From Sinomicrobium weinanense (lineage in GTDB: Bacteria > Bacteroidota > Bacteroidia > Flavobacteriales > Flavobacteriaceae), in contig NZ_JAHKRR010000003.1 of the NCBI RefSeq assembly GCF_018863395.1, forward strand, positions 310,001 through 374,000: DNA of 64,000 nucleotides. The letters are read 5' to 3'. How positions within the stretch are numbered: position 1 is the first letter of the stretch; each line of letters opens with the position of its first letter. Of the stretch, positions 1 through 64,000 are shown in pieces. The notes beneath the pieces were generated by a model that saw only the letters and a list, made by a program, of their open reading frames with translations, was not told where the DNA came from and made no database searches. The position numbers were made by a program, and so were the translations under genes.

Positions 1-39
1 CACCCCGGTAAGAAGCTCCTCAACTCTTTCCTTTAACAT
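1..39 (-). CDS. rimP: Probable start of ribosome maturation factor RimP (partial)
   Basis: A leftward frame starts with ATG at 39 and leaves the window after 13 codons (MLKERVEELLTGV). This resembles the N-terminus of flavobacterial RimP, which helps 30S subunit maturation and usually heads a rimP-nusA-infB operon. A well-formed promoter and a leader hairpin lie directly upstream on the same strand, which supports a real start. Thirteen residues cannot prove the family, so the name is tentative. Confidence 0.4.
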   Translation of the reverse strand, partial: MLKERVEELLTGV

Positions 40-57
40 CAGTAATTTTTATAAAAA

Positions 58-77
58 GAGGGGACTCAAGTCCCCTC
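58..77 (-). terminator. Terminator-like hairpin in the leader of the partial gene
   Basis: An 8-bp perfect stem (GAGGGGAC with GTCCCCTC, loop TCAA) is followed on the minus strand by TTTTTAT, and by a T-rich stretch on the plus strand too. It lies between the predicted promoter and the ATG at 39. It could be an attenuator for the leftward gene or a plain bidirectional terminator. Confidence 0.55.
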
Positions 78-105
78 CGAAATAATTTTTCTTCTTTCTT
101 CGCCG

Positions 106-137
106 CAAATATACGACTTTTGCAATACAAATAACAA
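106..137 (-). promoter_or_regulatory. Bacteroidota-type promoter for the partial leftward gene
   Basis: On the minus strand TTG (135-137) is separated by 21 nt from TATATTTG (106-113), which fits the Bacteroidota primary sigma consensus TTTG / TAnnTTTG. Transcription would start near 99 and read the hairpin at 58-77 before the ATG. The rest of the 40-327 gap shows no convincing gene. Confidence 0.55.
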
Positions 138-327
138 TTGAAAGCCAATAAATTACCATATTTCAAAAACGCAGGCAGCAATGAAGTTGTGCAATGCCAC
201 CCACAAAGCACTGTTGAGGCTCGCCATTTTTCTTTGCAAGCCGGTTTTCCCTACCTCAGCCCATAAGGGAATTGTAGTAAAAAACAGTCACAAAGACACG
301 GAAGCACAAAGAAAAAAATATCCTGTC

Positions 328-1185
328 TTATTCTATTTTTTCCACTTCTTTTTCCCGGTCCTTTTGCAGATCGGCCCGGCGAAAACTTCTGTTATCGGGA
401 AACTGCACGACAAAGCCCGAGGCCCTGTCAATTTCTACATACAGGCTATCGGCCACAAAATCCAGCACATGCCCGCCGGACCGGTTTTCTTCGGAAAGAT
501 AGTGAAAGTGAAAACCGGGGATATTCACCTTCCCCATATATTCCGGAAGGTAAAAGCCCACACCTGTTCCCCGGGTATGCTTTAGCCCGAATCCGTGCTG
601 GTGCTCTTTCAGGTGTTCTGCCAGTGGCGGGTAAGGTTTCTCTGCCGGGGCGGGGGCCCTGGCCAGGACCTTCGGAAAGCTCCCGGAAATACGGATAGCG
701 TAGAGCTCGTTTTGATCCAGGAATGATTGCAGCCGGGCCCTGAACCCTTCATAGTCCATCCCCTTTTGCACCAGGGTAAGGGTGGTATCGGGCTGAAAGT
801 GCTTTACAAAGGCTATGGGTATCCTGTCCGCATCAGGTACTTTGTGCACACTTCCGTCATAACGTATTTTATAGACCTCCCCTTCGTTCATGTACAGCTC
901 CCCGTCCAGGTGGTTAAACCCACCTACGCCCAGGCTCCCCTTCGTCCGGAGTTGCCCGACAGACAGGTCCCCGTCATACACCCCGGCCAGCAGGGCGTCG
1001 ATAATGGAATACTGATACAGGTAATCCATATGCTTCAGATCATTATCCTTAGTGGTTATACTTTCGGATCCCGTCTTTTTCTCAGGCGTGGTGGTGCAGC
1101 ATATACATCCCAGGCCTGCGAGGAGCAAAAGATATACTGTCCTGAAATACGGTTTGTTCACGATCTTGTTCTGAATTGTTGCCAT
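328..1185 (-). CDS. budA: Acetolactate decarboxylase with N-terminal export signal
   Basis: This 285-aa protein matches alpha-acetolactate decarboxylase, which converts acetolactate to acetoin. The family stretch SIIDALLAGVYDGD is followed by TKGSLGVGGFNHLDGE. The metal site is visible as GFHFHYLSEE with a further His eleven residues on (HxH...H, the zinc ligands of the family). Unlike many family members it begins with a hydrophobic segment (about residues 17-27) ending in Cys-rich GLGCICC, so it is probably exported, perhaps as a lipoprotein; the lipobox is imperfect. It is last in a leftward run and begins 6 bp after the ABM gene. No acetolactate synthase is nearby, so the in vivo substrate source is unknown. 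Confidence 0.85.
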   Translation of the reverse strand: MATIQNKIVNKPYFRTVYLLLLAGLGCICCTTTPEKKTGSESITTKDNDLKHMDYLYQYSIIDALLAGVYDGDLSVGQLRTKGSLGVGGFNHLDGELYMNEGEVYKIRYDGSVHKVPDADRIPIAFVKHFQPDTTLTLVQKGMDYEGFRARLQSFLDQNELYAIRISGSFPKVLARAPAPAEKPYPPLAEHLKEHQHGFGLKHTRGTGVGFYLPEYMGKVNIPGFHFHYLSEENRSGGHVLDFVADSLYVEIDRASGFVVQFPDNRSFRRADLQKDREKEVEKIE

Positions 1186-1191
1186 GGGCGA

Positions 1192-1884
1192 TCAAATGAC
1201 CCATGTGATATAATTAAGACATTCCTCCACGGGTTGCTCCAACACTTCTTCAAACAGCGTAAAAAGTGCTTCGGTATAAGGCTGTTCGAAATGAGCGTCC
1301 AGGGCTTCGCGGCTTTCCCAGCGCTCGTAAAGCACAAAGGTATTGGAAGCATCTTTGACGGCATGCACATGAAAAGCGACACAACCGGGTTCGGAACGAC
1401 TGTATTGTGCCGAGTCCTGAAATTGCCGTACAAACCTCTCCTGCTCTCCTTCCTTTACACTAAACACCACCACAAGATCCGTGGCTTTCCCTGCGTCTTT
1501 GGGTAATCGTTGATAATGCACCGGGGATATGGGGGTCAGATCGTTTAAGAACATTATGGCCATGGGAGCAGTCAATGCTTTGTTACACAGTTCCAGGACT
1601 GCTTTGGTATAAGGTTTTTCGAAATGAGCATCCAGGGCTCCCTGGTCTTTCCATCGTTCAAAAAGGAAACAGGTATAGGGGTTATCTTTTGCACGATACA
1701 ACTGCATGTACAGGTTGCCTTCTTCTTTCCTCGCTTCCAGGACATCTTCCCGGAGCAGTTTTTCCAGCTCTTCCCGATATTCGGGTTTGGAATGAAACGT
1801 AACGAGCATGGCAAATTCCGTTCGCGAACCTGTGCTTCCGGGAATGCCCTGTATGGTTGTTGTGGATGATCTTATGTAAGTCAT
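1192..1884 (-). CDS. Tandem antibiotic biosynthesis monooxygenase (ABM) domain protein
   Basis: The 230-aa protein carries two copies of the ABM ferredoxin-like fold. Copy one (about 25-115) and copy two (about 135-225) share the pattern ERW...ALDAHFE.PYT.A, seen as ERWKDQGALDAHFEKPYT and ERWESREALDAHFEQPYT. ABM proteins are small cofactor-free oxygenases or quinol-related enzymes; two domains in one chain replace the usual dimer. The gene sits between a short-chain dehydrogenase (23 bp away) and budA (6 bp), so it is likely co-transcribed with oxidoreductases. The substrate is unknown. Confidence 0.8.
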   Translation of the reverse strand: MTYIRSSTTTIQGIPGSTGSRTEFAMLVTFHSKPEYREELEKLLREDVLEARKEEGNLYMQLYRAKDNPYTCFLFERWKDQGALDAHFEKPYTKAVLELCNKALTAPMAIMFLNDLTPISPVHYQRLPKDAGKATDLVVVFSVKEGEQERFVRQFQDSAQYSRSEPGCVAFHVHAVKDASNTFVLYERWESREALDAHFEQPYTEALFTLFEEVLEQPVEECLNYITWVI

Positions 1885-1907
1885 GGATTTTGTTTTTTGG
1901 GATTTTG

Positions 1908-2510
1908 TTATTCATACACCCGGATGATCTCTCCGGTGTTGTCCTTTTCTATGGTCTCTACATAGGCGTCGACGATCCTGCCCATGCCTACGGGTTTTAA
2001 ATCCGGAAAAAAACGGCTAAAGTCCGCGGCAGAATCCTCTGCCATTCCTGGGCTCACCACATTTACCCGGAGGCCTCTCTCCAGCTCTACGGCTGCAGAA
2101 AGCACAAAACTGTGCAGGGCTCCGCTTATCATTCCTCCTCCGGTTACTCCTTTGGATGGTCTGTCGGCAAAAATTCCGGAGGTCAGAGTAAAACAGCCGT
2201 TATCATTAAGATAATGCTGCCCAATAAGCACAGTGTTTACCTGCCCGAGCAGTTTGCCTTTCATGTTGATAAGAAGGTCCAGTTCGGTCAGGCTCCGGAA
2301 ATTGTCCATAGCACCGGATGCTGCAGTACACAAACACGCATCCAGCCCTTTTACCTGCTCAAACAGATCCTGAATGGATTTTTTGGAGGTAAGGTCTACA
2401 CGCAGGTCTCCACTGTTTCTTCCTGCCGTGATGACCTCGTGTTTTCCGGAAAGTCTTTCGGTAATTCTTTTTCCTATAGTGCCGTGGGCTCCTATAATCA
2501 GTATTTTCAT
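1908..2510 (-). CDS. Short atypical short-chain dehydrogenase
   Basis: A 200-aa Rossmann protein beginning MKILIIGAHGTIGKRI, with the NAD(P) loop GAHGTIG at residues 7-13. It is shorter than classical SDRs (about 250 aa). The catalytic YxxxK is not visible: the region where it should lie reads GGGMISGALHSFV. The later RVNVVSPG motif of the family is present. Loss of the Tyr/Lys pair puts it among the small SDR-like proteins whose enzymatic activity is uncertain. It is co-directional with the ABM and the Tat-type SDR genes. Confidence 0.8.
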   Translation of the reverse strand: MKILIIGAHGTIGKRITERLSGKHEVITAGRNSGDLRVDLTSKKSIQDLFEQVKGLDACLCTAASGAMDNFRSLTELDLLINMKGKLLGQVNTVLIGQHYLNDNGCFTLTSGIFADRPSKGVTGGGMISGALHSFVLSAAVELERGLRVNVVSPGMAEDSAADFSRFFPDLKPVGMGRIVDAYVETIEKDNTGEIIRVYE

Positions 2511-2633
2511 TAAAGCGCTTTGGTTTTTAAATAGTTATCGACTTGCAAGTCATTTCAGTTCGCTTGTCCCGTTTGTTGTCATGGGAAAATCTGTAAAATT
2601 TAATACAAAGGAAAAAATTGATCCTGTTCCGGA

Positions 2634-3518
2634 TCAGAGTCCTGCCATCATTCCGCCGTCTACAAGCAGGGAAGTGCCAGTGATATAGGAGCAGTCGTCC
2701 GAAGCGAGGAACAGGGCTGCTTCTGCCATTTCCTCTGCTGTAGCTATGCGTTTCAGTCCGTCTACCAATACCCGGGCCTGTTCCACCTTTTCCTGTGAAG
2801 CCCCGGTAGACCTCCGGAACATGGGGGTATCGGTGATGCCGGGAGAAAGTACATTGACCCGGATACCTTCCTGCCCGTAATCCATCGCAGCAGTCTGCGC
2901 CAACCCCATCAGGCCTCGCTTACTGGAAGCATAGGCCGCACCCCCTGGACGGGAGGAAACGGTATGCATGGAAGCCGTGAGCACGATGTTCCCTTTTCCG
3001 TTTTTCAGCATATGGGGGATCTGGTATTTCATCGCCAGGAAAACACCCCGTATATTGGTCTGGTGTATCCATTCCCATTCTTCGAGAGTGATCTCGTGCA
3101 ATTTGCCAAAGGTCACTTCGCCGGCATTGTTGAACGCTACATCCAGGCCGCCGTACTTTTCTGCAATGTCATTTACAAAAGATTCCACCTCTTCCGGTTT
3201 GGTCACATCCGCCCTGACATAGGTAGCTTCACCACCCTGTTCCCGGATGGTCGCTTCCACTTCTGCTCCCAGTTTTTCCCTTCTTCCGCAAAAACCTACC
3301 CGGGCGCCTTCTCGGGCAAAGGCCAGGGCTGCAGCTTTCCCTATTCCTGAAGTTGCCCCAGTGATGATGACCACCTTATCCCTAAAGCGCTCCCTCCGGG
3401 AGGCGTCATGGCCTGTCCCTTTATTTTTCTTTCCGGGGATTGCCGCTGCCATCCCGGCCGGAAAACCGGCCGCGACGGTTGCAGACAGGCTTTTTCCTAT
3501 AAAACTCCTCCTGTCCAT
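2634..3518 (-). CDS. SDR-family oxidoreductase with twin-arginine signal
   Basis: A 294-aa classical SDR. The N-terminus MDRRSFIGKSLSATVAAGF has the RR-x-F-I pattern of a Tat signal, so the folded, cofactor-loaded enzyme is probably exported. The cofactor loop GATSGIG is at 54-60, NNAG at 130-133, and the catalytic triad is S183, Y196, K200 (YASSK). The C-terminal GTSLLVDGG is typical of glucose dehydrogenase/FabG-like SDRs. It lies 20 bp downstream of the aldo/keto reductase, probably in one operon. Substrate unknown. Confidence 0.88.
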   Translation of the reverse strand: MDRRSFIGKSLSATVAAGFPAGMAAAIPGKKNKGTGHDASRRERFRDKVVIITGATSGIGKAAALAFAREGARVGFCGRREKLGAEVEATIREQGGEATYVRADVTKPEEVESFVNDIAEKYGGLDVAFNNAGEVTFGKLHEITLEEWEWIHQTNIRGVFLAMKYQIPHMLKNGKGNIVLTASMHTVSSRPGGAAYASSKRGLMGLAQTAAMDYGQEGIRVNVLSPGITDTPMFRRSTGASQEKVEQARVLVDGLKRIATAEEMAEAALFLASDDCSYITGTSLLVDGGMMAGL

Positions 3519-3538
3519 GCTATGTTGTTTATCGATTA

Positions 3539-4540
3539 TTAATTATTGACCAGTTTCATGGCTCCTTCGGTATAGCGGCTGCCAAATACCTTTATGGTGT
3601 CTGAGAGTTGGGTCACTGCTTTCAGTTCTTCTTCTGAAAACACAACCTCTGTTGCGGCGGCATTTTCTTCCAGGTATTTCACCTTTTTGGTGCCGGGGAT
3701 AGGGATGATGTCCTCCCCCCTGTGAAGCAACCATGCTATGGCCAGTTGTGCAGGGGTACACCCTTTTTGTTTTGCGATCTCTTCGAGTTTATCCACGAGT
3801 TTTTTATTGTGTGCAAAACTCTCTTCCTGGAAACGGGGCAGGTTTTTCCGGTAGTCGTCTTCTCCTTTGGGCGCTTCCTTCACCGCCCCGGTAAGCATCC
3901 CTCTTCCCAGCGGGCTGTAAGGGACCAGGCTAATGCCCAGTTCCCGGCATACAGAGAGGATGTCTTTTTCCAGGTCGCGGGTAAAAAGCGAGTATTCGCT
4001 TTGCAGGGTGGCTATGGGATGTTCGGCAGCGGCTTTTTTCAGCGAAGCCGCAGAAGCCTCAGACAGGCCCAGGTAACGCACCTTCCCCTCCCTGACCAGC
4101 TCCCCCATAGCACCGACGGTTTCTTCAACAGGTACATCGGGGTCTATACGGTGGCTGTAATAAAGGTCGATAGTATCTATCCCCAGGCGTTTTAAACTGG
4201 CTTCACAGGCCTGTTTTACATATTCCGGGCGCCCGTCGAAATAGGTTCCCGGTGTTCCGCTGAATCCCGCACTGTTCTCCTTCTGCCTGAAACCGAACTT
4301 TGTGGCTATAAAAACCTTGTCCCTGTTCGGCACAAGCACTTTGGAGATCAGCGATTCGTTATGACCGAAACCATACATGTCTGCCGTGTCCCAGAAATTT
4401 ATCCCCAGGTCCAGGGCACGCTCCAGGGTAGTAACAGAGTGTTCATCATTCCTCGGGCCATAGGCAAAGCTCATCCCCATGCACCCCAATCCGATAGCAG
4501 AAAGTCTTTCTCCTGTTTTTCCAAGTGTTCTGTACTTCAT
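3539..4540 (-). CDS. Aldo/keto reductase
   Basis: A 333-aa NADPH-dependent aldo/keto reductase. The start is placed at the ATG at 4540 because [19 protein letters not shown] is the usual family N-terminus; a longer open frame upstream has no family match. The catalytic tetrad is visible: D51 and Y56 in WDTADMYG, K81 in ATKFGF, H130 in DLYYSHRID. The C-terminal phosphate-binding stretch IPIPGTKK is present. It is the first gene of the leftward oxidoreductase run. The 220 bp upstream to tag includes a short run of GATTACCGATTACTGAT-like words. Confidence 0.92.
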
Positions 4541-4763
4541 GTTTTGTCCGTTTAGATTTGTGATATCAAAGATATTCCGGGAAAGCACAGAGGAGGTAGA
4601 GATATTCAAACCAAAAACTATAAAATTCAAACCATTCCCGAGGGAATGGTATTCGGTGGTCGGTGTTTCAGTTAATTACTGATTACCGATTACTGATCAC
4701 CGAATACCGGGCACTTCCATCTTTGCATTTTAATATTTATCTTAGCGCAAACACTAACATCTT

Positions 4764-5333
4764 ATGGAAAAAAAACGTTGTGGCTGGTGCGTAGGCGATC
4801 CGCTTTACGAAAAATATCACGATGAGGAATGGGGGCTCCCTGTTTATGATGACGACAGGCTGTTTGAGTTCCTGATCCTGGAAACCTTCCAGGCCGGGCT
4901 CAGCTGGATCACCATATTGCGAAAGCGGGAGAACTTCAGGAAAGCCTTCGACCATTTCGACTACCGGAAGATCGCAAACTACGGGGAGGATAAAATTGAG
5001 GTGCTGCTTCAGGACAAAGGGATCATCCGGAACAAATTAAAGGTCCGGGCCACAGTGGGCAATGCCCAGGCCTTCCTGAAGGTGCAGGAAGAATTCGGAA
5101 GTTTCAGTCAATATATCTGGGGGTTTGTAGACGGAAAACCCGTTCAAAACCACCTGTCGGATTACCGAAAGACACCCGCCAATACCCCGCTCTCGGACAA
5201 GATCAGCAAGGACATGAAAAAAAGAGGATTCAAATTTGTAGGCACCACGGTGATCTATGCCCATATGCAAGCTACCGGGATGGTGAATGACCACGAGGTG
5301 AATTGTTTCCGGTATGCAGAAGTACGAGGTTAG
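4764..5333 (+). CDS. tag: DNA-3-methyladenine glycosylase I
   Basis: A 189-aa HhH-family glycosylase that removes 3-methyladenine from DNA as the first step of base excision repair. RCGWC at the start and YHDEEWG follow the family. The structural zinc ligands are visible as C6, H19, H177 and C181 (NDHEVNCF), and E40 in ILETFQAGLSW matches the catalytic glutamate region. Length is typical. Its stop codon lies inside a long inverted repeat shared with the convergent aat gene. Confidence 0.96.
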   Translation: MEKKRCGWCVGDPLYEKYHDEEWGLPVYDDDRLFEFLILETFQAGLSWITILRKRENFRKAFDHFDYRKIANYGEDKIEVLLQDKGIIRNKLKVRATVGNAQAFLKVQEEFGSFSQYIWGFVDGKPVQNHLSDYRKTPANTPLSDKISKDMKKRGFKFVGTTVIYAHMQATGMVNDHEVNCFRYAEVRG

Positions 5334-5386
5334 AAGTATGAAGTGTAACGGTAGGTTTAATAAAAAACTTCTAACTTCGTACTTCT
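5318..5386. repeat. 20-bp inverted repeat between convergent genes, probable bidirectional terminator
   Basis: The left arm (5318-5337, AGAAGTACGAGGTTAGAAGT) pairs with the right arm (5367-5386) at 19 of 20 positions, the exception being a possible G-U pair. The loop contains TAATAAAAAA. The left arm overlaps the tag stop codon and the right arm ends 6 bp before the aat stop. Other intergenic spacers in the window carry different but similarly built arms. Confidence 0.7.
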
Positions 5387-5391
5387 AACCT

Positions 5392-6030
5392 CTAACTTTC
5401 TTTAAGTATCTTTATAAAGTCTTCCCGGGGAATTTCCCGGGCTCCGAGGCTGTCGAGGTGAGAAGTATATACCTGGCAATCCACGAGTTTGTATTTTTCC
5501 CTTTTCAGCTTTTCCACCAGGGTGATGAAACCTACCTTGGAAGCATTGCTCACCCGGGTAAACATACTTTCCCCGCAGAAAACGTGACCGAGGTCTATGC
5601 CATACACCCCTCCTGCAAGCGTATCGCCCTGCCAGACTTCTACGGAAATAGCGTGACCGAGTTCGTGCAATTTGCAATAGGACGCAATCATATCGTCTGT
5701 GATCCATGTTCCTTTCTGGCCTTTCCTCCCGGTTTCGGCACAGGCCTGTATCACAGCCCGGAAATTCCGGTTAAGGGTAACGGTGAACACTTCCTTGTTC
5801 ATGATTTTTCGCATGCTCCTGGAAATTTTAAGCTCTTCGGGAAAAAGAACCATTCTCGGATCGGGGCTCCACCAGAGGATTGGGCTTCCTTTTTCAAACC
5901 ACGGAAAAATACCACTTTTGTAAGCCAGCAGCAATCGCTCTACCGAAAGATCTCCGCCAACCGCAATAATTCCCACATCAGATGTTTTAGAAACAGGTGG
6001 AAAAACTATATTTTTATCAAGGATAAACAT
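5392..6030 (-). CDS. aat: Leucyl/phenylalanyl-tRNA-protein transferase
   Basis: A 212-aa L/F-transferase, which adds Leu or Phe to N-terminal Arg/Lys residues and so marks proteins for ClpS/ClpAP under the bacterial N-degron rule. Family motifs are clear: GIIAVGGDLS, LLAYKSGIFPWF, WWSPDPRMV, GTWITDDMIASY, GGVYGIDLGHVFCGESMF and LVDCQVYTSHLDSLGA. Length is typical. It converges with tag. It is transcribed away from the candidate small RNA locus at 6080-6222. Confidence 0.96.
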   Translation of the reverse strand: MFILDKNIVFPPVSKTSDVGIIAVGGDLSVERLLLAYKSGIFPWFEKGSPILWWSPDPRMVLFPEELKISRSMRKIMNKEVFTVTLNRNFRAVIQACAETGRKGQKGTWITDDMIASYCKLHELGHAISVEVWQGDTLAGGVYGIDLGHVFCGESMFTRVSNASKVGFITLVEKLKREKYKLVDCQVYTSHLDSLGAREIPREDFIKILKES

Positions 6031-6079
6031 GGAAAAACGGGCCTAAAACAGATTTATTCGTTAAAAAAATAAATTCCCT

Positions 6080-6110
6080 TTTGATTTTACAAATTTTTTA
6101 TTCATATTTG
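6080..6110 (+). promoter_or_regulatory. Rightward promoter with no downstream protein gene
   Basis: TTTG (6080-6083), 19-nt spacer, CATATTTG (6103-6110) differs from the Bacteroidota consensus at a single base. It points away from aat into a 260-bp stretch without a rightward ORF, but with a strong terminator 80 nt downstream. Confidence 0.55.
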
Positions 6111-6115
6111 TCATG

Positions 6116-6222
6116 TCTTTGTGAGCATTTATTTTTCATCATTGCTTTTTGAGTTTGTCACAAAGGCAAAACCTAAAACCACAACATTAAGTCCCGGTTC
6201 AACCTGCCGGGGCTTTTTTATT
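6116..6222 (+). ncRNA. Candidate small non-coding RNA between aat and the AtoE-like gene
   Basis: The interval is framed by a near-consensus promoter (6080-6110) and an intrinsic terminator (6190-6219), giving a transcript of about 105 nt. The only ATG near its 5' end opens a three-codon frame, so it does not code for protein. It is not antisense to any gene here. I recognise no known RNA family. The flanking 6223-6370 shows no gene; it holds a GC-rich wordy dyad around 6230-6280. Confidence 0.45.
6190..6219 (+). terminator. Intrinsic terminator, rightward only
   Basis: An 8-bp stem (AGTCCCGG 6190-6197 with CCGGGGCT 6207-6214, one T-G pair) with loop TTCAACCTG runs into TTTTTTATTTTT on the plus strand. 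The minus strand side lacks a T-run, so it serves a rightward transcript, although no rightward gene precedes it. Confidence 0.75.
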
Positions 6223-6370
6223 TTTATCACCGGGCCGGTTTCGGGCCAACGGGTTGCAGGTTAGCAGGTCACCCGGGCTCAATCACTACAACTGTAAACA
6301 TCGCATCCCCATCCTCTGTCATCCTTCCTCCGTCCTTACACATTTCGCGGAAACACTTCAACGACCTTAT

Positions 6371-7747
6371 TTATAAAAACAATAGCCCGGCAACCAGTAT
6401 CAGGGTCCCTGCCACCATAAGCAACAAGGTATACGGAAGGATATCCTTTGCCCGCAAACGGGTGATCCCGAGGAGCGGCAACGCCCAGAAAGGTTGTAGC
6501 ATATTGGTAATCTGATCGCCATAGGCCAGTGACATCACAGCCTTCGGGAGGGGCACCCCGAGTTTCAGGGCAGCATCCAATACTACCGGGCCCTGTACAG
6601 CCCACTGCCCGCCGCCACTCGGCACAAAAATATTGACCAGCCCGCCGCTGAAAAAGATAAAAACGGGCAGGGTCTTAGCATTGGCTACGGATGCAAAGAA
6701 ACCGGAAATATCTTCTACCATACCACTGTGGCTCATAATTCCCATAATACCGAAATACAACGGAAACTGAATGAGTATGCCGGACACCCCTTTTATCGCT
6801 TCTTCCAGAGCATTCAGAAAATTGCGAAAATTTCCGTGCAGCAAAACGGCAAGGCCCAGCATAAAGAGGTTGAGCATATTCGGGGTGATATTAAAGGCAG
6901 CCAGTTCAGATCCGTAGCGGATAAAAAAGGCGGCCAGTATCATCGCGGCAAAACCGAACGCGAGGATCCGGGAATGGTCCAGGCCTTCAGCTCCCGATAT
7001 CTTGCTCCTCCCTGGGCTTTCAGGATTATACACCTTTAAATTGATCTCTGTGGGCTTTACCTTTTTGCCCAGCGCATACAACACCACGGGAATGATAACC
7101 AGCAACAGGCCAAAAAGCAGCAGGTTCCACCAACTAAAAATGGTGTGCTGCGTGGAGATAAATTCCGGGAAGGAAAAAGCGCTGGCTTCTGCCTTCGGCA
7201 CATGCTGCATCAAATCGGCAATATGTCCCTTTTCTGCAGCTTTCAGGGGAGCGGAACCGCTCATTCCCCCATGCCAGACCATGAGCCCTGTATATCCTGC
7301 CGCCCCGATCAGCGGATAATTTAAAGGAAACCCTTCTTCCTGGGCCTTCTCCCCAACTTTCCTGGCCAGCACAGCACCGAAAATAAGGGCCAGCCCCCAG
7401 TTAAAAAAGGCGGCCAGCATCGTGGCAACACTCACCAGAACTGCGGCATTGGCCGTATTTGTGGCATGTCTTGTAAGCATGGCAATAAGCCTGTTCACCA
7501 ACGGGCTCAGCACCAGTACGTGCCCCAGTACCAGTATAAGCATCATCTGGTAAGCAAAAACGAGCAGGCCGCTGTCCCAGACCCCTTTTTCCCAGTACAA
7601 CAGTATGGTGCGCAGACGGCCTTCTTGCTCCATTCCGGAGAAAAAATAGGCCAATGCTACGGTAAACAGCGTGAGCAACACGGCAATGGTAAATTGCGAA
7701 GGAAGAAATTTTTTAAAGATACGCTCTACGAGGCGGGCAGGGTTCAT
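6371..7747 (-). CDS. AtoE-type short-chain fatty acid permease
   Basis: A 458-aa polytopic inner-membrane protein with about eleven hydrophobic segments. It resembles the AtoE/short-chain fatty acid transporter family: conserved FNWGLALIFGAVLARKVG, LMVWHGGMSGSAPL, FFSGGLVNIFVPSGGGQWAVQ and MSLAYGDQITNMLQPFWALP. These Gly/Pro-rich re-entrant loops are typical of the family. It is a single leftward gene; its start is 110 bp from the preceding DUF3127 gene and separated from it by a terminator. The substrate is inferred from family only. Confidence 0.88.
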   Translation of the reverse strand: MNPARLVERIFKKFLPSQFTIAVLLTLFTVALAYFFSGMEQEGRLRTILLYWEKGVWDSGLLVFAYQMMLILVLGHVLVLSPLVNRLIAMLTRHATNTANAAVLVSVATMLAAFFNWGLALIFGAVLARKVGEKAQEEGFPLNYPLIGAAGYTGLMVWHGGMSGSAPLKAAEKGHIADLMQHVPKAEASAFSFPEFISTQHTIFSWWNLLLFGLLLVIIPVVLYALGKKVKPTEINLKVYNPESPGRSKISGAEGLDHSRILAFGFAAMILAAFFIRYGSELAAFNITPNMLNLFMLGLAVLLHGNFRNFLNALEEAIKGVSGILIQFPLYFGIMGIMSHSGMVEDISGFFASVANAKTLPVFIFFSGGLVNIFVPSGGGQWAVQGPVVLDAALKLGVPLPKAVMSLAYGDQITNMLQPFWALPLLGITRLRAKDILPYTLLLMVAGTLILVAGLLFL

Positions 7748-7794
7748 GGATATTTTTTTCCTGAAATTAAGCAGATGAGGGCAAAAAACAAAAC

Positions 7795-7834
7795 GAGGGT
7801 GTCTTTTGAAAGCAGGACTTCAGAAGACACCCTC
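7795..7834 (-). terminator. Terminator after the DUF3127 gene
   Basis: Arms GAGGGTGTCTT (7795-7805) and AAGACACCCTC (7824-7834) form an 11-bp perfect stem. On the minus strand the hairpin runs into GTTTTGTTTTTTG. It separates the DUF3127 gene from the AtoE-like gene. Confidence 0.8.
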
Positions 7835-7857
7835 TTATACTACTGTACCGGAACCGA

Positions 7858-8235
7858 TCAGAAGGGCAGATCGTCATGTTCCTCTTCATTAAAATCATTG
7901 GCAGGCTCAAAAGCGTCCGTGGGTGGTACGGGAGGCATACCTTGCGAAGGTTGTTCGGCCTGCAGGTTTTCTATACGCCATCCCTGTATGGAATTGAAAT
8001 ACCTGGTCTCTCCCTGGGGGTTTACCCATTCTCTGCCGCGAAGGTTGATCCCTATTTTCACCGGTTGTCCTACCTGAAAATTATTGAGTAAATCGCATTT
8101 ATCCTGTACAAACTCCACCAGGATGTGCTGGGGGTATTGCTCTTCCGTTGTCACGACGACCTCCCGCTTCCTGAACCCGTTGTTACCGTAGGTCTTGGTC
8201 TCATCGATCATCTTGATTTTTCCTTGAACTTCCAT
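7858..8235 (-). CDS. DUF3127 protein, SSB-like
   Basis: A 125-aa protein of the Bacteroidota family DUF3127. It begins MEVQGKIKMIDETKTYGNNG and has an OB-fold-like alternation with KREVVVTTEEQYPQHI and NSIQGWRIENL. The tail is Pro/Gln-rich, then acidic, and ends DDLPF. This tip is nearly identical to that of single-stranded DNA-binding proteins (DDDIPF) that dock repair and replication partners. A DNA-binding role is inference from this; none is established that I know of. It has its own terminator. Confidence 0.85.
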   Translation of the reverse strand: MEVQGKIKMIDETKTYGNNGFRKREVVVTTEEQYPQHILVEFVQDKCDLLNNFQVGQPVKIGINLRGREWVNPQGETRYFNSIQGWRIENLQAEQPSQGMPPVPPTDAFEPANDFNEEEHDDLPF

Positions 8236-8364
8236 AATTAACTCTCTTTTATCGTTGTTTATCTGTGTTTACTATATAAATTTTGCTCTTCGGTTTTCTA
8301 TGCGTCTTTTTCCATTATACCCGATCGGCAAAGATTAAAAGATTGATGGGAGATTGACCCGGCT

Positions 8365-8446
8365 ACGCCGGAGGATTGAAAGAGATTGAAACACTTAAAA
8401 TCAATCTACTTCAATCTTTTTCAATTTCAATCTTTTTTCAATCAAC
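8365..8446. repeat. Low-complexity inverted repeat of GATTGAAA words
   Basis: Repeated GATTGAAA words around 8373-8391 face repeated CAATCTTTTTCAA words around 8410-8445. The arms can pair over about 20 bp. The right end enters the 3' end of the flavin reductase gene. It resembles the other wordy dyads of this window in design, not in sequence. Confidence 0.5.
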
Positions 8447-9340
8447 CGACTGGCCGGGAATTTCGAATTTTTCGGCAAGCAGTATTTTCCAGGCCGTATA
8501 CACCTCGTCCTTTCTCAGGTAATCCTGTGCTTTTCTGTGTATCCTGTCATTATCGTCCGAACTCAGTATCCCCCTGATCTCCACGGAATCCTGGACAAAG
8601 GCTTCTATTTCTTCCTCAGAGGGCAGTTTTTCCACATTGCCCAGCATTCCCAGGTCGTTCCCGGTAAGCACCTTGCTCCGGCGGATATGTTCCGGGATCT
8701 GGTCTACACCTATTCCCAAAGTGGTCGTTGGTTTCGGTATCTCAAAAAAACCGTCCCTGGCCCGGGAATAGAAATTTCCGCCTGCTCTTGCCACGAGGTC
8801 TATCTTGTAGTGATCGATACGCCCTTCATCGTCCAGGACATCCTCATTGATGTGCATCTTCAACACTTCGCATATGATAAGGTTCCCGGAGCCTCCTTCG
8901 GTCCCCAGCTCTATGATCTCTTTTATTTTGCATTCAAACTGTACGGGCGACTCGGCCACCCGGAATGGTTTTACGATATCGGAAGGCAGCATGGTGAGCC
9001 CGGCCTTTATAAATTCGTTGACCCCTTCGGGATACTCCGTACTGGATAACGAAGCCTGTTGTACAATATCGTAATTCACCACATTGATCACCACCTCTTT
9101 TGTAATTCTGGCATTTTCCAGGGTATGCTTGCTCGTGTTGTCTCTTACCCTCCTGTTTGGCGAAAAGATCATCACCGGCGGGTTAGAACTGAACGTATTA
9201 AAAAAGCTGAAGGGCGATAAGTTGGGTTTCCCCTCTGCATCTACGGTACTGGCAAAAGCAATAGGCCTCGGAGCCACTGCTCCCAGTAACAGTCCATGAA
9301 ATTTTGCCGTGGGAATATCTTTGGGCTCTATGGAATACAT
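8438..9340 (-). CDS. Flavin reductase family protein (FMN-binding split barrel)
   Basis: A 300-aa protein whose first 200 residues form the flavin reductase-like split barrel. GAVAPRPIAFASTVD, NLSPFSFFNTFSSNPP and the ENARITKEVVINVV stretch fit the family, which reduces or holds FMN for a partner oxygenase. The remaining 100 residues are helical and family-typical in Bacteroidota. A promoter-like element lies just upstream. The spacer downstream (8236-8437) carries a wordy dyad of GATTGAAA/TTTCAATC. Confidence 0.85.
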   Translation of the reverse strand: MYSIEPKDIPTAKFHGLLLGAVAPRPIAFASTVDAEGKPNLSPFSFFNTFSSNPPVMIFSPNRRVRDNTSKHTLENARITKEVVINVVNYDIVQQASLSSTEYPEGVNEFIKAGLTMLPSDIVKPFRVAESPVQFECKIKEIIELGTEGGSGNLIICEVLKMHINEDVLDDEGRIDHYKIDLVARAGGNFYSRARDGFFEIPKPTTTLGIGVDQIPEHIRRSKVLTGNDLGMLGNVEKLPSEEEIEAFVQDSVEIRGILSSDDNDRIHRKAQDYLRKDEVYTAWKILLAEKFEIPGQSVD

Positions 9341-9357
9341 AACATGTTTTATAGAAA

Positions 9358-9388
9358 CAAAAGTAAATAAACCGGAAGAGATATAAAA
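9358..9388 (-). promoter_or_regulatory. Promoter of the flavin reductase gene
   Basis: On the minus strand TTTT (9385-9388), a 19-nt spacer and TACTTTTG (9358-9365) match the Bacteroidota consensus with one mismatch, 17 bp before the ATG at 9340. A separate TAATTTTG at 9409-9416 on the plus strand may serve the divergent histidine kinase. Confidence 0.5.
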
Positions 9389-9455
9389 TCTTTGAACGCT
9401 ATAAACAATAATTTTGCAGGTTTTACTTTATATTTATGACTTATCCGGATAACCC

Positions 9456-10610
9456 ATGACACCTGTTAAACAAAAAAGCATAGCCAAATGGATCCTAATA
9501 GGCATGTCCGTATTGGTCGTTTCCCTTATTTTGTGGAACACTTATGCTTTTTTTCAGCGTTTTAAGGAAGAAGAACGTATAAAAATGAAGATATGGGCCG
9601 CTGCACAGGCCGAGATCTTACAAACCTCCGACCTGGAAAGGGACCTGGGTGCCCTGCCATTGGAGGTGCTTACCAACAACACCAGCACTCCCATGATACT
9701 GGTCAATGTAAACGGTATCAGCACCCCCAGCAATATGAGCGAAAAAATCGTTAAGGACCCGGAAAAGATACAGCAGAAGATCAAGGAATTTGCCCGGGAA
9801 AACGAACCTATTGAGATCAACTTTAAGAACGAAAAGCTGGCCACGTTATACTACGGCAATTCTGAGGTACTTACCAAGCTGAAGTACTATCCCATAGCCC
9901 TGATCCTCATTATCCTGCTTTTTATCGCTGTAATATTATTGTTCTACAGGACTTCCAAAATTTCGGACCAGAACAAACTGTGGGCCGGTATGGCCAAGGA
10001 AACAGCACACCAGATCGGCACTCCCCTGTCTTCACTGGTAGGATGGGCAGAGATCCTGAAATCGCAAAACACCGATCCGGCCATTATTACGGAAATCGAA
10101 AAGGACATTTTCAGGTTGCAGACCATTACGGACCGTTTTTCCAAAATAGGTTCGGTACCGGTGCTCACAACACTCAACATCATCGGGGAAACCAAAAATG
10201 CCTATGACTACCTGAAAGAACGCAGTTCCAAACTCATTACTTTTGATTTTATTGCACCAGACTACCCGATCATGGCCAAAATAAACCCGCAACTCTTTAG
10301 CTGGACCATAGAAAACCTCGTTAAGAATGCCATCGATGCCATGAAAGGGAAAGGAGACTTACGGATCGAGATCAGGGATGGCGGCAGGCACGTCAACCTG
10401 CTGGTCACAGATACGGGCAAGGGGATCCCGAAAAATCACTACAAGACCATCTTCAACCCCGGGTTCACCACCAAAAGACGAGGCTGGGGGCTGGGATTAT
10501 CACTGGTGCAGCGTATCATAGAGGATTATCACGAAGGAAAAGTAAAGGTACTGCATTCGGATATCGGGAAAGGAACGACCATGCAGATCACGCTAAAAGT
10601 TACATCTTAA
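9456..10610 (+). CDS. Membrane sensor histidine kinase (orphan)
   Basis: A 384-aa kinase with two membrane segments (about 11-32 and 146-164) that bracket a periplasmic domain of about 110 residues. The H-box is AKETAHQIGTPLSSL with H185. The ATPase part has the N-box NLVKNAIDAM, G1 DTGKGIP and the glycine lid GWGLGLSL. No response regulator gene is adjacent; the next gene is a small zinc-ribbon membrane protein. The H-box with IGTPL is common in Bacteroidota kinases. Signal and partner are unknown. Confidence 0.92.
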   Translation: MTPVKQKSIAKWILIGMSVLVVSLILWNTYAFFQRFKEEERIKMKIWAAAQAEILQTSDLERDLGALPLEVLTNNTSTPMILVNVNGISTPSNMSEKIVKDPEKIQQKIKEFARENEPIEINFKNEKLATLYYGNSEVLTKLKYYPIALILIILLFIAVILLFYRTSKISDQNKLWAGMAKETAHQIGTPLSSLVGWAEILKSQNTDPAIITEIEKDIFRLQTITDRFSKIGSVPVLTTLNIIGETKNAYDYLKERSSKLITFDFIAPDYPIMAKINPQLFSWTIENLVKNAIDAMKGKGDLRIEIRDGGRHVNLLVTDTGKGIPKNHYKTIFNPGFTTKRRGWGLGLSLVQRIIEDYHEGKVKVLHSDIGKGTTMQITLKVTS

Positions 10611-10654
10611 CGTTTAAATAAGGGTAAACTCTGTTAAAAAAACACCGAAAAACC

Positions 10655-11020
10655 ATGGCTTTAAACGAAAAACTTGTCGCCATCAAGGAAGCATCACTGA
10701 CAAACAACTGCCCGGAATGTTATGCCGACACGGGCCTTATCCTAACTTTTTATCAAAAACACATCAAAAGCCGGTGGTATAAAAAAGTTACCGGAGAGGT
10801 TTCCAATATCCTTCGTTGTAATAAATGCGATACCACGATCTATCCGGTCAAATGGACAGACGACATAGAGCGGGTACTGGACTATTATTCCAAAACCGTC
10901 ACTCCAGGGAAAACCTCATTTCGGCTTACCAGGCTGTCCTATATCCTCATTCTGCTTCTCATCGCTATCATAGCCGGTGGAATAGTTGCATATCGCTACC
11001 TGGAGAAACCGATACTATAA
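10655..11020 (+). CDS. Small zinc-ribbon protein with C-terminal membrane anchor
   Basis: A 121-aa protein of no family I recognise. Two CxxC pairs (CPEC near 19-22, CNKC near 55-58) about 33 residues apart suggest a zinc ribbon. A single hydrophobic segment (about 93-114) follows, so it is probably tail-anchored with the ribbon in the cytoplasm. It begins 44 bp after the histidine kinase and is probably co-transcribed. Its last 6 bp overlap the convergent HIT gene. Confidence 0.7.
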   Translation: MALNEKLVAIKEASLTNNCPECYADTGLILTFYQKHIKSRWYKKVTGEVSNILRCNKCDTTIYPVKWTDDIERVLDYYSKTVTPGKTSFRLTRLSYILILLLIAIIAGGIVAYRYLEKPIL

Positions 11021-11404
11021 TTGTTCCCGGATCTTTCGGGCCACAGTTTCAAACTCTTCCTCTGCCATCGATATTTTGTGCTGAAAGGTCATATCTTTCA
11101 TCACATTCAGCGGAATAAGATGAACGTGTACATGGGGCACTTCCAGTCCTACCACTGCAACCCCGACACGATTACACGGAACGGCCTTTTCAATTGCCAG
11201 GGCTACTTTCCTGGAAAATGCCATAAGGCCGTTGTAGGTTTCCTCGTCCAGATCGAATAGTTTGTCTACCTCCTTCTTGGGAACGCAAAGGGTATGCCCT
11301 TTTGCATTGGGATTGATATCCAGAAAAGCAAAATAGTTATCGTCTTCGGCCACCTTGTAGCAGGGGATCTCCCCTTTGATGATCTTTGTAAAGATACTTG
11401 CCAT
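11015..11404 (-). CDS. HIT family nucleotide hydrolase
   Basis: A 129-aa histidine triad protein of the Hint type, acting on nucleoside phosphoramidates or similar nucleotides. The triad is VPHVHVHLIPL (HxHxH), preceded by GEIPCYKVAEDD and HTLCVPKKEVD. The ATG at 11404 is chosen because MASIFTKIIKGEIP is the family start; the open frame extends 10 codons upstream. It lies downstream of greA in the same direction, with a wordy repeat around 11427-11455 in between. Confidence 0.93.
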   Translation of the reverse strand: MASIFTKIIKGEIPCYKVAEDDNYFAFLDINPNAKGHTLCVPKKEVDKLFDLDEETYNGLMAFSRKVALAIEKAVPCNRVGVAVVGLEVPHVHVHLIPLNVMKDMTFQHKISMAEEEFETVARKIREQL

Positions 11405-11586
11405 ATTAAACGGGTTTGTGGTTTCAAGTTTCAAGTTGCAGGTTACAGGTTTTGGTTCCTGAGTCCTTCGGTTAAACTCAGGATAAACTAAAGCCGAAGG
11501 GCTGGTTGCAACACGTTATATATAAAAATAAAAAATCCTTTTCTGAATGCATTCAAAAAAGGACTTGTTTTTTCTACGGGAAAAAG

Positions 11587-12063
11587 TTATTCCCTGGTGA
11601 TCTCCAGCACCTCGAACTTCAGCACGCCGTTAGGCACCTGGATTTCGGCCACATCACCTACTTCTTTACCCAGCAGGCCTTTCCCGATGGGGGAGCTCAC
11701 GGATATTTTTCCCGTCTTGAGGTCTGCTTCGCTCTCGGCCACCAGAGTGTACTTCATTTCCATGCCGTTATTCTGGTTTTTGATCTTTACGGTGGACAAT
11801 ACCAACACCTTCGAGGTATCGAGCTGAGATTCATCTATAAGCCTGGCATTGGCCACGAGTTCTTCCATTTTTGAGATTTTCATTTCCAGCAATCCCTGGG
11901 CCTCTTTTGCAGCATCGTATTCTGCATTCTCAGACAGGTCGCCTTTGTCTCTCGCTTCTGCTATGGCCTGTGATGCCCGGGGCCGTTCCACGCTTTTGAG
12001 GTGGTCCAGCTCTTCTCGCAGCTTTTTCAATCCTTCCGCTGTGTAATAAGATACGTTACTCAT
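11587..12063 (-). CDS. greA: Transcription elongation factor GreA
   Basis: A 158-aa GreA, which inserts its coiled coil into the RNA polymerase secondary channel to rescue backtracked complexes. The start at 12063 gives MSNVSYYTAEGLKKLREELD. The coiled-coil tip with acidic residues is ARDKGDLSENAEYDAAKE, and the C-terminal FKBP-like part contains SPIGKGLLGKEVGD. A TATATTTG -7 box lies at 12112-12119 on the minus strand. The short leader holds AATCC...GGATT followed by a T-run (about 12086-12107), which may be a weak leader hairpin. Confidence 0.97.
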   Translation of the reverse strand: MSNVSYYTAEGLKKLREELDHLKSVERPRASQAIAEARDKGDLSENAEYDAAKEAQGLLEMKISKMEELVANARLIDESQLDTSKVLVLSTVKIKNQNNGMEMKYTLVAESEADLKTGKISVSSPIGKGLLGKEVGDVAEIQVPNGVLKFEVLEITRE

Positions 12064-12284
12064 AACTTCATCATTTAAATACAAAAAATCCCCTTCGGGA
12101 GAGGATTCAAGCAAATATACAAAATTTTGGACAATTTTGTCGCAAGAGAACATAATACTATGATGGCAGGAATGTTTTATTGTTATAAACTTCTTACCTT
12201 TACGTTTTGTATAGCACAAAAATACAAACAACTATTTACCAGCATATTACAATACAAACATTGGCCCTTTAAAATCTGTTCCGC

Positions 12285-12734
12285 GTGAAAAAAACAATAT
12301 ACACTGCTATTGCGATCACGGTATTCTTCCTCTCTTCATGTAGTGATGACAAAGGAGAACGAAACCCCTATCTGCTGGAAGCCCAGTTCAGTTTTGACAT
12401 TAATCTCAACCTGCCTAAATACAATGGCCTCACGATCCCGGGAAATGCTGTTTATATCGATGATCCTACTGTTGGTATACGGGGGATCTTAGTCATCAAT
12501 GCAGGCGGAAGTTTCTACGCATGGGAAGCCAGTTGCCCCAATCACGCCCCTAACGATTGTTCTACCATGGAGATCGAAGGAGGTACTAACTGTAGATGTA
12601 ACTGTGAGGACTACGAATACAGTCTCTTCAACGGGCAGATGCTGAACAGGCCGGACACCGAGGAAAGGACGTACGACCTGCTGTTTTATCAAACCCAGAA
12701 AAGTGGGAGCACCTTAAGGGTGTATAACAATTGA
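12285..12734 (+). CDS. Rieske-like lipoprotein with unusual ligand set
   Basis: A 149-aa exported lipoprotein (hydrophobic stretch then SSC, Cys19). It starts with GTG. The second half looks like a Rieske fold: ASCPNHAPNDC stands where the first ligand loop CxHxGC would be and CRCNCEDYEYSLFNGQ where CPCHGSxF would be. The second histidine is missing (Glu/Asp instead), so a normal 2Fe-2S centre is unlikely. The extra cysteines may bind another metal or form disulfides. It stands alone and converges with the thiamine-type TonB receptor. Confidence 0.7.
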   Translation: MKKTIYTAIAITVFFLSSCSDDKGERNPYLLEAQFSFDINLNLPKYNGLTIPGNAVYIDDPTVGIRGILVINAGGSFYAWEASCPNHAPNDCSTMEIEGGTNCRCNCEDYEYSLFNGQMLNRPDTEERTYDLLFYQTQKSGSTLRVYNN

Positions 12735-12756
12735 GAAAAACATAGCAATACCCCTG

Positions 12757-14976
12757 CTAAAACCTCAGTGTAGCGCCTACAAGAAAATTGATCCCGGCCT
12801 GCGGATAGTAGCCGGCATTTTCTACCGTAGTTATGCTCCCGGGATTGATCTTGTCATTGTCTTCGGTGTAAAAAAAGCCGTTGGACTCGTATTTTACATC
12901 AAAAATATTGTTCACCAGACCGTTCAGCACAATAGACTTAAAGATGGTGTTGGTCTTTATCTCATATTGCACGTTAAAGTCATTTATAAAATAGTCGTCC
13001 AGTCTGGAGCTTTTTGCATCAATATTACCCATATACTGCTCCCCGACGTATTTAGACAGTACTGAAAGTTGCAGGTTGTGTACCGGTGCGAAAGACAACA
13101 TGTTCCCTGCTATTATTTTAGGAGAAAAAGCAATATTGGTATTTCCCAGGTCCTGTAATTCCCCATCACGGCGGAAAACGAAGTCTACGTTCCTGTTATC
13201 GCTCAGTGCTATATTGGGCCTCAGGACCCACTGGTCTGACAAAAAGATCGCGGCATCGGCTTCCAGCCCCAGGCGATAGCTGTCCCCACTGTTTTCCCGT
13301 ATCGGTGCCCCTACATCATTGAGTTCTCCTGTGAGTACCAACTGGTCTTTATAACGCATGTAATAAGCATTGACATTGAGCCTCACCTTGCCAGACAGGT
13401 ACCGCCAGCCAAGCTCAATATCATTGAGGTATTCAGGCCTGGGGTTGCCCTCTTCGTAGTCATTCCTGTTGGGCTCCCGGCCGGCCCGGGCATACGACAG
13501 GTAAAAGCTGTGATCCGGATTCAGTTTGTATGTTACCCCTACCTTGGGATTAAAGAAATTAAAGGTGTCGTTGACAAAATCTGCCTGTACCCCGGTGGCC
13601 TTGTAACGGATGGCCCTGTATTGCACATCGCCGAAAAGGCTCCAGTGGCCGTCGAGCTGGTAGTTTAGTTTGGCAAAAACATTAAAATCCGTCTTTACGG
13701 AAAAATCGTCGTAGTACCTGTCGCGTATCTTGCTTTGGGAAGCATAACGCGCCCAGATGATCTCCCCGAAATGATCGCCCTCATACTTGTTCCAGGCCCC
13801 GCCGACTATAAGGTCGGTCCCGTCCTTTTTGTAATGTGTGGAAAAGGTGGTTCCGTAAAAATCATTATCCAGCCACTTTCTGCGAATAAGATCTGTACTG
13901 GCTATGGTATCGTTACCTGCATGGATAGGCTTCAGACCATATTCCGAAAAGGGGGCGTCCTCGCGGTATTGTTCGAAATATCCCCTTCCGTAAGTGTAAT
14001 GAAATGCCAGATTGGTGCTCCAGTTCTCCGAGATCTTCTGGTTCCAGTGCAGTTGGGCATGGTCTTGCTTATAATCGTCTATTTCATTGTCGTAAAACCT
14101 GGTGTTCCCCTGCTCGTCCTTATACATCCCGGCCGAGTTGAACGTCCTGTTGTTTTTGAGCGTTTCTGCATCCACGCCGTTCCAGGCCTGGTAGGTTGTT
14201 TCGTGCCCGCCAAAGACCAGGGCCTTGATCAGGGTGTTCTCGCCTACATAAGCCCCTTGCAGGAAGTAGGATTTAAGGTCGGAAGAAGCCCTGTCGATAT
14301 AACCGTCCGACCGGACCACAGACAAACGCCCGGCCATTTCAAAATGGTCATTGAGTTTCCCTGTACTGAATTTCACCGTGTGTTTCCTCGTATTAAAACT
14401 CCCGTAAGAATTGGATATCTCCCCGCTGGCCTCCTCGGAAACTGCATCGGTGAGCAGGTTGAGGCTGGCCCCGAAAGCCCCGGCACCATTGGTAGATGTC
14501 CCCACGCCGCGCTGTAACTGTAAATTCTCAACAGACGACACAAAATCGGGCATGTTTACCCAGAATGTCCCATGCGATTCAGAGTCGTTATAAGGAATAC
14601 CGTTGATGGTAACGTTTACTCTCGTAGCGTCACTTCCCCTCACGCGTATTCCTGTATACCCCACACCTGCACCTGCATCGCTGGTGGTCACTACCGAAGG
14701 GAGGTAATTCATAAGTACGGGGATATCCTGCCCCAGGTTTCTCGAGGCCATGTCTTTTTTATCCAGGTTACTAAAGGTCACCGGGCTTTGTGCCGTAACC
14801 CTTACGGCAGATACCAGCACTTCGTCCAGCGACACCAGTTCAGACACTACAGTATCCTTTTCCTGTTCTTCCTGGGCCATGGCATAGCTGCATATCCACA
14901 CCAGGGTCATTGCGGTTAAAAAACTTCTTTTGCAGAATAGCTTACCGTTGTTAAACGATCTGTACAACAAATTCAT
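12757..14976 (-). CDS. TonB-dependent outer membrane receptor under a TPP riboswitch, probable thiamine receptor
   Basis: A 739-aa receptor with signal peptide, TonB-box region near LDEVLVSAVRVTAQSPV, plug domain (GYTGIRVRGSDATRVNVTIN, PVLMNYLPSV) and a barrel ending GATLRF. The ATG at 14976 is preferred to a TTG three codons earlier. A TPP riboswitch lies on the same strand 160 bp upstream, which in Bacteroidota marks outer membrane receptors for thiamine or its precursors. The likely inner-membrane partner is the PnuC-like gene at 23891, 9 kb away. Receptor function is from sequence; the substrate is inferred from the riboswitch. Confidence 0.88.
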   Translation of the reverse strand: MNLLYRSFNNGKLFCKRSFLTAMTLVWICSYAMAQEEQEKDTVVSELVSLDEVLVSAVRVTAQSPVTFSNLDKKDMASRNLGQDIPVLMNYLPSVVTTSDAGAGVGYTGIRVRGSDATRVNVTINGIPYNDSESHGTFWVNMPDFVSSVENLQLQRGVGTSTNGAGAFGASLNLLTDAVSEEASGEISNSYGSFNTRKHTVKFSTGKLNDHFEMAGRLSVVRSDGYIDRASSDLKSYFLQGAYVGENTLIKALVFGGHETTYQAWNGVDAETLKNNRTFNSAGMYKDEQGNTRFYDNEIDDYKQDHAQLHWNQKISENWSTNLAFHYTYGRGYFEQYREDAPFSEYGLKPIHAGNDTIASTDLIRRKWLDNDFYGTTFSTHYKKDGTDLIVGGAWNKYEGDHFGEIIWARYASQSKIRDRYYDDFSVKTDFNVFAKLNYQLDGHWSLFGDVQYRAIRYKATGVQADFVNDTFNFFNPKVGVTYKLNPDHSFYLSYARAGREPNRNDYEEGNPRPEYLNDIELGWRYLSGKVRLNVNAYYMRYKDQLVLTGELNDVGAPIRENSGDSYRLGLEADAAIFLSDQWVLRPNIALSDNRNVDFVFRRDGELQDLGNTNIAFSPKIIAGNMLSFAPVHNLQLSVLSKYVGEQYMGNIDAKSSRLDDYFINDFNVQYEIKTNTIFKSIVLNGLVNNIFDVKYESNGFFYTEDNDKINPGSITTVENAGYYPQAGINFLVGATLRF

Positions 14977-15136
14977 CCGTAACAATTTTGTACGAATAAA
15001 AGGGGTTATTATTCCTTGATTTAAAATGGGTTATTCCGGGCCTTCAGAATCCAGGCTTTTCCGAGCGGTTATTATCCCGCGCGCCGCCTGGTTTCTTCAC
15101 TACAAATGTCCCCCGGACATTTTCTTAACGCTCGGC

Positions 15137-15234
15137 CCTCCCTAAACAGCATTACCTGTTCCAGGTTCCATGGGTATGATCTCAGCTTGCTTTCGACAGC
15201 TCTTTTGCTCTGCCTAAGTTTAAGCACCCCTTAT
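15137..15234 (-). promoter_or_regulatory. TPP (thi-box) riboswitch
   Basis: On the minus strand the aptamer reads GGGGTGC, then GCTGAGATCATACCC, then GAACCTGGAACAGGTAATGC and AGGGAGGG, the diagnostic TPP-aptamer blocks in order. A -7 box TAATTTTG lies just upstream at 15254-15261 (minus). The 160 nt between aptamer and ATG contain a small perfect hairpin (TGTCCGGGGGACA, about 15110-15122) and a GC-rich dyad that may form the expression platform. Confidence 0.93.
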
Positions 15235-15389
15235 GAGATGTTTTTGAACACTGCAAAATTAAGGAGTAAAAATGCAATTTCCGCATTGTTTTGAAATTAT
15301 TTGCTTGCGGATCGGATTTTTAGTTCTGGAGTTGATGAGTTGTTAGTTGGTGAGTTTCGGGAATTTGTTGTACCTTATAATTCTTTTAA

Positions 15390-15517
15390 AAAACTCCAAA
15401 ACTCCAAAACTCCAAAACTCCAAAACTCCAAAACTCCAAAACTCCAAAACTCCAAAACTCCAAAACTCCAAAACTCCAAAACTCCAAAACTCCAAAACTC
15501 CAAAACTCCAAAACTCC
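15390..15517. repeat. Sixteen perfect tandem copies of AAAACTCC
   Basis: 128 bp made of an 8-bp unit repeated 16 times without error, directly upstream of the hybrid histidine kinase and 135 bp from the riboswitch promoter on the other side. Open frames through it only reflect the period. Perfect copies imply recent slippage. It may change promoter spacing or act as a strand barrier between the two divergent units. Confidence 0.95.
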
Positions 15518-15603
15518 ATAAATAATACACATGCCGTATCCCGTTTGGCAGGAACTTTGTATTTTGGTAATGAAATTCACACCAGTATGTATACTTTTGC
15601 CCT

Positions 15604-18084
15604 ATGAGCACAAAAAAAAGCACGATCACTTATAAGGTTCTTCTGAGCTATATAGCACTGGCACTCCTTATGATAGCCGTGGGGTGGTTTGTATATGCTG
15701 AATTTCAGATATTTACAAAAAACCAGAACACTAATACCGCCGAAAGCCAAAAACTGCTTATCACCAGTTCCCTTATTGCCCATTTATATGAAACAGAAAG
15801 CCTGGCCAGGATCACACTGCAATCTTCTTCCACAAAGGATTTTAACACCTTTATGGACGAAACTGCCCAGCTGTATACCGAAATAGACGAGCTGAAACCC
15901 CTGATAGACCGGGAGGACCAGGTGGGTCTGCTGCATTTGCTGGACAGCGTTAAGCTATTGCTGGACAAAAAGGTAAACAACATCAAGGAGCTTCGTACCC
16001 TGAAGAGAAGGGACGAAACGGATGTTTCTCTGGAAAAGGCCATTGAAGAAATAACCCAGATAGAATCTTCTGTGGGAGAATTGACCCTGGAACAGAGTTT
16101 TACCAACCCGGAACAGTTCGGGGAGGAAGAAAGGGAAAAAGCTCAGGAATGGGTTAATTTCATAAATAAAACCATAAAAGACAATACCTCACCGGCCGAC
16201 AGAGAAAAAATGGCAGACTCTGTACTCACGGCCTCTAAAGAACTTCTAAAAGACCTGAAACTAAAATCCCTGAAGATAAAACGGTCCCTGACCGCTAAAG
16301 AAGACGAACTGTTGCGAAACGACATCATCATTTCCCAGCAGCTCCGGGAGATCCTGTCTTCTTTTGAAAGTGAGATCATCAATACCACCAATATACTGAA
16401 CAGGCAAAGGGATGTTGCCCTGAAAAACACCGTCCGGGTTATAACCATTGCAGCCGTTATAGGGCTTTTGCTCGCCATTTTCTTTTCTTACCTGATCCTG
16501 AACGATTTCTGGAAAAGCCAGTCGTACCGGAAACAGCTGGAAAAAGCCAAGAATACTACCGAACAACTCTTAAAGACCCGCGAACAGCTTATCTACACGG
16601 TAGGGCACGACCTCAGGACCCCGCTGAGCACCATCATCGGGTATACCGACCTTTTGCACAACACCGAAATAAACCCCAAACAGGGACAGTATGTAACACG
16701 GGTAAAAAATGCTTCGGAATACGTCAGTAACCTGGTGGACGACCTGTTGGACTACAACAAGCTGGAGGCCGGAAAGATCAAGATAGAGCACACCCTGTTC
16801 TCCCTGGAAAACATCATCACGGATACGGCAGAAAGCACCAGGGAGCTGTATCATGCCAAACCTGTTGAACTGATCATAGACATCGACGAGCGATTAAAAC
16901 AGCACCTCACCGGCGATCCTTTCCGCATTAAACAGATACTCACCAACCTTATTGGCAACGCCTACAAGTTTACGGAAAAAGGGCATATAAAAATAAAGGC
17001 CGGGGTCCTGGAAAAATACGGGACTACCTACCGGGTGCGGATCGATGTGGAAGACACGGGCATCGGGATACAAAAAGACAAACAGGAGATCATTTTTAAC
17101 GAATTTACCCAGGCAGAAAGCGCCATTGAGAAAAAATATGGCGGAACAGGGCTCGGGCTTACCATATCCAAAAAACTGGCTTCGCTCCTCAACGGCACCC
17201 TTGAGTTAAAGAGCAGGGAAGGCAAAGGCAGTACTTTTACCCTGAAGATCCCTTTACAGATACCGGCAGAAGACACCAAAAAAGAAATAGCGCCGCAGGT
17301 CGAAACTGTGCTGCAAAAACCTCGGAAGATCGTGAACGCAGTGCTTATAGATGATGATGAATCAGTGCTCAGCCTCACTTCTGAAGTTTTAAGGCAGCAA
17401 TCTTTTCGGGTAAACGCTTTTGCCAGGGCATCAGAAGCCCTGGAGCACATCCGGAACAACGATTTCGACATTATTCTCACAGACATCCAGATGCCGGAAA
17501 TGGACGGCTTCCGGCTCCTCGAAGCCATTGCCGACCGGAATGAAAAACCCGTGATCGCCATTACGGGGAGAGCAGATTTGAATACCGAAGAATACATCAG
17601 GGCAGGATTTGCTGCCGTTATACAAAAACCCTTTGCACCGGGAGCCCTGGTGGAATTGATCGTACAAGTACTGTCCAGCGATACTTCCCCGAATGCAGAG
17701 AATCTGAAAAACACAATGACTATGCCTTCTGAAAACTCCACCAATGACAGCCTTTACAACCTGGACACCCTGAAAGAACTGTTACAGAACGATGAGGATG
17801 CCCTAAAAGAGATCCTTCAGACTTTCGTTGAAAGTACCGGAAAGAATATGGAAGACCTTAACCTGCAATTTGAGAACAGGGATATAGAGGGCGTAAAACA
17901 TACGGCGCACAAAATGCTCTCCATGTTCAAGCAGATCAAGGCCTGGAATATCGTGGAATTACTGGAATGGCTGGAACATTATGAACCGGACACCTCCGAA
18001 ACCCCGGAAGCTCATGCAGAAAAACTCCGGAAAAGAGTACCTTTGGTGCTAAAAGCCCTGGAAGAGGAAATGGGCGTATCCTAA
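15604..18084 (+). CDS. Hybrid sensor histidine kinase with receiver and Hpt domains
   Basis: An 826-aa three-module phosphorelay protein. An N-terminal membrane segment (about 13-31) and a second one (about 277-300) enclose a long helical sensor. The kinase core has H335 in GHDLRTPLSTIIGY, the N-box NLIGNAYKF, DTGIGI and GGTGLGLTIS. The receiver has D627 in LTDIQMPEMDGF, and the C-terminal Hpt has H769 in HTAHKMLSM. It lies divergent to the TPP-controlled receptor, downstream of the 16-copy repeat. The output regulator could be the NtrC-type protein at 19162, two genes on, but this is inference. Confidence 0.93.
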   Translation: MSTKKSTITYKVLLSYIALALLMIAVGWFVYAEFQIFTKNQNTNTAESQKLLITSSLIAHLYETESLARITLQSSSTKDFNTFMDETAQLYTEIDELKPLIDREDQVGLLHLLDSVKLLLDKKVNNIKELRTLKRRDETDVSLEKAIEEITQIESSVGELTLEQSFTNPEQFGEEEREKAQEWVNFINKTIKDNTSPADREKMADSVLTASKELLKDLKLKSLKIKRSLTAKEDELLRNDIIISQQLREILSSFESEIINTTNILNRQRDVALKNTVRVITIAAVIGLLLAIFFSYLILNDFWKSQSYRKQLEKAKNTTEQLLKTREQLIYTVGHDLRTPLSTIIGYTDLLHNTEINPKQGQYVTRVKNASEYVSNLVDDLLDYNKLEAGKIKIEHTLFSLENIITDTAESTRELYHAKPVELIIDIDERLKQHLTGDPFRIKQILTNLIGNAYKFTEKGHIKIKAGVLEKYGTTYRVRIDVEDTGIGIQKDKQEIIFNEFTQAESAIEKKYGGTGLGLTISKKLASLLNGTLELKSREGKGSTFTLKIPLQIPAEDTKKEIAPQVETVLQKPRKIVNAVLIDDDESVLSLTSEVLRQQSFRVNAFARASEALEHIRNNDFDIILTDIQMPEMDGFRLLEAIADRNEKPVIAITGRADLNTEEYIRAGFAAVIQKPFAPGALVELIVQVLSSDTSPNAENLKNTMTMPSENSTNDSLYNLDTLKELLQNDEDALKEILQTFVESTGKNMEDLNLQFENRDIEGVKHTAHKMLSMFKQIKAWNIVELLEWLEHYEPDTSETPEAHAEKLRKRVPLVLKALEEEMGVS

Positions 18085-18118
18085 ACTCCTTGCACATCAC
18101 ACTGTCAGTTAACAAGCA

Positions 18119-18997
18119 TTATTTCTGTACGATCAATCTTTTGTTCGAAAGGTCAATAGTGATTTTCTTTCCAATCCAATTTATCCCCATAATTCCCTCA
18201 TAGATCAAACCGTCGATAAATGTAGCGCCGAAATCTTTTATGGCTACATTTTTATTAACATCGGTCATTTTAGATAATTCCGTATAGTAATACCTGTTGC
18301 CCTCTTCCGGCTTAAAGTAACTTGGTTTAAATTCGTTTCTCACTTTGTCAGGGTCGACGTTCAGTTTTTTCATATATACCGAACTGAACCGGTAAACCCC
18401 GAATCCCGCACCACTGTCCAGCCTTACATTTAAAGTCAATTTATCATCAAGTTGAACTTTTGTTGCTATCTCTATTGCGATTTCCCTGTCGTTGGAAACC
18501 TGTACAGGCATTTCAAAATCTTTCCGGCGGATAAGTTCCTTTAAAGATTTGCCGGATTCTATGCTCAATACTTTATGTTCAAAATCAATCGTGACCGGAT
18601 AATCTTTGAAGGGTGTCAATGAAATAAGCCCATCAAGAGGGAGATCAATGTCATAAACAGAAAATATCTCGTTTTTTACCGTGAAGCTCCCAACGTCAAG
18701 CGCCCTGGAATTCCATAGATCTATGTGTAACTCTTCTCCGGTCGCCCGATGCCCTGTGTAGAAATGGTGGGTTTTTTCGAGGTTTTTGACCTTATCTGCA
18801 AATTTCTTCGTAAGGAGGTTCAATCCTGCACCTGTGTCGAAAATAAATTTTCCCTCAACTCCATTGACCTTCGCTGCTATGATGATGTGTCCGTCAGAAG
18901 TTTGTGTAAACGGGACCTTTACCGGTTCAGTTATTTTTCCCTGCGCATAAGTTAATGTCGCCAACAGGATCATTAGAGGTGTAATAACTTTCTTCAT
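18119..18997 (-). CDS. Exported retropepsin-like aspartic protease
   Basis: A 292-aa protein; start chosen at the ATG at 18997 because it gives the signal peptide MKKVITPLMILLATLTYAQG. Two aspartyl protease signatures are visible in one chain: FDTGAG (about residue 59) and LDSGAG (about 195). Each is preceded by a beta-rich lobe (KVNGVEGKF, VQLDDKLTLNVR). The protein therefore looks like a two-lobed, pepsin-like fold built from retropepsin-type halves. Substrate unknown. It converges with the hybrid kinase. Confidence 0.8.
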   Translation of the reverse strand: MKKVITPLMILLATLTYAQGKITEPVKVPFTQTSDGHIIIAAKVNGVEGKFIFDTGAGLNLLTKKFADKVKNLEKTHHFYTGHRATGEELHIDLWNSRALDVGSFTVKNEIFSVYDIDLPLDGLISLTPFKDYPVTIDFEHKVLSIESGKSLKELIRRKDFEMPVQVSNDREIAIEIATKVQLDDKLTLNVRLDSGAGFGVYRFSSVYMKKLNVDPDKVRNEFKPSYFKPEEGNRYYYTELSKMTDVNKNVAIKDFGATFIDGLIYEGIMGINWIGKKITIDLSNKRLIVQK

Positions 18998-19161
18998 CAT
19001 TAGTCTTTTGAATTTTGGCATCATAATCAAGACGAATTACTTTCAGTTTAGTTACATCTCCGGGAGAATTATAAAATCAACCTCTACTTTTTACCAAAGA
19101 TTAAACCCACTTATCCTGTATCTTTTAATCTGTTAACTATTTATCTGCGTCAAACAAAAGA

Positions 19162-20511
19162 TCACAGGTCTATTTTATAAAGTTTCAGTTTATTATACAG
19201 GGTTTTACGGTTCATTTTCAGGAGTTCGGCAGCCTTGCTCTTATTGTTATTCGTTTCCCGGAGGGCATTGAGTATCAATTCTTTTTCATTTTCAGTCTTG
19301 AAGAAACTGTAATCCATCCTCTGGTTTTCGGCTTTGAATATCTCCTGGGGGAGTGCATCTTTCTGAATGTGTTCTGAGGTAGTGAGCAGGGTGGCCCGTT
19401 TGATCACATTTTGCAGTTCCCGGATATTTCCGGGCCAGCTATAATTCTCAAAGGCTTCTGAAACTTCGGAAGAAAAGCCCAGAACGTGCTTGCCCAGCTG
19501 GCTATTGGCCAGGTCGAGGAAGTGGTCGGCAAAAAGCATCAGGTCGTCCTTCCTTTCGGAAAGGCTGGGTACATTGATGGAAAATTCATTGAGCCTGTGG
19601 TACAGGTCTTCCCGGAAATCCCCCTTTCGCACAGCTGCCTGAAGGTCTTCATTCGTGGCTGTAATAAGCCTGATGTCTACCTTTATTTCCTTGCTGCTGC
19701 CTATGCGTTTTATCTTTCTTTCCTGCAAGGCTCTCAGGAGCTGGATCTGGTTTTCGTAAGACAGGTTCCCCACTTCATCCAGGAAGATGGTTCCGCCGTT
19801 AGCCGCTTCGAAATGCCCCATCTTGTCGTTTACGGCTCCTGTAAACGACCCCTTGACATGCCCGAAAAACTCACTGGCCGCTATTTCCCGGGGAATGGCA
19901 CCGCAATCGACAGCGATAAAATTCTGATCCTTTCTCGTGCTTTTATTATGAATGGCCTTGGCCACTACCTCTTTTCCGGTCCCACTGTCCCCGATGATCA
20001 GCACCGACATATCCGTAGGCCCTACCAGGTCTATGTACTGGTTCAGTTTCCGGGAAGCAACGCTGGCTCCCGCAACAAATCTCTCTCCGGTATCTGATAT
20101 TTGTTGCCGGGCCGCAGCAGGGACAGCTTCCTTCTTCGAGGGCTTCTCCCTGGCTTCCTTGAGAGCCTTATTGATGATCAGCAATACCTCATCGGGATTA
20201 AAAGGCTTGGAAATATAGTCAAAGGCACCTTTCTTCATGGCCTTTACAGCCGTATTTATTTCGGCATAGCCCGTCATCAGCACAACCGGGATTGCGGGAA
20301 AATCCTGTTTTATTTCACTCAACAGATCCAGCCCGTCATAATTGGGCAGGCGAAGGTCTGTAATGATCAGGTCAAAAGTATTTTCTGCTATTTTAGTTTT
20401 GGCCTCTGTGGCGGAGAAACTGGTAGAAACCTCGTGTCCGTTCTTCATCAAAAACTTTTCCAGCACCTTGCAAAAGGCCACATCATCTTCTATGATAAGG
20501 ATATTGGGCAT
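19162..20511 (-). CDS. Sigma-54-dependent response regulator (NtrC family)
   Basis: A 449-aa activator of sigma-54 RNA polymerase. The receiver has the phospho-acceptor D52 in ITDLRLPNYDG. The AAA+ domain has Walker A GDSGTGKE (about 173-180), the sigma-54 contact loop GSFTGA and Walker B GGTIFLDEVGNL. A Fis-type helix-turn-helix ends the protein (NNKSKAAELLKMNRKTLYNK). No kinase is adjacent on this strand; the nearest is the hybrid kinase two genes away. Confidence 0.95.
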   Translation of the reverse strand: MPNILIIEDDVAFCKVLEKFLMKNGHEVSTSFSATEAKTKIAENTFDLIITDLRLPNYDGLDLLSEIKQDFPAIPVVLMTGYAEINTAVKAMKKGAFDYISKPFNPDEVLLIINKALKEAREKPSKKEAVPAAARQQISDTGERFVAGASVASRKLNQYIDLVGPTDMSVLIIGDSGTGKEVVAKAIHNKSTRKDQNFIAVDCGAIPREIAASEFFGHVKGSFTGAVNDKMGHFEAANGGTIFLDEVGNLSYENQIQLLRALQERKIKRIGSSKEIKVDIRLITATNEDLQAAVRKGDFREDLYHRLNEFSINVPSLSERKDDLMLFADHFLDLANSQLGKHVLGFSSEVSEAFENYSWPGNIRELQNVIKRATLLTTSEHIQKDALPQEIFKAENQRMDYSFFKTENEKELILNALRETNNNKSKAAELLKMNRKTLYNKLKLYKIDL

Positions 20512-20682
20512 TCAATGATTTGTGTTAAATGATCTATATATAAAGATACCGGCTTAAAATACATTTTATATACGCACAGATGAAGCCGGCGGATGTTCAG
20601 GCAGCGTTAATATCGGTTATTTCCCGCTATTTTACAAATGTAAATACTTAATACTATTTCCAACGTTAAAAAAACAAAAAAA

Positions 20683-20704
20683 AGAGACCGCCTGAGCGGT
20701 CTCT
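20683..20704 (-). terminator. Strong leftward terminator after a decayed gene
   Basis: AGAGACCGC and GCGGTCTCT pair over 9 bp with loop CTGA. On the minus strand the hairpin is followed by eight T residues. The only leftward coding trace upstream is the short PepSY-like remnant at 20736-20762, so this is probably the terminator of the lost gene. Confidence 0.85.
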
Positions 20705-20735
20705 CTTACTAACCAACCTAATCTTGGACACAAAA

Positions 20736-20762
20736 TTACTTCTGTATCCACTCACCGTTATC
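20736..20762 (-). pseudogene. 3' remnant of a PepSY-like gene
   Basis: Leftward codons D-N-G-E-W-I-Q-K-stop almost repeat the end of the intact gene at 21164 (EDGEWIQK), and the DNA is closely similar. One codon upstream an in-frame TAA breaks the frame; a one-base shift would continue as GYDVFK, which suggests a frameshifted paralogue. The remnant is followed by an intact terminator. The rest of 20763-20930 shows no recognisable gene. Confidence 0.5.
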
Positions 20763-20932
20763 TTAAATACATCGTACCCGTTGTTTTTTCAGGTAGCGAT
20801 ATACCGTTTATCTTTTGTTCTCTTTTTATATAGAAATTATAGTGCCATTTTATCTCCTTTCCGGAGAATAATCACAAAATACTATACAACAACACCTTAA
20901 CATTATAAGCACCAACAGCGGCTACCGTATAG

Positions 20933-20981
20933 TGTGTAAATTTTCTGTATAAAGGGAAGGGCGTTGTGTAAAATTTATACA
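20933..20981. promoter_or_regulatory. Two operator-like sites TGTGTAAA..TTTATACA
   Basis: Site A at 20933-20952 (TGTGTAAATTTTCTGTATAA) and site B at 20965-20981 (TGTGTAAAATTTATACA) are near-palindromic. Site B matches the site at 21644-21660 at 15 of 17 positions. Each lies about 180-230 bp upstream of a leftward PepSY-like gene or its remnant, which suggests a shared regulator. Confidence 0.5.
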
Positions 20982-21093
20982 TTAACGGTACTTCCCCATA
21001 CTTGCAGCAGCTGTCTTCCGGTTTTAATTTATGCCGATCCCGGTCCCCTGGACCAGGATGTCTTTGCCCCGGAAGCCAGGGCATTCCCGCAAC

Positions 21094-21123
21094 AAAAAAG
21101 GCCACCCGGAGGCAGCCTTTTTT
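21094..21123 (-). terminator. Terminator of the PepSY-like gene
   Basis: AAAAAAGGC (21094-21102) pairs with GCCTTTTTT (21115-21123), with a short GC-rich loop. The hairpin can work on both strands and lies 40 bp after the PepSY-like stop codon. Confidence 0.8.
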
Positions 21124-21163
21124 ACGCTAAATCAAATATATTGAATTTGAGAAGGGGATTTCC

Positions 21164-21460
21164 TTACTTTTGAATCCACTCACCATCTTCACTGGCATAC
21201 AACACAGAAGCAGTTCCGTCTATGGTCACTTCCAGTTTGTATTCTTTATTCTCGTTTACAGACACTTTATCCAAAGTGGCATTCGGAAAATCTGCAGCCA
21301 ATGCGTCTTTTACGGCCTGGGGCAGTTCGTCAGCGGAAATTTCAGTAAATTCCTCCTGAAGCACTACATCCATGATACCGTCATGAACCACGGGAGTAGT
21401 AGCTGAAATTGCGGTAAGACTTCCCAAGGCTAATACTGATGCAAAAACTATCTTTTTCAT
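21164..21460 (-). CDS. Small exported PepSY-like protein
   Basis: A 98-aa protein; the ATG at 21460 is chosen because it begins a clear signal peptide (MKKIVFASVLALGSLTAISA). The mature part has the pattern LPQAVKDALAADFPNATLDKV followed by EYKLEVTIDGTASVLYASEDG, as in the small PepSY-like periplasmic proteins common in Bacteroidota, whose role is unknown. An operator-like site lies 184 bp upstream and its own terminator downstream. A decayed copy of its 3' end lies 400 bp away. Confidence 0.75.
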   Translation of the reverse strand: MKKIVFASVLALGSLTAISATTPVVHDGIMDVVLQEEFTEISADELPQAVKDALAADFPNATLDKVSVNENKEYKLEVTIDGTASVLYASEDGEWIQK

Positions 21461-21643
21461 AATGCTGTGTTTTAAGATTAAACTCATTTTCAAAATCCTG
21501 TTTAGTATTATGAAATTATAATGCCTTTTGTCATGCGTTTCCAGAATATTTTTCAACTATATAACTATCAGTAGTTTACAATCGCCTCTAAAAACCCGAA
21601 AACCTATCGTGCATGTGGATTTGTGAAAAATGCCACACAAAAG

Positions 21644-21660
21644 TGTGTAACGTTTATACA
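21644..21660. promoter_or_regulatory. Operator-like site TGTGTAACGTTTATACA
   Basis: Seventeen bases that differ from site B at 20965-20981 only at the two central positions. It lies in the 327-bp spacer between the DUF4301 gene and the PepSY-like gene, otherwise featureless apart from a short GGCC-centred dyad near 21711-21725. Confidence 0.5.
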
Positions 21661-21787
21661 GAAATTATCACGGGCTCCACTGAAAACAAATTTCTTATAA
21701 ACAGAAAAAGGCCATTAAGGCCTAAAATAACGCTTCTTGTCCCCAAGGCTGTTTCCGGCCCGGGCACCCTGTTAAAAAGAAGATCTG

Positions 21788-23347
21788 TTACCCCATTTTT
21801 TTCACCTGGTGTGCAGGCTTCAACAGATCGTTCACTGTTTTCACGGGATTAAAGGTTGCGAGGGGCACTTCCACGAAGATGGTATTCCAAAAGGCCATTC
21901 CCCCGTTCCACAAACCGGGACGTTCCAATGCTTTCAGCTCTTTTCCTTCTCTGGTCTTCTCTGTAATAAAGGCCTGTTTCGGATCTACGAAATCGAGGAG
22001 GTTATATTTTTCGCCTTTGTAATTTTTAACACCGCATACAATATCTACCGGATTAAAATGTGTAGCTCCTTTTAAAATTTTCACCTGCTTTTTGTTGTTA
22101 TGGTCCACCTGTGCCGCTTCAATGACCTGGAGCGAAATATTACCGTCTTCATCTTTCACCCAGAAAGGCCCTCCGCCGGGATCTCCCTCATTTTTTACCA
22201 TACCGCATACCCGTATGGGCCTGTTCAGTTTTTCTTTCAGGTGTTCTATCTGGTATTTCCGGGTATACTTGTAAAAATCAGGAGCAGTGAGGGTATTGAG
22301 TTCATCGTGCAGGAATGTTTTTATCTCCGCGATCTGTTCTTCTGTTATTTCTTCTTCATCCAGCATTTTTGCATAGGCAAATATCTTATCCCTGTATTCC
22401 ATCAGTATCCCGCCCAGCATTTTCTTATAGCCGGCCATTTCGTGCTTGTAGCGATAGACCACCACATTATCTATGTTCTTTACAAAAATAATATCCGCAT
22501 CCTGGTCATTGAGGTTTTCTATCAGTGCACCGTGTCCGGCCGGCCGGAACAACAGGGAGCCGTCGTTGGTTCGAAAGGGCTTGTCTTCGGGGGTAACAGC
22601 GATGGTATCCGTGGATTTTTTCTGATAAGAAAAAGAAATTGTAAAGGAAGTACTGGTCTTTTCTCCTACATAATTCTCTATTTTGTTGAACTCGGCATCG
22701 AATTTATGGGAATGCTTTTCCGAAATGGTAAAGTGCAATTGTGCCACTCCATTAGAAACATCATAGAGGGCAGCCTCATACAAATGTTCTTCAAAAGCCG
22801 TGGCACTATGCGTCTTATATTTATGGAACGGAAGCAGCCCTTTGGGGAAAGCCCCGTAATTGAGCCCGTCTTCCGCCAGCATTTCCCGGACAAAAAGATA
22901 TTTCTGCCGATCGTCGGGAAAGCTGTCAAAACCAGGCTCTTTATGTTTGAGGCTCTGAATTACTTCGTCATAAAAAGGCAGTTTTTCAACACCCACGAAA
23001 AATATCTGCATATCATGCGCCTTTTCCCTGTTTACATAGGTATTGAATGTTTCCCTTTCGGGATTAAATTTATCGAGGAATTTAAACAGTGACCGGAACA
23101 TCCGTGTTGCTGCCCCGGAAGCCGGAATAAATTTCATCACTTCCACACCATCTTTTTCACTGTCATACAATGATATATAACGTTGCTTTACTTCTTCGGA
23201 AACAGAAACAATACCATTTTTTACGGTAGCGGATCTTAACAGGTTGACAAAGGGGACTCCTTCTTTGAAAATATCGATCTGTTCCAATACCTGCGCTACG
23301 GTTATTCCTTTTTCGCGGAGCTGCTGATGGTCTTTCTCTGTAAACAT
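21788..23347 (-). CDS. DUF4301 protein, nucleotidyltransferase-like
   Basis: A 519-aa protein of Bacteroidota family DUF4301. Conserved stretches include KFIPASGAATRMF near residue 80, which resembles the nucleotide-binding loop of sugar nucleotidyltransferases, LLFRPAGHGALIENLN, and KNEGDPGGGPFWV near the C-terminus. No activity is established as far as I know. It follows the NadR-like kinase gene by 25 bp and is last in the operon with YkoF-like and PnuC-like genes, so a role in vitamin or nucleotide salvage is plausible. Confidence 0.8.
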   Translation of the reverse strand: MFTEKDHQQLREKGITVAQVLEQIDIFKEGVPFVNLLRSATVKNGIVSVSEEVKQRYISLYDSEKDGVEVMKFIPASGAATRMFRSLFKFLDKFNPERETFNTYVNREKAHDMQIFFVGVEKLPFYDEVIQSLKHKEPGFDSFPDDRQKYLFVREMLAEDGLNYGAFPKGLLPFHKYKTHSATAFEEHLYEAALYDVSNGVAQLHFTISEKHSHKFDAEFNKIENYVGEKTSTSFTISFSYQKKSTDTIAVTPEDKPFRTNDGSLLFRPAGHGALIENLNDQDADIIFVKNIDNVVVYRYKHEMAGYKKMLGGILMEYRDKIFAYAKMLDEEEITEEQIAEIKTFLHDELNTLTAPDFYKYTRKYQIEHLKEKLNRPIRVCGMVKNEGDPGGGPFWVKDEDGNISLQVIEAAQVDHNNKKQVKILKGATHFNPVDIVCGVKNYKGEKYNLLDFVDPKQAFITEKTREGKELKALERPGLWNGGMAFWNTIFVEVPLATFNPVKTVNDLLKPAHQVKKMG

Positions 23348-23372
23348 GGTTGTTTTTTGTTATTTAACGAGG

Positions 23373-23936
23373 TTATTTTTTCTGAATAAGGTGTTCTATA
23401 TATTTTATGGCTTGCTGTAAACGTTCTTCCTCATTTCCTTTCAGGACTACATAAGGGCGACGGTATTTTTCCAGGGTGTTTTTAAAATACCCGAACATTT
23501 CTTTTCGTTCTCCCGGTTTGTCCCTGAGGTCGTCCTTTTCCCAGGGAACATCAATATACGTTAAAAAATACAGATCATATTTGTTCTGCAAAGCAAACTT
23601 TTCTATCTCAGGATCGCACTGCCCGTAGTATACTTCAGAATATACTTTTAGTTCCAGCAGGTCCGTATCGCAAAACAACAACTTTTTTGCTACGGCCGCT
23701 TTTTCATTTTCCACCTGCATTTGTCCTTCGGCTATGGGCAACATATCTTCCGGCTCGCAGATCTTATGCTCCCTGTTCCACTTTTGCTGCAGATATTCCC
23801 GCATATACTCCGGGACCCAGGTGGTACCGTAATGCGCTGCCAGCTGCCGGGAAAGCGTGGTCTTCCCGGTAGATTCCGGGCCGAACAATACTATTTTAAC
23901 AAGACTTCCGGGCTTTTGTTCAAGTTTTTTTTCCAT
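23373..23936 (-). CDS. NadR-like P-loop kinase (vitamin salvage)
   Basis: A 187-aa ATPase resembling the ribosylnicotinamide kinase domain of NadR. Walker A is GPESTGKTT (19-27), followed by WVPEYMREYL; a DTD triplet lies in FCDTDLLELKVYSE. It overlaps the PnuC-like gene by 46 bp, so the two are made together: PnuC-type carriers rely on such kinases to trap substrate by phosphorylation. Since a thiamine-binding YkoF-like protein heads the operon, the kinase may act on thiamine; nicotinamide riboside is the alternative. Confidence 0.8.
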   Translation of the reverse strand: MEKKLEQKPGSLVKIVLFGPESTGKTTLSRQLAAHYGTTWVPEYMREYLQQKWNREHKICEPEDMLPIAEGQMQVENEKAAVAKKLLFCDTDLLELKVYSEVYYGQCDPEIEKFALQNKYDLYFLTYIDVPWEKDDLRDKPGERKEMFGYFKNTLEKYRRPYVVLKGNEEERLQQAIKYIEHLIQKK

Positions 23937-24529
23937 GCTAAATATCCGAATATGGCAATTACGGTAAAGGCGGCATACTGGAGAGAGGTAAAGACAAGCC
24001 CCTTATACATATATAAAGGTACGGAAATCAGGTCTCCGATGATCCAGTAGGTCCAGTTTTCCAGTTTTTTCCGGGCCATAAGCCACATCCCCACAAAGAA
24101 CACGGCTGTGGTCAGGGTATCCACATAGGCTGTCCAGCTGTTCCATTTATCAAAGAATTTATAAACTCCGAAGACAAATCCTATCGTTAGCACAAACAGT
24201 ACAACAGACCACCATTTTTCTCTTTGAGTTGTCCGGGTGATGGGAATAAAATGCGTAGCATCTACTTTCCGTGTCCAGAAATACCACCCGTAAATACTCA
24301 TGGAAAAATAATAGGCATTGATAAGCATATCGCCCAAAAGGCCATAAACCAACAGGATATATACAAATATCGCTGTACTGATGATCCCAGTGGGATATAC
24401 CAGTATATTTTCTCTTTTGGAATAAAGTACGCTCAGGAACCCAAAGAAAACAGCGATCATTTCCAGCACCACCAGGTGCACCGGGACATCGTCGTACTGG
24501 GCAAAGACCCAATCAAAAATGTGGTTCAT
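23891..24529 (-). CDS. PnuC-family vitamin transporter (thiamine or nicotinamide riboside)
   Basis: A 212-aa inner-membrane protein with about seven hydrophobic segments. The family patterns YPTGIISTAIFVYIL, INAYYFSMSIYGWYFW and NWTYWIIGDLISVPLYMYKG are clear. PnuC-family carriers move nicotinamide riboside (PnuC), thiamine (PnuT) or riboflavin (PnuX) by facilitated diffusion. Its 17-bp overlap with a YkoF-like thiamine-binding gene and the presence of a TPP-controlled receptor in the window favour thiamine. No TPP riboswitch precedes this operon itself, so the assignment remains open. Confidence 0.85.
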   Translation of the reverse strand: MNHIFDWVFAQYDDVPVHLVVLEMIAVFFGFLSVLYSKRENILVYPTGIISTAIFVYILLVYGLLGDMLINAYYFSMSIYGWYFWTRKVDATHFIPITRTTQREKWWSVVLFVLTIGFVFGVYKFFDKWNSWTAYVDTLTTAVFFVGMWLMARKKLENWTYWIIGDLISVPLYMYKGLVFTSLQYAAFTVIAIFGYLAWKKNLNKSPEVLLK

Positions 24530-24773
24530 AATCGCTGCGATCCGATTTTACGATCTTCATGTACAACAGTCCCCTTTCTACCAGCTCAAAGGCTTCTTTA
24601 ATTTCAGAGGTCAGCAGAGACATCACCTTGTCATAATCACCATAGACCTGGGTGCTCAAAGGGTTTTCCAATACCGTAAGCCCCGATGCCCTCAGTTTTT
24701 TAATAAAGTGTATAATGGCTTCTTCAAATTCATCCTGCAGGGGTGTTAACGTAAGTTCTACTGATATTTTCAT
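24513..24773 (-). CDS. YkoF/MTH1187-like thiamine-binding protein
   Basis: An 86-aa ferredoxin-like protein starting MKISVELTLTPLQDEFEE; the ATG at 24773 is preferred to an upstream TTG. The pattern IIHFIKKLRASGLTVLENPL.TQVYGDYD and the C-terminal AFELVERGLLYMKIVKSDR fit the Thiamine_BP family (PF01910), whose members bind thiamine or hydroxymethylpyrimidine between subunits. It is first in the operon with the PnuC-like carrier and kinase. It could deliver or sense thiamine; the precise role is inference. Confidence 0.75.
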   Translation of the reverse strand: MKISVELTLTPLQDEFEEAIIHFIKKLRASGLTVLENPLSTQVYGDYDKVMSLLTSEIKEAFELVERGLLYMKIVKSDRSDYEPHF

Positions 24774-24839
24774 TGGAATATATTTCAATTGTTTCGATTA
24801 TTCGATTTTTTATAGACTGTCTAAATTACTTTTGCCAGG

Positions 24840-24958
24840 AGCCCCCCTCTATGTCTCCCACTTCGGCTTCGCTCAGTGCACCGCCTCAAGGGGGAGAAGT
24901 TTTCTTTTTAACTTTAGACTAGCTTTTACTTCGTACTCCTCACTTCATACTTCACATT
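24840..24958. repeat. GC-rich dyad and wordy repeat
   Basis: CCCCCCTCTATGTCTCCC faces AAGGGGGAG across a CTTCGGCTTCGCTCAGTG loop (24841-24898); a similar block CCCCCCTCTGCCTTCGG lies at 30251-30295. It is followed by TTCGTACTCCTCACTTCATACTTC words (24930-24956) like those between tag and aat. These look like recurrent intergenic elements of the genome. Confidence 0.5.
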
Positions 24959-25577
24959 TTTGAATGGCATAGGCACAACTAAACCCTTCGAACTCCAGGA
25001 AAGGGATGCGGTATTTCCGGACTTCTCCTTTAAAGTGTATCCAGGCGGTGGTCTCATTTTCGCCAAGGTCGAAAGGAATGACCCTGGTATGTTCCTTAAA
25101 GCTCATTCCGGGAGCGGCAAACACCTTGTACATACTTTCCTTGGCACACCATATGACCGTAAGTTTCCGCACCAGTTCGCTTTCATTCAGGTAGCTGAAC
25201 TCGTAGTCTACAAACTTATCGGCAATGATCGTGATCTTTTCGCGTTGTTTTTCAACATCAATACCTACGGGAAAATCGCTGACAATAATGGCCGAAAACT
25301 GGAAGGAGTGGGAAATGGAAATGTGTTTTCCATCCCTGAGGTGCGGTTTTCCGTTCGCATCATAAAAAAGGGCTTCGGCTTCGTAACCGGCGATCTTCAG
25401 TAATTGACGTACACTGAGAAACCCCCTGCGGTGAATATCGGATTTCATGGAACCCACCCGTTGAAGGCACTTTTCCGTGGGGATTATACCCCGGAGGAGT
25501 TCTTCATAGCTTTCTTCTATTTTCCATATCCATATGGTGGTATTTGCGTTTACCGCTATCGTTTTGTACAGAGGCAT
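24945..25577 (-). CDS. 4'-phosphopantetheinyl transferase superfamily protein
   Basis: A 210-aa Sfp-type PPTase, which transfers phosphopantetheine from CoA to carrier proteins. The start at 25577 (MPLYKTIAV) is preferred to the longer frame. The magnesium and CoA-binding motifs are GIDVEK (D107, E109) and WCAKESMYK (E147, K151); HISISHS gives the third family motif. Length is typical for Sfp-type enzymes. No polyketide or peptide synthase lies nearby, so it probably serves the acyl carrier protein or a distant cluster. Confidence 0.93.
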   Translation of the reverse strand: MPLYKTIAVNANTTIWIWKIEESYEELLRGIIPTEKCLQRVGSMKSDIHRRGFLSVRQLLKIAGYEAEALFYDANGKPHLRDGKHISISHSFQFSAIIVSDFPVGIDVEKQREKITIIADKFVDYEFSYLNESELVRKLTVIWCAKESMYKVFAAPGMSFKEHTRVIPFDLGENETTAWIHFKGEVRKYRIPFLEFEGFSCAYAIQKCEV

Positions 25578-25695
25578 ACAGGTTCCCGTTCTCAAAGCCC
25601 GTGCGGGCATTCAACAATAAAAAGGCATAAGCCGGATGGTATTGGTTTAAGTTCCAGGACACCCCACCAATATCCAGTCTCTTACGGCTTTACAT

Positions 25696-25726
25696 TTTAT
25701 TTAGATAAAGTTATTCCGTAACTTTG
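25696..25726 (+). promoter_or_regulatory. Promoter of ahcY
   Basis: TTTA (25696-25699), a 19-nt spacer and TAACTTTG (25719-25726) match the Bacteroidota consensus with one mismatch, 61 bp before the ahcY ATG. I see no SAM or SAH aptamer in the leader. Confidence 0.65.
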
Positions 25727-25787
25727 TCCTCCCTTTCTGTTTTTACGGGAAAGGGGACTAAATCACTCAAAAAACAAATATACGATT

Positions 25788-27104
25788 ATGAATACAAAAA
25801 CGGCTCCCTACACAGCATATAAAGTGAAAGATATTTCACTGGCAGAATGGGGAAGAAAGGAAATAGAACTGGCCGAGGCCGAGATGCCGGGCCTGATGTC
25901 TCTCCGCGAAGAATACGGTGAGGAACAGCCGCTCAAGGGTGCACGTATTGCCGGTTGTCTGCACATGACGGTGCAAACCGCCGTGCTCATAGAAACACTG
26001 GTGGCCCTGGGTGCTGAAGTTACCTGGAGCTCCTGTAATATCTTTTCCACACAAGACCACGCTGCTGCTGCCATTGCTGCAGCCGGCATCCCTGTATATG
26101 CGTGGAAAGGAATGACCGAAGAAGAGTTTGACTGGTGTATAGAACAAACCCTGTTCTTCGGGGAAGACCGCAAACCGCTGAACCTGATACTGGACGACGG
26201 GGGCGACCTCACCAATATGGTACTGGACCGTTACCCGAATCTGGTTTCCGGAGTAAAAGGCCTATCGGAAGAAACCACCACCGGAGTGCACCGCCTGTAC
26301 GACAGGATGAAAAACGGAACCCTGCCCATCCCTGCCATTAATGTGAACGACTCGGTAACCAAGTCTAAATTCGACAACAAATACGGCTGCCGGGAAAGTG
26401 CAGTAGATGCCATACGAAGGGCTACCGACCTTATGCTTGCAGGGAAACGCGTAGTGGTCTGCGGCTATGGTGATGTAGGGAAAGGTACCTCCGCTTCATT
26501 CCGTGGTGCGGGTGCCATCGTAACGGTAACTGAAATAGACCCCATTTGTGCCCTTCAGGCAGCGATGGATGGCTATGAAGTGAAAAGGCTGGATACCGTG
26601 ATAGGCAAAGCCGATATCGTGATCACCACTACCGGAAATAAAGACATCGTAACCGGTCGTCATTTCGAAAAGATGAAAGACAAGACCATCGTCTGTAATA
26701 TCGGCCATTTTGACAATGAGATCGACGTAGCCTGGCTTAACGATAACCACGGGGGGTCTAAAGTGAACATCAAGCCGCAAGTGGACAAGTATACCATAAA
26801 CGGCAACGACATTATCCTGCTGGCAGAAGGCCGCCTGGTCAACCTCGGATGTGCCACCGGACACCCCAGCTTTGTGATGAGCAACTCTTTTACCAACCAG
26901 ACCCTGGCACAAATAGAGCTGTGGAACCATCGCGATAAATACGAAAACAAGGTATATATGCTGCCCAAGCACCTCGATGAAAAAGTGGCCCGGCTGCACC
27001 TTCAGAAAATAGGTGTGGAACTGGAAACGCTGAACGAAGAGCAGGCCAAATATATCGGTGTTGAAGTAGAAGGACCGTTTAAGCCGGATTATTATAGGTA
27101 TTAG
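25788..27104 (+). CDS. ahcY: Adenosylhomocysteinase
   Basis: A 438-aa S-adenosylhomocysteine hydrolase, which splits SAH to adenosine and homocysteine in the methyl cycle. Visible family motifs: [32 protein letters not shown], the substrate Lys/Asp block [13 protein letters not shown], the NAD loop GYGDVGKG and the C-terminal KPDYYRY. Length is typical of bacterial enzymes. It is a single gene with its own promoter and terminator. Confidence 0.98.
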
Positions 27105-27179
27105 AAGGTTATAGGTTGCAAGTTACAAGTTGAAGAGACCTGTAACCTGCAACTTTCGAACTTTGAACTTTCAAATTAC

Positions 27180-27211
27180 AAGGCTGTTTCAAAACCATTT
27201 GAAGCAGCCTT
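27180..27211 (+). terminator. Terminator after ahcY
   Basis: AAGGCTGTTTCAAA (27180-27193) pairs with TTTGAAGCAGCCTT (27198-27211) with one G-T pair; AAAATTTT follows. Just before it (27110-27175) lies a wordy dyad, TTGCAAGTTACAAGTTGAAG facing CCTGTAACCTGCAACTTTCGA. Confidence 0.75.
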
Positions 27212-27279
27212 AAAATTTTAGAACCATTTTAACGGAGAAAACGCTTGTATTCTTTAATTTAGCACAAAACAATTCCATG

Positions 27280-27298
27280 AAGGTCCATAATGGACCTT
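27280..27298. promoter_or_regulatory. Perfect palindrome upstream of xth
   Basis: AAGGTCCAT-A-ATGGACCTT is a perfect 9-1-9 inverted repeat 67 bp before the xth ATG. No T-run of terminator quality follows. An operator is the simplest reading; a leader hairpin is possible. The rest of 27212-27365 shows nothing else. Confidence 0.5.
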
Positions 27299-27365
27299 TA
27301 ACAATAAAGGCACTGCCAACCGAAATATAAAAGGCATTGCCAATGGCTTTTGAAATTTTAAACAG

Positions 27366-28130
27366 ATGAAGATCATATCCTATAATGTAAACGGCATACG
27401 CGCAGCGATCAACAAAGGCCTTCTGGACTGGCTGCAAAGTGCCGGTCCTGATGTATTTTGCATACAGGAGACCAAGGCCCAGAAAGAACAACTCGACCTT
27501 TCCCTCTTTGAAAAGGCCGGGTATCCTTATCATTACTGGTTCAGTGCAGAGAAAAAAGGTTACAGCGGTGTAGCCATCCTGTCCAGGATAAAGCCGGACC
27601 ATGTGGAATACGGAACGGGCATAGATTATATGGATACCGAAGGGCGAAACCTCCGTGCCGATTTTAACGGGGTTTCCGTTATGAGCCTTTACCTCCCCTC
27701 CGGGACCAACATTGCCCGGCTGGAACACAAACTGCAATATATGGCCGATTTCCAGGGCTATGTAGACCAACTGAAACAGGAAAAACCCAATCTGGTGATC
27801 TGTGGCGATTATAACATCTGTCACCGGGCCATAGACATTCACGACCCGGTGAGAAATGCCAAGGTATCCGGCTTTCTCCCGGTAGAAAGGGAATGGATAG
27901 ACAATTTTATAAACCGCGGTTTTATTGATAGCTTCCGCTATTTTAACCAGGAACCACACCAGTATTCGTGGTGGAGTTACCGCGCTAATGCCCGTAATAA
28001 CAACAAGGGGTGGCGTATCGATTATAACATGGTGAGCGAACCCCTGCAAGAAAAGCTGAAAAGGGCCGTTATATTACCGGAGGCAAAACACAGCGATCAT
28101 TGCCCCATTATGGTAGAACTGGATGTATAA
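27366..28130 (+). CDS. xth: Exodeoxyribonuclease III
   Basis: A 254-aa AP endonuclease of the ExoIII/EEP family, acting in base excision repair. Catalytic positions are visible: N7 in SYNVNGIRAA, E35 in IQETKAQ, D and N in ICGDYNICH, and the terminal SDHCPIMVEL with the general-base histidine. WRIDYNMVS is also conserved. Length is typical. The OmpA gene begins 13 bp after its stop, so the two are probably co-transcribed. Confidence 0.97.
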   Translation: MKIISYNVNGIRAAINKGLLDWLQSAGPDVFCIQETKAQKEQLDLSLFEKAGYPYHYWFSAEKKGYSGVAILSRIKPDHVEYGTGIDYMDTEGRNLRADFNGVSVMSLYLPSGTNIARLEHKLQYMADFQGYVDQLKQEKPNLVICGDYNICHRAIDIHDPVRNAKVSGFLPVEREWIDNFINRGFIDSFRYFNQEPHQYSWWSYRANARNNNKGWRIDYNMVSEPLQEKLKRAVILPEAKHSDHCPIMVELDV

Positions 28131-28143
28131 AAAACCTTGTATC

Positions 28144-29103
28144 ATGTTTAAAAAAGTCATTCTCGGTATAAGTTGTATGGCCCTTGTATCTTCCTGTGTT
28201 TCCTCAAAGGTGTACAAAGACCTGGAGGAACGATATGCTGCCCTGAAACAGGAAAGGAGCGAGCTGGCCCATAAGAACCAGGAACTGGAAACGGCGAACA
28301 ATGGTCTCGAAAATGACCTCAATGCCCTGCAAAAGGCTCATGACGAAGCCGTTGCCGAAAGGGACAGACTGCAACAGGAATACACTGCGGCCAAAAACAA
28401 CCTGGCCAATCTGCAGGAATCATACGATGCCCTGGAAAAGAACAGCAGTGTAGCCATAGCCGAAAACTCTAAGAAAAACCGCGAACTCCTGGCCGAACTC
28501 GAAGCCAAGGAAAATACCCTGGCACAGGAAAGCGCCCGGCTCGAAGAGCTGAAAAAACAACTGGAGGCCAGGTCCAGAAGAGTGGATGAACTGGAAGGCC
28601 TTATTGCCTCCAAAGATACCGCCATGAGAAGCCTCAAGGATGCCATCTCCAAAGCCCTGCTCGATTTTGAAGGCAACGGGCTTACCGTAGAGCACCGGAA
28701 CGGAAAGGTCTATGTCTCCATGGAAAACAAACTGTTGTTCCAGAGCGGAAGCTGGGCCGTTGGCGCCGAAGGAAGAAGGGCTGTGGTTGAACTGGGTAAG
28801 GTCCTCGCACAAAATCCCGATATTTCCGTTCTTATCGAAGGCCATACGGACAATGTTCCCTACCGGGGCAACGGGCAGATCAAAGACAACTGGGACCTCT
28901 CTACCAAAAGAGCAACGGCCATCGTACATATACTCCGGGAAAACCCGAACATCTCTCCCCAAAACCTGACTGCTGCAGGAAGGAGTGAGTACGCCCCGGT
29001 AGCCACCAACACCTCAACCGACGGCAAAGCCAAAAACAGGAGAATAGAGGTTATCCTCACCCCCAAACTGGACGAGGTCACCAAATTATTAAACGAAATA
29101 TAA
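28144..29103 (+). CDS. OmpA-family lipoprotein with coiled coil
   Basis: A 319-aa envelope protein. The start at 28144 (MFKKVILGISCMALVSSC) gives a lipoprotein signal. Residues about 25-165 are a long heptad-rich coiled coil full of Ala, Glu and Lys. The C-terminal 120 residues are an OmpA-like peptidoglycan-binding domain with the signature IEGHTDNVPYRG, and TAAGRSEYAP and KAKNRRIEVILTP. It probably tethers the outer membrane to peptidoglycan. A terminator follows 23 bp after the stop. Confidence 0.93.
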   Translation: MFKKVILGISCMALVSSCVSSKVYKDLEERYAALKQERSELAHKNQELETANNGLENDLNALQKAHDEAVAERDRLQQEYTAAKNNLANLQESYDALEKNSSVAIAENSKKNRELLAELEAKENTLAQESARLEELKKQLEARSRRVDELEGLIASKDTAMRSLKDAISKALLDFEGNGLTVEHRNGKVYVSMENKLLFQSGSWAVGAEGRRAVVELGKVLAQNPDISVLIEGHTDNVPYRGNGQIKDNWDLSTKRATAIVHILRENPNISPQNLTAAGRSEYAPVATNTSTDGKAKNRRIEVILTPKLDEVTKLLNEI

Positions 29104-29126
29104 TTTTTAACTGAAATACCATAACG

Positions 29127-29153
29127 CCCGGAAAGTTACCAAACCTTTCCGGG
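29127..29153 (+). terminator. Terminator after the OmpA-family gene
   Basis: CCCGGAAAG (29127-29135) and CTTTCCGGG (29145-29153) form a 9-bp stem followed by TTTATTTTT. Confidence 0.9.
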
Positions 29154-29179
29154 TTTATTTTTAATACTACAAGATTGCT

Positions 29180-30214
29180 ATGAAGTACACTACTTTACCC
29201 GGCACCGACCTTAAAGTAAGTAAAATATGCCTCGGCACCATGACCTGGGGCGAACAGAATACCGAAGCAGAAGGTCATGAACAAATGGACTATGCCCTGG
29301 AACAGGGGGTCAACTTCTTTGACACCGCTGAACTTTACTCGGTCCCCGCCCGGAAAGAAACCTACGGGTCCACGGAAAAGATCATCGGTAGCTGGTTTAA
29401 AAAAACCGGGAACAGGGACAAAATAATCCTGGCTTCGAAAATAGCCGGCCCCGGCTACTCCAACAAACATATCCGGCAGACAGGTTTCAGTAAAGATGCC
29501 ATACACGAAGCTGTGGACGGGAGCCTGGAACGCCTGCAAACCGATTATATAGATCTCTACCAGCTCCACTGGCCGGAAAGGAATGCCAATTTCTTTGGGC
29601 AAAAAGGTTATGAACACGATGAGAACGAACAATGGCAAGACAATTTTGCTGAAATCCTGGAAACCCTGAACGATCTGATAAGACAGGGAAAGATACGCCA
29701 TATAGGAGTCTCCAATGAAACGCCATACGGAGTAATGCGCTTCCTGGAAGAGAGTAGGAAAAACAGCCTGCCGAAAATGGTCACCGTGCAAAACCCGTAT
29801 TCCCTGCTAAACCGCCTTTATGAAACAGGCCTGGCAGAGATCTCCATGCGGGAGAATGTAGGCCTGCTTCCTTACTCCCCCCTGGCCTTCGGTGTATTGA
29901 GCGGAAAGTACCTCTCCGGCAAACCGGAAAATGCCAGGATAACACTTTTTCCGAACTTTTCGAGATACAGCGGCAAACAGGCCTCCGAAGCTACCCGAAA
30001 ATACTATGACCTGGCCGGGAAAAACGGTCTGTCCCTCGCACAAATGGCCCTTGCTTTTGTAAATCAACAACCTTTTGTAACGAGCAATATCATAGGAGCC
30101 ACTACGATGGAACAATTAAAGGAAAACATAGACAGTATTGACGTAGAGCTCAGCGGCGAGGTGCTTAAGGAAATAAACAACATTCACAAGCAAATCCCCA
30201 ACCCGGCGCCTTAG
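29180..30214 (+). CDS. tas: Tas-like NADP-dependent aldo/keto reductase
   Basis: A 344-aa aldo/keto reductase of the Tas subgroup. The catalytic residues D48 and Y53 (FFDTAELYS), K87 (ILASKIAG) and H130 (LYQLHWPERN) are in place, and LPYSPLAFGVLSGKY follows. TMTWGEQN at the N-terminus and the long loop NANFFGQKGYEHDEN are typical for Tas. Physiological substrate unknown. It sits alone between two terminator-like elements. Confidence 0.9.
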   Translation: MKYTTLPGTDLKVSKICLGTMTWGEQNTEAEGHEQMDYALEQGVNFFDTAELYSVPARKETYGSTEKIIGSWFKKTGNRDKIILASKIAGPGYSNKHIRQTGFSKDAIHEAVDGSLERLQTDYIDLYQLHWPERNANFFGQKGYEHDENEQWQDNFAEILETLNDLIRQGKIRHIGVSNETPYGVMRFLEESRKNSLPKMVTVQNPYSLLNRLYETGLAEISMRENVGLLPYSPLAFGVLSGKYLSGKPENARITLFPNFSRYSGKQASEATRKYYDLAGKNGLSLAQMALAFVNQQPFVTSNIIGATTMEQLKENIDSIDVELSGEVLKEINNIHKQIPNPAP

Positions 30215-30456
30215 CTCAATGTGTCAATGAGATAAGGTGTTAATTTGATAGTGGGGTGGCCCCCCTCTGCCTTCGGTATCTCCTCTTAAAAGGAGAGCGT
30301 TTTGATCTTTTCCGATCTACAAATGAAACTGGTAACCGGAAACGGACAACCCGTAACCGGAATTTAACTCCCGGTTTCCCGACCGGCAAATCCTTTTTTA
30401 GTATTTTTGGACCGGGATACGGCTTCGGGCGCATTCCCAACTTCAAATTTGAACCT

Positions 30457-31542
30457 ATGAGTGAAATAAGACACAACTGGACCAAAGAAGAAATACTGGA
30501 AATATACAACAAGCCCCTGATGGAGCTGCTATATGAAGCTGCGACGGTACATCGTAAATATCACGATCCGAATACCGTCCAGGTCTCCACCCTGCTCTCC
30601 ATAAAAACGGGAGGGTGCCCGGAAGACTGCGGCTATTGTCCGCAGGCTGCACGCTATCACACCGATATTGAAGGCAACGACCTGATGAGTGTTCAACAGG
30701 TAAAAGCACAGGCACTCCGGGCCAAAGCGGCAGGAAGTTCCAGGGTTTGCATGGGGGCAGCCTGGAGAAATGTAAAGGACGGGGCGGAATTTGACGAAGT
30801 GCTGGAAATGGTCCGTACCATTAACAAGCTGGATATGGAGGTATGCTGCACCCTCGGCATGATTACGGAAAACCAGGCTAAGCGACTGGCTGAAGCCGGA
30901 CTGTATGCCTATAACCACAATCTCGATACTTCCGAAGAATATTATAAAGAGGTCATCTCTACCAGAGGTTACGAAGACCGTCTGCAAACCATAGACAACG
31001 TACGTAAAACCAATGTTACCGTATGCAGTGGGGGCATTATAGGTATGGGTGAAAAAGCAGAAGACAGAGCCGGCATGCTGGTGGCATTGTCCACCCTGGA
31101 TCCACAACCGGAATCCGTACCTATAAACGCTCTTGTAGCCGTTGAAGGAACCCCAATGGAAGACGAGAAGCCTGTTGAGATATGGGAAATGGTCCGTATG
31201 GTAGCTACCAGCCGGATCGTAATGCCCGAAACCCAGGTACGCCTCTCTGCCGGAAGGACCGGCATGAGCCGGGAAGGACAGGCCATGTGTTTCTTCGCCG
31301 GGGCCAACTCCATTTTTGCGGGAGACAAGCTGCTGACCACCCCCAACCCGGATGTCAATGAAGATATGGAAATGTTCAGGACATTGGGACTCAATCCGCA
31401 AAAACCCTTTGTCAAAAAAGAGCAACCCAAAACCGTTGAAGCCGAAGAATCCCAATTTTCTCCCCTGGGAGAAAAACCCAAGTGGAGCAGGCCGGGGCAC
31501 ACTATTCCGCGCAATGAGCTGGCCAAACAAAAAAGCGAATAA
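30457..31542 (+). CDS. bioB: Biotin synthase
   Basis: A 361-aa radical SAM enzyme that inserts sulfur into dethiobiotin. The start at 30457 gives MSEIRHNWTKEEILEIYNKP. The radical SAM cluster ligands C54, C58 and C61 are in GGCPEDCGYCPQ; the auxiliary-cluster region VCMGAAWRNVK and YNHNLDTS and SAGRTGMSRE are also clear. The C-terminus is about 45 residues longer than the E. coli enzyme, charged and proline-rich. A -7-like TATTTTTG lies at 30402-30409. No other bio genes are visible. Confidence 0.97.
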   Translation: MSEIRHNWTKEEILEIYNKPLMELLYEAATVHRKYHDPNTVQVSTLLSIKTGGCPEDCGYCPQAARYHTDIEGNDLMSVQQVKAQALRAKAAGSSRVCMGAAWRNVKDGAEFDEVLEMVRTINKLDMEVCCTLGMITENQAKRLAEAGLYAYNHNLDTSEEYYKEVISTRGYEDRLQTIDNVRKTNVTVCSGGIIGMGEKAEDRAGMLVALSTLDPQPESVPINALVAVEGTPMEDEKPVEIWEMVRMVATSRIVMPETQVRLSAGRTGMSREGQAMCFFAGANSIFAGDKLLTTPNPDVNEDMEMFRTLGLNPQKPFVKKEQPKTVEAEESQFSPLGEKPKWSRPGHTIPRNELAKQKSE

Positions 31543-31568
31543 TTATAAGAAACTAAATAAAAAATTAT

Positions 31569-31576
31569 TAGATTTG
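31569..31576 (+). promoter_or_regulatory. -7 element for tRNA-Leu
   Basis: TAGATTTG matches TAnnTTTG exactly, 13 bp before the mature tRNA 5' end. The upstream -33 position is only weakly matched, and readthrough from bioB is possible. Confidence 0.5.
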
Positions 31577-31589
31577 CACCCCAATTAAT

Positions 31590-31671
31590 GCCTCGGTGGC
31601 GGAATTGGTAGACGCGCTGGATTCAAAATCCAGTTCTTTCGGGAGTGTGGGTTCGATTCCCACCCGAGGTA
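31590..31671 (+). tRNA. tRNA-Leu (anticodon CAA)
   Basis: 82 nt folding as a class II tRNA: acceptor arms GCCTCGG and CCGAGGT (with a G-T first pair), anticodon stem CTGGA/TCCAG with loop TTCAAAA giving anticodon CAA, a long variable arm and the T-arm GTGGGTTCGATTCCCAC. The discriminator is A and CCA is not encoded. Its 3' 16 bases belong to the attachment site of the adjoining island. Confidence 0.97.
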
Positions 31672-31672
31672 C
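31656..31672. repeat. attL, 17-bp direct repeat
   Basis: ATTCCCACCCGAGGTAC, covering the T-arm and acceptor 3' strand of tRNA-Leu. The identical sequence occurs at 55431-55447; flanking bases differ on both sides. Confidence 0.93.
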
Positions 31673-31675
31673 GGA

Positions 31676-31709
31676 AAAACCCTGTGAAACAGATGTTTCA
31701 CAGGGTTTT
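31676..31709 (+). terminator. Element-borne terminator for tRNA-Leu
   Basis: A 15-bp perfect stem (AAAACCCTGTGAAAC with GTTTCACAGGGTTTT, loop AGAT) followed by TTATTTTTT. It lies just inside attL, so it belongs to the element and replaces the chromosomal terminator now displaced to 55451. Confidence 0.9.
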
Positions 31710-31719
31710 TTATTTTTTG

Positions 31720-31740
31720 GGTGGCAAAATAGGTGGCAAA
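31720..31740 (+). promoter_or_regulatory. Arm-type integrase site pair, left
   Basis: GGTGGCAAA at 31720-31728 and again at 31732-31740, a 12-bp period. The same pair with the same spacing and orientation occurs at the other end (55304-55324). Direct repeats of this kind near att sites are typical arm-binding sites of tyrosine recombinases. Confidence 0.65.
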
Positions 31741-31791
31741 TAAAATAAACACACTATCATACCTGCTTGCTGCATAGCCTAATATATTTCA

Positions 31792-32496
31792 TCAAATTTG
31801 AAGCGTGATTAACGAAAAATTATCTTTTGCCTCATTCATTAAACGTTTTTCGATTCGGTTAAACGCCTCTTCATAGGAATCAGAAGTGTTCAGTATTTGC
31901 TGCAAGTGAATGCCATTATATAAATCGTGTACACCATCAGAACAGATTAGGAATAAATCTGAATCATCAATCTTCTCTTGGGTAAACACATCGATTTGAG
32001 ACAGATAAACATCTCCCTGAACTGACCGTGTTACAACGTGTTTATACTTATTTATTTGCTTTAGATCCTTGATTGTACCATTGCTAATAACTTCATCAAT
32101 AAGCGTATGAGAGGTTGATTCTCGCACAAGTTTATTGTTTTTGTAATAAAAGATTTTCACATCCCCAACCCAAAAACAAGTAGCTTGATTTGATTGTAAA
32201 ATCACTCCGCCAACTGTTGCTCCAACTTTTGTATTGTTCTTTTTCCTTAGTTGTCTTATTGAAAGATTTGCTTTATTTATTGCCTTTTGTATTTGTGCTT
32301 CATCAATAATTTCAACTGTCGATAAGTATGTCAAGATACTCTCAGCAACTATTTTAGCAGCTATTTCTCCATGCTCATAGCCTCCCATACCATCAACAAT
32401 AAGATGAAGATAGGTTTCAGGATTTATGTTCCGAACCAAAACAAAATCCTGATTGACCTCTCTTTTTCCTCTATGTGAAAAAACTATTGATTTCAT
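31792..32496 (-). CDS. PP2C-family protein phosphatase of the defence operon
   Basis: A 234-aa Ser/Thr phosphatase. The metal-binding residues of the PPM family are visible: NQD at 15-17, VDGMGGYEHGE around D35, CSDGVHDLY, and DNFSLI near the end in place of the common DNxT. It has no membrane segment. Its start overlaps the stop of the ATPase gene by 4 bp, and it is last in the eight-gene operon. The likely substrate is the two-kinase protein encoded four genes upstream or its targets, making a reversible phosphorylation switch. That is inference from the pairing. Confidence 0.9.
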   Translation of the reverse strand: MKSIVFSHRGKREVNQDFVLVRNINPETYLHLIVDGMGGYEHGEIAAKIVAESILTYLSTVEIIDEAQIQKAINKANLSIRQLRKKNNTKVGATVGGVILQSNQATCFWVGDVKIFYYKNNKLVRESTSHTLIDEVISNGTIKDLKQINKYKHVVTRSVQGDVYLSQIDVFTQEKIDDSDLFLICSDGVHDLYNGIHLQQILNTSDSYEEAFNRIEKRLMNEAKDNFSLITLQI

Positions 32497-35400
32497 TTAC
32501 CTCCATTAGCTTGAATTGTTCCACCACCATGCTTAGTTACTCTTGGTCTCGTAAATACTTTCACGGGCTTTGTTGTTATACTCTTTTCAGTAGCCTTAGT
32601 AGCCCATAAAAACCCTTCCCCAGGAACCAATGCACCCATATCTACTGCTCCTAGCATTGATAATTGGGTGATGGATTTTTGAATATGCTTTAACCATTGA
32701 GGGCTATTAAACTTATGCAGTAATACCACTGAGCTCAATTCTATTATCTCGTTTGGCAAACTCGGAGGATCTTGACTGGCAATCATTATACTTACTCCCT
32801 TATGTCTCATTTCACGAATGGCAGTTACAATATTCCCAGTTAGGTCTTTATTGTCCATATATTTATGTGCTTCATCAAATACAATAAACTTATTGAAGTG
32901 TGCTCCGTTCACATTTTTGACGGCTGAGAATATATTAAGCATTATTACAAATAATCCTAAAGCTTCATCTTTGACAATAAACTCATCTCTTAAATCCACG
33001 ATAATTAATCTTCCTGGCTTAAGGGCATCTCTCAACATGAAGTTGTCATCTATATATTCTCTTGCGAAGCTTAATTTTTGTCGTGCGAGTGCTTTTTGTG
33101 AATTTGATAAGAGTTCAGAAGTTTCAACACTTTGGGTAACCCCATCAATAGTTATATTTCTTCTGTGCTCTTTCATTATGGCTTTTAATTGTTTAATGTA
33201 TGCTGAATCATTTCCTATTGCACCAAGTATGAATAGCCAATCCTGAACATTAAGTTCTTTTGAATTGAATGCAATCGGTAAAACTTCAATTGATGGATAT
33301 TCAACCTGTCTTTCTTCAATTTTGTCCTTTGGCGTAAGGATAATTACATCCTCAATATTATCAGGGTTAGCACCGTATCTTTCTTTCAGTTTATTGAGTT
33401 CAGCTTCCTTGTCATTTGGGTAAATCATAGAAGTGAATTCAGGCTCATAATCCATGCTTTCGCTATAATGGAATATTACACCTGCAAGTGGAGCTGGTAG
33501 CTCATTTACCTTGCTAAATTGCTTTAATACCATTTCAGAAATAGTCCCGATAGTATAACTTTTACCACCACCTTGAACACCAAACAAACTAATTGTATTT
33601 GTTTCACTCAAATCAATAGCAATCTTTTTTCCATGGAGACTTTCTCCTAAAATTCCGAACTGACTACTTGGTGAGCTCCTACCTATAAGAATATCATATT
33701 CAGGAGTTATATGTTCTACATCAGTTGATATATCAGTAGAAATAGGTGTATCTATATGGTCAACCATTTCAGGCTCTTCAAACTCCTCCTCAGCCTTTAA
33801 TTCTGTTTCCTTTATTTTTACTAATTCCTCACCAACTTCTTTCACCTCTTCAATTGGTTGTTCAGGATCTTTCGATTTGAATTTCTGAATGAATGGTTTC
33901 AATGTCGTATTCGTTCTTATAACCGAACTTAACTCAGCATCTAACTCATTATCTTCAAGTTTTCTTGTGTTAAGGTCTGAATCCGGATCAAGTATTTCTT
34001 CAATTAATCTTCCTCCAAATGTGAAGAAAGCTAAATCGTGATCTAGAATTTCTTTATGATGCTTTCTTTGAGCTGTGAAGTTAAATATTAAACCCAGTTG
34101 ATTGAATTTAAGTTTAAATCCTGCATCTAGGTATTGTAAAAACGCTAAATAGCTTTCGTATGCGTTTTCATTCAAATATTCGTAACGATACGCCCTTTCG
34201 ATATAAAAGCTTAGTAAAGACTTTAATTCCTTATTCTTAATCTCTCTATCAAGCCTGTCCATAGACAAGTGATATTCCGGATCAAAATGCATCCTTAACG
34301 CCTCAATAGTATTCTCAATCTGCTCTCTCATTTTAACTTTCAACTCATTGCTTTCAGTTTCTCCAAGAGATTTTCTGCATTTTATTTCGATAACGGAAAT
34401 GGATATTTCTCTTTTATCCGGGTTGATTGACACCAATAAATTATCTGCTCTACTTTTGCTTTCAGAAGGATCGAAAAGGTTTTGATGCAAGTCAATTGGA
34501 ATCAAAAAGGCTTCCTCCAATAATCCTTTCTTTTCTAAAACTCTTTTGGTAAATGCAGAACCAATGACCTCAAAAGCTTTATTTTTTGATGAGTTTAGCT
34601 GTAGTACCAAAGAACTACTTACTGCTCTGAGGTCTTCAAGAAGTATTTTTATTTTCTTCTCGTCTTCTGCATTATAAATATCTAGGTTGAACTCTTCAAA
34701 ATGTGGTCCAAGCAATCCTAATACTTCTGAAGTTGGTCTGGTAGTCAAATAAGATGAAATTCCGAACAATTCCTCTCCAGGGACGTAATCAAGTAGGAAT
34801 GGAATTTTACCGTCTTTTGATGGTTGATCAAATATTTGTGGCCCAAGGTTTTTATCAAACGTAATTACCCAATCGGAATAATCATGTAAATGAGTTAACA
34901 GAACTTTATCCCTATCATTAAGCCTTAACTGGGTAGAAGGAATGGATTCTGTGTGTTTTGATGCCAATGCGCCTGCAACGAATGACTGAATGTTGTCAAA
35001 TAAATCTATACCTAATTTTCCACTGCCTTGATAACCAATGGAAAGTCTATTCCCTCGAATGAACCTATTCCACTTTATTTGGTTGCCATTCTCATCAACG
35101 GTTACAGTTGATTCAGTTAATAATCCGTTCAGATAGAAATTTCTATCATTTTTATATGGTTTGATGAGTTCGACTGTAATGGGAAATGGGTCTACCAAGA
35201 AACTTAAATGTGCGGTAAACTTTGAAGGTACTTTTAAGTAATCAGAAGTGCTATTGATAGAGAAACGCAGCTTAGGGAACAACCTGTTTTTTGAAGGCTG
35301 CGAAAACACTTCCGCCTCTTCTGATACATTGAACTCCGGATTGATTAAATTTCTTAAAGCTTCACCATGCTCAATTATCCTATCGTCACCTTTAAATATT

Positions 35401-37892
35401 CTGACTTCGTATTTAATAGCTTTAAACGCTTTATCTTTTTCTAGTTCTACAAATGCATCTGCAAATACGGAAGCATCTCCTGAATTGATTAGATTGATAA
35501 TTAGTTTGTCGGTATAAGGGTGTTGAGCCAGGTAGTTTTTTATGTGCCTAATCACTAGCTTTTGACTAATGTCTGTTTCTACATAATTATCCTTAGTTAC
35601 ATTGAATAATTGACGGAAATAGTGTTTCATTTGTCTTGAAACCGAAGTCATTCCGTTTTTTGATTCGTCTGCCAAAACATTCAGGTACAATCCCCATCCA
35701 TAGGCAAGCTCGCCTGAATAATGATAATTTTTAAACGAAGTTGGTTCAACTAAAACAAGAGGGTTGTTTTCAGGAGATAATTGGCCTTCAAAGAAGAATT
35801 CTAAATTCTTGGCCCAAGATTCTTTATGCCCAGGATAATCTTTGGTCTTTTGCTCCCAATTGTTAAACAACTCCATTAATTCAATGATCCATGCTAGTCT
35901 CAAAGGATGTAATGGAGAAAGCAATAAAGCTTCTGTGTGTTGGCCATCAGGTAGCTTAGTTCTAATTCTTGCAACATCAAGTATTTGAAGTTCAGTTAGA
36001 AAATATTGAATCTTACTTTTTTCCTCCTCATTTAATTCATCGCTAGACACCTGGTTTTTCAAAGATGTTGTCCATTCTGTCAGTTTCTGAACATAGTCTT
36101 TGATTATTTGATAGTGATTAAATAAATCTGCCGTTTCAAAAACACCGTCTCCATTCTCATTGGATTTCTGAATTGCAGTAAAAATTTCCTTACGCAATTT
36201 CAAAACAGGGTTAGGAATGATACTTGTTAAATCGCTTTCAACAAACTTTATGGATTCAAAACCAACCGCCGCGGAATTACTTTTCAGAGATCCCTTCACA
36301 TAACCAAAGGAAGTGCAATTCTCTAAAAACTTGTTTTCTATACTTCTTAACTTTGAAGAAAGATTGATTTGATAATTATGTCGTTCCGAGTAATTGATAT
36401 AGAAAGTTGATGTATGCTTAGTAATATCATTAAGCCAAACATTTGAGTTTTCCGAAGCTTCCGGGATATCAGCTTCATCTCCCAATTTTATCTTTTCGAT
36501 TCGGTATTTGAAATACGCTTGAAGAACATTGTTAAGCTTGTCTTTACGTTGGTTTTCATCTCTTTCAGTCATCTCTTCAACCACGAAGTCAAAATCGTCT
36601 GAATCACAAGTTAACTTGTATGGAAAAGCACTTTTGGACATATTTTCATCTGCCTTCACAGCTTCTTCCCATGCTTTCTGAATTTTCAGATCTTTAAAGT
36701 CGTCATTTGCATTCAAAACGTTCCCATGCTCATCTTCGGCTAATACTTTGAAGAAATAAGAACCTTCCTCAATCATGTTTGAATTCAAATCTACCGTTGC
36801 TTCACGGTATGGTCGCTTTGAGGCAGTATTCTTTAATTTTCGTAATACAAAAACTTCTTCTCCAGTTCCTCCATCCACTACCATTAAAATCACCTTAAAA
36901 TATTTCAGATCGGAAATATCTTTAGGGTTGGGATTAGTACTGAATCGAATACGAACTTTTGTAGTCTTGTTTTCTTCAACATGCAATACTTTTCTGCCTT
37001 CTTCTACTTTGAAATTGTTAGACTTAATTTCTTCTATAAGCAACTTAATATGTGAGAAATCAAGATCCGGAATTTTCCAATTGGCAAAATTTAGATGCTG
37101 ATAACTTTTAAATACCAATCGACATATTTCATCCGCATTTCGAGCTTCATTTTCCTGTTTAATGAAGTTCACAATCTCTTTTTGCAACGTATTTGGCTCC
37201 AATGGTAACTCAGCAACCCTATCGTACAAAGGCTTACTAAATGAACTTAATAGTTCGGTACTTTCAAGGTTGAAATTCAATCTTGAACGAACCTTTTCAG
37301 GTTCCTCAATTAGTTTTTCATCAGGCAGGAGATTGAGTATGTATATATTATTTCCAACCGCTTCATTAGAATATCCTCCTTCTTCAAGCGCGAGTAAATA
37401 CTTGATAATACTAACAGTACTTATTGTCGTTGAATTAAGGTATTGAAGTATTTCACTTTCTATTAAGTGAGCATAGTCATCCGGAATTTTAGCAATTAAT
37501 TCCTCTTTTAGTTTATGTTCTATACCTTCCAAGGAAATCTCCTTAAAGGTGGCATTACCATAAGAATCTTCTGCTGCTGTTCTGCTGTTTGAAGGAATCA
37601 ACACTAATAAAGGAGCTTCTTGTTTGTTTCTAAGCTCTACAAGCTTTGTAGCAGAAATAAATTTATCACTTCCATTACTTTCTTCCGAAACAATAAACGT
37701 ATCAATAGCAGGGTATTCATCATGAATAATATCCCACAAAAATTCTAATTCATTTAATCCAAGACCTGTAATTTTCATACAATGTCCTGGTATTGCATTG
37801 CCAAAATCTGCCTTGTGTAGTTCAAGGACCAGGTCAATGATTCTTTTGTAATACGTGTTTATAGTCCTTACCATTTCCATTTCACTGAACAT
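32493..37892 (-). CDS. 1799-aa HerA-like ATPase with embedded nuclease-like motif (MAD8-like)
   Basis: A giant protein. The C-terminal third is a HerA/FtsK-type P-loop ATPase: Walker A GVQGGGKSYT near residue 1442, Walker B FIVFDEAHKYM near 1672, and a sensor-like MIASQDPPSLP. About residue 1155-1175 the string RADNLLVSI...ISVIEIKCRK has the D...ExK spacing of a PD-(D/E)xK nuclease. The first 1000 residues are unrecognised. An acidic linker (about 1330-1400) joins the parts. It overlaps its neighbours by 11 and 4 bp. Position and domain match the large ATP-binding subunit of MADS as I recall it; it may translocate on or cut unmethylated DNA. Confidence 0.8.
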   Translation of the reverse strand: MFSEMEMVRTINTYYKRIIDLVLELHKADFGNAIPGHCMKITGLGLNELEFLWDIIHDEYPAIDTFIVSEESNGSDKFISATKLVELRNKQEAPLLVLIPSNSRTAAEDSYGNATFKEISLEGIEHKLKEELIAKIPDDYAHLIESEILQYLNSTTISTVSIIKYLLALEEGGYSNEAVGNNIYILNLLPDEKLIEEPEKVRSRLNFNLESTELLSSFSKPLYDRVAELPLEPNTLQKEIVNFIKQENEARNADEICRLVFKSYQHLNFANWKIPDLDFSHIKLLIEEIKSNNFKVEEGRKVLHVEENKTTKVRIRFSTNPNPKDISDLKYFKVILMVVDGGTGEEVFVLRKLKNTASKRPYREATVDLNSNMIEEGSYFFKVLAEDEHGNVLNANDDFKDLKIQKAWEEAVKADENMSKSAFPYKLTCDSDDFDFVVEEMTERDENQRKDKLNNVLQAYFKYRIEKIKLGDEADIPEASENSNVWLNDITKHTSTFYINYSERHNYQINLSSKLRSIENKFLENCTSFGYVKGSLKSNSAAVGFESIKFVESDLTSIIPNPVLKLRKEIFTAIQKSNENGDGVFETADLFNHYQIIKDYVQKLTEWTTSLKNQVSSDELNEEEKSKIQYFLTELQILDVARIRTKLPDGQHTEALLLSPLHPLRLAWIIELMELFNNWEQKTKDYPGHKESWAKNLEFFFEGQLSPENNPLVLVEPTSFKNYHYSGELAYGWGLYLNVLADESKNGMTSVSRQMKHYFRQLFNVTKDNYVETDISQKLVIRHIKNYLAQHPYTDKLIINLINSGDASVFADAFVELEKDKAFKAIKYEVRIFKGDDRIIEHGEALRNLINPEFNVSEEAEVFSQPSKNRLFPKLRFSINSTSDYLKVPSKFTAHLSFLVDPFPITVELIKPYKNDRNFYLNGLLTESTVTVDENGNQIKWNRFIRGNRLSIGYQGSGKLGIDLFDNIQSFVAGALASKHTESIPSTQLRLNDRDKVLLTHLHDYSDWVITFDKNLGPQIFDQPSKDGKIPFLLDYVPGEELFGISSYLTTRPTSEVLGLLGPHFEEFNLDIYNAEDEKKIKILLEDLRAVSSSLVLQLNSSKNKAFEVIGSAFTKRVLEKKGLLEEAFLIPIDLHQNLFDPSESKSRADNLLVSINPDKREISISVIEIKCRKSLGETESNELKVKMREQIENTIEALRMHFDPEYHLSMDRLDREIKNKELKSLLSFYIERAYRYEYLNENAYESYLAFLQYLDAGFKLKFNQLGLIFNFTAQRKHHKEILDHDLAFFTFGGRLIEEILDPDSDLNTRKLEDNELDAELSSVIRTNTTLKPFIQKFKSKDPEQPIEEVKEVGEELVKIKETELKAEEEFEEPEMVDHIDTPISTDISTDVEHITPEYDILIGRSSPSSQFGILGESLHGKKIAIDLSETNTISLFGVQGGGKSYTIGTISEMVLKQFSKVNELPAPLAGVIFHYSESMDYEPEFTSMIYPNDKEAELNKLKERYGANPDNIEDVIILTPKDKIEERQVEYPSIEVLPIAFNSKELNVQDWLFILGAIGNDSAYIKQLKAIMKEHRRNITIDGVTQSVETSELLSNSQKALARQKLSFAREYIDDNFMLRDALKPGRLIIVDLRDEFIVKDEALGLFVIMLNIFSAVKNVNGAHFNKFIVFDEAHKYMDNKDLTGNIVTAIREMRHKGVSIMIASQDPPSLPNEIIELSSVVLLHKFNSPQWLKHIQKSITQLSMLGAVDMGALVPGEGFLWATKATEKSITTKPVKVFTRPRVTKHGGGTIQANGGK

Positions 37893-39444
37893 TTAATTCG
37901 TAACGTGGTCTAATTCTTTGAAGGATATAAGCATCACTCAAATCGTTATAAAAACCTATCTGACGAAGCTTCATTTTAAACGCCTCCATATTTTCCTTAA
38001 AAGCTAAATGAGTTTGTAAATCTGCATCTGCAAATCGCTCTTCATTTAGACCATTTATAACCAAACCATATCGTTCTCTAATATTTGACACCAATTCTTC
38101 AATAGATAAACTTCTAGTCTGGAATTGGTTATTCCTTGACTCAAGCACCAATATTTGAACAAGGGTTTCAAGCAATCTAGTCCCTAAAACGAATCGCCTT
38201 GGATGCTTTCTGCTTCTTCCTTGCGCCATAAAACCTCTCTCATTGTTCTTTTGAGATAAGTTATCAATGAGCTGAATATGAAACCTGTACTGGTAAGTAC
38301 CTCTTGCTTTTAAAATAAGCTCAATATACCTGTCAAAATAAGTGTCCTCATATTTCACCATGTCCTCAATTAAGAGTTTATCCTCCTCCTCTAATGAGTT
38401 GTATAGGTTATCCCATTGCGTTTCAAAATAGATTTCAAAATCCGTAGGCTTCTTCTGTAAAATCTTTAAAGCTTTCGTAAGATTTTCAGAATTGGTCTTA
38501 TCCAATTTCAACCTACGCAAAGCAGCATTCACTTGAAATGTCGATTTTACATAATCATAAATCTTATTCGTCAAACTTTCAGCATCAGCGGCAGCTAATC
38601 GGGAAACTTTACTTGCGTAATTATCAGTTGCATCCAATACTATGTTCCAATCATCAATTATTTCAATATTTCCTGACTCGACCATCTTTGGCAAAAAATG
38701 AACCAGTTTTTGGATGTATAGCGATAAGTGGAAAGAAATAATTGTTTTTAAGTAATCAATCAATACGTTTCTAGGGATCAACCTTTTGTACACCAACAAC
38801 CTTCTTACATCATCGCAAAACAGCTCTGCCTGCTTTTGCAGAATCGGGTGGATTTGATTCAACGTAGAATTGCTTTCCAAAAAGCCAGGTTTCACTTTTT
38901 TGATGATATGAAGTAATCCCAAGCTATCTACATCCAATCCGTTACCATTATTGATCTTGCTGGTAGTTTGATCCCATCCTTCCATTAAGAAGTTTTTCAA
39001 ATCTTCCTTAACCGTAGGATTAGCCCCTAACATTAAATAAACTTGGTCCGCAGTGTTATAGTCCCTGGTATTAGCAGCATTTCTTACACGGTAACTTTCA
39101 AGATGGATAGGTCTTAATGAGGATATTTTCTCTTTATCTACATTACCTCTGAATACCATGTTTACCAGATTACTACGCATCCACAATTCCGCAGCATCAG
39201 GATTATCCTTAAACCCTTTAAGAGAGCCTTCTTCTTCAAGTTTTGAAAAGACTTTTTTAAGGGTGTCTAATTCGATAAATGTACTGCCACTGGAACGAGC
39301 TCTTTGCTTTGGTCTAATACCGTTGTACTTTAATAGCATGAATAAATTCACCAAAGTATTATCTATGTTTACCGCCTTTGCATCTGCGGTAAAAATTAGT
39401 TCATTTCTGAACAAACTCTCTTCTTTATTTAATTTTATGGCCAT
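37882..39444 (-). CDS. 520-aa helical protein of the defence operon (MAD7-like)
   Basis: No fold is recognisable by eye. The protein is mostly helical, soluble, and rich in Lys, Asn and Leu, without cysteine clusters or membrane segments. It has a basic patch RSRKHPRRFVLGTRLLE near residue 410 that could contact nucleic acid or a partner. It lies 2 bp after the kinase gene and overlaps the ATPase gene by 11 bp, so it is made in step with both. By position it corresponds to the uncharacterised seventh component of MADS, from memory of published gene names. Confidence 0.65.
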   Translation of the reverse strand: MAIKLNKEESLFRNELIFTADAKAVNIDNTLVNLFMLLKYNGIRPKQRARSSGSTFIELDTLKKVFSKLEEEGSLKGFKDNPDAAELWMRSNLVNMVFRGNVDKEKISSLRPIHLESYRVRNAANTRDYNTADQVYLMLGANPTVKEDLKNFLMEGWDQTTSKINNGNGLDVDSLGLLHIIKKVKPGFLESNSTLNQIHPILQKQAELFCDDVRRLLVYKRLIPRNVLIDYLKTIISFHLSLYIQKLVHFLPKMVESGNIEIIDDWNIVLDATDNYASKVSRLAAADAESLTNKIYDYVKSTFQVNAALRRLKLDKTNSENLTKALKILQKKPTDFEIYFETQWDNLYNSLEEEDKLLIEDMVKYEDTYFDRYIELILKARGTYQYRFHIQLIDNLSQKNNERGFMAQGRSRKHPRRFVLGTRLLETLVQILVLESRNNQFQTRSLSIEELVSNIRERYGLVINGLNEERFADADLQTHLAFKENMEAFKMKLRQIGFYNDLSDAYILQRIRPRYELNVQ

Positions 39445-39446
39445 AG

Positions 39447-42400
39447 TTATATCTCCATTGGTTGAATTTCAAGACGGCTTTGTTCGTTTTTACTGATTTT
39501 AAAAAACTCCATGTTATCCTTCGTTACAACCACCTCTTTATAGTTCAAATTCTCCAAAAGATTCTTGAAGATGATGAGTTCTACAAATCTCCCTCTCAGG
39601 TCATTTAAAGAAGGACTAAAACCTTGCTGAATGAAGTATAGCATTTCATAGAGGTCTAAGGATATGATAAGCTTTATATGTTTTTGTTCTTTGTGTCTAA
39701 AGGTTAAACTGTCCGGTTCGTATTCCAGGTATTTCACCAAATGGTCAGTTCTATTCACAAACAACTCAAAATCATTCAAGTTGAATAATCTGAACGACTT
39801 ACTGAATGGATCTCTTATTTCAGTTGAGGATAACACCAAATAGCTCTGGTCGATTCCCGGATTGTCACAACCTTCATTTAAAGAAATTGCTCTTGAAATA
39901 CTTGCTTTGGTATGATTGTCGGTATCTCCTTCTTCCAACACTTTTACAAATTTAAAAACCGAGTGATACGGCAATCGTAGCAGATAAGAAGGAAGCTTTA
40001 AAGTTTCTTCTTCTCCGTTATCTTTCACATGACCATTCTGAATACTTAAAAGTCCTGCTTTGCCTTCAAAATACTGATGACGAACAAAGTTCTTTTGAAT
40101 GATTTTTATGCGAGCAATCTCATTATCATCTTGCTCATAAGTCGGCTTTATTCTTTCAATTGAGTTGAACGTATCTAAAAGTGTAACGTTACGTTCGGCA
40201 AATTCTAAGTAATGTTTGGATTGAAGTTTTCCGAAGAACAAATCTCTATCCAAATCCGGAATAGCCACTTCACCAATATCAGTTTCTCTTAACAGTTTTA
40301 TTAGCCTATCTTGATTACCCGAATCGCCTACTAAAGGATTGGTAATGTTAAAATAATAATACTGCCAGTAATGCTCCGGAGTATTTTGATTTTGTTGGAA
40401 TAATCCCTCAATATCTTTACAATCATGATCACGAGTAAGGGTATAAGCTATAAATGAGCGTAAATCTCTCATAGTGATATGCAATTCTCTTTTAAGACTT
40501 GCAGTTCTCATAAGCCACTCCATTCTTGTAATTACTTCCTCACCAGTTGCTGTGTCATTGAACGAATCCACATTGTATTTTATGAAACACTGATTTACCA
40601 AGGAACAGCCTTCACATTTGCTCCAAAATTTCTTCTGGGTAAGTGCTTTTACTTGTTGTCTGAATAAACTAGGCTCGTTATCTGTTTGTGCTGTAACAGA
40701 ACGTAAGTTTAGGTTGATAATCATTAACCCTCCCGGTAATTCATGATGTCCTTCGTTGTAAAAGTAATTTTCAATATGGTCGTGCAGCGTTTTGTGTTTT
40801 TCTGTGATTTTTAGAAACTCTACCAAACGACCTTCATTTATTGCTATAATTCTACCTTCCTTAGCATTGTTATAGTTCTCAATATCTTCAAAAGGTTGAA
40901 AGAAACTCTCCAAGACTTCATTATTTGCTCTTTCATTTTCATCCTGTGAACCATCATAATTACTCTCGAAGGCAACTCCATTTATCTTGAAACGAGCTCC
41001 GTTTTTATGTCCAAAACGCTCTAATTGGCTAATGTTTTTATCTTCCTCAATTTTTCGGATAAAGGCGGTTTTACCATCACCGGCATTTCCGGTAATTATT
41101 AATAATTTGAACTGCCCATCCAGGATTGCAGGGATCAAATGGTTGTCCAATTTAGTCGGAGTATAGGTTAATTCATTGTAAACATTGGTATCGAAGTTTG
41201 CTCTCGTTCCTGAATTACCATGTTTAGACTGACTGTAAAGCGAATTGATGTATTTAACAAAATCGTCTTGTTTTTCAATTTCAACAGTTGGTTCTGCCTT
41301 TTCTTTCTTACTCTCTAAAATTCCTTCTTCTCCAATTTTCAGAAGAGCATCCAACATTTCTAGAGCATTTTTAAAACGGTTAACTCCTCTCGGATCGATG
41401 GCTTTTAACAAAAATGCTTCAAATGAAGCAGAAAGTCGGTCTTCTATGCTTTTAGGAGCAACTGGGGCTTTGCTAATTAATGGCAATTTACCAGGAGCCC
41501 AAGGATATTGCTTACAAATAAGCTCATAAAGGGTAATGCCCAAAGCAAAGGTGTCTGCTGATTTATCCCAATTTACTTTATAATTACCTGTGATTAAATC
41601 AGGAGCTAAATAAGGATTGGTTCCTACAAAATCCTTATTGTCCTCGGCAAATGAAGCCACATTAAAGTCAATCAAAACAAAGCGTTCTTGGTTGTCCCAA
41701 ATAATATTTTGAGGTTTAATATCTCTATGCAAAATTGGTTTTGGCATGTTTTGCATAGAAACCAATGCTTCCAAAATATCTTTCGCTACTTGATATATGC
41801 GGTAAATAGGAAGACGAGCATCAGTACGAGTATACATACTTAAGTTTTCACCATCTAGGTATTCCATTACCGTAAAAAATTGACCGGTAGAGGCAATATC
41901 ATTCCAGACAAATTTTACAATATTTTGATGATTGAGGTCTTTTAAAGCACTGTACTCATCAATAACAGATTGTGCGTTTACGCTTTCATGGAAAAGTTTC
42001 ATGGTAAAGTATCTATCTTGCAAGCTGTGTTTTACCTTAAATACTTTAGAATAACCTCCTTTACCAAGAATTTCATGTATTACATATGCTCCAACACGGT
42101 CGCCTTCATCTAAATCATGTGCTTCCTTTTGTTGTGGAGCTTTTGAAGTGGTTGTTTTTGTCGGTTGTGGTTCGGTTTGTGACTCCTTTATTGCTTCATT
42201 GATGAAATTTTCCAGCTCCTCAATGTTGTCGATTCGCTTTAATTCATCTGTTAATACTGTTTTTAGACAAAGTTGATCTAACCATTTTGGTAATGCTTTA
42301 TTGATATGACTCGGGAGTATATCCTCCGGAATTTGTCCTCCCAGTTTGTCTAATTCGAAAGGTGTTTTAAACGGTTCTTCCCCGGTAAAAAGCCAATATA

Positions 42401-43592
42401 TCAATACCCCAAGCGAATATATATCAGACGAACGAGAAGCATCACCTACGGTTAATTCTAAGGGATGGTAGGCAGAGGCATTCATCTCGTTAATAGTTGC
42501 CATTACCGTATAGCCCTGCTCATTGTGGTCGGTAAAATAAGATTTCCCGAAATTCCCTAAATACGCATATCCGCTGCTCATGTAGATATTGTCGGGATTG
42601 ATGTCTCTATGATATATATTCTCTTTATGAGCCTCTTTTAGGGCAGCCATTACATTTCGAAGGATACCTATCTTCTCCTGAAAAGTGTAGGTTTTGGAGC
42701 GAGCTTCCGCACGTAGCGAGTTTTCATCTAAAAAATCTGAAATCTCATAAAACAGATGGTTTTCTTCATCTATTTTAAACTCTACATTTAGAATGAATGG
42801 TTTGGCCTTGATTTTATGCAGCGCCTTGTATTGGTTTTTGATGGCCTCTTCTCGTTTGCGAAGTTCTTCAGGTGATAAACCTGATACCTGTAATGAAAAT
42901 TCTTTTACCCTTTTACGAATGGAAGAGGTAACGCCTTTTGGTTTTACCAGGTATTCTGTGAAATTAGGTTCTTGTAATAATACTTCGATAATTTCAAAGC
43001 CTTCTATTTCGCGTTTTTCATCCGGAGCCTTTTTACCTTGATTCCCGATCAAAAATTCCACAATATCATGTTGAATGTCGGCAATGTCATTATTTAGTTT
43101 TCCTATCTGGTTCGGATCTGTAAGATACTCAATAAGTTTTTTGTTGAGTTGAAAAGTGAGTTTACCTGCTTCCTGCCAAAACAGAGGTTCAAAGGAATTT
43201 GCATAGGAGAGAGTAACCATATTTTGAATCCATGCTTTGCCCCATGAATATTCTTTTTCTTTGAGTTTGGAAGCAAGAATGGCTGTTTTTTGGCGACCTG
43301 TTTTTAAAGGGTTGGGTTTTTGGCGATCATTTAAGTACCAGTAATTATCATCTCCTTCAATACGTCCTTTCCAATCTTTGTTTTCTATATTGTAAATGGC
43401 ATGCGGAGCCACCACAATAAGGTCGTATTCCCAGTATTGGGTACGGTTGTTACGTGGGTTGGTAGAAGCAATTTCTACATTGGGCACTAAGTAATAACTA
43501 TCCGGAAGGTTTACCTCTAAATAATCTAGCAAACGCTTTTCTCCGACATTCACGACCGATTCAAAATAGGGTGGTTTAATTATTTTTGCCAT
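39447..43592 (-). CDS. NERD-kinase-kinase-P-loop fusion protein (MAD6-like)
   Basis: A 1381-aa multidomain protein. Residues 10-130 form a NERD nuclease-like domain (D57 and E70-N-K72, in EYDLIVV and NIENKDWKG). A first kinase domain (about 260-465) has HRDINPDN near 329 but GNFG instead of DFG and no glycine loop, so it is probably a pseudokinase. A second kinase (about 500-770) is complete: GKGGYSKV, FTMKLF, HRDIKPQN near 622, DFN. Then comes a P-loop NTPase (GNAGDGKT near 838) and a long C-terminal part with a CEGC/C cluster. It overlaps the specificity gene by 13 bp. It is probably the sensor/effector hub of the operon. Confidence 0.85.
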   Translation of the reverse strand: MAKIIKPPYFESVVNVGEKRLLDYLEVNLPDSYYLVPNVEIASTNPRNNRTQYWEYDLIVVAPHAIYNIENKDWKGRIEGDDNYWYLNDRQKPNPLKTGRQKTAILASKLKEKEYSWGKAWIQNMVTLSYANSFEPLFWQEAGKLTFQLNKKLIEYLTDPNQIGKLNNDIADIQHDIVEFLIGNQGKKAPDEKREIEGFEIIEVLLQEPNFTEYLVKPKGVTSSIRKRVKEFSLQVSGLSPEELRKREEAIKNQYKALHKIKAKPFILNVEFKIDEENHLFYEISDFLDENSLRAEARSKTYTFQEKIGILRNVMAALKEAHKENIYHRDINPDNIYMSSGYAYLGNFGKSYFTDHNEQGYTVMATINEMNASAYHPLELTVGDASRSSDIYSLGVLIYWLFTGEEPFKTPFELDKLGGQIPEDILPSHINKALPKWLDQLCLKTVLTDELKRIDNIEELENFINEAIKESQTEPQPTKTTTSKAPQQKEAHDLDEGDRVGAYVIHEILGKGGYSKVFKVKHSLQDRYFTMKLFHESVNAQSVIDEYSALKDLNHQNIVKFVWNDIASTGQFFTVMEYLDGENLSMYTRTDARLPIYRIYQVAKDILEALVSMQNMPKPILHRDIKPQNIIWDNQERFVLIDFNVASFAEDNKDFVGTNPYLAPDLITGNYKVNWDKSADTFALGITLYELICKQYPWAPGKLPLISKAPVAPKSIEDRLSASFEAFLLKAIDPRGVNRFKNALEMLDALLKIGEEGILESKKEKAEPTVEIEKQDDFVKYINSLYSQSKHGNSGTRANFDTNVYNELTYTPTKLDNHLIPAILDGQFKLLIITGNAGDGKTAFIRKIEEDKNISQLERFGHKNGARFKINGVAFESNYDGSQDENERANNEVLESFFQPFEDIENYNNAKEGRIIAINEGRLVEFLKITEKHKTLHDHIENYFYNEGHHELPGGLMIINLNLRSVTAQTDNEPSLFRQQVKALTQKKFWSKCEGCSLVNQCFIKYNVDSFNDTATGEEVITRMEWLMRTASLKRELHITMRDLRSFIAYTLTRDHDCKDIEGLFQQNQNTPEHYWQYYYFNITNPLVGDSGNQDRLIKLLRETDIGEVAIPDLDRDLFFGKLQSKHYLEFAERNVTLLDTFNSIERIKPTYEQDDNEIARIKIIQKNFVRHQYFEGKAGLLSIQNGHVKDNGEEETLKLPSYLLRLPYHSVFKFVKVLEEGDTDNHTKASISRAISLNEGCDNPGIDQSYLVLSSTEIRDPFSKSFRLFNLNDFELFVNRTDHLVKYLEYEPDSLTFRHKEQKHIKLIISLDLYEMLYFIQQGFSPSLNDLRGRFVELIIFKNLLENLNYKEVVVTKDNMEFFKISKNEQSRLEIQPMEI

Positions 43593-44932
43593 GATTCAAT
43601 CTCTTTTTCTACCAGGTCGATTGCTTTGAGTTCTTTTCGATGACTTTCAGAGGATTTTTCGATATAACCTTCTATTTTTTCAAATACCCAGTCTAATTTA
43701 TCATTTGGTTTAGGAAACTTAACTTGTAAAAGTCTGTCAGGAGTAATAAAGGGTATCATAGAACCAGTTGCCATTTTTTGTAACAATTTTATACCTGATG
43801 AACTTTTTAGAAATGCAAACAGCCAGTATGAGATTCTTAAATCATCAGTTGAAATTCTAATCACATGGTCAGATAAACATGCTCCATGTAAAATGTCATC
43901 AGCAATGAATACATTACCCAAAATACCTCCATCTGTCGTTCCTGATTTATATAGAAGTAATGTTCCTTTTTCCACCTTATAATCATTGATATTCTTAACT
44001 CCTCTAGGAGAAAGCCAACGATAATATTTCTTAATAAACTTAGTGAGTTCAGCTCCAGTTAAAAATGGATGCCCATTGTTTTTTGAAAGATATATGTGCT
44101 TAAATAATGGAGGAGCAAAACATTTTGTTGCTACACTACCAATAGTCATTTGTTCTTGGAAACTACTTTCAATTTTATCACATTCCAAGTTATTATTGTA
44201 TGATGCCCAGCTAAAACTTAAATCAGATACTTTTTTGGAGAATACTTTAGTAAAACCTTCAACCTTATATTCTTTCTCAAAATAACTTGTAGCCTCCCTC
44301 AACAACTTATTCGCTTCCACACGAAGATTTGAAGCCTCTACAATAAGGTTGTGTATTTCTTGTTGTTTAGATTCGGGGAGAATGGGGATTGGTAAGTTTT
44401 CAATGTGATGTGGTTCGATGTGTTGAATTACGGCCCCATAAGTACCTTGTGTTAGTAATGCATATCCATACTTTGAGGACAAGTAAGAATAAATATAGCC
44501 AGAAGGTAATTGTCCGTTTGGCACAACTCTTAAAATATGTTGTGAAGCTGTTTTGTTTACAAAGTCTGCGTTAGCATAAACAGTATTTCCAATTGTTCCA
44601 GAACATGAAATTAATGTCCATCCTTCCTTAATCCATAACGATTCAACATTTTTGGATAGTTTCTTGGAAATATACTTAAGACCATCGAAACTAGACTTTA
44701 GCATATCAGAACTCCCCATAAAAGGTATCCCCAATTCTTCATTGCTTACATAGTATCTTTTAAACCTAATCCCATTAAACAATTCAGATGTTACTTGATT
44801 TAAACTTTTATATCCTAAAGGAGCGTTTTTAATCAATTTATTGTATACTCGCCCCTCACTCATGTGGAACGAGGAGTCTAACCTACATCCACCTTCGATA
44901 AGCCAGCTATATTTTGCATTTCCTACTTTCAT
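43580..44932 (-). CDS. Type I-like specificity subunit (HsdS/MAD5-like)
   Basis: A 450-aa DNA specificity protein with two target-recognition halves. Each half ends in a helical spacer: LPIPILPESKQQEIHNLIVEA in the middle and KFPKPNDKLDWVFEKIEGYI near the end. QHILRVVPNGQLPSGYIYSYL and DHVIRISTDDLRISYWLF mark the TRD cores. It overlaps the methylase stop by 4 bp. With the methylase it would define the modified sequence. No HsdR translocase gene exists in the island. Confidence 0.88.
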   Translation of the reverse strand: MKVGNAKYSWLIEGGCRLDSSFHMSEGRVYNKLIKNAPLGYKSLNQVTSELFNGIRFKRYYVSNEELGIPFMGSSDMLKSSFDGLKYISKKLSKNVESLWIKEGWTLISCSGTIGNTVYANADFVNKTASQHILRVVPNGQLPSGYIYSYLSSKYGYALLTQGTYGAVIQHIEPHHIENLPIPILPESKQQEIHNLIVEASNLRVEANKLLREATSYFEKEYKVEGFTKVFSKKVSDLSFSWASYNNNLECDKIESSFQEQMTIGSVATKCFAPPLFKHIYLSKNNGHPFLTGAELTKFIKKYYRWLSPRGVKNINDYKVEKGTLLLYKSGTTDGGILGNVFIADDILHGACLSDHVIRISTDDLRISYWLFAFLKSSSGIKLLQKMATGSMIPFITPDRLLQVKFPKPNDKLDWVFEKIEGYIEKSSESHRKELKAIDLVEKEIESWQK

Positions 44933-46971
44933 AGCTTTTCACCCTTTACAAACTGAAAATAAGCTTTTGTGATTTTTGGAAGGTCATCATCCAATTGCTT
45001 TAACTTTTCTCTTCTTGTTTTCACCTCTTTTGAACCATCCTTTTTGTAGTTGATATATTTTGTTTCAACATCAAAAAGTAATTCCGCACCGTCTTCATCA
45101 CGCAAGTAAATCGGGTTTCCTCTTCGGTCTTTACCAAGTTTTTCAGCAATAGCCATAAATACATCGTAATCTTCGGTACTGTCTTGGGCTAGTTGGTGTT
45201 CTTCTTCGGTTTTCTTCTGTAAAAACAACAGAGAGGCTTGTACACCTACTTGTGGCAAGAAGGCTTCCACGGCTAAGTCTACCGAAGCAAGTATTTTAAA
45301 CTTGTCTAAAATCCATTCTCTTACAGGGAGGGTATTGGGATTGCCAAGTATTCCATCGGGCAATACTATCGCCATTTTACCTCCGGGCTTTAAAAAATTG
45401 TAACATGCTTCAATAAACAGTACCTCGGGTGCATCGCTATATTCTCCCAGTTTGTAGCGCAAAGTTCCATCTGAGTGATAAATAATTTCTTTGTCTACTT
45501 TTACTTTAGCTCCGAAAGGGGGATTGGTAAATACTATGTCAAACTTCCCAATGACGTTACTGGTATAAGTATTTTCTAAGTCTTTCATCTCTCGCAGACT
45601 TTTATTAATGGAAGCATTGATTTTTTCAATTTCTTCCAGATGCTCCCATTTAGGATAGGCCAAAGAATTTACATGAAATATGTTGGCATGTCCATCTCCT
45701 GCCATTACCATGTTCATACGGGCAGCTTTTTTAAGATCGGGATCAAAGTCAAAACCAAAGATACTTCGTTCAGCATAGTGCCTTACTCGTTCATTAACTT
45801 CAAAAGAGTTGAACTTTTCTGCCAAAAGCGGTCCGTCTAAATCAGGATAAAGTTTCTGTGCTATTTGCTTACGCACATGGTCTAACACCATTACCAAGAA
45901 ACCTCCCGAACCGCAAGCCGGGTCCAGCACCCGGTAATTTTCGTTTGGGTTAAGCATTTCTACCATAGCTTTTATGATATTTCTTGGTGTGAAAAACTGT
46001 CCGGCTTCTTGCTTGAGGGTATTACTTACAATGGTTTCATAGGCCATTCCCTTCACGTCCACGGAGGCATCAAGGAATGAGTATTTGGCTAATTCACCTG
46101 CAATAAAGGCTAATCCTTTATCAGTAAGGCCAATGGCTTCATTACCGTCAAAAACCTCAGAAAAAACTGAATCTGATTTTAGCTCTTCAAACAAACCTTT
46201 AATTCTGTCTGCAACAGCTTTTCTTCCATCTTCGGTGTTTTGCTCTTTTACACCCACCCAAAACTTTCTACGATAGCTTTCTCCTTTTTCAGCACATATA
46301 AATCTTCGCTTTTCATCGTAGAGCTTACAGAAGATAAGATTGAGCAACTGCCAAAAGGCATCTTTTTTTCGACCTTCATTCCCATAGATATAATCATGCG
46401 AACGCTTAAATACTTTGATTAATGAATCATTGGCAGGTTTTCTACTGCTAGAACGGTCCGCACGATCAAGATCGTCCAAAGTTTCACCTTCGCCGGGAAA
46501 ATCGGATAAGTCCACAAATTCGTAATCATAACCCAGTGCGTCTTCTTCTTTTTGAAGAAAATGATAGCTAGAGCCGTTTGCCCATAATCCAAACTCACAA
46601 CTCTCTACAGCTCCCATGGCATTTTCAAGGGTGGCCGCCAGTCCTTTCTTCTTGTCGGTTTCTTTTATTTTATCGTCCTGAACAATACAGATACGGATGA
46701 TGTGTTTCTGTTCGTGAGGTTTACCTTTCTCGAAAACAGCTAACTCTATTTTTTGTTTTTTAGTTCTACTGGTATCAGGATCCGTATATTCAATTTTGAA
46801 ATCCCTTTCCATATCGTCCAAGTCAAAACCATATTCTTCATTGAGCATAATGATTACGGACTGAAGGTTGGATTCCTGGGCTTTTATCTTTTTTACTTCA
46901 CCTGTAAGGGTACATATTAGTTGGTTGTCTTCTAAAACTATTTCGTTCAGGTTTTTTGTTTGAGTTAGCAT
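44929..46971 (-). CDS. N6-adenine DNA methylase (HsdM/MAD2-like)
   Basis: A 680-aa type I-like adenine methyltransferase. The SAM motif DPACGSGGFLV is near residue 349 and the catalytic NPPFG near 482. The first 150 residues resemble the N-terminal domain of type I restriction subunits (IELAVFEKGKPHEQK), and a helical HsdM N-domain precedes the catalytic part. It begins 4 bp after the nucleotidyltransferase gene. The modification would mark host DNA as self. Longer than ordinary HsdM (about 500 aa) because of the extra N-terminal domain. Confidence 0.93.
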   Translation of the reverse strand: MLTQTKNLNEIVLEDNQLICTLTGEVKKIKAQESNLQSVIIMLNEEYGFDLDDMERDFKIEYTDPDTSRTKKQKIELAVFEKGKPHEQKHIIRICIVQDDKIKETDKKKGLAATLENAMGAVESCEFGLWANGSSYHFLQKEEDALGYDYEFVDLSDFPGEGETLDDLDRADRSSSRKPANDSLIKVFKRSHDYIYGNEGRKKDAFWQLLNLIFCKLYDEKRRFICAEKGESYRRKFWVGVKEQNTEDGRKAVADRIKGLFEELKSDSVFSEVFDGNEAIGLTDKGLAFIAGELAKYSFLDASVDVKGMAYETIVSNTLKQEAGQFFTPRNIIKAMVEMLNPNENYRVLDPACGSGGFLVMVLDHVRKQIAQKLYPDLDGPLLAEKFNSFEVNERVRHYAERSIFGFDFDPDLKKAARMNMVMAGDGHANIFHVNSLAYPKWEHLEEIEKINASINKSLREMKDLENTYTSNVIGKFDIVFTNPPFGAKVKVDKEIIYHSDGTLRYKLGEYSDAPEVLFIEACYNFLKPGGKMAIVLPDGILGNPNTLPVREWILDKFKILASVDLAVEAFLPQVGVQASLLFLQKKTEEEHQLAQDSTEDYDVFMAIAEKLGKDRRGNPIYLRDEDGAELLFDVETKYINYKKDGSKEVKTRREKLKQLDDDLPKITKAYFQFVKGEKL

Positions 46972-46975
46972 TTTG

Positions 46976-47818
46976 TTACGTGGTTAGTTGAACGGTTATA
47001 TTTTTTAAGCTTTTTAAAACCTCATCGTAGTTCATAAGCTTATGAGTTTCTAATATTTGGTTTACAAGGATGCTTTCCTCCTTTTTATCTATTTGATCTA
47101 TTAGGATTTGATTAATACATGTTTTGGTCTCCGTATGATTTTTCAATATCTGATTCAAATCAATCCCCAGTAATGTGGCTCCTCCCTTTAGTATGGTATG
47201 ATCTTCGGTATATATTTCTTCAAAATATTCTAAGGATCTGTCTCTGTATATTTCCAGATAGTTATTAAGTATAAAACCAATATCGTCTGCGTCTTTGTTA
47301 GTTTTATGGTACCGGTCTTTCCAGGCAACAATTTTTAACAGAAAAACACCCGACAAGGATGCTACTTGTATATCTATTTCATTATCTATCCCCACTTTTA
47401 AAGATGTTTCATCTACGGCAGAAAATCCTAAAACAGACATAGCAAATTCCTCATCAGGCGGCCAAAATATTTTACTGTCTTCTTTCATTATCTCTCCAAA
47501 TGGAACAATATCTACCTGAAAAGAATCGAGATAGAAAAAACGTTGCTTTTGATTAGGATCTTTAGAAAAATTTGGAAGTTTTTCTATTTCTTTTTCTACA
47601 AAGTCATACCGACTCCATTCGTTTATGGTTATAGCAATATCCAGATCATGAGTTAAACGACCAGAACTTTCATTATGAATTTCCATAACTATGTCTCTTG
47701 CAGTTGCACCAATTACAAAGAAGCGTATTCCTTTATCACTAAAAAATCTTGTTAATTCTTTGAGAATAGGTTTAAGTAATGGATGATTAAAATTGTCACT
47801 TGATATTTTGTAGCTCAT
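46976..47818 (-). CDS. AbiEii-like nucleotidyltransferase
   Basis: A 280-aa protein of the nucleotidyltransferase fold. The ATG at 47818 replaces an upstream TTG. The active-site signature is VIGATARDIV followed by THDLDIAI, with a third acidic residue in FQVDIVPFG. The later LLKIVAWKDRYHKTNKDADDIGFIL fits AbiEii-type toxins, which block growth by nucleotidylating tRNA or other targets. The upstream gene overlaps it by 23 bp and looks like the cognate AbiEi. The pair heads the defence operon rather than standing alone. Confidence 0.82.
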   Translation of the reverse strand: MSYKISSDNFNHPLLKPILKELTRFFSDKGIRFFVIGATARDIVMEIHNESSGRLTHDLDIAITINEWSRYDFVEKEIEKLPNFSKDPNQKQRFFYLDSFQVDIVPFGEIMKEDSKIFWPPDEEFAMSVLGFSAVDETSLKVGIDNEIDIQVASLSGVFLLKIVAWKDRYHKTNKDADDIGFILNNYLEIYRDRSLEYFEEIYTEDHTILKGGATLLGIDLNQILKNHTETKTCINQILIDQIDKKEESILVNQILETHKLMNYDEVLKSLKNITVQLTT

Positions 47819-48815
47819 TATCAAATATCTGATTAGCTATTTCTATGTTTCTGCCATATCCACTATTAATCAAATCTGTATAAATTAATAATACTGGCAC
47901 AATATTTTCCTCACTATTACTGTTCTTCCAGAATTTATTCAACACTTCTACATTTCCATTTTTATCAGGCACTAGTTTTAGTGATTTTGCTATCTCCGGA
48001 AGTTCATTATTACTATAAATTGTATAATTTTCAGGTCTTAGGTTTTTACTAAGTATGGCTCCTCCTGGTTCGCCACCCCATAAAATTTCTCCATTAAATT
48101 GGGTTAAGTCTATGTTTTTCCAATTTTTTGAAGATTCATTATCAATAAATTTCATTTTATTTCTCAAAATACGTGGTCTTAATACAGTAGAATACTCAAC
48201 TAACCACCTTTCAAGAAGATCTTTTTTATTTTTTAGAACTCTTTTTTCTTTTGTTCTAAGCAAATAGTTAAGCTCCTCAAGCTCAGACATCACATTGCTA
48301 ACAGAACCAATAGAAACATCAACACAATATGCTATTTCTCTATAAGAATGTTGTAAGTTAATCGGGTTACTCAACAGATGAAATATGATCTTTATTCCTG
48401 CTTCCTGAAATGCTCGTGATTGGTTGGTTTTATGTCTTACTCTTCTTTTTTGCCCCTCAATATAAATTATCAAATCATTATTTTTAATAAATGTGTTCCC
48501 TGCCACATCTATATAATTAAATGCTCTATTTTTCAATTCATTAGCAGCATTTTTAGATATATAATCTGAAATTAAAACTATTGGCCTATTACTGCTTTTT
48601 TTTAATTCTTCCAATTGAGACAACACCAACCCTTGATTCGAAGTTCGCATAGAAGCCTTTGCTTCAACAATAAATTGTATATCTCCAATACTTAATATTG
48701 CGTCATATCTACCTCTGGAACTTTCAATATCAATAGGAATATTGATTAATTTTTCCAGGTTAGACACTGCTTCATATATAAAATCATTATTTCGATACAT
48801 TATTTTTTTGTTCAT
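47796..48815 (-). CDS. AbiEi-like antitoxin/regulator with endonuclease-fold N-terminus
   Basis: About 339 aa from the ATG at 48815; an ATG at 48800 is equally possible, and the ATG at 48845 lies at or before the predicted transcription start. The N-terminal part has the pattern RGRYDAILSIGDIQFIVEAK, a PD-(D/E)xK-like core. A winged helix follows (SYREIAYCVDVSIGSVSNVM), then the AbiEi C-terminal part with WGGEPGGAIL. AbiEi proteins repress their own promoter through inverted repeats; such repeats lie at the predicted start site. It overlaps the nucleotidyltransferase gene and is first in the operon. Confidence 0.8.
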   Translation of the reverse strand: MNKKIMYRNNDFIYEAVSNLEKLINIPIDIESSRGRYDAILSIGDIQFIVEAKASMRTSNQGLVLSQLEELKKSSNRPIVLISDYISKNAANELKNRAFNYIDVAGNTFIKNNDLIIYIEGQKRRVRHKTNQSRAFQEAGIKIIFHLLSNPINLQHSYREIAYCVDVSIGSVSNVMSELEELNYLLRTKEKRVLKNKKDLLERWLVEYSTVLRPRILRNKMKFIDNESSKNWKNIDLTQFNGEILWGGEPGGAILSKNLRPENYTIYSNNELPEIAKSLKLVPDKNGNVEVLNKFWKNSNSEENIVPVLLIYTDLINSGYGRNIEIANQIFDNELQNIK

Positions 48816-48825
48816 TTTTTTTATT

Positions 48826-48844
48826 TGTTCAGTGACAATGAACA
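48826..48844. promoter_or_regulatory. Inverted-repeat operator TGTTCA-N7-TGAACA
   Basis: A perfect 6-7-6 inverted repeat at the predicted transcription start of the defence operon. More half-sites of GTTCA/TGAAC lie at 48810, 48856, 48906 and 48933. The arrangement fits cooperative autorepression by the AbiEi-like protein. Confidence 0.6.
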
Positions 48845-48846
48845 TT

Positions 48847-48878
48847 CAAATTTATTGAACAAAAATTTGATAAACAAA
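48847..48878 (-). promoter_or_regulatory. Promoter of the eight-gene defence operon
   Basis: On the minus strand TTTG (48875-48878), a 20-nt spacer and TAAATTTG (48847-48854) match the Bacteroidota consensus exactly. Transcription would start near 48840, so translation must begin at 48815 or 48800. No other promoter of this quality was noticed inside the operon. Confidence 0.7.
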
Positions 48879-49012
48879 TTTACCGAGTTAAATTTCTCAA
48901 CTTTATGAACATATTCATTATTTCCTGTAACAGTTCATTATTTTGTATCTCAAACTTTGCTCCACCAATGTAAATTCATTCTCAAAATAAATTTTACGGC
49001 TTTCCGTAATGC

Positions 49013-49050
49013 CAAAAAAAACCCGGCCTCCGTAAAAAACAGAAGCCGGG
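49013..49050 (-). terminator. Leftward terminator before the defence operon
   Basis: CCCGGC...GCCGGG arms (49022-49027, 49045-49050), extended inward by TC/GA, with eight T residues on the minus strand. It ends the transcript of the two small genes at 49083-49587 and insulates the defence promoter. Confidence 0.85.
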
Positions 49051-49082
49051 AAGCGGTCCACAGAAAACCTAAAAAGAGAAGA

Positions 49083-49226
49083 TCAACAAATAAAGATGAT
49101 AACCAGGACGGTCACCACTAAAGCACCTGCTATCATACCAAACAAGAAGCAGGTAAAAGGCAATCGAAGCCAATCCGTTGCCTTTAGGTTTTTGAGATTG
49201 TCGTTATGGTCAGGAGAGATCGGCAT
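49083..49226 (-). CDS. 47-aa single-span membrane protein
   Basis: A short leftward frame, ATG at 49226, stop TGA at 49083. It has a polar start (MPISPDHNDNLKNLKATDWL) and then a strong membrane span (FGMIAGALVVTVLVIIFI). Its start overlaps the end of the preceding 125-aa gene by 17 bp, and a strong terminator follows 33 bp after its stop. That arrangement supports a real, translationally coupled gene. Function unknown. Confidence 0.65.
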   Translation of the reverse strand: MPISPDHNDNLKNLKATDWLRLPFTCFLFGMIAGALVVTVLVIIFIC

Positions 49227-49587
49227 CACTATTTTTATCTCCGTTTTTTCTTTTTTGCTCCGCTTTTTCTTTCATATAGATAAAAGCGCAGTGAGTTTCA
49301 TTTAAAAACATACTTTCGGAAACGGGCAACATCCGAAGTGTTAACCGGAGTATATTGTTGATACTGTTATTCATATCGTCCTCCATAAGTTCTCCGGAAG
49401 TAGCTTCTTTCTCTGTGGCAATAATGCAAAGGTTAAGCAGGTCGGCAATTGTACACGTCAGATCGACATACCCGGACAAATAAATTTTCATTTCGAAATC
49501 ATCTGTTTCAGCATTATACTTTAACGTGTTAAAATGTTTATAAGCTCTCTCTTGCAGCTTGTCGAATACTTTGGTTTTCCATTCCAT
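49210..49587 (-). CDS. Hypothetical protein, 125 aa
   Basis: No family is recognised. It is a mostly helical acidic protein (MEWKTKVFDKLQERAYKHFN; LTCTIADLLNLCIIATEKEA) with a charged Lys/Glu/Asp tail. It overlaps the 47-aa membrane protein gene downstream. It lies on the mobilization side of the island, not in the defence operon, and may be part of the element's backbone. Confidence 0.6.
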   Translation of the reverse strand: MEWKTKVFDKLQERAYKHFNTLKYNAETDDFEMKIYLSGYVDLTCTIADLLNLCIIATEKEATSGELMEDDMNNSINNILRLTLRMLPVSESMFLNETHCAFIYMKEKAEQKRKNGDKNSDADLS

Positions 49588-49744
49588 AATATTTATCTAT
49601 GTTTAGTGATTATTCCTTTTCTGATTGACCAGGTGTATTTTTGAATTCGGGGCAAACCACGAGTTGTTTTTCTTCCAAACTCGTGGCTTACACTTTAATA
49701 TTACCGAATCCCCGGGCGTGAGCTTTTGGGGTTATAGTTAAGGA

Positions 49745-50059
49745 TCATTTATTTATCAGTCGGGCTACCTTCGATTCCGGGACAAACGCTTTTACCTTTT
49801 CCCGGAATGCCATACGCTCCCATACCGTACAACCATCTTGGGAGCATACTTTTTCAAAATCGTCGAGACGAGATATTATAAATGAAGTTATATCATCGGG
49901 GACATTTACTGCTTTGATCTTATTACGCCTTCTATTCATCCTTAGTAGCAAATACTTAGCATTAGCATAGTCTTTGGAGAAAATAGCCCATTCGAAGTAT
50001 CTTATAATGGCGATAGGTTCCTGGCTATCTATTAGTTTTTTGATCTCTATACTCTTCAT
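49745..50059 (-). CDS. Hypothetical protein, 104 aa
   Basis: The ATG at 50059 (MKSIEIKKLIDSQEPIAIIR) is preferred to a longer frame whose extra 40 residues look non-coding. The protein is helical and basic, with RMNRRRNKIKAVNVPDD in the middle. I do not recognise it. The upstream region 50060-50290 shows no gene. Confidence 0.55.
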   Translation of the reverse strand: MKSIEIKKLIDSQEPIAIIRYFEWAIFSKDYANAKYLLLRMNRRRNKIKAVNVPDDITSFIISRLDDFEKVCSQDGCTVWERMAFREKVKAFVPESKVARLINK

Positions 50060-50295
50060 TGGCAAGTATTTTAGGTTAATGAAAAGGTGTAGAGGTAGTA
50101 GATGAATAAGGGAAGTATTTAAAAGAAAGGAAAAGGCGTCCCTCTTCCTTTCCATACTACCCCACATAACAGGACACATGGCCCCGTTATTCTGTAATTG
50201 GCGAAAACTCCAAAAGATTTTTTATAGATAGCTTTACTTTAGAGAAGAAGAGTTACAAAAAATAGGCGTGGAACTCAACTTACCACATCAGGGGT

Positions 50296-50383
50296 ACTGG
50301 CATACCCGTACACGAATAAGTGAGCCCACGCCCGGGTCGTAGGCCATTTCACTTATGATCTCGTGTACTTGAAAAGTGCCAGT
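50296..50383. other. Three-tier nested inverted repeat, candidate structured RNA or DNA element
   Basis: Nested arms ACTGGCA/TGCCAGT (50296-50302, 50377-50383), GTACACGA/TCGTGTAC (50308-50315, 50361-50368) and ATAAGTGA/TCACTTAT (50316-50323, 50349-50356) give 23 perfect pairs around a GC-rich loop with GCC/GGC. It lies between the 104-aa gene and the divergent XRE regulator. It may be a structured RNA, a recombination or transfer site, or a leader element. Confidence 0.6.
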
Positions 50384-50486
50384 TTTCTGATATGAGACTC
50401 TAAGCGAATAGCTTCTAATATTTTTCTATAAGAAGTGTCGCAAATATATGTTAATCTGAAACGAATATATAAAAATATTTTAAAAT

Positions 50487-50502
50487 AACACATATATGTG
50501 TT
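50487..50502. promoter_or_regulatory. 16-bp palindrome upstream of the XRE regulator
   Basis: AACACATATATGTGTT is perfectly palindromic and ends 34 bp before the ATG at 50537. An autoregulatory operator for the XRE-type protein is likely. Confidence 0.55.
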
Positions 50503-50536
50503 GAAGTTTTTTTGAAATAATGACAACTTTTATGGA

Positions 50537-50776
50537 ATGAAAAACGATGACTTAGACAGCTTACTTGTAAATATTGGCAAAATAGTTAAGCATCTCCGGA
50601 CAGAAGAAGGCATTTCCCAGCTTGCTTTAGGCAATCATGTGGGACTATCTGCTAATCAGGTTGGTCGTATAGAGAGAGCAGAAGGAAACCCTACTGTTAA
50701 AACCCTTTTTGGTATTGCCAAACATTATAATATAGATATAAAGGAATTTTTCAATGAGCCGATTACTAAAAAGTAG
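50537..50776 (+). CDS. XRE-family helix-turn-helix regulator
   Basis: A 79-aa DNA-binding protein with a single HTH_3 domain: IVKHLRTEEGISQLALGNHV followed by the recognition helix LSANQVGRIERAEGNPTVKT. It is the only rightward gene in the island. A 16-bp palindrome lies in front of it. It probably controls element functions such as excision or mobilization; the target is unknown. The stretch 50777-50907 holds a GGGG..GGC/GCC..CCCC dyad but no gene. Confidence 0.88.
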   Translation: MKNDDLDSLLVNIGKIVKHLRTEEGISQLALGNHVGLSANQVGRIERAEGNPTVKTLFGIAKHYNIDIKEFFNEPITKK

Positions 50777-50907
50777 CTTATAATGTATGGATATTATAAC
50801 GGTAATAGGTAAAAGTGCTTTGTTGATGGCTGTTTAGCCCATGCCATAGGGGAAGGCTATACCCTCAAAGCCCCATATTCTTACCGAACTAATACTATTT
50901 TGCGCGG

Positions 50908-51342
50908 TTATTTTTCTTCGTTGAGCCAGTTTTCATACAAGGCTTTAGCCTCCGGATTTTCTTCCATGAATACCTTGTAATACCTAATGACACGTTCATA
51001 TTTTTCTTCCCAGGATTTCCGTTTCTCACGAAGGTGTACCGTATAAATTAATGAAACTAAAGTGAGTGCATATACCACAATAAAAGAAATCACCAACCAA
51101 CGGGGAAGCCAGTAAGTACCCTTTACCTCTTTATATACCTCCGTTAAATTCTCGTTGTGACGGGATTGTATTTCCCGGTACTCATTAAGGTGTTGTTTTA
51201 ATAGATGTTCTACTTCCGTAGCATCTGCCTTAATTTTTATATCCCCCAAGTGTTCCGACAGCTTTTGCAGTCTTTCAATGGAGATATTAAACCCGTGGAT
51301 TTCCTCGGTTAACAGTTCTGCAATTTCTTCTACCTTAGCCAT
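50908..51342 (-). CDS. Mobilization-linked membrane coiled-coil protein
   Basis: A 144-aa protein with an N-terminal helical region (EEIAELLTEEIHGFNISIER), one membrane span (about 81-99, WLVISFIVVYALTLVSLIYT) and a charged C-terminal coil. It starts 12 bp after the relaxase stop, so it is in the mobilization operon. Such proteins occur next to relaxases in Bacteroidota elements, but I do not recognise the family with certainty. It may anchor the relaxosome to the membrane. Confidence 0.65.
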   Translation of the reverse strand: MAKVEEIAELLTEEIHGFNISIERLQKLSEHLGDIKIKADATEVEHLLKQHLNEYREIQSRHNENLTEVYKEVKGTYWLPRWLVISFIVVYALTLVSLIYTVHLREKRKSWEEKYERVIRYYKVFMEENPEAKALYENWLNEEK

Positions 51343-51353
51343 GATGTTTGTGT

Positions 51354-52229
51354 TTAATATCCTATTTCAAAACCTGTATCTATAACCCTTTTAGCCGCTT
51401 GTTTGGCTAACTCTGTGGTGATTTTTGCGGCCATATTTCCGCTAAGTTCTACGGCTTTACCCATTAGATTGACCTGGTTATCTTGTATCAGCTTTTGGCC
51501 AAACCGTTGGTTACGGGATAATACTGCTCCTAACTTCGCCCCGGACATCTCCCGGTGAACTTCACTACCTTTCAGGTTATGATTCTTGTATTGAAACCGA
51601 AAACCTTGCAACTGGTTCTGTTTGTTTATAGTGGGGATTACCGAAACTCGTTGCCGCTTCATCAGGGAAATGTACTCATCAAAACTTTTCGGTTTGTATT
51701 CCTGTATGATCCTGTCATGTATCTGTTTGATCTCGTTTCGGACGTGTTTCAGGGATTGATCTCTGTGTTGCTGTACTTCTCTGACTGTGGTAAGCTGTAA
51801 TCGTTGCGCCGTTCTTTCGGCAGCCTTCTGGCTACGTTTGCCAATATAGCTATCCTTATAAGCCTTACCCTGAAAATCAATTCTATTGACGTATAAATGA
51901 ATATGGGTATGGGCTTTATCCCGATGCACAAAAGCAATGGCCTGCCGTTCTCCCAATTCCATTTCTTTCATAAAGGTATCGGTAAGTTCTTCCAGGTCTT
52001 CCCGGCTTAGGGTTCGGCCATCCTCGATAGTCGGGCTAAGTACAAAACTCAACGTATTCTTTTCGCAACGGACATTCATCTGCTGTATCATCTGAAATTC
52101 TTTGGTCACTTCTTTGGGGTTGTCTCCGCAAAGGTTTTGGGTATAGACGATCTCGGCATTTTTTTCCTGATTCCATCCGTATTGCATGGAAGCCCGGGTA
52201 TGCGCTATGGATTTACCTTTACCGATCAT
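51354..52229 (-). CDS. Relaxase / mobilization nuclease
   Basis: A 291-aa MobA-like relaxase that nicks oriT and carries the strand into the recipient. The metal-binding three-histidine motif is HTHIHLYVNR (H107, H109, H111), preceded by FVHRDKA. SIAHTRASMQYGW at the N-terminus and KRSQKAAERTAQRLQL later also fit Bacteroidota MobA/BmgA proteins. It is shorter than relaxases with fused primase or helicase parts. Its start overlaps the MobC-like gene by 4 bp. Confidence 0.9.
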   Translation of the reverse strand: MIGKGKSIAHTRASMQYGWNQEKNAEIVYTQNLCGDNPKEVTKEFQMIQQMNVRCEKNTLSFVLSPTIEDGRTLSREDLEELTDTFMKEMELGERQAIAFVHRDKAHTHIHLYVNRIDFQGKAYKDSYIGKRSQKAAERTAQRLQLTTVREVQQHRDQSLKHVRNEIKQIHDRIIQEYKPKSFDEYISLMKRQRVSVIPTINKQNQLQGFRFQYKNHNLKGSEVHREMSGAKLGAVLSRNQRFGQKLIQDNQVNLMGKAVELSGNMAAKITTELAKQAAKRVIDTGFEIGY

Positions 52230-52543
52230 TTTTTAAAATTATACAGGTGTGTTTTTATTTCCTGAACTAACTGGGCTACTTCATCGGCAAGTTTTGGATT
52301 TCGTTTGTGGAACATATTCCTGATCCGTTGAAAGTTGTTGTGGTACTGTACCAACATTTTATAAGCGTCCAGTTGTTCTTCGGTGATCCGCTCCACAATC
52401 CGGTCTTCCATAACGGCCCTCCGGCAATAAGCGCTCATACTCAAACTGGCCCTTTTGGCTTTGATGCGCAGCAGCTTCTTTTCGTACTGTGTGCAGCGAA
52501 ATTTGATATACGTACTTTTGTTATGTTTGCTTTTTCGTACCAA
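52226..52543 (-). CDS. MobC-like relaxosome accessory protein
   Basis: A 105-aa basic protein with ribbon-helix-helix character: YIKFRCTQYEKKLLRIKAKR and SMSAYCRRAVMEDRI, then a helical tail. It fits MobC-type proteins that open oriT for the relaxase. The start is TTG (52543); no in-frame ATG lies between it and the upstream stop, and the conserved part begins within ten residues. It overlaps the relaxase gene by 4 bp and faces the candidate oriT. Confidence 0.8.
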   Translation of the reverse strand: MVRKSKHNKSTYIKFRCTQYEKKLLRIKAKRASLSMSAYCRRAVMEDRIVERITEEQLDAYKMLVQYHNNFQRIRNMFHKRNPKLADEVAQLVQEIKTHLYNFKK

Positions 52544-52624
52544 CGGAGCGTATGAAATAAATAGATTCGGCTTGTCTTCTTGTACTATCTAAAATTTTTC
52601 TTTTGCGACCTCCGGGAGCAAAAG

Positions 52625-52732
52625 CGAGATTGTTTTTGTGGTAACAAAAACACATCTCGAAATTCTTACTCAGCCGGATAGTTGCTGCTGAGTTTCCTTC
52701 TATTGGTTGACATTCCAATATACCCGACCAAT
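52625..52732. other. Candidate oriT: three consecutive inverted repeats
   Basis: Hairpin 1 (52625-52659) has a 15-bp stem, CGAGATTGTTTTTGT with its complement, one bulged C and loop GGTA. Hairpin 2 is CTCAGC/GCTGAG (52669-52674, 52687-52692). Hairpin 3 is ATTGGT/ACCAAT (52702-52707, 52727-52732). They fill the gene-free gap directly upstream of the mobC and relaxase genes, where mobilizable elements keep their transfer origin. Confidence 0.6.
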
Positions 52733-52775
52733 GCGAAGAATGGAATAATATGACAACTCTTCTCTTGGCATGGTA

Positions 52776-53081
52776 TTATTTCCTGCTGGGTTTGATCAAA
52801 CCGGGATTTTTACGGGCCGCTTCTAAAAATTCTGTTTTCGAAAAGAAAACAGGCCGGCCTACTTGAAAATAAGATATTAATCCCTTCTTCTTCCAGCTAA
52901 TCAAAGTCGTTACCGATATACCCAAAAATTTGGCAGCTTCTTTTTGGGTTAGCCGGTCCTCTTCCGGACTGATAGGAGTATTAGAAATCATTTCTGTCTT
53001 TCGGATCTCTTCCACAACCATCCGTATCACCCTCTTCAGATCTTCCTTATTGTGGGTATAAAACAATACATTGCTCATCAT
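52776..53081 (-). CDS. Excisionase-like helix-turn-helix protein
   Basis: A 101-aa protein with the MerR/HTH_17 type DNA-binding domain: RLTQKEAAKFLGISVTTLIS followed by WKKKGLISYFQVGRPVFFSK. Such proteins in Bacteroidota integrated elements act as excisionases or regulators. The helical N-terminus may dimerise. It lies between the candidate oriT and the integrase operon. Either of two adjacent ATGs (53081 or 53078) could be used. Confidence 0.85.
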   Translation of the reverse strand: MMSNVLFYTHNKEDLKRVIRMVVEEIRKTEMISNTPISPEEDRLTQKEAAKFLGISVTTLISWKKKGLISYFQVGRPVFFSKTEFLEAARKNPGLIKPSRK

Positions 53082-53223
53082 CGAACTGTTTTAAGGTTAA
53101 ACTTCCGTTTCAACAGTTCAAAGTTGGCTTAAAAAGGAGAAGGCTCGTTAAATATTCGCCTAATCGGAAATACAAGGAATTGAAAATAAGACAAGTGTAC
53201 TCAACAATAAAGCGTTTTTATCT

Positions 53224-54033
53224 TTATCGCTTTCTTTTAATCCGGTTAAGGAAGGTCCGGATATTGGGAGTATTTTTATAGTGCTCTGAAAATTTATTCT
53301 CACTGGGAATTTTTTCTATGGAATTTCCCAACCAGGGATAAATGGTATTGAGAAAGGCGGAAACATCCGAAAATGAATTGGTGATAATTTCCTCTTTACA
53401 CAAAACCCAAAACAATTCAATAAAGTTGGTTTTATCATCTATGGGAGGGGCTTCAAAAGGACCTTTTATTTTCCGAAGGCGTTGATGCTTTTTTTCGGTT
53501 TCAAAGTGCATGTAAACGAAATACCGGATTTCGTTCTCGTATTGATGATTATAATAGTCATTTAAATAGTTGACCATGTCTTTCTGCCCTACTCCTTCCT
53601 TTCCGTGGTGCCCCTGTGGCCTTAGTTTTAATTTTATGGACGTGTGCAGTGGAGCTGTGATAAAAATAGAAGGTTCCGGTGTGTTTTTGGTTTCCGGGGT
53701 CATTTCTTTATCGGTTATTTCCTCAAAATTTATCACCTCCCAATTACCATTAACATTTTTTATCCGTTTTCGTTTGAAGAAAAAGTATAATGCCGTAGTA
53801 GCCACCACTAAAAAAATAAAATACAAAACAGTTGCAATAATCCGGTCAGTGGTATCGTAGGCATCATCTAACAGGTATGTTACTTCTACAAAAGTAAATG
53901 CACAGAATAAAACGATAAAAAACATGGCAAATAGATTGGTTCTGAAAAAATGGCGTATTGTCCGGACCAAACCATTAAAGGCATTATCCGCCTTTATCAT
54001 CAATACCCCTATATTTTTAAAAATCCGGTTCAT
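53224..54033 (-). CDS. Integrase-linked membrane protein
   Basis: A 269-aa protein with two membrane spans (about 33-55 and 67-86) and a soluble C-terminal domain of about 170 residues ending in basic NRIKRKR. The C-terminal part (FIELFWVLCKEEIITN; DVSAFLNTIYPWLGNS) resembles RteC-like regulatory regions of Bacteroidota elements, but I am not certain. Its start overlaps the integrase stop by 4 bp, so the two are co-translated. Confidence 0.6.
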   Translation of the reverse strand: MNRIFKNIGVLMIKADNAFNGLVRTIRHFFRTNLFAMFFIVLFCAFTFVEVTYLLDDAYDTTDRIIATVLYFIFLVVATTALYFFFKRKRIKNVNGNWEVINFEEITDKEMTPETKNTPEPSIFITAPLHTSIKLKLRPQGHHGKEGVGQKDMVNYLNDYYNHQYENEIRYFVYMHFETEKKHQRLRKIKGPFEAPPIDDKTNFIELFWVLCKEEIITNSFSDVSAFLNTIYPWLGNSIEKIPSENKFSEHYKNTPNIRTFLNRIKRKR

Positions 54034-55271
54034 ACTTTGTTCCAGGTACTGTCCATTTCCCTCTGCTTAAAATCATCCGCTATTTTCACATAACGTTTAA
54101 AAGAACTTTCTTTTTTATGCCCTGTTATATCCCGGACAATCATTTCTTTCATTCCCAAAATAAGGCTATTGGTAACAAAAGTCTTTCGTGCAGTATGGCT
54201 TGTAATCAACTCGTGCTTCGGAAAGGTTTTATCAATACGTTTTTGGCCGATATACCGGGTAATGGTTGTGGGAGTGTTTATTTCTACTTCTTCACAACAT
54301 TCTTTTATGTATTTATTGAACTTTTGTCCGGAAATTACCGGAAGAGGTTCATAAACGGTGTCCCTGTATTTATCTAATATGGCTTTGGAGTACACATTTA
54401 GCGGTATTTTATGATCTATGGTTCTCGTCTTTTGCACATTAATACGGATGTGATTGTCAAATATATTGGATGTCCTTAGTTGTTTTATATCGCTGTATCG
54501 CAATCCGGTAAAACAACCAAAGCAATATACATCCCTTACATGCTCCAAACGTTTGGATTCAAAGTCATGGTTATACAATGTCATTAATTCATCCATTGTT
54601 AAATAAATGACTTCCGTTTCATCTTCCTGCCGTTTAAATCTCTGATAAGCCAGGTTCTCGTGATAACCCCTTTCATAGGCCCAGTTCATAAAAGTTTTGA
54701 GCACCGATATAATCTTGAAAAAATAGTTATTCCTCGCTTCTCTTTCTTCAAAGGCATAATCCCTTAGTTTCTCATAAAACTCCCTGTCGATACTTTCAAA
54801 ATGCAGCTTATCACCTGTAAACGCTTCAAAAGCGGTTAAAAAGTTCTTGTTTGTCACATAGCCTTTTATGGTTCTTTCGGATTTTGTAGTCTTATTAATG
54901 TCAATGAACTCCTGAAAAGAAGTAAAAAAATCATGAGAAAAATTTACGTTGGCCCATCCATCATTTTCGATCTTCTCCATGATAAATTCTTTGGAAGGGC
55001 TTAAACCATTCAAATGAATATACCGGTATAAGTCGGCAAATTTCGTTTTGATCTCTTCTATTTTCTTGTTGTATTCCAAATGGAAATTATACGCTTCAGA
55101 TTTATAAGGTGCTTTGATCTTTTCCTCTTTATCTTTCCAGTGAGAAGGAAGACATTTTACCCCTTTAACCTGCTTTCTTATTCTTTGTCCATTCAAGGTT
55201 ATGGTGTAATAAACGGGAACAAATCCCTTTTTATCTATCTTGTTCTTAACGATATGAAATGAAACTTGCAT
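54030..55271 (-). CDS. int: Tyrosine site-specific integrase of the island
   Basis: A 413-aa tyrosine recombinase. The N-terminal arm-binding and SAM-like core-binding domains precede the catalytic part. Catalytic residues are visible: Arg in FTGLRYSDIKQL (about 255), H359 and R362 in HTARKTF, H385 in ITGHKK and the nucleophile Y394 in FKRYVKI. It ends 160 bp inside attR, reading away from it, as is usual. Two GGTGGCAAA arm sites lie immediately upstream of its start and two more near attL. Confidence 0.96.
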   Translation of the reverse strand: MQVSFHIVKNKIDKKGFVPVYYTITLNGQRIRKQVKGVKCLPSHWKDKEEKIKAPYKSEAYNFHLEYNKKIEEIKTKFADLYRYIHLNGLSPSKEFIMEKIENDGWANVNFSHDFFTSFQEFIDINKTTKSERTIKGYVTNKNFLTAFEAFTGDKLHFESIDREFYEKLRDYAFEEREARNNYFFKIISVLKTFMNWAYERGYHENLAYQRFKRQEDETEVIYLTMDELMTLYNHDFESKRLEHVRDVYCFGCFTGLRYSDIKQLRTSNIFDNHIRINVQKTRTIDHKIPLNVYSKAILDKYRDTVYEPLPVISGQKFNKYIKECCEEVEINTPTTITRYIGQKRIDKTFPKHELITSHTARKTFVTNSLILGMKEMIVRDITGHKKESSFKRYVKIADDFKQREMDSTWNKV

Positions 55272-55303
55272 AATAATTCCAATTGATTTAACTGCACAAA
55301 AGA

Positions 55304-55324
55304 GGTGGCAAAAAAGGTGGCAAA
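55304..55324 (+). promoter_or_regulatory. Arm-type integrase site pair, right
   Basis: GGTGGCAAA at 55304-55312 and 55316-55324, the same 12-bp period and orientation as at 31720-31740. The integrase promoter must overlap this region, so integrase binding could also repress its own gene. Confidence 0.65.
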
Positions 55325-55430
55325 ATTTGGAAAAAACTTAAAAAAAGTAGATTCAAGTAAATTTCACCCATCTCAAATATAATGATTTACAGCAAGTTAT
55401 GAGAGTTTGAAAACAGAAAAAATTTACGGT

Positions 55431-55447
55431 ATTCCCACCCGAGGTAC
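55431..55447. repeat. attR, 17-bp direct repeat
   Basis: Identical to attL at 31656-31672. It is followed at once by the displaced chromosomal terminator. Confidence 0.93.
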
Positions 55448-55450
55448 AAA

Positions 55451-55482
55451 AAAACCTGTAAAATGTTGATTTTACAGGTTTT
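55451..55482 (+). terminator. Original chromosomal terminator of tRNA-Leu, displaced
   Basis: AAAACCTGTAAAA (55451-55463) pairs with TTTTACAGGTTTT (55470-55482), followed by TTGTTTTT. It is similar in place and design to the element's own terminator at 31676 but differs in sequence, as expected if it followed the tRNA before integration. Confidence 0.8.
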
Positions 55483-55523
55483 TTGTTTTTAGAAAATTCT
55501 ATCTGACGCCTGATCATAGTTAT

Positions 55524-55667
55524 TCATATTGAATACGTGCCATCAAACATCTTTCTTAAGGAGTAATTAGCTTGAAAAATCTGATATGCGTTTTCAACTA
55601 ATTCCTGTTTCATAGTACCATCCCCAACAATTAAGAGTACAGCTGTTTGATTGACTATAAATTCTTT
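55524..55667 (-). pseudogene. Possible glycosyltransferase remnant
   Basis: A leftward 47-codon open stretch, closed by TGA at both ends, contains AVLLIVGDGTMKQELVENA. This resembles the donor-site block of GT4-type glycosyltransferases (LLIVGDGPLRxxLE). Only that block remains. It may be debris of a gene lost at the insertion boundary. The rest of 55483-55746 shows nothing. Confidence 0.35.
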
Positions 55668-55746
55668 TCATAACAAAAATTAAAATCCATCGGGCATTAC
55701 TATCAAAGTGAAAGTCAAACCTTTGCTCGGTTTACGGCAGATATTA

Positions 55747-58032
55747 TTAATTATTTTTTTTCTGTAAATATTGAATAGCAAAATCCAGGAATTCATCTTT
55801 ATTTTCTTTTAAACCATGAATCGTTTCTTCCCGTTCAATATCCGGGAGTATGCCTCTTGCAAAGACTTTTTCGCCATTTGGTTGTACCAGATATAAACCC
55901 GTCCATACAAATTTCAATCCCCCCAATAGAGAGCTCACATTAAAATTTCCATTGGCTCCGGCAGTAGGCTGGCCGATAATTGTACCCAATTTATAACTTT
56001 TGACATAACCCAATAAACTTTCGGAATAGCTAATGGCTTTACCATTAGTTAAAAAAACAATATTTTTTTGACCCAAATAAGGCTTTTTGGGTTCAAGGCG
56101 CCGACCTGCTTTTATATAACCGGCAACATTATCCTGATCTGGATAGATATATTTGGGCAGCCTCATCCACGAAGATGCAGTATCTTTTTCCTTGATTAAA
56201 TACGAAATAACATCCCAGGTGAGATCCGGATATGGATATCCTCTCAGGTCAAATATCAGATTTTTGGCCTTAATAAATTTCGGAATTAAATTATTAAAAG
56301 TCTTGATATCGTTCATTGTAAGGTTTATATATTTTGTGTCATTTGAAATATTCCTATATGCAGGCCTGTACCAATTTTTTCGCTTCCCATCATTATGAAT
56401 TGTATCGGTATATGAAAGAGGAACCGCTTTATCATTTACCTTGACAGTGATCTCTTCACCCGGCTTTCCAATAACCGATTCTTTCCTTAGCCTAACATTG
56501 AGCCAGCCTTTTGTTCCCGCAGATATTTTTGACCGGAACTTGTCTAAAAAAACATCGGGATCTTCTCCATTGATCCTAACCACAACATCACCTACATTCA
56601 CAGGCAATTTTTTATCCAAAACATTTGTAATCACCAGTTTGCCCTCCAAAATATCCCAGGCAACAGGGAGTCTTCCTTTTTCCTTATCATACCCTTCAAT
56701 TCTGGCATGTCCGTCCTGCAGCCTGGATATCATCTTTTCAAGAGTTTCCACATGCTCGGCAAAAGTCTGGTCTTTATAGGATTTTGAAATAGCTTTTCTA
56801 AGCTCTTTTTCCCAATCTATATTTAATTCTTTTAAATAAGGGTGAAAATGCTCAACAATATTGTACACCTTTATGACATTGGCTATTCTGAAATCCAATC
56901 CGCTTGTATCAATTTTAGTTTTGTTAAGTTTTTCCTTGAATTGAGCAATGCCACTATTCGGAACTAACGGAAGGGTTTTTCCATGCTCCAGACAAAGGGT
57001 TACGGGAAGCCTGCAATAAGTTGCATCGCCAATTTTTTTGGTAAGTACCTCATTTGGTTTCGGAGTTTCTTCAAATAATTTACCTTCAACTTTTTCAGTA
57101 ACAGAATCTGTAAATTTTAAGGCTATGGCTGTATTTTCTTTGCCGGTTTGCTTCTTTTCAGGCAAGAATGCATATCCGCTTCCCTCGCGTTCCCAATCCG
57201 TAGTTAAGTCCATTGGGCTACCTTTACTGAGGATAGGTTTTTCAGAATTTGTATTTGGTTTTCCCTGTGAAATAGAATAGCTATCTATAAACAGTGTTCC
57301 TTTATCCTTAAGGGAAAAACCAAAAGCAATTTTATTTGCCGAAGAATCTACCTTTGCCCTGATCGTATATTCCGCCCATTCATTATTTTTTATAGGCTTC
57401 CTGGACATGGCATTGTAAAATGAGGTCCCTCCGTCTTTATCCGTAATCTTCAATATCAAATGCCCGGTTCCCCTCGAATAGTCTTTTAGCCGGACTCTCC
57501 CCCTAAACACTATTTCACGGCCAAGGTAGTCTTTAGCATCAAAATTTTTCAGAATTTTACCCAGATGAGAGGCTTCACTTTTTTTGGTAACAGCATTGAC
57601 CCTGACGCTATAGTATATTTCACTGAGATCGTTCGCATCCATTCCAAGCCCCTGATGCTGCCAATACGCCCATTTGCCACAAGAATCGGTAGTACTGATA
57701 TTCTCAATCGGTTGTTTTTTATTACCAAACAAGACCGTTGGGGCAATGGCACTATACATATTTTTTAATACGGAATTGATAGCGTATTTGCCGGTATTCT
57801 CGCGTACTTGTTTTGTGCCGTATACCGAAAACAGGCCCCAATCGATATTTGCAGCGTTGTCACTGGGATGAAAATATTTTACCAGTCCATATGATTTTGC
57901 AAATATCACCAGGTTATTAATTTCCTTTTCGTGTTCAGAATTATTGGAATCAGTGCCATTCGCGCAGCTTATAATAAATACTGAGACAATAACCGAAGTA
58001 ATAAAAATCCCAAATGTTTTATTTATTACCAT
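55747..58032 (-). CDS. S41 family peptidase, lipoprotein
   Basis: A 761-aa exported protein with a lipobox-like FIISC (Cys23). After an unusual N-terminal region of about 350 residues with a beta-sandwich-like part (GRVRLKDYSRGTGHLILKIT), it has a PDZ-like segment (KLPVNVGDVVVRINGEDP) and the S41 tail-specific protease core. The probable nucleophile Ser lies in GKAISYSESLLG, followed by GTIIGQPTAGANG, and FDLRGYPY earlier is family-typical. It probably processes envelope proteins. It lies just outside the island. Confidence 0.85.
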   Translation of the reverse strand: MVINKTFGIFITSVIVSVFIISCANGTDSNNSEHEKEINNLVIFAKSYGLVKYFHPSDNAANIDWGLFSVYGTKQVRENTGKYAINSVLKNMYSAIAPTVLFGNKKQPIENISTTDSCGKWAYWQHQGLGMDANDLSEIYYSVRVNAVTKKSEASHLGKILKNFDAKDYLGREIVFRGRVRLKDYSRGTGHLILKITDKDGGTSFYNAMSRKPIKNNEWAEYTIRAKVDSSANKIAFGFSLKDKGTLFIDSYSISQGKPNTNSEKPILSKGSPMDLTTDWEREGSGYAFLPEKKQTGKENTAIALKFTDSVTEKVEGKLFEETPKPNEVLTKKIGDATYCRLPVTLCLEHGKTLPLVPNSGIAQFKEKLNKTKIDTSGLDFRIANVIKVYNIVEHFHPYLKELNIDWEKELRKAISKSYKDQTFAEHVETLEKMISRLQDGHARIEGYDKEKGRLPVAWDILEGKLVITNVLDKKLPVNVGDVVVRINGEDPDVFLDKFRSKISAGTKGWLNVRLRKESVIGKPGEEITVKVNDKAVPLSYTDTIHNDGKRKNWYRPAYRNISNDTKYINLTMNDIKTFNNLIPKFIKAKNLIFDLRGYPYPDLTWDVISYLIKEKDTASSWMRLPKYIYPDQDNVAGYIKAGRRLEPKKPYLGQKNIVFLTNGKAISYSESLLGYVKSYKLGTIIGQPTAGANGNFNVSSLLGGLKFVWTGLYLVQPNGEKVFARGILPDIEREETIHGLKENKDEFLDFAIQYLQKKNN

Positions 58033-58311
58033 TATACTTTTTTCTCATCAATCCAAAACGCTACTTACGGTATAGTTTTTAGAGACTGTTTAAATTTAGA
58101 CATAAAATTGAGCAAAAAAGACAGCAAATCACTGACATCCCATAAAATAAACTGAAAAATAAAAGCAATCAGATGACTTTAGTCATAACCAATGCCCGAC
58201 AAATTAAACATTTTATAAGAAAATAAAACATTTGATAAATGAAATTTTTGACTGAATGCACGCTTTTCGAAAAGATCAAATTAAGTACAAAAACCGGTTT
58301 GAAGCCCCGGG

Positions 58312-58845
58312 TCATTTTTTAAATCCTTCTCTCAGCTTTTTCATGGCGATACACATTTGTGCCTCAACGGTCTTTACAGAAATGTTCAAGCGTTCTGCTA
58401 TTTCTCTGTATTTCAACCTCTCCTGTTTGCTCAACAATAATATTTCCCTGCATCTGGGCGGTAATTCCCCGATCAGGGATTGCATTTTTTCTATGTTGTC
58501 GTCAATATTTTCAAAAGCACCCTGATCATCTTCCTCATCTTCTGACCGGACATACCAGTACTCCCGGTATGAGTTTTGCTCCTTTACTTTTTTATGATAA
58601 TCGTCAACAAAAGAATTATAAGCCATACTGAACAAATATTTTTTGATCGACGTATGGATCTTAAGCGTTTTCCGTTTGGACCATAAATCAACAAAACAAC
58701 TCTGGGCTATATCTTCGGACAGGGTTAAATTATTGCTTAGCTTTACCAAATAGGCCAGTACTATTTTGTAGTATATACGAAATATCTCGCAGAGCGCTTT
58801 CTTATTTCCTCTTTTAAGCTCCGATAAAAGGTAATCATCTTCCAT
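58312..58845 (-). CDS. ECF-type RNA polymerase sigma factor
   Basis: A 177-aa sigma-70 family protein. Region 2 is visible around LSEDIAQSCFVDLWSKR and YLFSMAYNSFVDDYHK, and region 4 around LPPRCREILLLSKQERLKYR followed by EIAERLNISVKTVEAQM. It is divergent from the FecR anti-sigma gene rather than in front of it in the same direction as is common in Bacteroidota polysaccharide loci. The 121-bp spacer between them must hold both promoters. Confidence 0.92.
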   Translation of the reverse strand: MEDDYLLSELKRGNKKALCEIFRIYYKIVLAYLVKLSNNLTLSEDIAQSCFVDLWSKRKTLKIHTSIKKYLFSMAYNSFVDDYHKKVKEQNSYREYWYVRSEDEEDDQGAFENIDDNIEKMQSLIGELPPRCREILLLSKQERLKYREIAERLNISVKTVEAQMCIAMKKLREGFKK

Positions 58846-58966
58846 TTATCCCTGATCTGTCTTAATTCTTTGCGATTATAATACAAATTTTAAAAAAAAG
58901 TAAAATAATGCTTAGGGGATTTTAAATATTTTACCGTCCCGGAATTAAACCGATCAGACAATCGCA

Positions 58967-60070
58967 TTGGAAAATTTAATTGTAAAATATCTCAACAACG
59001 AAATTTCACCGGAAGAACTGGCCGAGCTGAAAGAAAAACTAAAGGACCCCGGTTTTAAGCAATTATTCGAAGAATACAGGAAGGTCAACAGTCTTGCTGA
59101 ACTCAGTATCGGAAATATCAAAACGGATGAAAAGTTAAAAGCACTGGAAAAAGCTATCGGGGACCGCCCGAACAGGGTAGTTCGGTTTTCCCGTCAATAC
59201 TTCAGATACGCTGCTGTTTTTATATTGGCCATTGCCGTGGTTTCGGTATTATCGCTGATCTTTAAGAAAGGAGGTTTACCCGATGGAGACCGCAATCCAG
59301 CCATTACCCTAAAGCTGGAAGATGGTACGGTAAAAAAAATAACAGATGACAAACCCGTAATTACGGTCGATACCTATACCCGGACAAAGGATATCAATCC
59401 GGAAACAACAAAGACCAATAAGACCACTACGCCCCTTAATGAGCTTTCCGTACCCTATGGAAAAAGGGTGCGGGTGAAATTACCGGACGGTTCTGAAGTA
59501 TCCCTGAATGCAGGCAGTAAGCTGAAATACCCTTCTACTTTTAAAGAAAAAGGCCAGCGAAATGTATACCTCGAAGGGGAAGGATATTTTTCGGTAATCA
59601 GAAACGAAAAGGTTCCCTTTGTAGTCCATACTCCGAAAATGGACATAGAGGTTCTGGGGACTAAATTCAATGTTTCGTCCTTTTCAAATGATGACCGGAC
59701 AACCGCGGTGCTGGTAGAAGGAAGTGTTGCCGTTCGCGAAACAGTTACCCGAAAATCGGTGGTCATAAAGCCCGGTCAGGCTGCAATCGCAGAAGATAAC
59801 GGTATCTCAGTGAAAAAAGTGGAAGTCAGCAAATATGTTGCCTGGACCAGGGGTGAATTACTGTTTATCGATGACACCTTTGAAGACATCCTGAAAAAAC
59901 TGGAACGTCATTATAACGTATCCATTACCAATAAAGCCCCTTCCTTAAACCAGGTACGTTACAGTGGCAGGTTTGATACCGAAAGTATTGATCAGGTACT
60001 GGAAGCCTTTAAGATCAATACCGATTTTGAATACTATATCGAAAAAAATCGCATAATCATAAAAAACTAA
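58967..60070 (+). CDS. FecR-family anti-sigma factor
   Basis: A 367-aa inner-membrane anti-sigma factor with TTG start (58967). The cytoplasmic N-terminus (ENLIVKYLNNEISPEELAEL) binds the sigma factor. One membrane span (about 82-102) follows, then the periplasmic FecR domain (VPYGKRVRVKLPDGSEVSLN, EGEGYFSV, VLVEGSVAVRE) and a C-terminal DUF4974 secretin-like domain (FEDILKKLERHYNVSI). It should read the state of the SusC-like receptor through its STN domain and release the divergent sigma factor. Confidence 0.93.
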   Translation: MENLIVKYLNNEISPEELAELKEKLKDPGFKQLFEEYRKVNSLAELSIGNIKTDEKLKALEKAIGDRPNRVVRFSRQYFRYAAVFILAIAVVSVLSLIFKKGGLPDGDRNPAITLKLEDGTVKKITDDKPVITVDTYTRTKDINPETTKTNKTTTPLNELSVPYGKRVRVKLPDGSEVSLNAGSKLKYPSTFKEKGQRNVYLEGEGYFSVIRNEKVPFVVHTPKMDIEVLGTKFNVSSFSNDDRTTAVLVEGSVAVRETVTRKSVVIKPGQAAIAEDNGISVKKVEVSKYVAWTRGELLFIDDTFEDILKKLERHYNVSITNKAPSLNQVRYSGRFDTESIDQVLEAFKINTDFEYYIEKNRIIIKN

Positions 60071-60172
60071 AGGTCCTATGATGTAAAACCATTCCATAAA
60101 AAAGGGAAACGCGCCAACGTTTCCCCCGCTATCTTAAACAGATTTAAAATAGACTTAAACCATTCCAAAATT

Positions 60173-63100
60173 ATGAAAAAAACACCAATCCCGGGATTCG
60201 TGCGCCCGGGAATTACCAAAACCGGCCTGAAGATGAAACTTTCTTTACTGCTGTGTACCATATGCCTGCTCCAGGTCCAGGCCCGCTCCTATTCACAAAA
60301 ATCAAAAATTTCACTACGTGTGGAGCAGGTAGAGATCAGGGAAGTTTTCCGGGAAATTGAAAAGCAGTCAGACTTCAAAATACTCTACAAAACCAAAGAT
60401 GTACAAGGCCTGGACGCTGTAACACTGAAGGTGAGCAATGCATCGGCAGAGACCATATTGCAACTCGTACTGGAAAAAACATCACTGGCTTACCGGTTGG
60501 TCGACAAACAAATTGTCATTTACCGGAAGACGCAAAGCTCCTCCGAAAAACCAGCGCCGAAGCCGGTTGTCCAGGATAAAACAGACATTTCCGGAGTGGT
60601 GACCGATCCCAACGGAATGCCGCTTCCCGGGGCAACGGTCATCGTCAGGGAAACCGGGGAGGGTACCACTACAAACACCGACGGCCTCTATTCTATCAAG
60701 GTCCGGGACGACCACACCCTGGTTTTCAGCTTTGTCGGAATGGAGACCCGGGAGGTCAGTATAAACGGCAGGCATGAAATAGATATTACACTGAAAGAAG
60801 ACACACAATCCCTTGAAGAAATCGTATTGGTGGGATACGGCACCCAAAAAAGAAAAGACATCACCGGTTCTGTTTCCAAAATTAATGCCTCGGATATTCA
60901 GAAACTGGCACCGGCCAATTTTGACAACGCCCTGGTAGGGCGTGCCCCGGGAGTGTATGTCGTGCCCTCATCGGGAGCACCGGGAGCCGCGGCCTCCATC
61001 CGGATCAGGGGGATCACTTCTGTACTTGGAAATAACGAACCGCTGTATGTTATAGACGGGGTCCCCATTGAAATAAGCCAGGGACAGGGCAATGCCTTTT
61101 ATTCGGAGAGCTTCTCCAATTCCATATCTCCCCTGGCCTCCATAAACCCGCAGGACATCGAGAGTATCGATATTCTTAAAGATGCCTCGGCAACAGCGAT
61201 CTACGGGTCCAGAGGGGCCAACGGGGTCGTTATTGTCAACACCAAACAGGGGAGTTATTCCTCGGTACCCAGTATCAGCTTTAACACCATTACCAGCATT
61301 TCGGAGTTTACCAACAAATACTCCATGCTCGACAGCCGGGGGTTTCACCGTGTCATAGAAACAGCCTATAAAAATGCGGAGCAGGAACTGCCCGATGAAA
61401 ACGAGCTTTTTCCCTACGGCCGCGACATTAATACAGACTGGCAAAACGAGACGGACCAGGCTGCCGTCAACACCAATTATTACCTCAATATCAACGGGGG
61501 CTCCATGAATGGAGGGACCCTTTATTCGGTTTCCGCAGGGATCACAGACCAGAAAGGGGCCATTTACAACACCTCGTTCAGGCGTAATAACATCAGGGGC
61601 AAATTAGAGACCAAGGCTTCCGAGAAACTGAGGGTGGGGGTTAATTTTAATTACAGCGACTCCAAAAACAAGGGGAGTAACTCCACTTTTTATTACCAGA
61701 CCATACGTTACAGGCCGGACATCCCCATATTTGACGGAAATGGAAATTATGCCGTAGCCACCGATAGCGTGCAGTCCAATCCCTATGCCAAAGTGCGCTA
61801 TCCTTCCTATGTAGACACCAAAAACCTGTTGGTCTCCCTGTTCGGGGAATACCAGCTTGCCAATGGCCTGGTCTTTAAATCCATGTATTCCTACACCAAG
61901 GGAGACAACAAGAGTTTCAGGTACACGCCCAGCTACGATATTTTTGAGATCAGGAACAATCGCAAAGGGACCTTAAACCAGACAGATTCTGATTTTTCCT
62001 CCAGGATCTTCGACAATACCTTAACGTACAACAGGCGCCTGGACCAACACAGTATAAATGCCGTTGTCGGGGCTTCTTACACACAAAACAAGAGTAATTC
62101 CCAAACGATCAGAGCTACTGATTTCCCGGACGATTTTGTCATGGTAACACCAGGATCTGCTTCCAGTCAGACCCTTGAAAGCGGGGGGACCATAAGCGGG
62201 CTTTCTTCCTATTTTGTCAGGGCCAATTATAATTTCGACGATATTTATTACCTGACCTTTACCGGCCGGGCCGATAAATCGACCAAGTTCGGCCCGGAGA
62301 ACAGATGGGGCTATTTTCCTTCGGGAGCCATAGCCTGGCGAATATCGAGGATGCCCTTTATAGAAAACGCCGGTTCCGTAGACGATATTAAACTGAGGGC
62401 TTCCTACGGAAAGACCGGTTCGGCCAACTTCTCCGATTTTCAGTACGACACTTTCTTCAAGTCCGGAAGTTTTTACGATAATCACAATGGGGTGGTATCC
62501 AATACCATTCCCAACCCGGACATCAAATGGGAAACCACCAACCAGTTAGACATAGCGGTAGACTATTCCCTGTTTGACAGAAGGGTCAACGGCAGCTTAG
62601 GTTATTTTAACAAAAAGACATCAGACCAGATCCTGTCCAGGGATGTTACCCTCGAAACTGGCGGAAGCAGCCAGTTTGCCAACATAGGTGACTTTCAGAA
62701 TAAGGGCTTCGAGTTTCAGCTCAGTGTGGATATATTCCGGGAAAGCAGGTTTCAGTGGACCTCGGAAATTAACCTGTCCAGCATAAGCAGTAAAGTGTTA
62801 AAACTGAACGGAGGCTACTACCGCAACCTAACGGAAGGAGAATCCGTAAGCTACTTTTCGGGATACCGGGTAGAAGGTATTTTCCGGACACAGGATGAAA
62901 TAGACCGCCTGAACACGGCCTCTCCCACAGACGTATATCAATCCGGGCAGACCGCGCCGGGCGATTTTAAATACAGCGACGTTAACGGGGACGGATTTAT
63001 AGGTACGGATGATATTGATGTTATCGGCAATGCAGAACCCGATTTCTTCGGTGGATGGAATAACATTATAAGGTTCGGTAACCTGGAATTATCCACGCTG

Positions 63101-63541
63101 TTCAATTTTAGTGTGGGGAATTACCTGTTCAACGCCAATAAAAGGGATTTGTTGATCTTCAATAACTACGGATACAATTATTCCGACGACATCGTAAATG
63201 CCTGGAACGCAGACAATGCAAACAGCAGTGTTCCGAGATTAGTGGCCGGAGACCCCAATAACAACAGGCGGGACTCGGATTTCTTTATCGAGAACGCCTC
63301 TTTCTTTAAGTTAAAGAACATTCACCTGACCTATAAATTCGATCCGGGAGTACTGAAAAAGCTCTTTATACAAAAAGCCAGTATTTCCCTGTCTGCCAGT
63401 AATGTTTTTGTGATCACTTCTTACAGCGGCCTGGACCCCGAGGTAAATTACAATGCTGCGAATAATTTCAGCCAGGGATATGACAGTGCTGCCTACCCGA
63501 TAGTAAGGACATTTACATTAGGGCTCAACTTAAACTTATAA
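60173..63541 (+). CDS. SusC/RagA-type TonB-dependent transporter with STN domain
   Basis: A 1122-aa outer-membrane transporter. A signal peptide (about 20-38) is followed by an STN signalling domain (about 45-115), a carboxypeptidase-like beta-sandwich (about 143-215, GVVTDPNGMPLPGATVIV), the TonB-box region EEIVLVGYGTQKRKDITGSV, the plug (NDPLYVIDGVP-like NEPLYVIDGVP, SIDILKDASATAIYGSRGAN) and the barrel. The STN domain links it to the FecR/sigma pair next door. The imported ligand is unknown; SusC proteins act with a SusD lid, here the next gene. Confidence 0.95.
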   Translation: MKKTPIPGFVRPGITKTGLKMKLSLLLCTICLLQVQARSYSQKSKISLRVEQVEIREVFREIEKQSDFKILYKTKDVQGLDAVTLKVSNASAETILQLVLEKTSLAYRLVDKQIVIYRKTQSSSEKPAPKPVVQDKTDISGVVTDPNGMPLPGATVIVRETGEGTTTNTDGLYSIKVRDDHTLVFSFVGMETREVSINGRHEIDITLKEDTQSLEEIVLVGYGTQKRKDITGSVSKINASDIQKLAPANFDNALVGRAPGVYVVPSSGAPGAAASIRIRGITSVLGNNEPLYVIDGVPIEISQGQGNAFYSESFSNSISPLASINPQDIESIDILKDASATAIYGSRGANGVVIVNTKQGSYSSVPSISFNTITSISEFTNKYSMLDSRGFHRVIETAYKNAEQELPDENELFPYGRDINTDWQNETDQAAVNTNYYLNINGGSMNGGTLYSVSAGITDQKGAIYNTSFRRNNIRGKLETKASEKLRVGVNFNYSDSKNKGSNSTFYYQTIRYRPDIPIFDGNGNYAVATDSVQSNPYAKVRYPSYVDTKNLLVSLFGEYQLANGLVFKSMYSYTKGDNKSFRYTPSYDIFEIRNNRKGTLNQTDSDFSSRIFDNTLTYNRRLDQHSINAVVGASYTQNKSNSQTIRATDFPDDFVMVTPGSASSQTLESGGTISGLSSYFVRANYNFDDIYYLTFTGRADKSTKFGPENRWGYFPSGAIAWRISRMPFIENAGSVDDIKLRASYGKTGSANFSDFQYDTFFKSGSFYDNHNGVVSNTIPNPDIKWETTNQLDIAVDYSLFDRRVNGSLGYFNKKTSDQILSRDVTLETGGSSQFANIGDFQNKGFEFQLSVDIFRESRFQWTSEINLSSISSKVLKLNGGYYRNLTEGESVSYFSGYRVEGIFRTQDEIDRLNTASPTDVYQSGQTAPGDFKYSDVNGDGFIGTDDIDVIGNAEPDFFGGWNNIIRFGNLELSTLFNFSVGNYLFNANKRDLLIFNNYGYNYSDDIVNAWNADNANSSVPRLVAGDPNNNRRDSDFFIENASFFKLKNIHLTYKFDPGVLKKLFIQKASISLSASNVFVITSYSGLDPEVNYNAANNFSQGYDSAAYPIVRTFTLGLNLNL

Positions 63542-63546
63542 TTACT

Positions 63547-64000
63547 ATGAGAACAATTAAAAACACCATATACCGCCTATCCGCAGCCGCTACCCTATCA
63601 CTGCTCTTTGCTTCATGTGAAATCACCGATGTTACGGATGTAGAACCGGTATACCAGGTTTCCGAAGACAAGGTGATCACCAATATAGAACAGGCACAAA
63701 CGGCCCTGTACGGAGTTTATGGCACCCTGGTTTCAGGCGCGGAATACATCAGTTATATGCCTGCCCTGACCTCCATGATGGGAACCACGATGCAGCCCGG
63801 GAGCTTTGGTGGCGGCGCGGAAAATGCATTTTTTATAAATGAGGTCACCCCGGACAATTATTATCTGGAATTTATATATACCAAAATGTATTTTCTCATC
63901 AACAATGCAAACCATGTGATCTCCAAGACAGAAATGCTGAATACGAACGATCCGCGAAAAAAGGAGATCATTGCAGAAGCCAGGTTTTTAAGGGCGCAGT
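63547..64000 (+). CDS. SusD/RagB-like lipoprotein (partial)
   Basis: The gene starts with ATG at 63547, 6 bp after the SusC-like stop, and leaves the right edge after 151 codons. MRTIKNTIYRLSAAATLSLL is followed by the lipobox SLLFASC. QAQTALYGVYGTLVS and the later EARFLRAQ are the typical SusD patterns. It is the surface lid of the SusC transporter. No glycan-degrading gene is visible before the edge. Confidence 0.92.
   Translation, partial: MRTIKNTIYRLSAAATLSLLFASCEITDVTDVEPVYQVSEDKVITNIEQAQTALYGVYGTLVSGAEYISYMPALTSMMGTTMQPGSFGGGAENAFFINEVTPDNYYLEFIYTKMYFLINNANHVISKTEMLNTNDPRKKEIIAEARFLRAQ

Follow-up and report, generated by a model that had tools for sequence, protein, structure and literature searches.

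Gene content of the operon and its carrier element

Within the window (the whole 64,000-nt stretch of DNA analyzed here), eight minus-strand open reading frames form a single leftward run, and all eight were found where the preliminary description had placed one leftward eight-gene operon. Its promoter-like elements and genes are:

48847-48878, minus strand: promoter-like elements, TTTG (48875-48878) and TAAATTTG (48847-48854), which we take to be Bacteroidota-type promoter motifs
48827-48843, minus strand: candidate operator at the operon promoter, palindrome GTTCA-N7-TGAAC
47796-48845, minus strand: AbiEi-like regulator (AbiEi_2), first gene; Pfam AbiEi_2, 81.7 bits, cut-off 21
46976-47824, minus strand: AbiEii-like nucleotidyltransferase, an optional occupant of the regulator slot; Pfam AbiEii at 29.7 bits (cut-off 22.5)
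44929-46971, minus strand: mad2, N6-adenine DNA methylase; NCBIfam MADS2, 846.6 against a cut-off of 720, Pfam N6_Mtase over cut-off
43580-44932, minus strand: mad5, S (specificity) subunit; NCBIfam MADS5, 508.7 against 400, Pfam Methylase_S over cut-off
39447-43592, minus strand: mad6, NERD, pseudokinase, kinase and P-loop part; NCBIfam MADS6, 797.9 against 460, Pfam NERD and Pkinase over cut-off
37882-39444, minus strand: mad7, 520 aa, DndG/SspG-like; NCBIfam MADS7, 659.7 against 410
32493-37892, minus strand: mad8, 1799 aa, DndH/SspH-like; NCBIfam MADS8, 239.8 against 175
31792-32496, minus strand: PP2C-type Ser/Thr phosphatase, final gene of the run; Pfam PP2C_2 at 54.6 bits (cut-off 24)

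Calculated from the coordinates, overlaps occur between the AbiEi and AbiEii genes (29 nt), mad2 and mad5 (4 nt), mad5 and mad6 (13 nt), mad7 and mad8 (11 nt), and mad8 and the PP2C gene (4 nt), and gaps of 4 and 2 nt separate AbiEii from mad2 and mad6 from mad7, respectively. The AbiEi gene exists as described, but position 48815, from which it had been read, marks an internal MNKK start; comparison of related loci places the conserved Met codon at 48798-48800.

The operon is carried by an element located in tRNA-Leu, with a 17-bp repeat at both ends:

31656-31672, plus strand: att repeat in the 3' end of the tRNA-Leu gene (31590-31672), 17-bp exact repeat
55431-55447, plus strand: second att repeat at the other element end, 17-bp exact repeat
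54030-55271, minus strand: tyrosine integrase (Pfam Phage_integrase, Arm-DNA-bind_5)
51354-52543, minus strand: relaxase and NikA-like mobilization genes (Pfam Relaxase, NikA-like)

The MADS core and its DndFGH-like proteins

The methylation-associated defence system (MADS) is reportedly that of Maestri et al. 2024 in Cell Host Microbe. MAD2, MAD5, MAD6, MAD7 and MAD8 of the operon all scored above the NCBIfam curated (equivalog) cut-offs (5/5), and mad2, 5, 6, 7 and 8 were among the PADLOC matches of the operon proteins. These genes lie in the order MAD2-5-6-7-8 within one operon, as they do in our canonical eight-gene comparison, a Piscinibacter plasmid locus (L010) in which MAD1, 2, 3, 4, 5 and 8 are over cut-off and Mad6 and Mad7 are recognized by homology only. 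The same order recurs in related loci reaching that far, some of them with extra genes in between, and the relationship to MADS suggested in the preliminary description, gene order included, is borne out by the profile matches. In contrast to MADS proper, no match to MAD1 (HTH), MAD3 (AAA ATPase) or MAD4 was obtained among the eight operon proteins with NCBIfam, and the operon adds a PP2C gene and, in the regulator slot, an AbiE pair. Canonical MADS was therefore rejected and the operon classed as a variant; it is best explained as a form of MADS particular to Bacteroidota and carried by an integrative mobilizable element. The loci compared comprise the best 80 of 176 Mad7 relatives together with 4 plasmid loci, mostly from Bacteroidota, so that MADS from other phyla is thinly sampled.

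Conservation differs among the core proteins. The NPPF residues of Mad2 (483-486) are present in at least 95% of 68 aligned rows. Mad5 is 27-39% identical to the window's copy in the 18 loci compared, with neighbouring genes reaching up to 96%; in one locus with a near-identical core (L011), Mad2, Mad6, Mad7 and Mad8 are 88-96% identical to those of the window and PP2C 85%, against 38% for Mad5.

Mad6 had been read as a NERD-kinase-kinase-P-loop protein, of which the NERD domain, one kinase and the P-loop part stand: its domain order is NERD nuclease-like, pseudokinase, active-looking Ser/Thr kinase and SspF/DndF-like part. The DFG Asp of the first kinase is replaced by Asn in 78 of 79 rows, so that, by its sequence, this domain looks like a conserved pseudokinase, and the reading of two active kinases was rejected. 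The catalytic residues of Mad6 are invariant in 79 rows; candidate active-site residues are K532 and D624 and, in the NERD domain, D57, E70 and K72. Residues 790-1381 match SspF (E 4.8e-25), and this P-loop part carries four invariant Cys. DndF proteins carrying fused NERD domains as well as inactive and active kinases in tandem are described by Rakesh et al. 2024 (PMC10853773), as is a Zn-chelating insert in some of them; the paper treats DndFGH as stand-alone, without an inbuilt modification module, and its main text gave 0 hits for MADS, PP2C, phosphatase and AbiE.

Mad7 matches PADLOC SspG (1.6e-7), and the top PDB match of its AlphaFold2 model (pLDDT 87) is DndG (7exx, E 3e-5), the next match standing at 0.23. 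Mad8 matches SspH weakly (E 6e-4) and carries a predicted PD-(D/E)XK nuclease motif (D1150, E1169, K1171) followed by the HerA-type ATPase residues K1444, D1673 and E1674, both sets being present in 81 of 81 rows. Fold matches of the nuclease part are weak (FokI, E 0.028; McrC, E 0.12; none below 0.001), and PDB sequence searches with Mad7, AbiEii and Mad8 likewise returned weak matches only. The earlier assignment of Mad8 as a HerA-like ATPase holds in part: since its score against Pfam HerA_C (17 bits) is below the cut-off of 22, the kinship rests on PADLOC HerA models, the conserved Walker residues and a weak PDB match to TdpA (E 0.0022).

With its SspF-, SspG- and SspH-like parts and predicted DndG fold, Mad6C-Mad7-Mad8 resembles DndFGH/SspFGH, a likeness drawn from sequence comparison and, for Mad7, from the structural model, with homology weakest for Mad8. 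The operon differs from Dnd/Ssp systems in its marking gene, which is a methylase with an S subunit; none of the phosphorothioation genes (DndABCDE/SspABCD) was matched among the eight operon proteins in Pfam and NCBIfam. A BREX type 2/Pgl assignment was also considered, as Mad6 residues 49-750 resemble PglW (237.7 bits), but it was rejected: the score is far under the cut-off of 990, and neither Pfam nor NCBIfam gave a PglZ match for any of the eight proteins. A 2026 review (PMC12904381) lists the restriction step of MADS as unknown; the present operon makes it testable as a nuclease-translocase of DndFGH type to which a kinase switch has been added, and ties the MADS and DndFGH literatures together.

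Phosphatase gene and regulator slot

Of 81 homologous loci that extend far enough to hold it, 74 have a PP2C gene after mad8, which is therefore conserved and not random. The junction with mad8 is -4 nt in 33 loci and -1 nt in 28 (61 together), and Asp17, 35, 112, 187 and 225 are kept in 74 of 74 rows. On the core tree, PP2C is present in every row of one 71-row clade except L016, a Bacillus record with the five-gene core alone. PP2C is a stable part of this MADS variant. That it extends the MADS core had been proposed earlier, with conservation alongside the core as the named check, and the proposal holds. These observations bear directly on the notion that the locus is an ordinary MADS in which PP2C and regulator are chance passengers of a defence island: the variation of the regulator slot and the bare core of the Bacillus record speak for it, but the prevalence of PP2C, its junctions and its near-complete retention in the 71-row clade make it highly improbable, and it was already disfavoured. 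Seven loci, the Piscinibacter plasmid among them, lack PP2C next to mad8, and all seven keep active kinase residues, so that the kinase does not need PP2C beside mad8.

Sequence alone allows either direction of the switch, and a stable, overlapping PP2C gene with intact catalytic residues would equally suit an activator, with the Mad6 kinase keeping the complex phosphorylated and silent and PP2C switching it on during infection. We consider this unlikely: the Piscinibacter plasmid and six other loci have the kinase and no PP2C next to mad8, which argues that PP2C is not an obligatory activator, unless a phosphatase elsewhere serves.

At the other end of the operon, a slot gene was identified in 63 of 85 loci, in the form of AbiEi plus AbiEii, AbiEi alone, DUF6577 (another AbiEi family) or an Xre-type HTH. 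The AbiE pair occurs in 26 of 85 loci only and was rejected as an invariant part; of the claim that two flanking modules extend the core, PP2C and the upstream module are upheld and a fixed AbiE pair is not. On the core tree (FastTree, 77 rows, 61 scored, with long basal branches), the slot has gone through no fewer than 12 changes of state, with AbiEii gain or loss included in the count. The near-identical L011 core itself comes without the AbiE pair and has DUF6577 instead.

Each AbiEi type has its own promoter palindrome. All 17 AbiEi_2 loci for which 60 nt or more of upstream sequence exists carry GTTCA-N7-TGAAC, and in none of the 29 loci was a copy found in the remainder, counted from 200 nt past the start. 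DUF6577 loci carry their own palindrome in 21 of 23 cases with a relaxed pattern, after a stricter initial pattern had picked out 14 of 23; the candidate DUF6577 site has the form GGCA-N15-TGCC. In 12 of the 14 loci that were long enough to judge, TAnnTTTG adjoins the palindrome; a sigma-70 scan did not rise above background (69 found against 63.1 expected), and a terminator scan exceeded it only slightly (14 found, 10.6 expected).

AbiEii retains G39, D60, D62, D105, K164 and D178, none of them missing from more than one of 26 rows; its motif I has Gly-Ala where the published nucleotidyltransferase motif, hG[G/S]...DhD in an excerpt of PMC3985639, has Gly-Gly/Ser, and D60xD62 is kept. Identity of the window's AbiEii is 47-71% with copies in the 8 MADS loci compared, versus 25-35% with copies elsewhere. 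Other genomes of the phylum also encode relatives of the AbiE pair outside MADS loci, and such relatives head two type I R-M operons. Of 17 AbiE pairs not associated with MADS, 12 have related palindromes.

With AbiE type IV toxin-antitoxin systems the pair shares the AbiEi_2 and AbiEii families, over cut-off, and an upstream palindrome; it differs in that it heads a long defence operon and that the toxin gene is dispensable. The pair may still be mainly an addiction or abortive-infection toxin-antitoxin that stabilizes the element or acts if MADS fails, with regulation of MADS incidental. The conserved AbiEii motif residues and the relatives apart from MADS fit that account, as do excerpts describing stabilization of plasmids (PMC3985639) and of an ICE (PMC11062541) by AbiE. 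Nevertheless, 3 loci have AbiEi without AbiEii, with 27-95 nt from AbiEi to mad2 and no room for AbiEii, and DUF6577-AbiEi stands alone in 21 of 85 loci. The pair also opens the operon, whose shared promoter bears the palindrome, and relatives of the pair head the two R-M operons; we hold the toxin-antitoxin account to be doubtful, if worth weighing. With these solitary AbiEi genes, the earlier idea that the AbiE pair punishes loss of the operon finds no support as a general role. Given slot exchange and type-specific promoter palindromes, we favour a reading of AbiEi as a repressor of the operon, with AbiEii an optional toxin. AbiEi autorepression has been published for other AbiE systems (PMC7319586, PMC3985639).

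Proposed mechanism and distribution

We consider it reasonably probable that this MADS variant, a putative phage-defence operon, combines a methylation mark, a DndFGH-type attack, kinase/PP2C control, an AbiEi repressor and an optional AbiEii toxin. Going by their families, Mad2 and Mad5 would methylate host DNA at a site defined by the S subunit. Mad6C-Mad7-Mad8 would form a DndFGH-type complex in which Mad7 may read DNA, the HerA-like motor of Mad8 would translocate it, and the PD-(D/E)XK-like domain would cut it where unmethylated. To the DndF-like core, Mad6 would add the NERD nuclease-like domain and the pseudokinase-kinase pair. Its kinase would gate the complex and the overlapping PP2C would strip its phosphates, so that the system could be held off or reset. 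AbiEi, one among several exchangeable regulators as the slot exchange and palindromes indicate, would bind the promoter palindrome and keep expression low, restraining AbiEii where this putative toxin is present.

A bolder and quite unlikely proposal is that MADS operons swap whole control cartridges, each a repressor with its matching operator, the AbiE cartridge acting as a two-stage tripwire: removal of AbiEi would both derepress the methylation/DndFGH machine and free the AbiEii toxin. By analogy, the Mad6 kinase and PP2C may also set AbiEii by phosphorylation. Excerpts of PMC11375011 describe silencing of MenT-type nucleotidyltransferase toxins by active-site phosphorylation, in that case an antitoxin-induced auto-phosphorylation and not the work of a kinase.

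Judging from the sequences, the operon appears to differ from known MADS by a built-in phosphatase gene and an exchangeable regulator gene with its own DNA switch. We found no description of PP2C or AbiE as a MADS part in the available portions of the literature compared (including PMC12904381, PMC11842806, PMC12421847, PMC10853773, PMC3985639 and PMC11375011), which is weak evidence of absence because the original MADS paper lies outside that set. With its core kept, its putative repressor-operator cartridges swapped and its phosphatase gene retained across one large clade, the system offers a natural experiment on what keeps a defence operon harmless to a host it has newly entered.

MAD7 is rare: among 395 genomes from the phylum, 6 gave a match and one, the window's own, was above cut-off; a scan of viral contigs with a single Mad7 protein gave no confirmed relative. 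The left flank of the element was found in five same-genus genomes, none of them with MAD7; no clean empty site was obtained among these five, the right flank being well matched in one and only in part. tRNA genes are present in 3 of 60 related loci scanned. At one locus (L029), a tRNA-Pro gene lies 79 nt past PP2C.

A five-gene MADS core within a probable mobilizable element

Eight open reading frames on the minus strand (31792-48845) form a single operon, with junctions of 2 to 29 bases of gap or overlap, encoding in order AbiEi, AbiEii, the N6 methylase Mad2, the specificity subunit Mad5, Mad6, Mad7, Mad8 and a PP2C phosphatase. Comparison with NCBIfam families of the methylation-associated defence system (MADS) placed MAD2, MAD5, MAD6, MAD7 and MAD8 above their curated cut-offs and found no MAD1, MAD3 or MAD4 in the operon, which is therefore a variant containing the five-gene core. 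The eight-gene order is present on a Piscinibacter plasmid (L010), where an NCBIfam scan of the genes other than the kinase and Mad7 put MAD1, 2, 3, 4, 5 and 8 above the cut-off. A terminator scan, with a total little above background, placed one terminator-like hairpin on each side of the operon:

31674-31711, terminator-like hairpin downstream of the operon
49022-49050, terminator-like hairpin upstream of the operon

The operon is read as foreign because its G+C content (0.30-0.39) is lower than that left of 31 kb (0.42-0.51). MAD7 was found in none of the five same-genus genomes searched and is rare in the phylum, with matches in 6 of 395 genomes and one above the cut-off, the window's own. 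The operon end adjoins a tRNA-Leu gene, and an exact 17-bp repeat of the 3' end of this gene recurs at 55431-55447, beside a tyrosine integrase; relaxase and NikA-like genes lie between the two copies. Given this repeat, the integrase and the relaxase and NikA-like genes, the operon is most likely the cargo of an integrative mobilizable element spanning 31656-55447. A same-genus genome (G402) matches the tRNA-Leu region partially at two places some 25 kb from each other, which suggests that the site may be a hotspot. Beyond the att repeat, a low-G+C stretch with S41 peptidase and ECF sigma genes (55448-58845) may represent another island inserted at this tRNA-Leu. In a Chitinophaga locus (L029), a tRNA-Pro gene (17770-17844) lies 79 nt past PP2C, and this copy may therefore also reside in a tRNA-linked element. 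A Bacillus record (L016, 2408-16977) carries the five-gene core with neither regulator nor PP2C, adjoining a tyrosine recombinase-like gene; its Mad7 is 82% identical to that of the window, reflecting either cross-phylum transfer or contamination.

Likeness of Mad6-Mad7-Mad8 to DndFGH and SspFGH

On profile matches and modelled folds, the back half of the operon is predicted to be DndFGH-like. Mad6 residues 790-1381 match SspF (4.8e-25), Mad7 matches SspG (1.6e-7) and, with the N-terminal 1179 residues of Mad8 as query, residues 965-1171 match SspH (6e-4). When Mad7 was modelled with AlphaFold2 (mean pLDDT 87) from an alignment of 28 rows, all matching the MADS7 family, DndG (7exx) was the sole PDB match below 0.001 (E 3e-5, TM 0.48/0.55; second-best 0.23). 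The model of Mad8 residues 985-1330 (pLDDT 82) gave weak fold matches, none below 0.001, with FokI at the top and McrC ranked fifth. Rakesh et al. (2024; PMC10853773) had earlier described DndF proteins fused to NERD and tandem inactive/active kinases, a triple wHTH make-up for DndG and REase plus HerA/FtsK for DndH; the main text of that paper mentions neither MADS, PP2C, phosphatase nor AbiE. In the part of the literature covered, which lies outside the original MADS paper, works naming both MADS and Ssp/Dnd merely list or cite them.

Across homologous loci (79 Mad6 rows), D57 and K72 of the NERD domain are invariant and E70 is kept in 78. Asn replaces the DFG Asp of the first kinase in 78 rows, the sole exception (L010) having Asp there but Asn for the HRD Asp; the second kinase retains K532, D624 and D642 throughout. 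C993, C996, C1002 and C1058 of Mad6 are likewise invariant, as are D1150, E1169 and K1171 and the Walker residues K1444, D1673 and E1674 of Mad8 (81 rows), and five Asp residues of PP2C (74 rows).

An exchangeable regulator slot

A Mad7-alignment scan of one genome per species yielded 176 relatives; the best 80 of these, four plasmid loci and the window made up a set of 85 loci, with genes called by simple ORF rules and labelled by profiles built for this analysis. L001-L006, short loci from the MAD7 search of 395 genomes, were excluded from counts.

State of the regulator slot (genes heading the operon, upstream of mad2) in the 85 loci
AbiEi_2 + AbiEii: 26
AbiEi_2 alone: 3
DUF6577 alone: 21 (one, L046, apparently degraded)
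DUF6577 + longer AbiEii: 2
Xre-type HTH: 10
MAD1: 1
Other, none or not covered: 22

A DUF6577 protein ranks among AbiEi families in PADLOC (2.6e-59). Counting AbiEii gain and loss, the slot changed state at least 12 times on the core tree (61 of 77 rows scored). The window and locus L011 show a recent swap: identity is 88% for Mad2, 90% for Mad6, 96% for Mad7, 92% for Mad8 and 85% for PP2C, but the slot genes differ and Mad5 is 38% identical. On the favoured reading, AbiEi would be an exchangeable repressor and AbiEii an optional toxin. The window's AbiEii (46976-47824) weakly matches part B of the PADLOC candidate system PDC-M21 (0.0067), and in L058 a 187-aa gene (1103-1666) separates AbiEi from AbiEii.

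Candidate operators precede both AbiEi families. Their counts are descriptive, because the patterns were spotted by eye in these loci and tallied on them afterwards, and the related loci are not independent; read in this way, GTTCA-N7-TGAAC occurs upstream of AbiEi_2 in all 17 loci with at least 60 nt (12 of 29 had shorter upstream sequence), with 4 or 5 half-sites versus 0.1-0.3 in mononucleotide shuffles and no further copy in the remainder of the same loci. A TAnnTTTG box immediately precedes this palindrome in 12 of the 14 loci with enough sequence. Upstream of DUF6577, an initial strict pattern was found in 14 of 23 loci and the relaxed GGCA-N15 or N16-TGCC in 21, followed by AAGTTTTG in 16 of the 21; mononucleotide shuffles gave no more than 0.012 per locus. 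As an outside check, 17 AbiE pairs that stand apart from MADS and have sufficient sequence upstream were examined: 12 carry GTTCA-N4..10-TGAAC and five lack it.

AbiEii relatives occur in 21 of 247 genomes of the phylum, the window's own included, and AbiEi adjoins AbiEii in 15 of 17 neighbourhoods examined (AbiEii is in two pieces in one). Two of these 15 pairs (L122 and L128) head type I-like methylase operons, with HsdM and HsdS by Pfam and, further on, a long putative HsdR-like ORF. Downstream of its S gene, L122 also has a kinase-like gene. The other 13 had no adjoining methylase within the stretch examined, which was short in some.

PP2C and other variable genes

Among the 81 loci that extend 700 nt or more beyond mad8, PP2C comes after it in 74, most often with a junction of -4 nt (33 loci) or -1 nt (28); it was not found there in two Hymenobacter loci (L007, L072), one from Chitinophagales (L051), the Bacillus record, L086, L090 and L010. 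A single 71-row clade of the core tree (FastTree, midpoint-rooted, with long basal branches) holds the PP2C loci, L016 being its only row without the gene. PP2C is best seen as a stable partner of the operon, its target likely being a product of a Mad6 kinase. Since loci without PP2C keep the kinase residues, the phosphatase probably refines the Mad6 kinase rather than enabling it.

In 11 Bacteroidales-type loci (L071, L074-L081, L083 and L084) larger accessory genes lie between mad5 and mad6; the four proteins scanned were a Schlafen/AlbA_2 protein with HATPase (L079), a YhcG PDDEXK nuclease (L074), a WG-repeat protein (L078) and a CpXC protein (L077). In L008 (7423-9434) and L079, mad2 is divided into two ORFs, possibly a broken gene, a phase-variable gene or a sequencing error. 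The window's PP2C (31792-32496) matches part C of PDC-M21 (2.7e-9).
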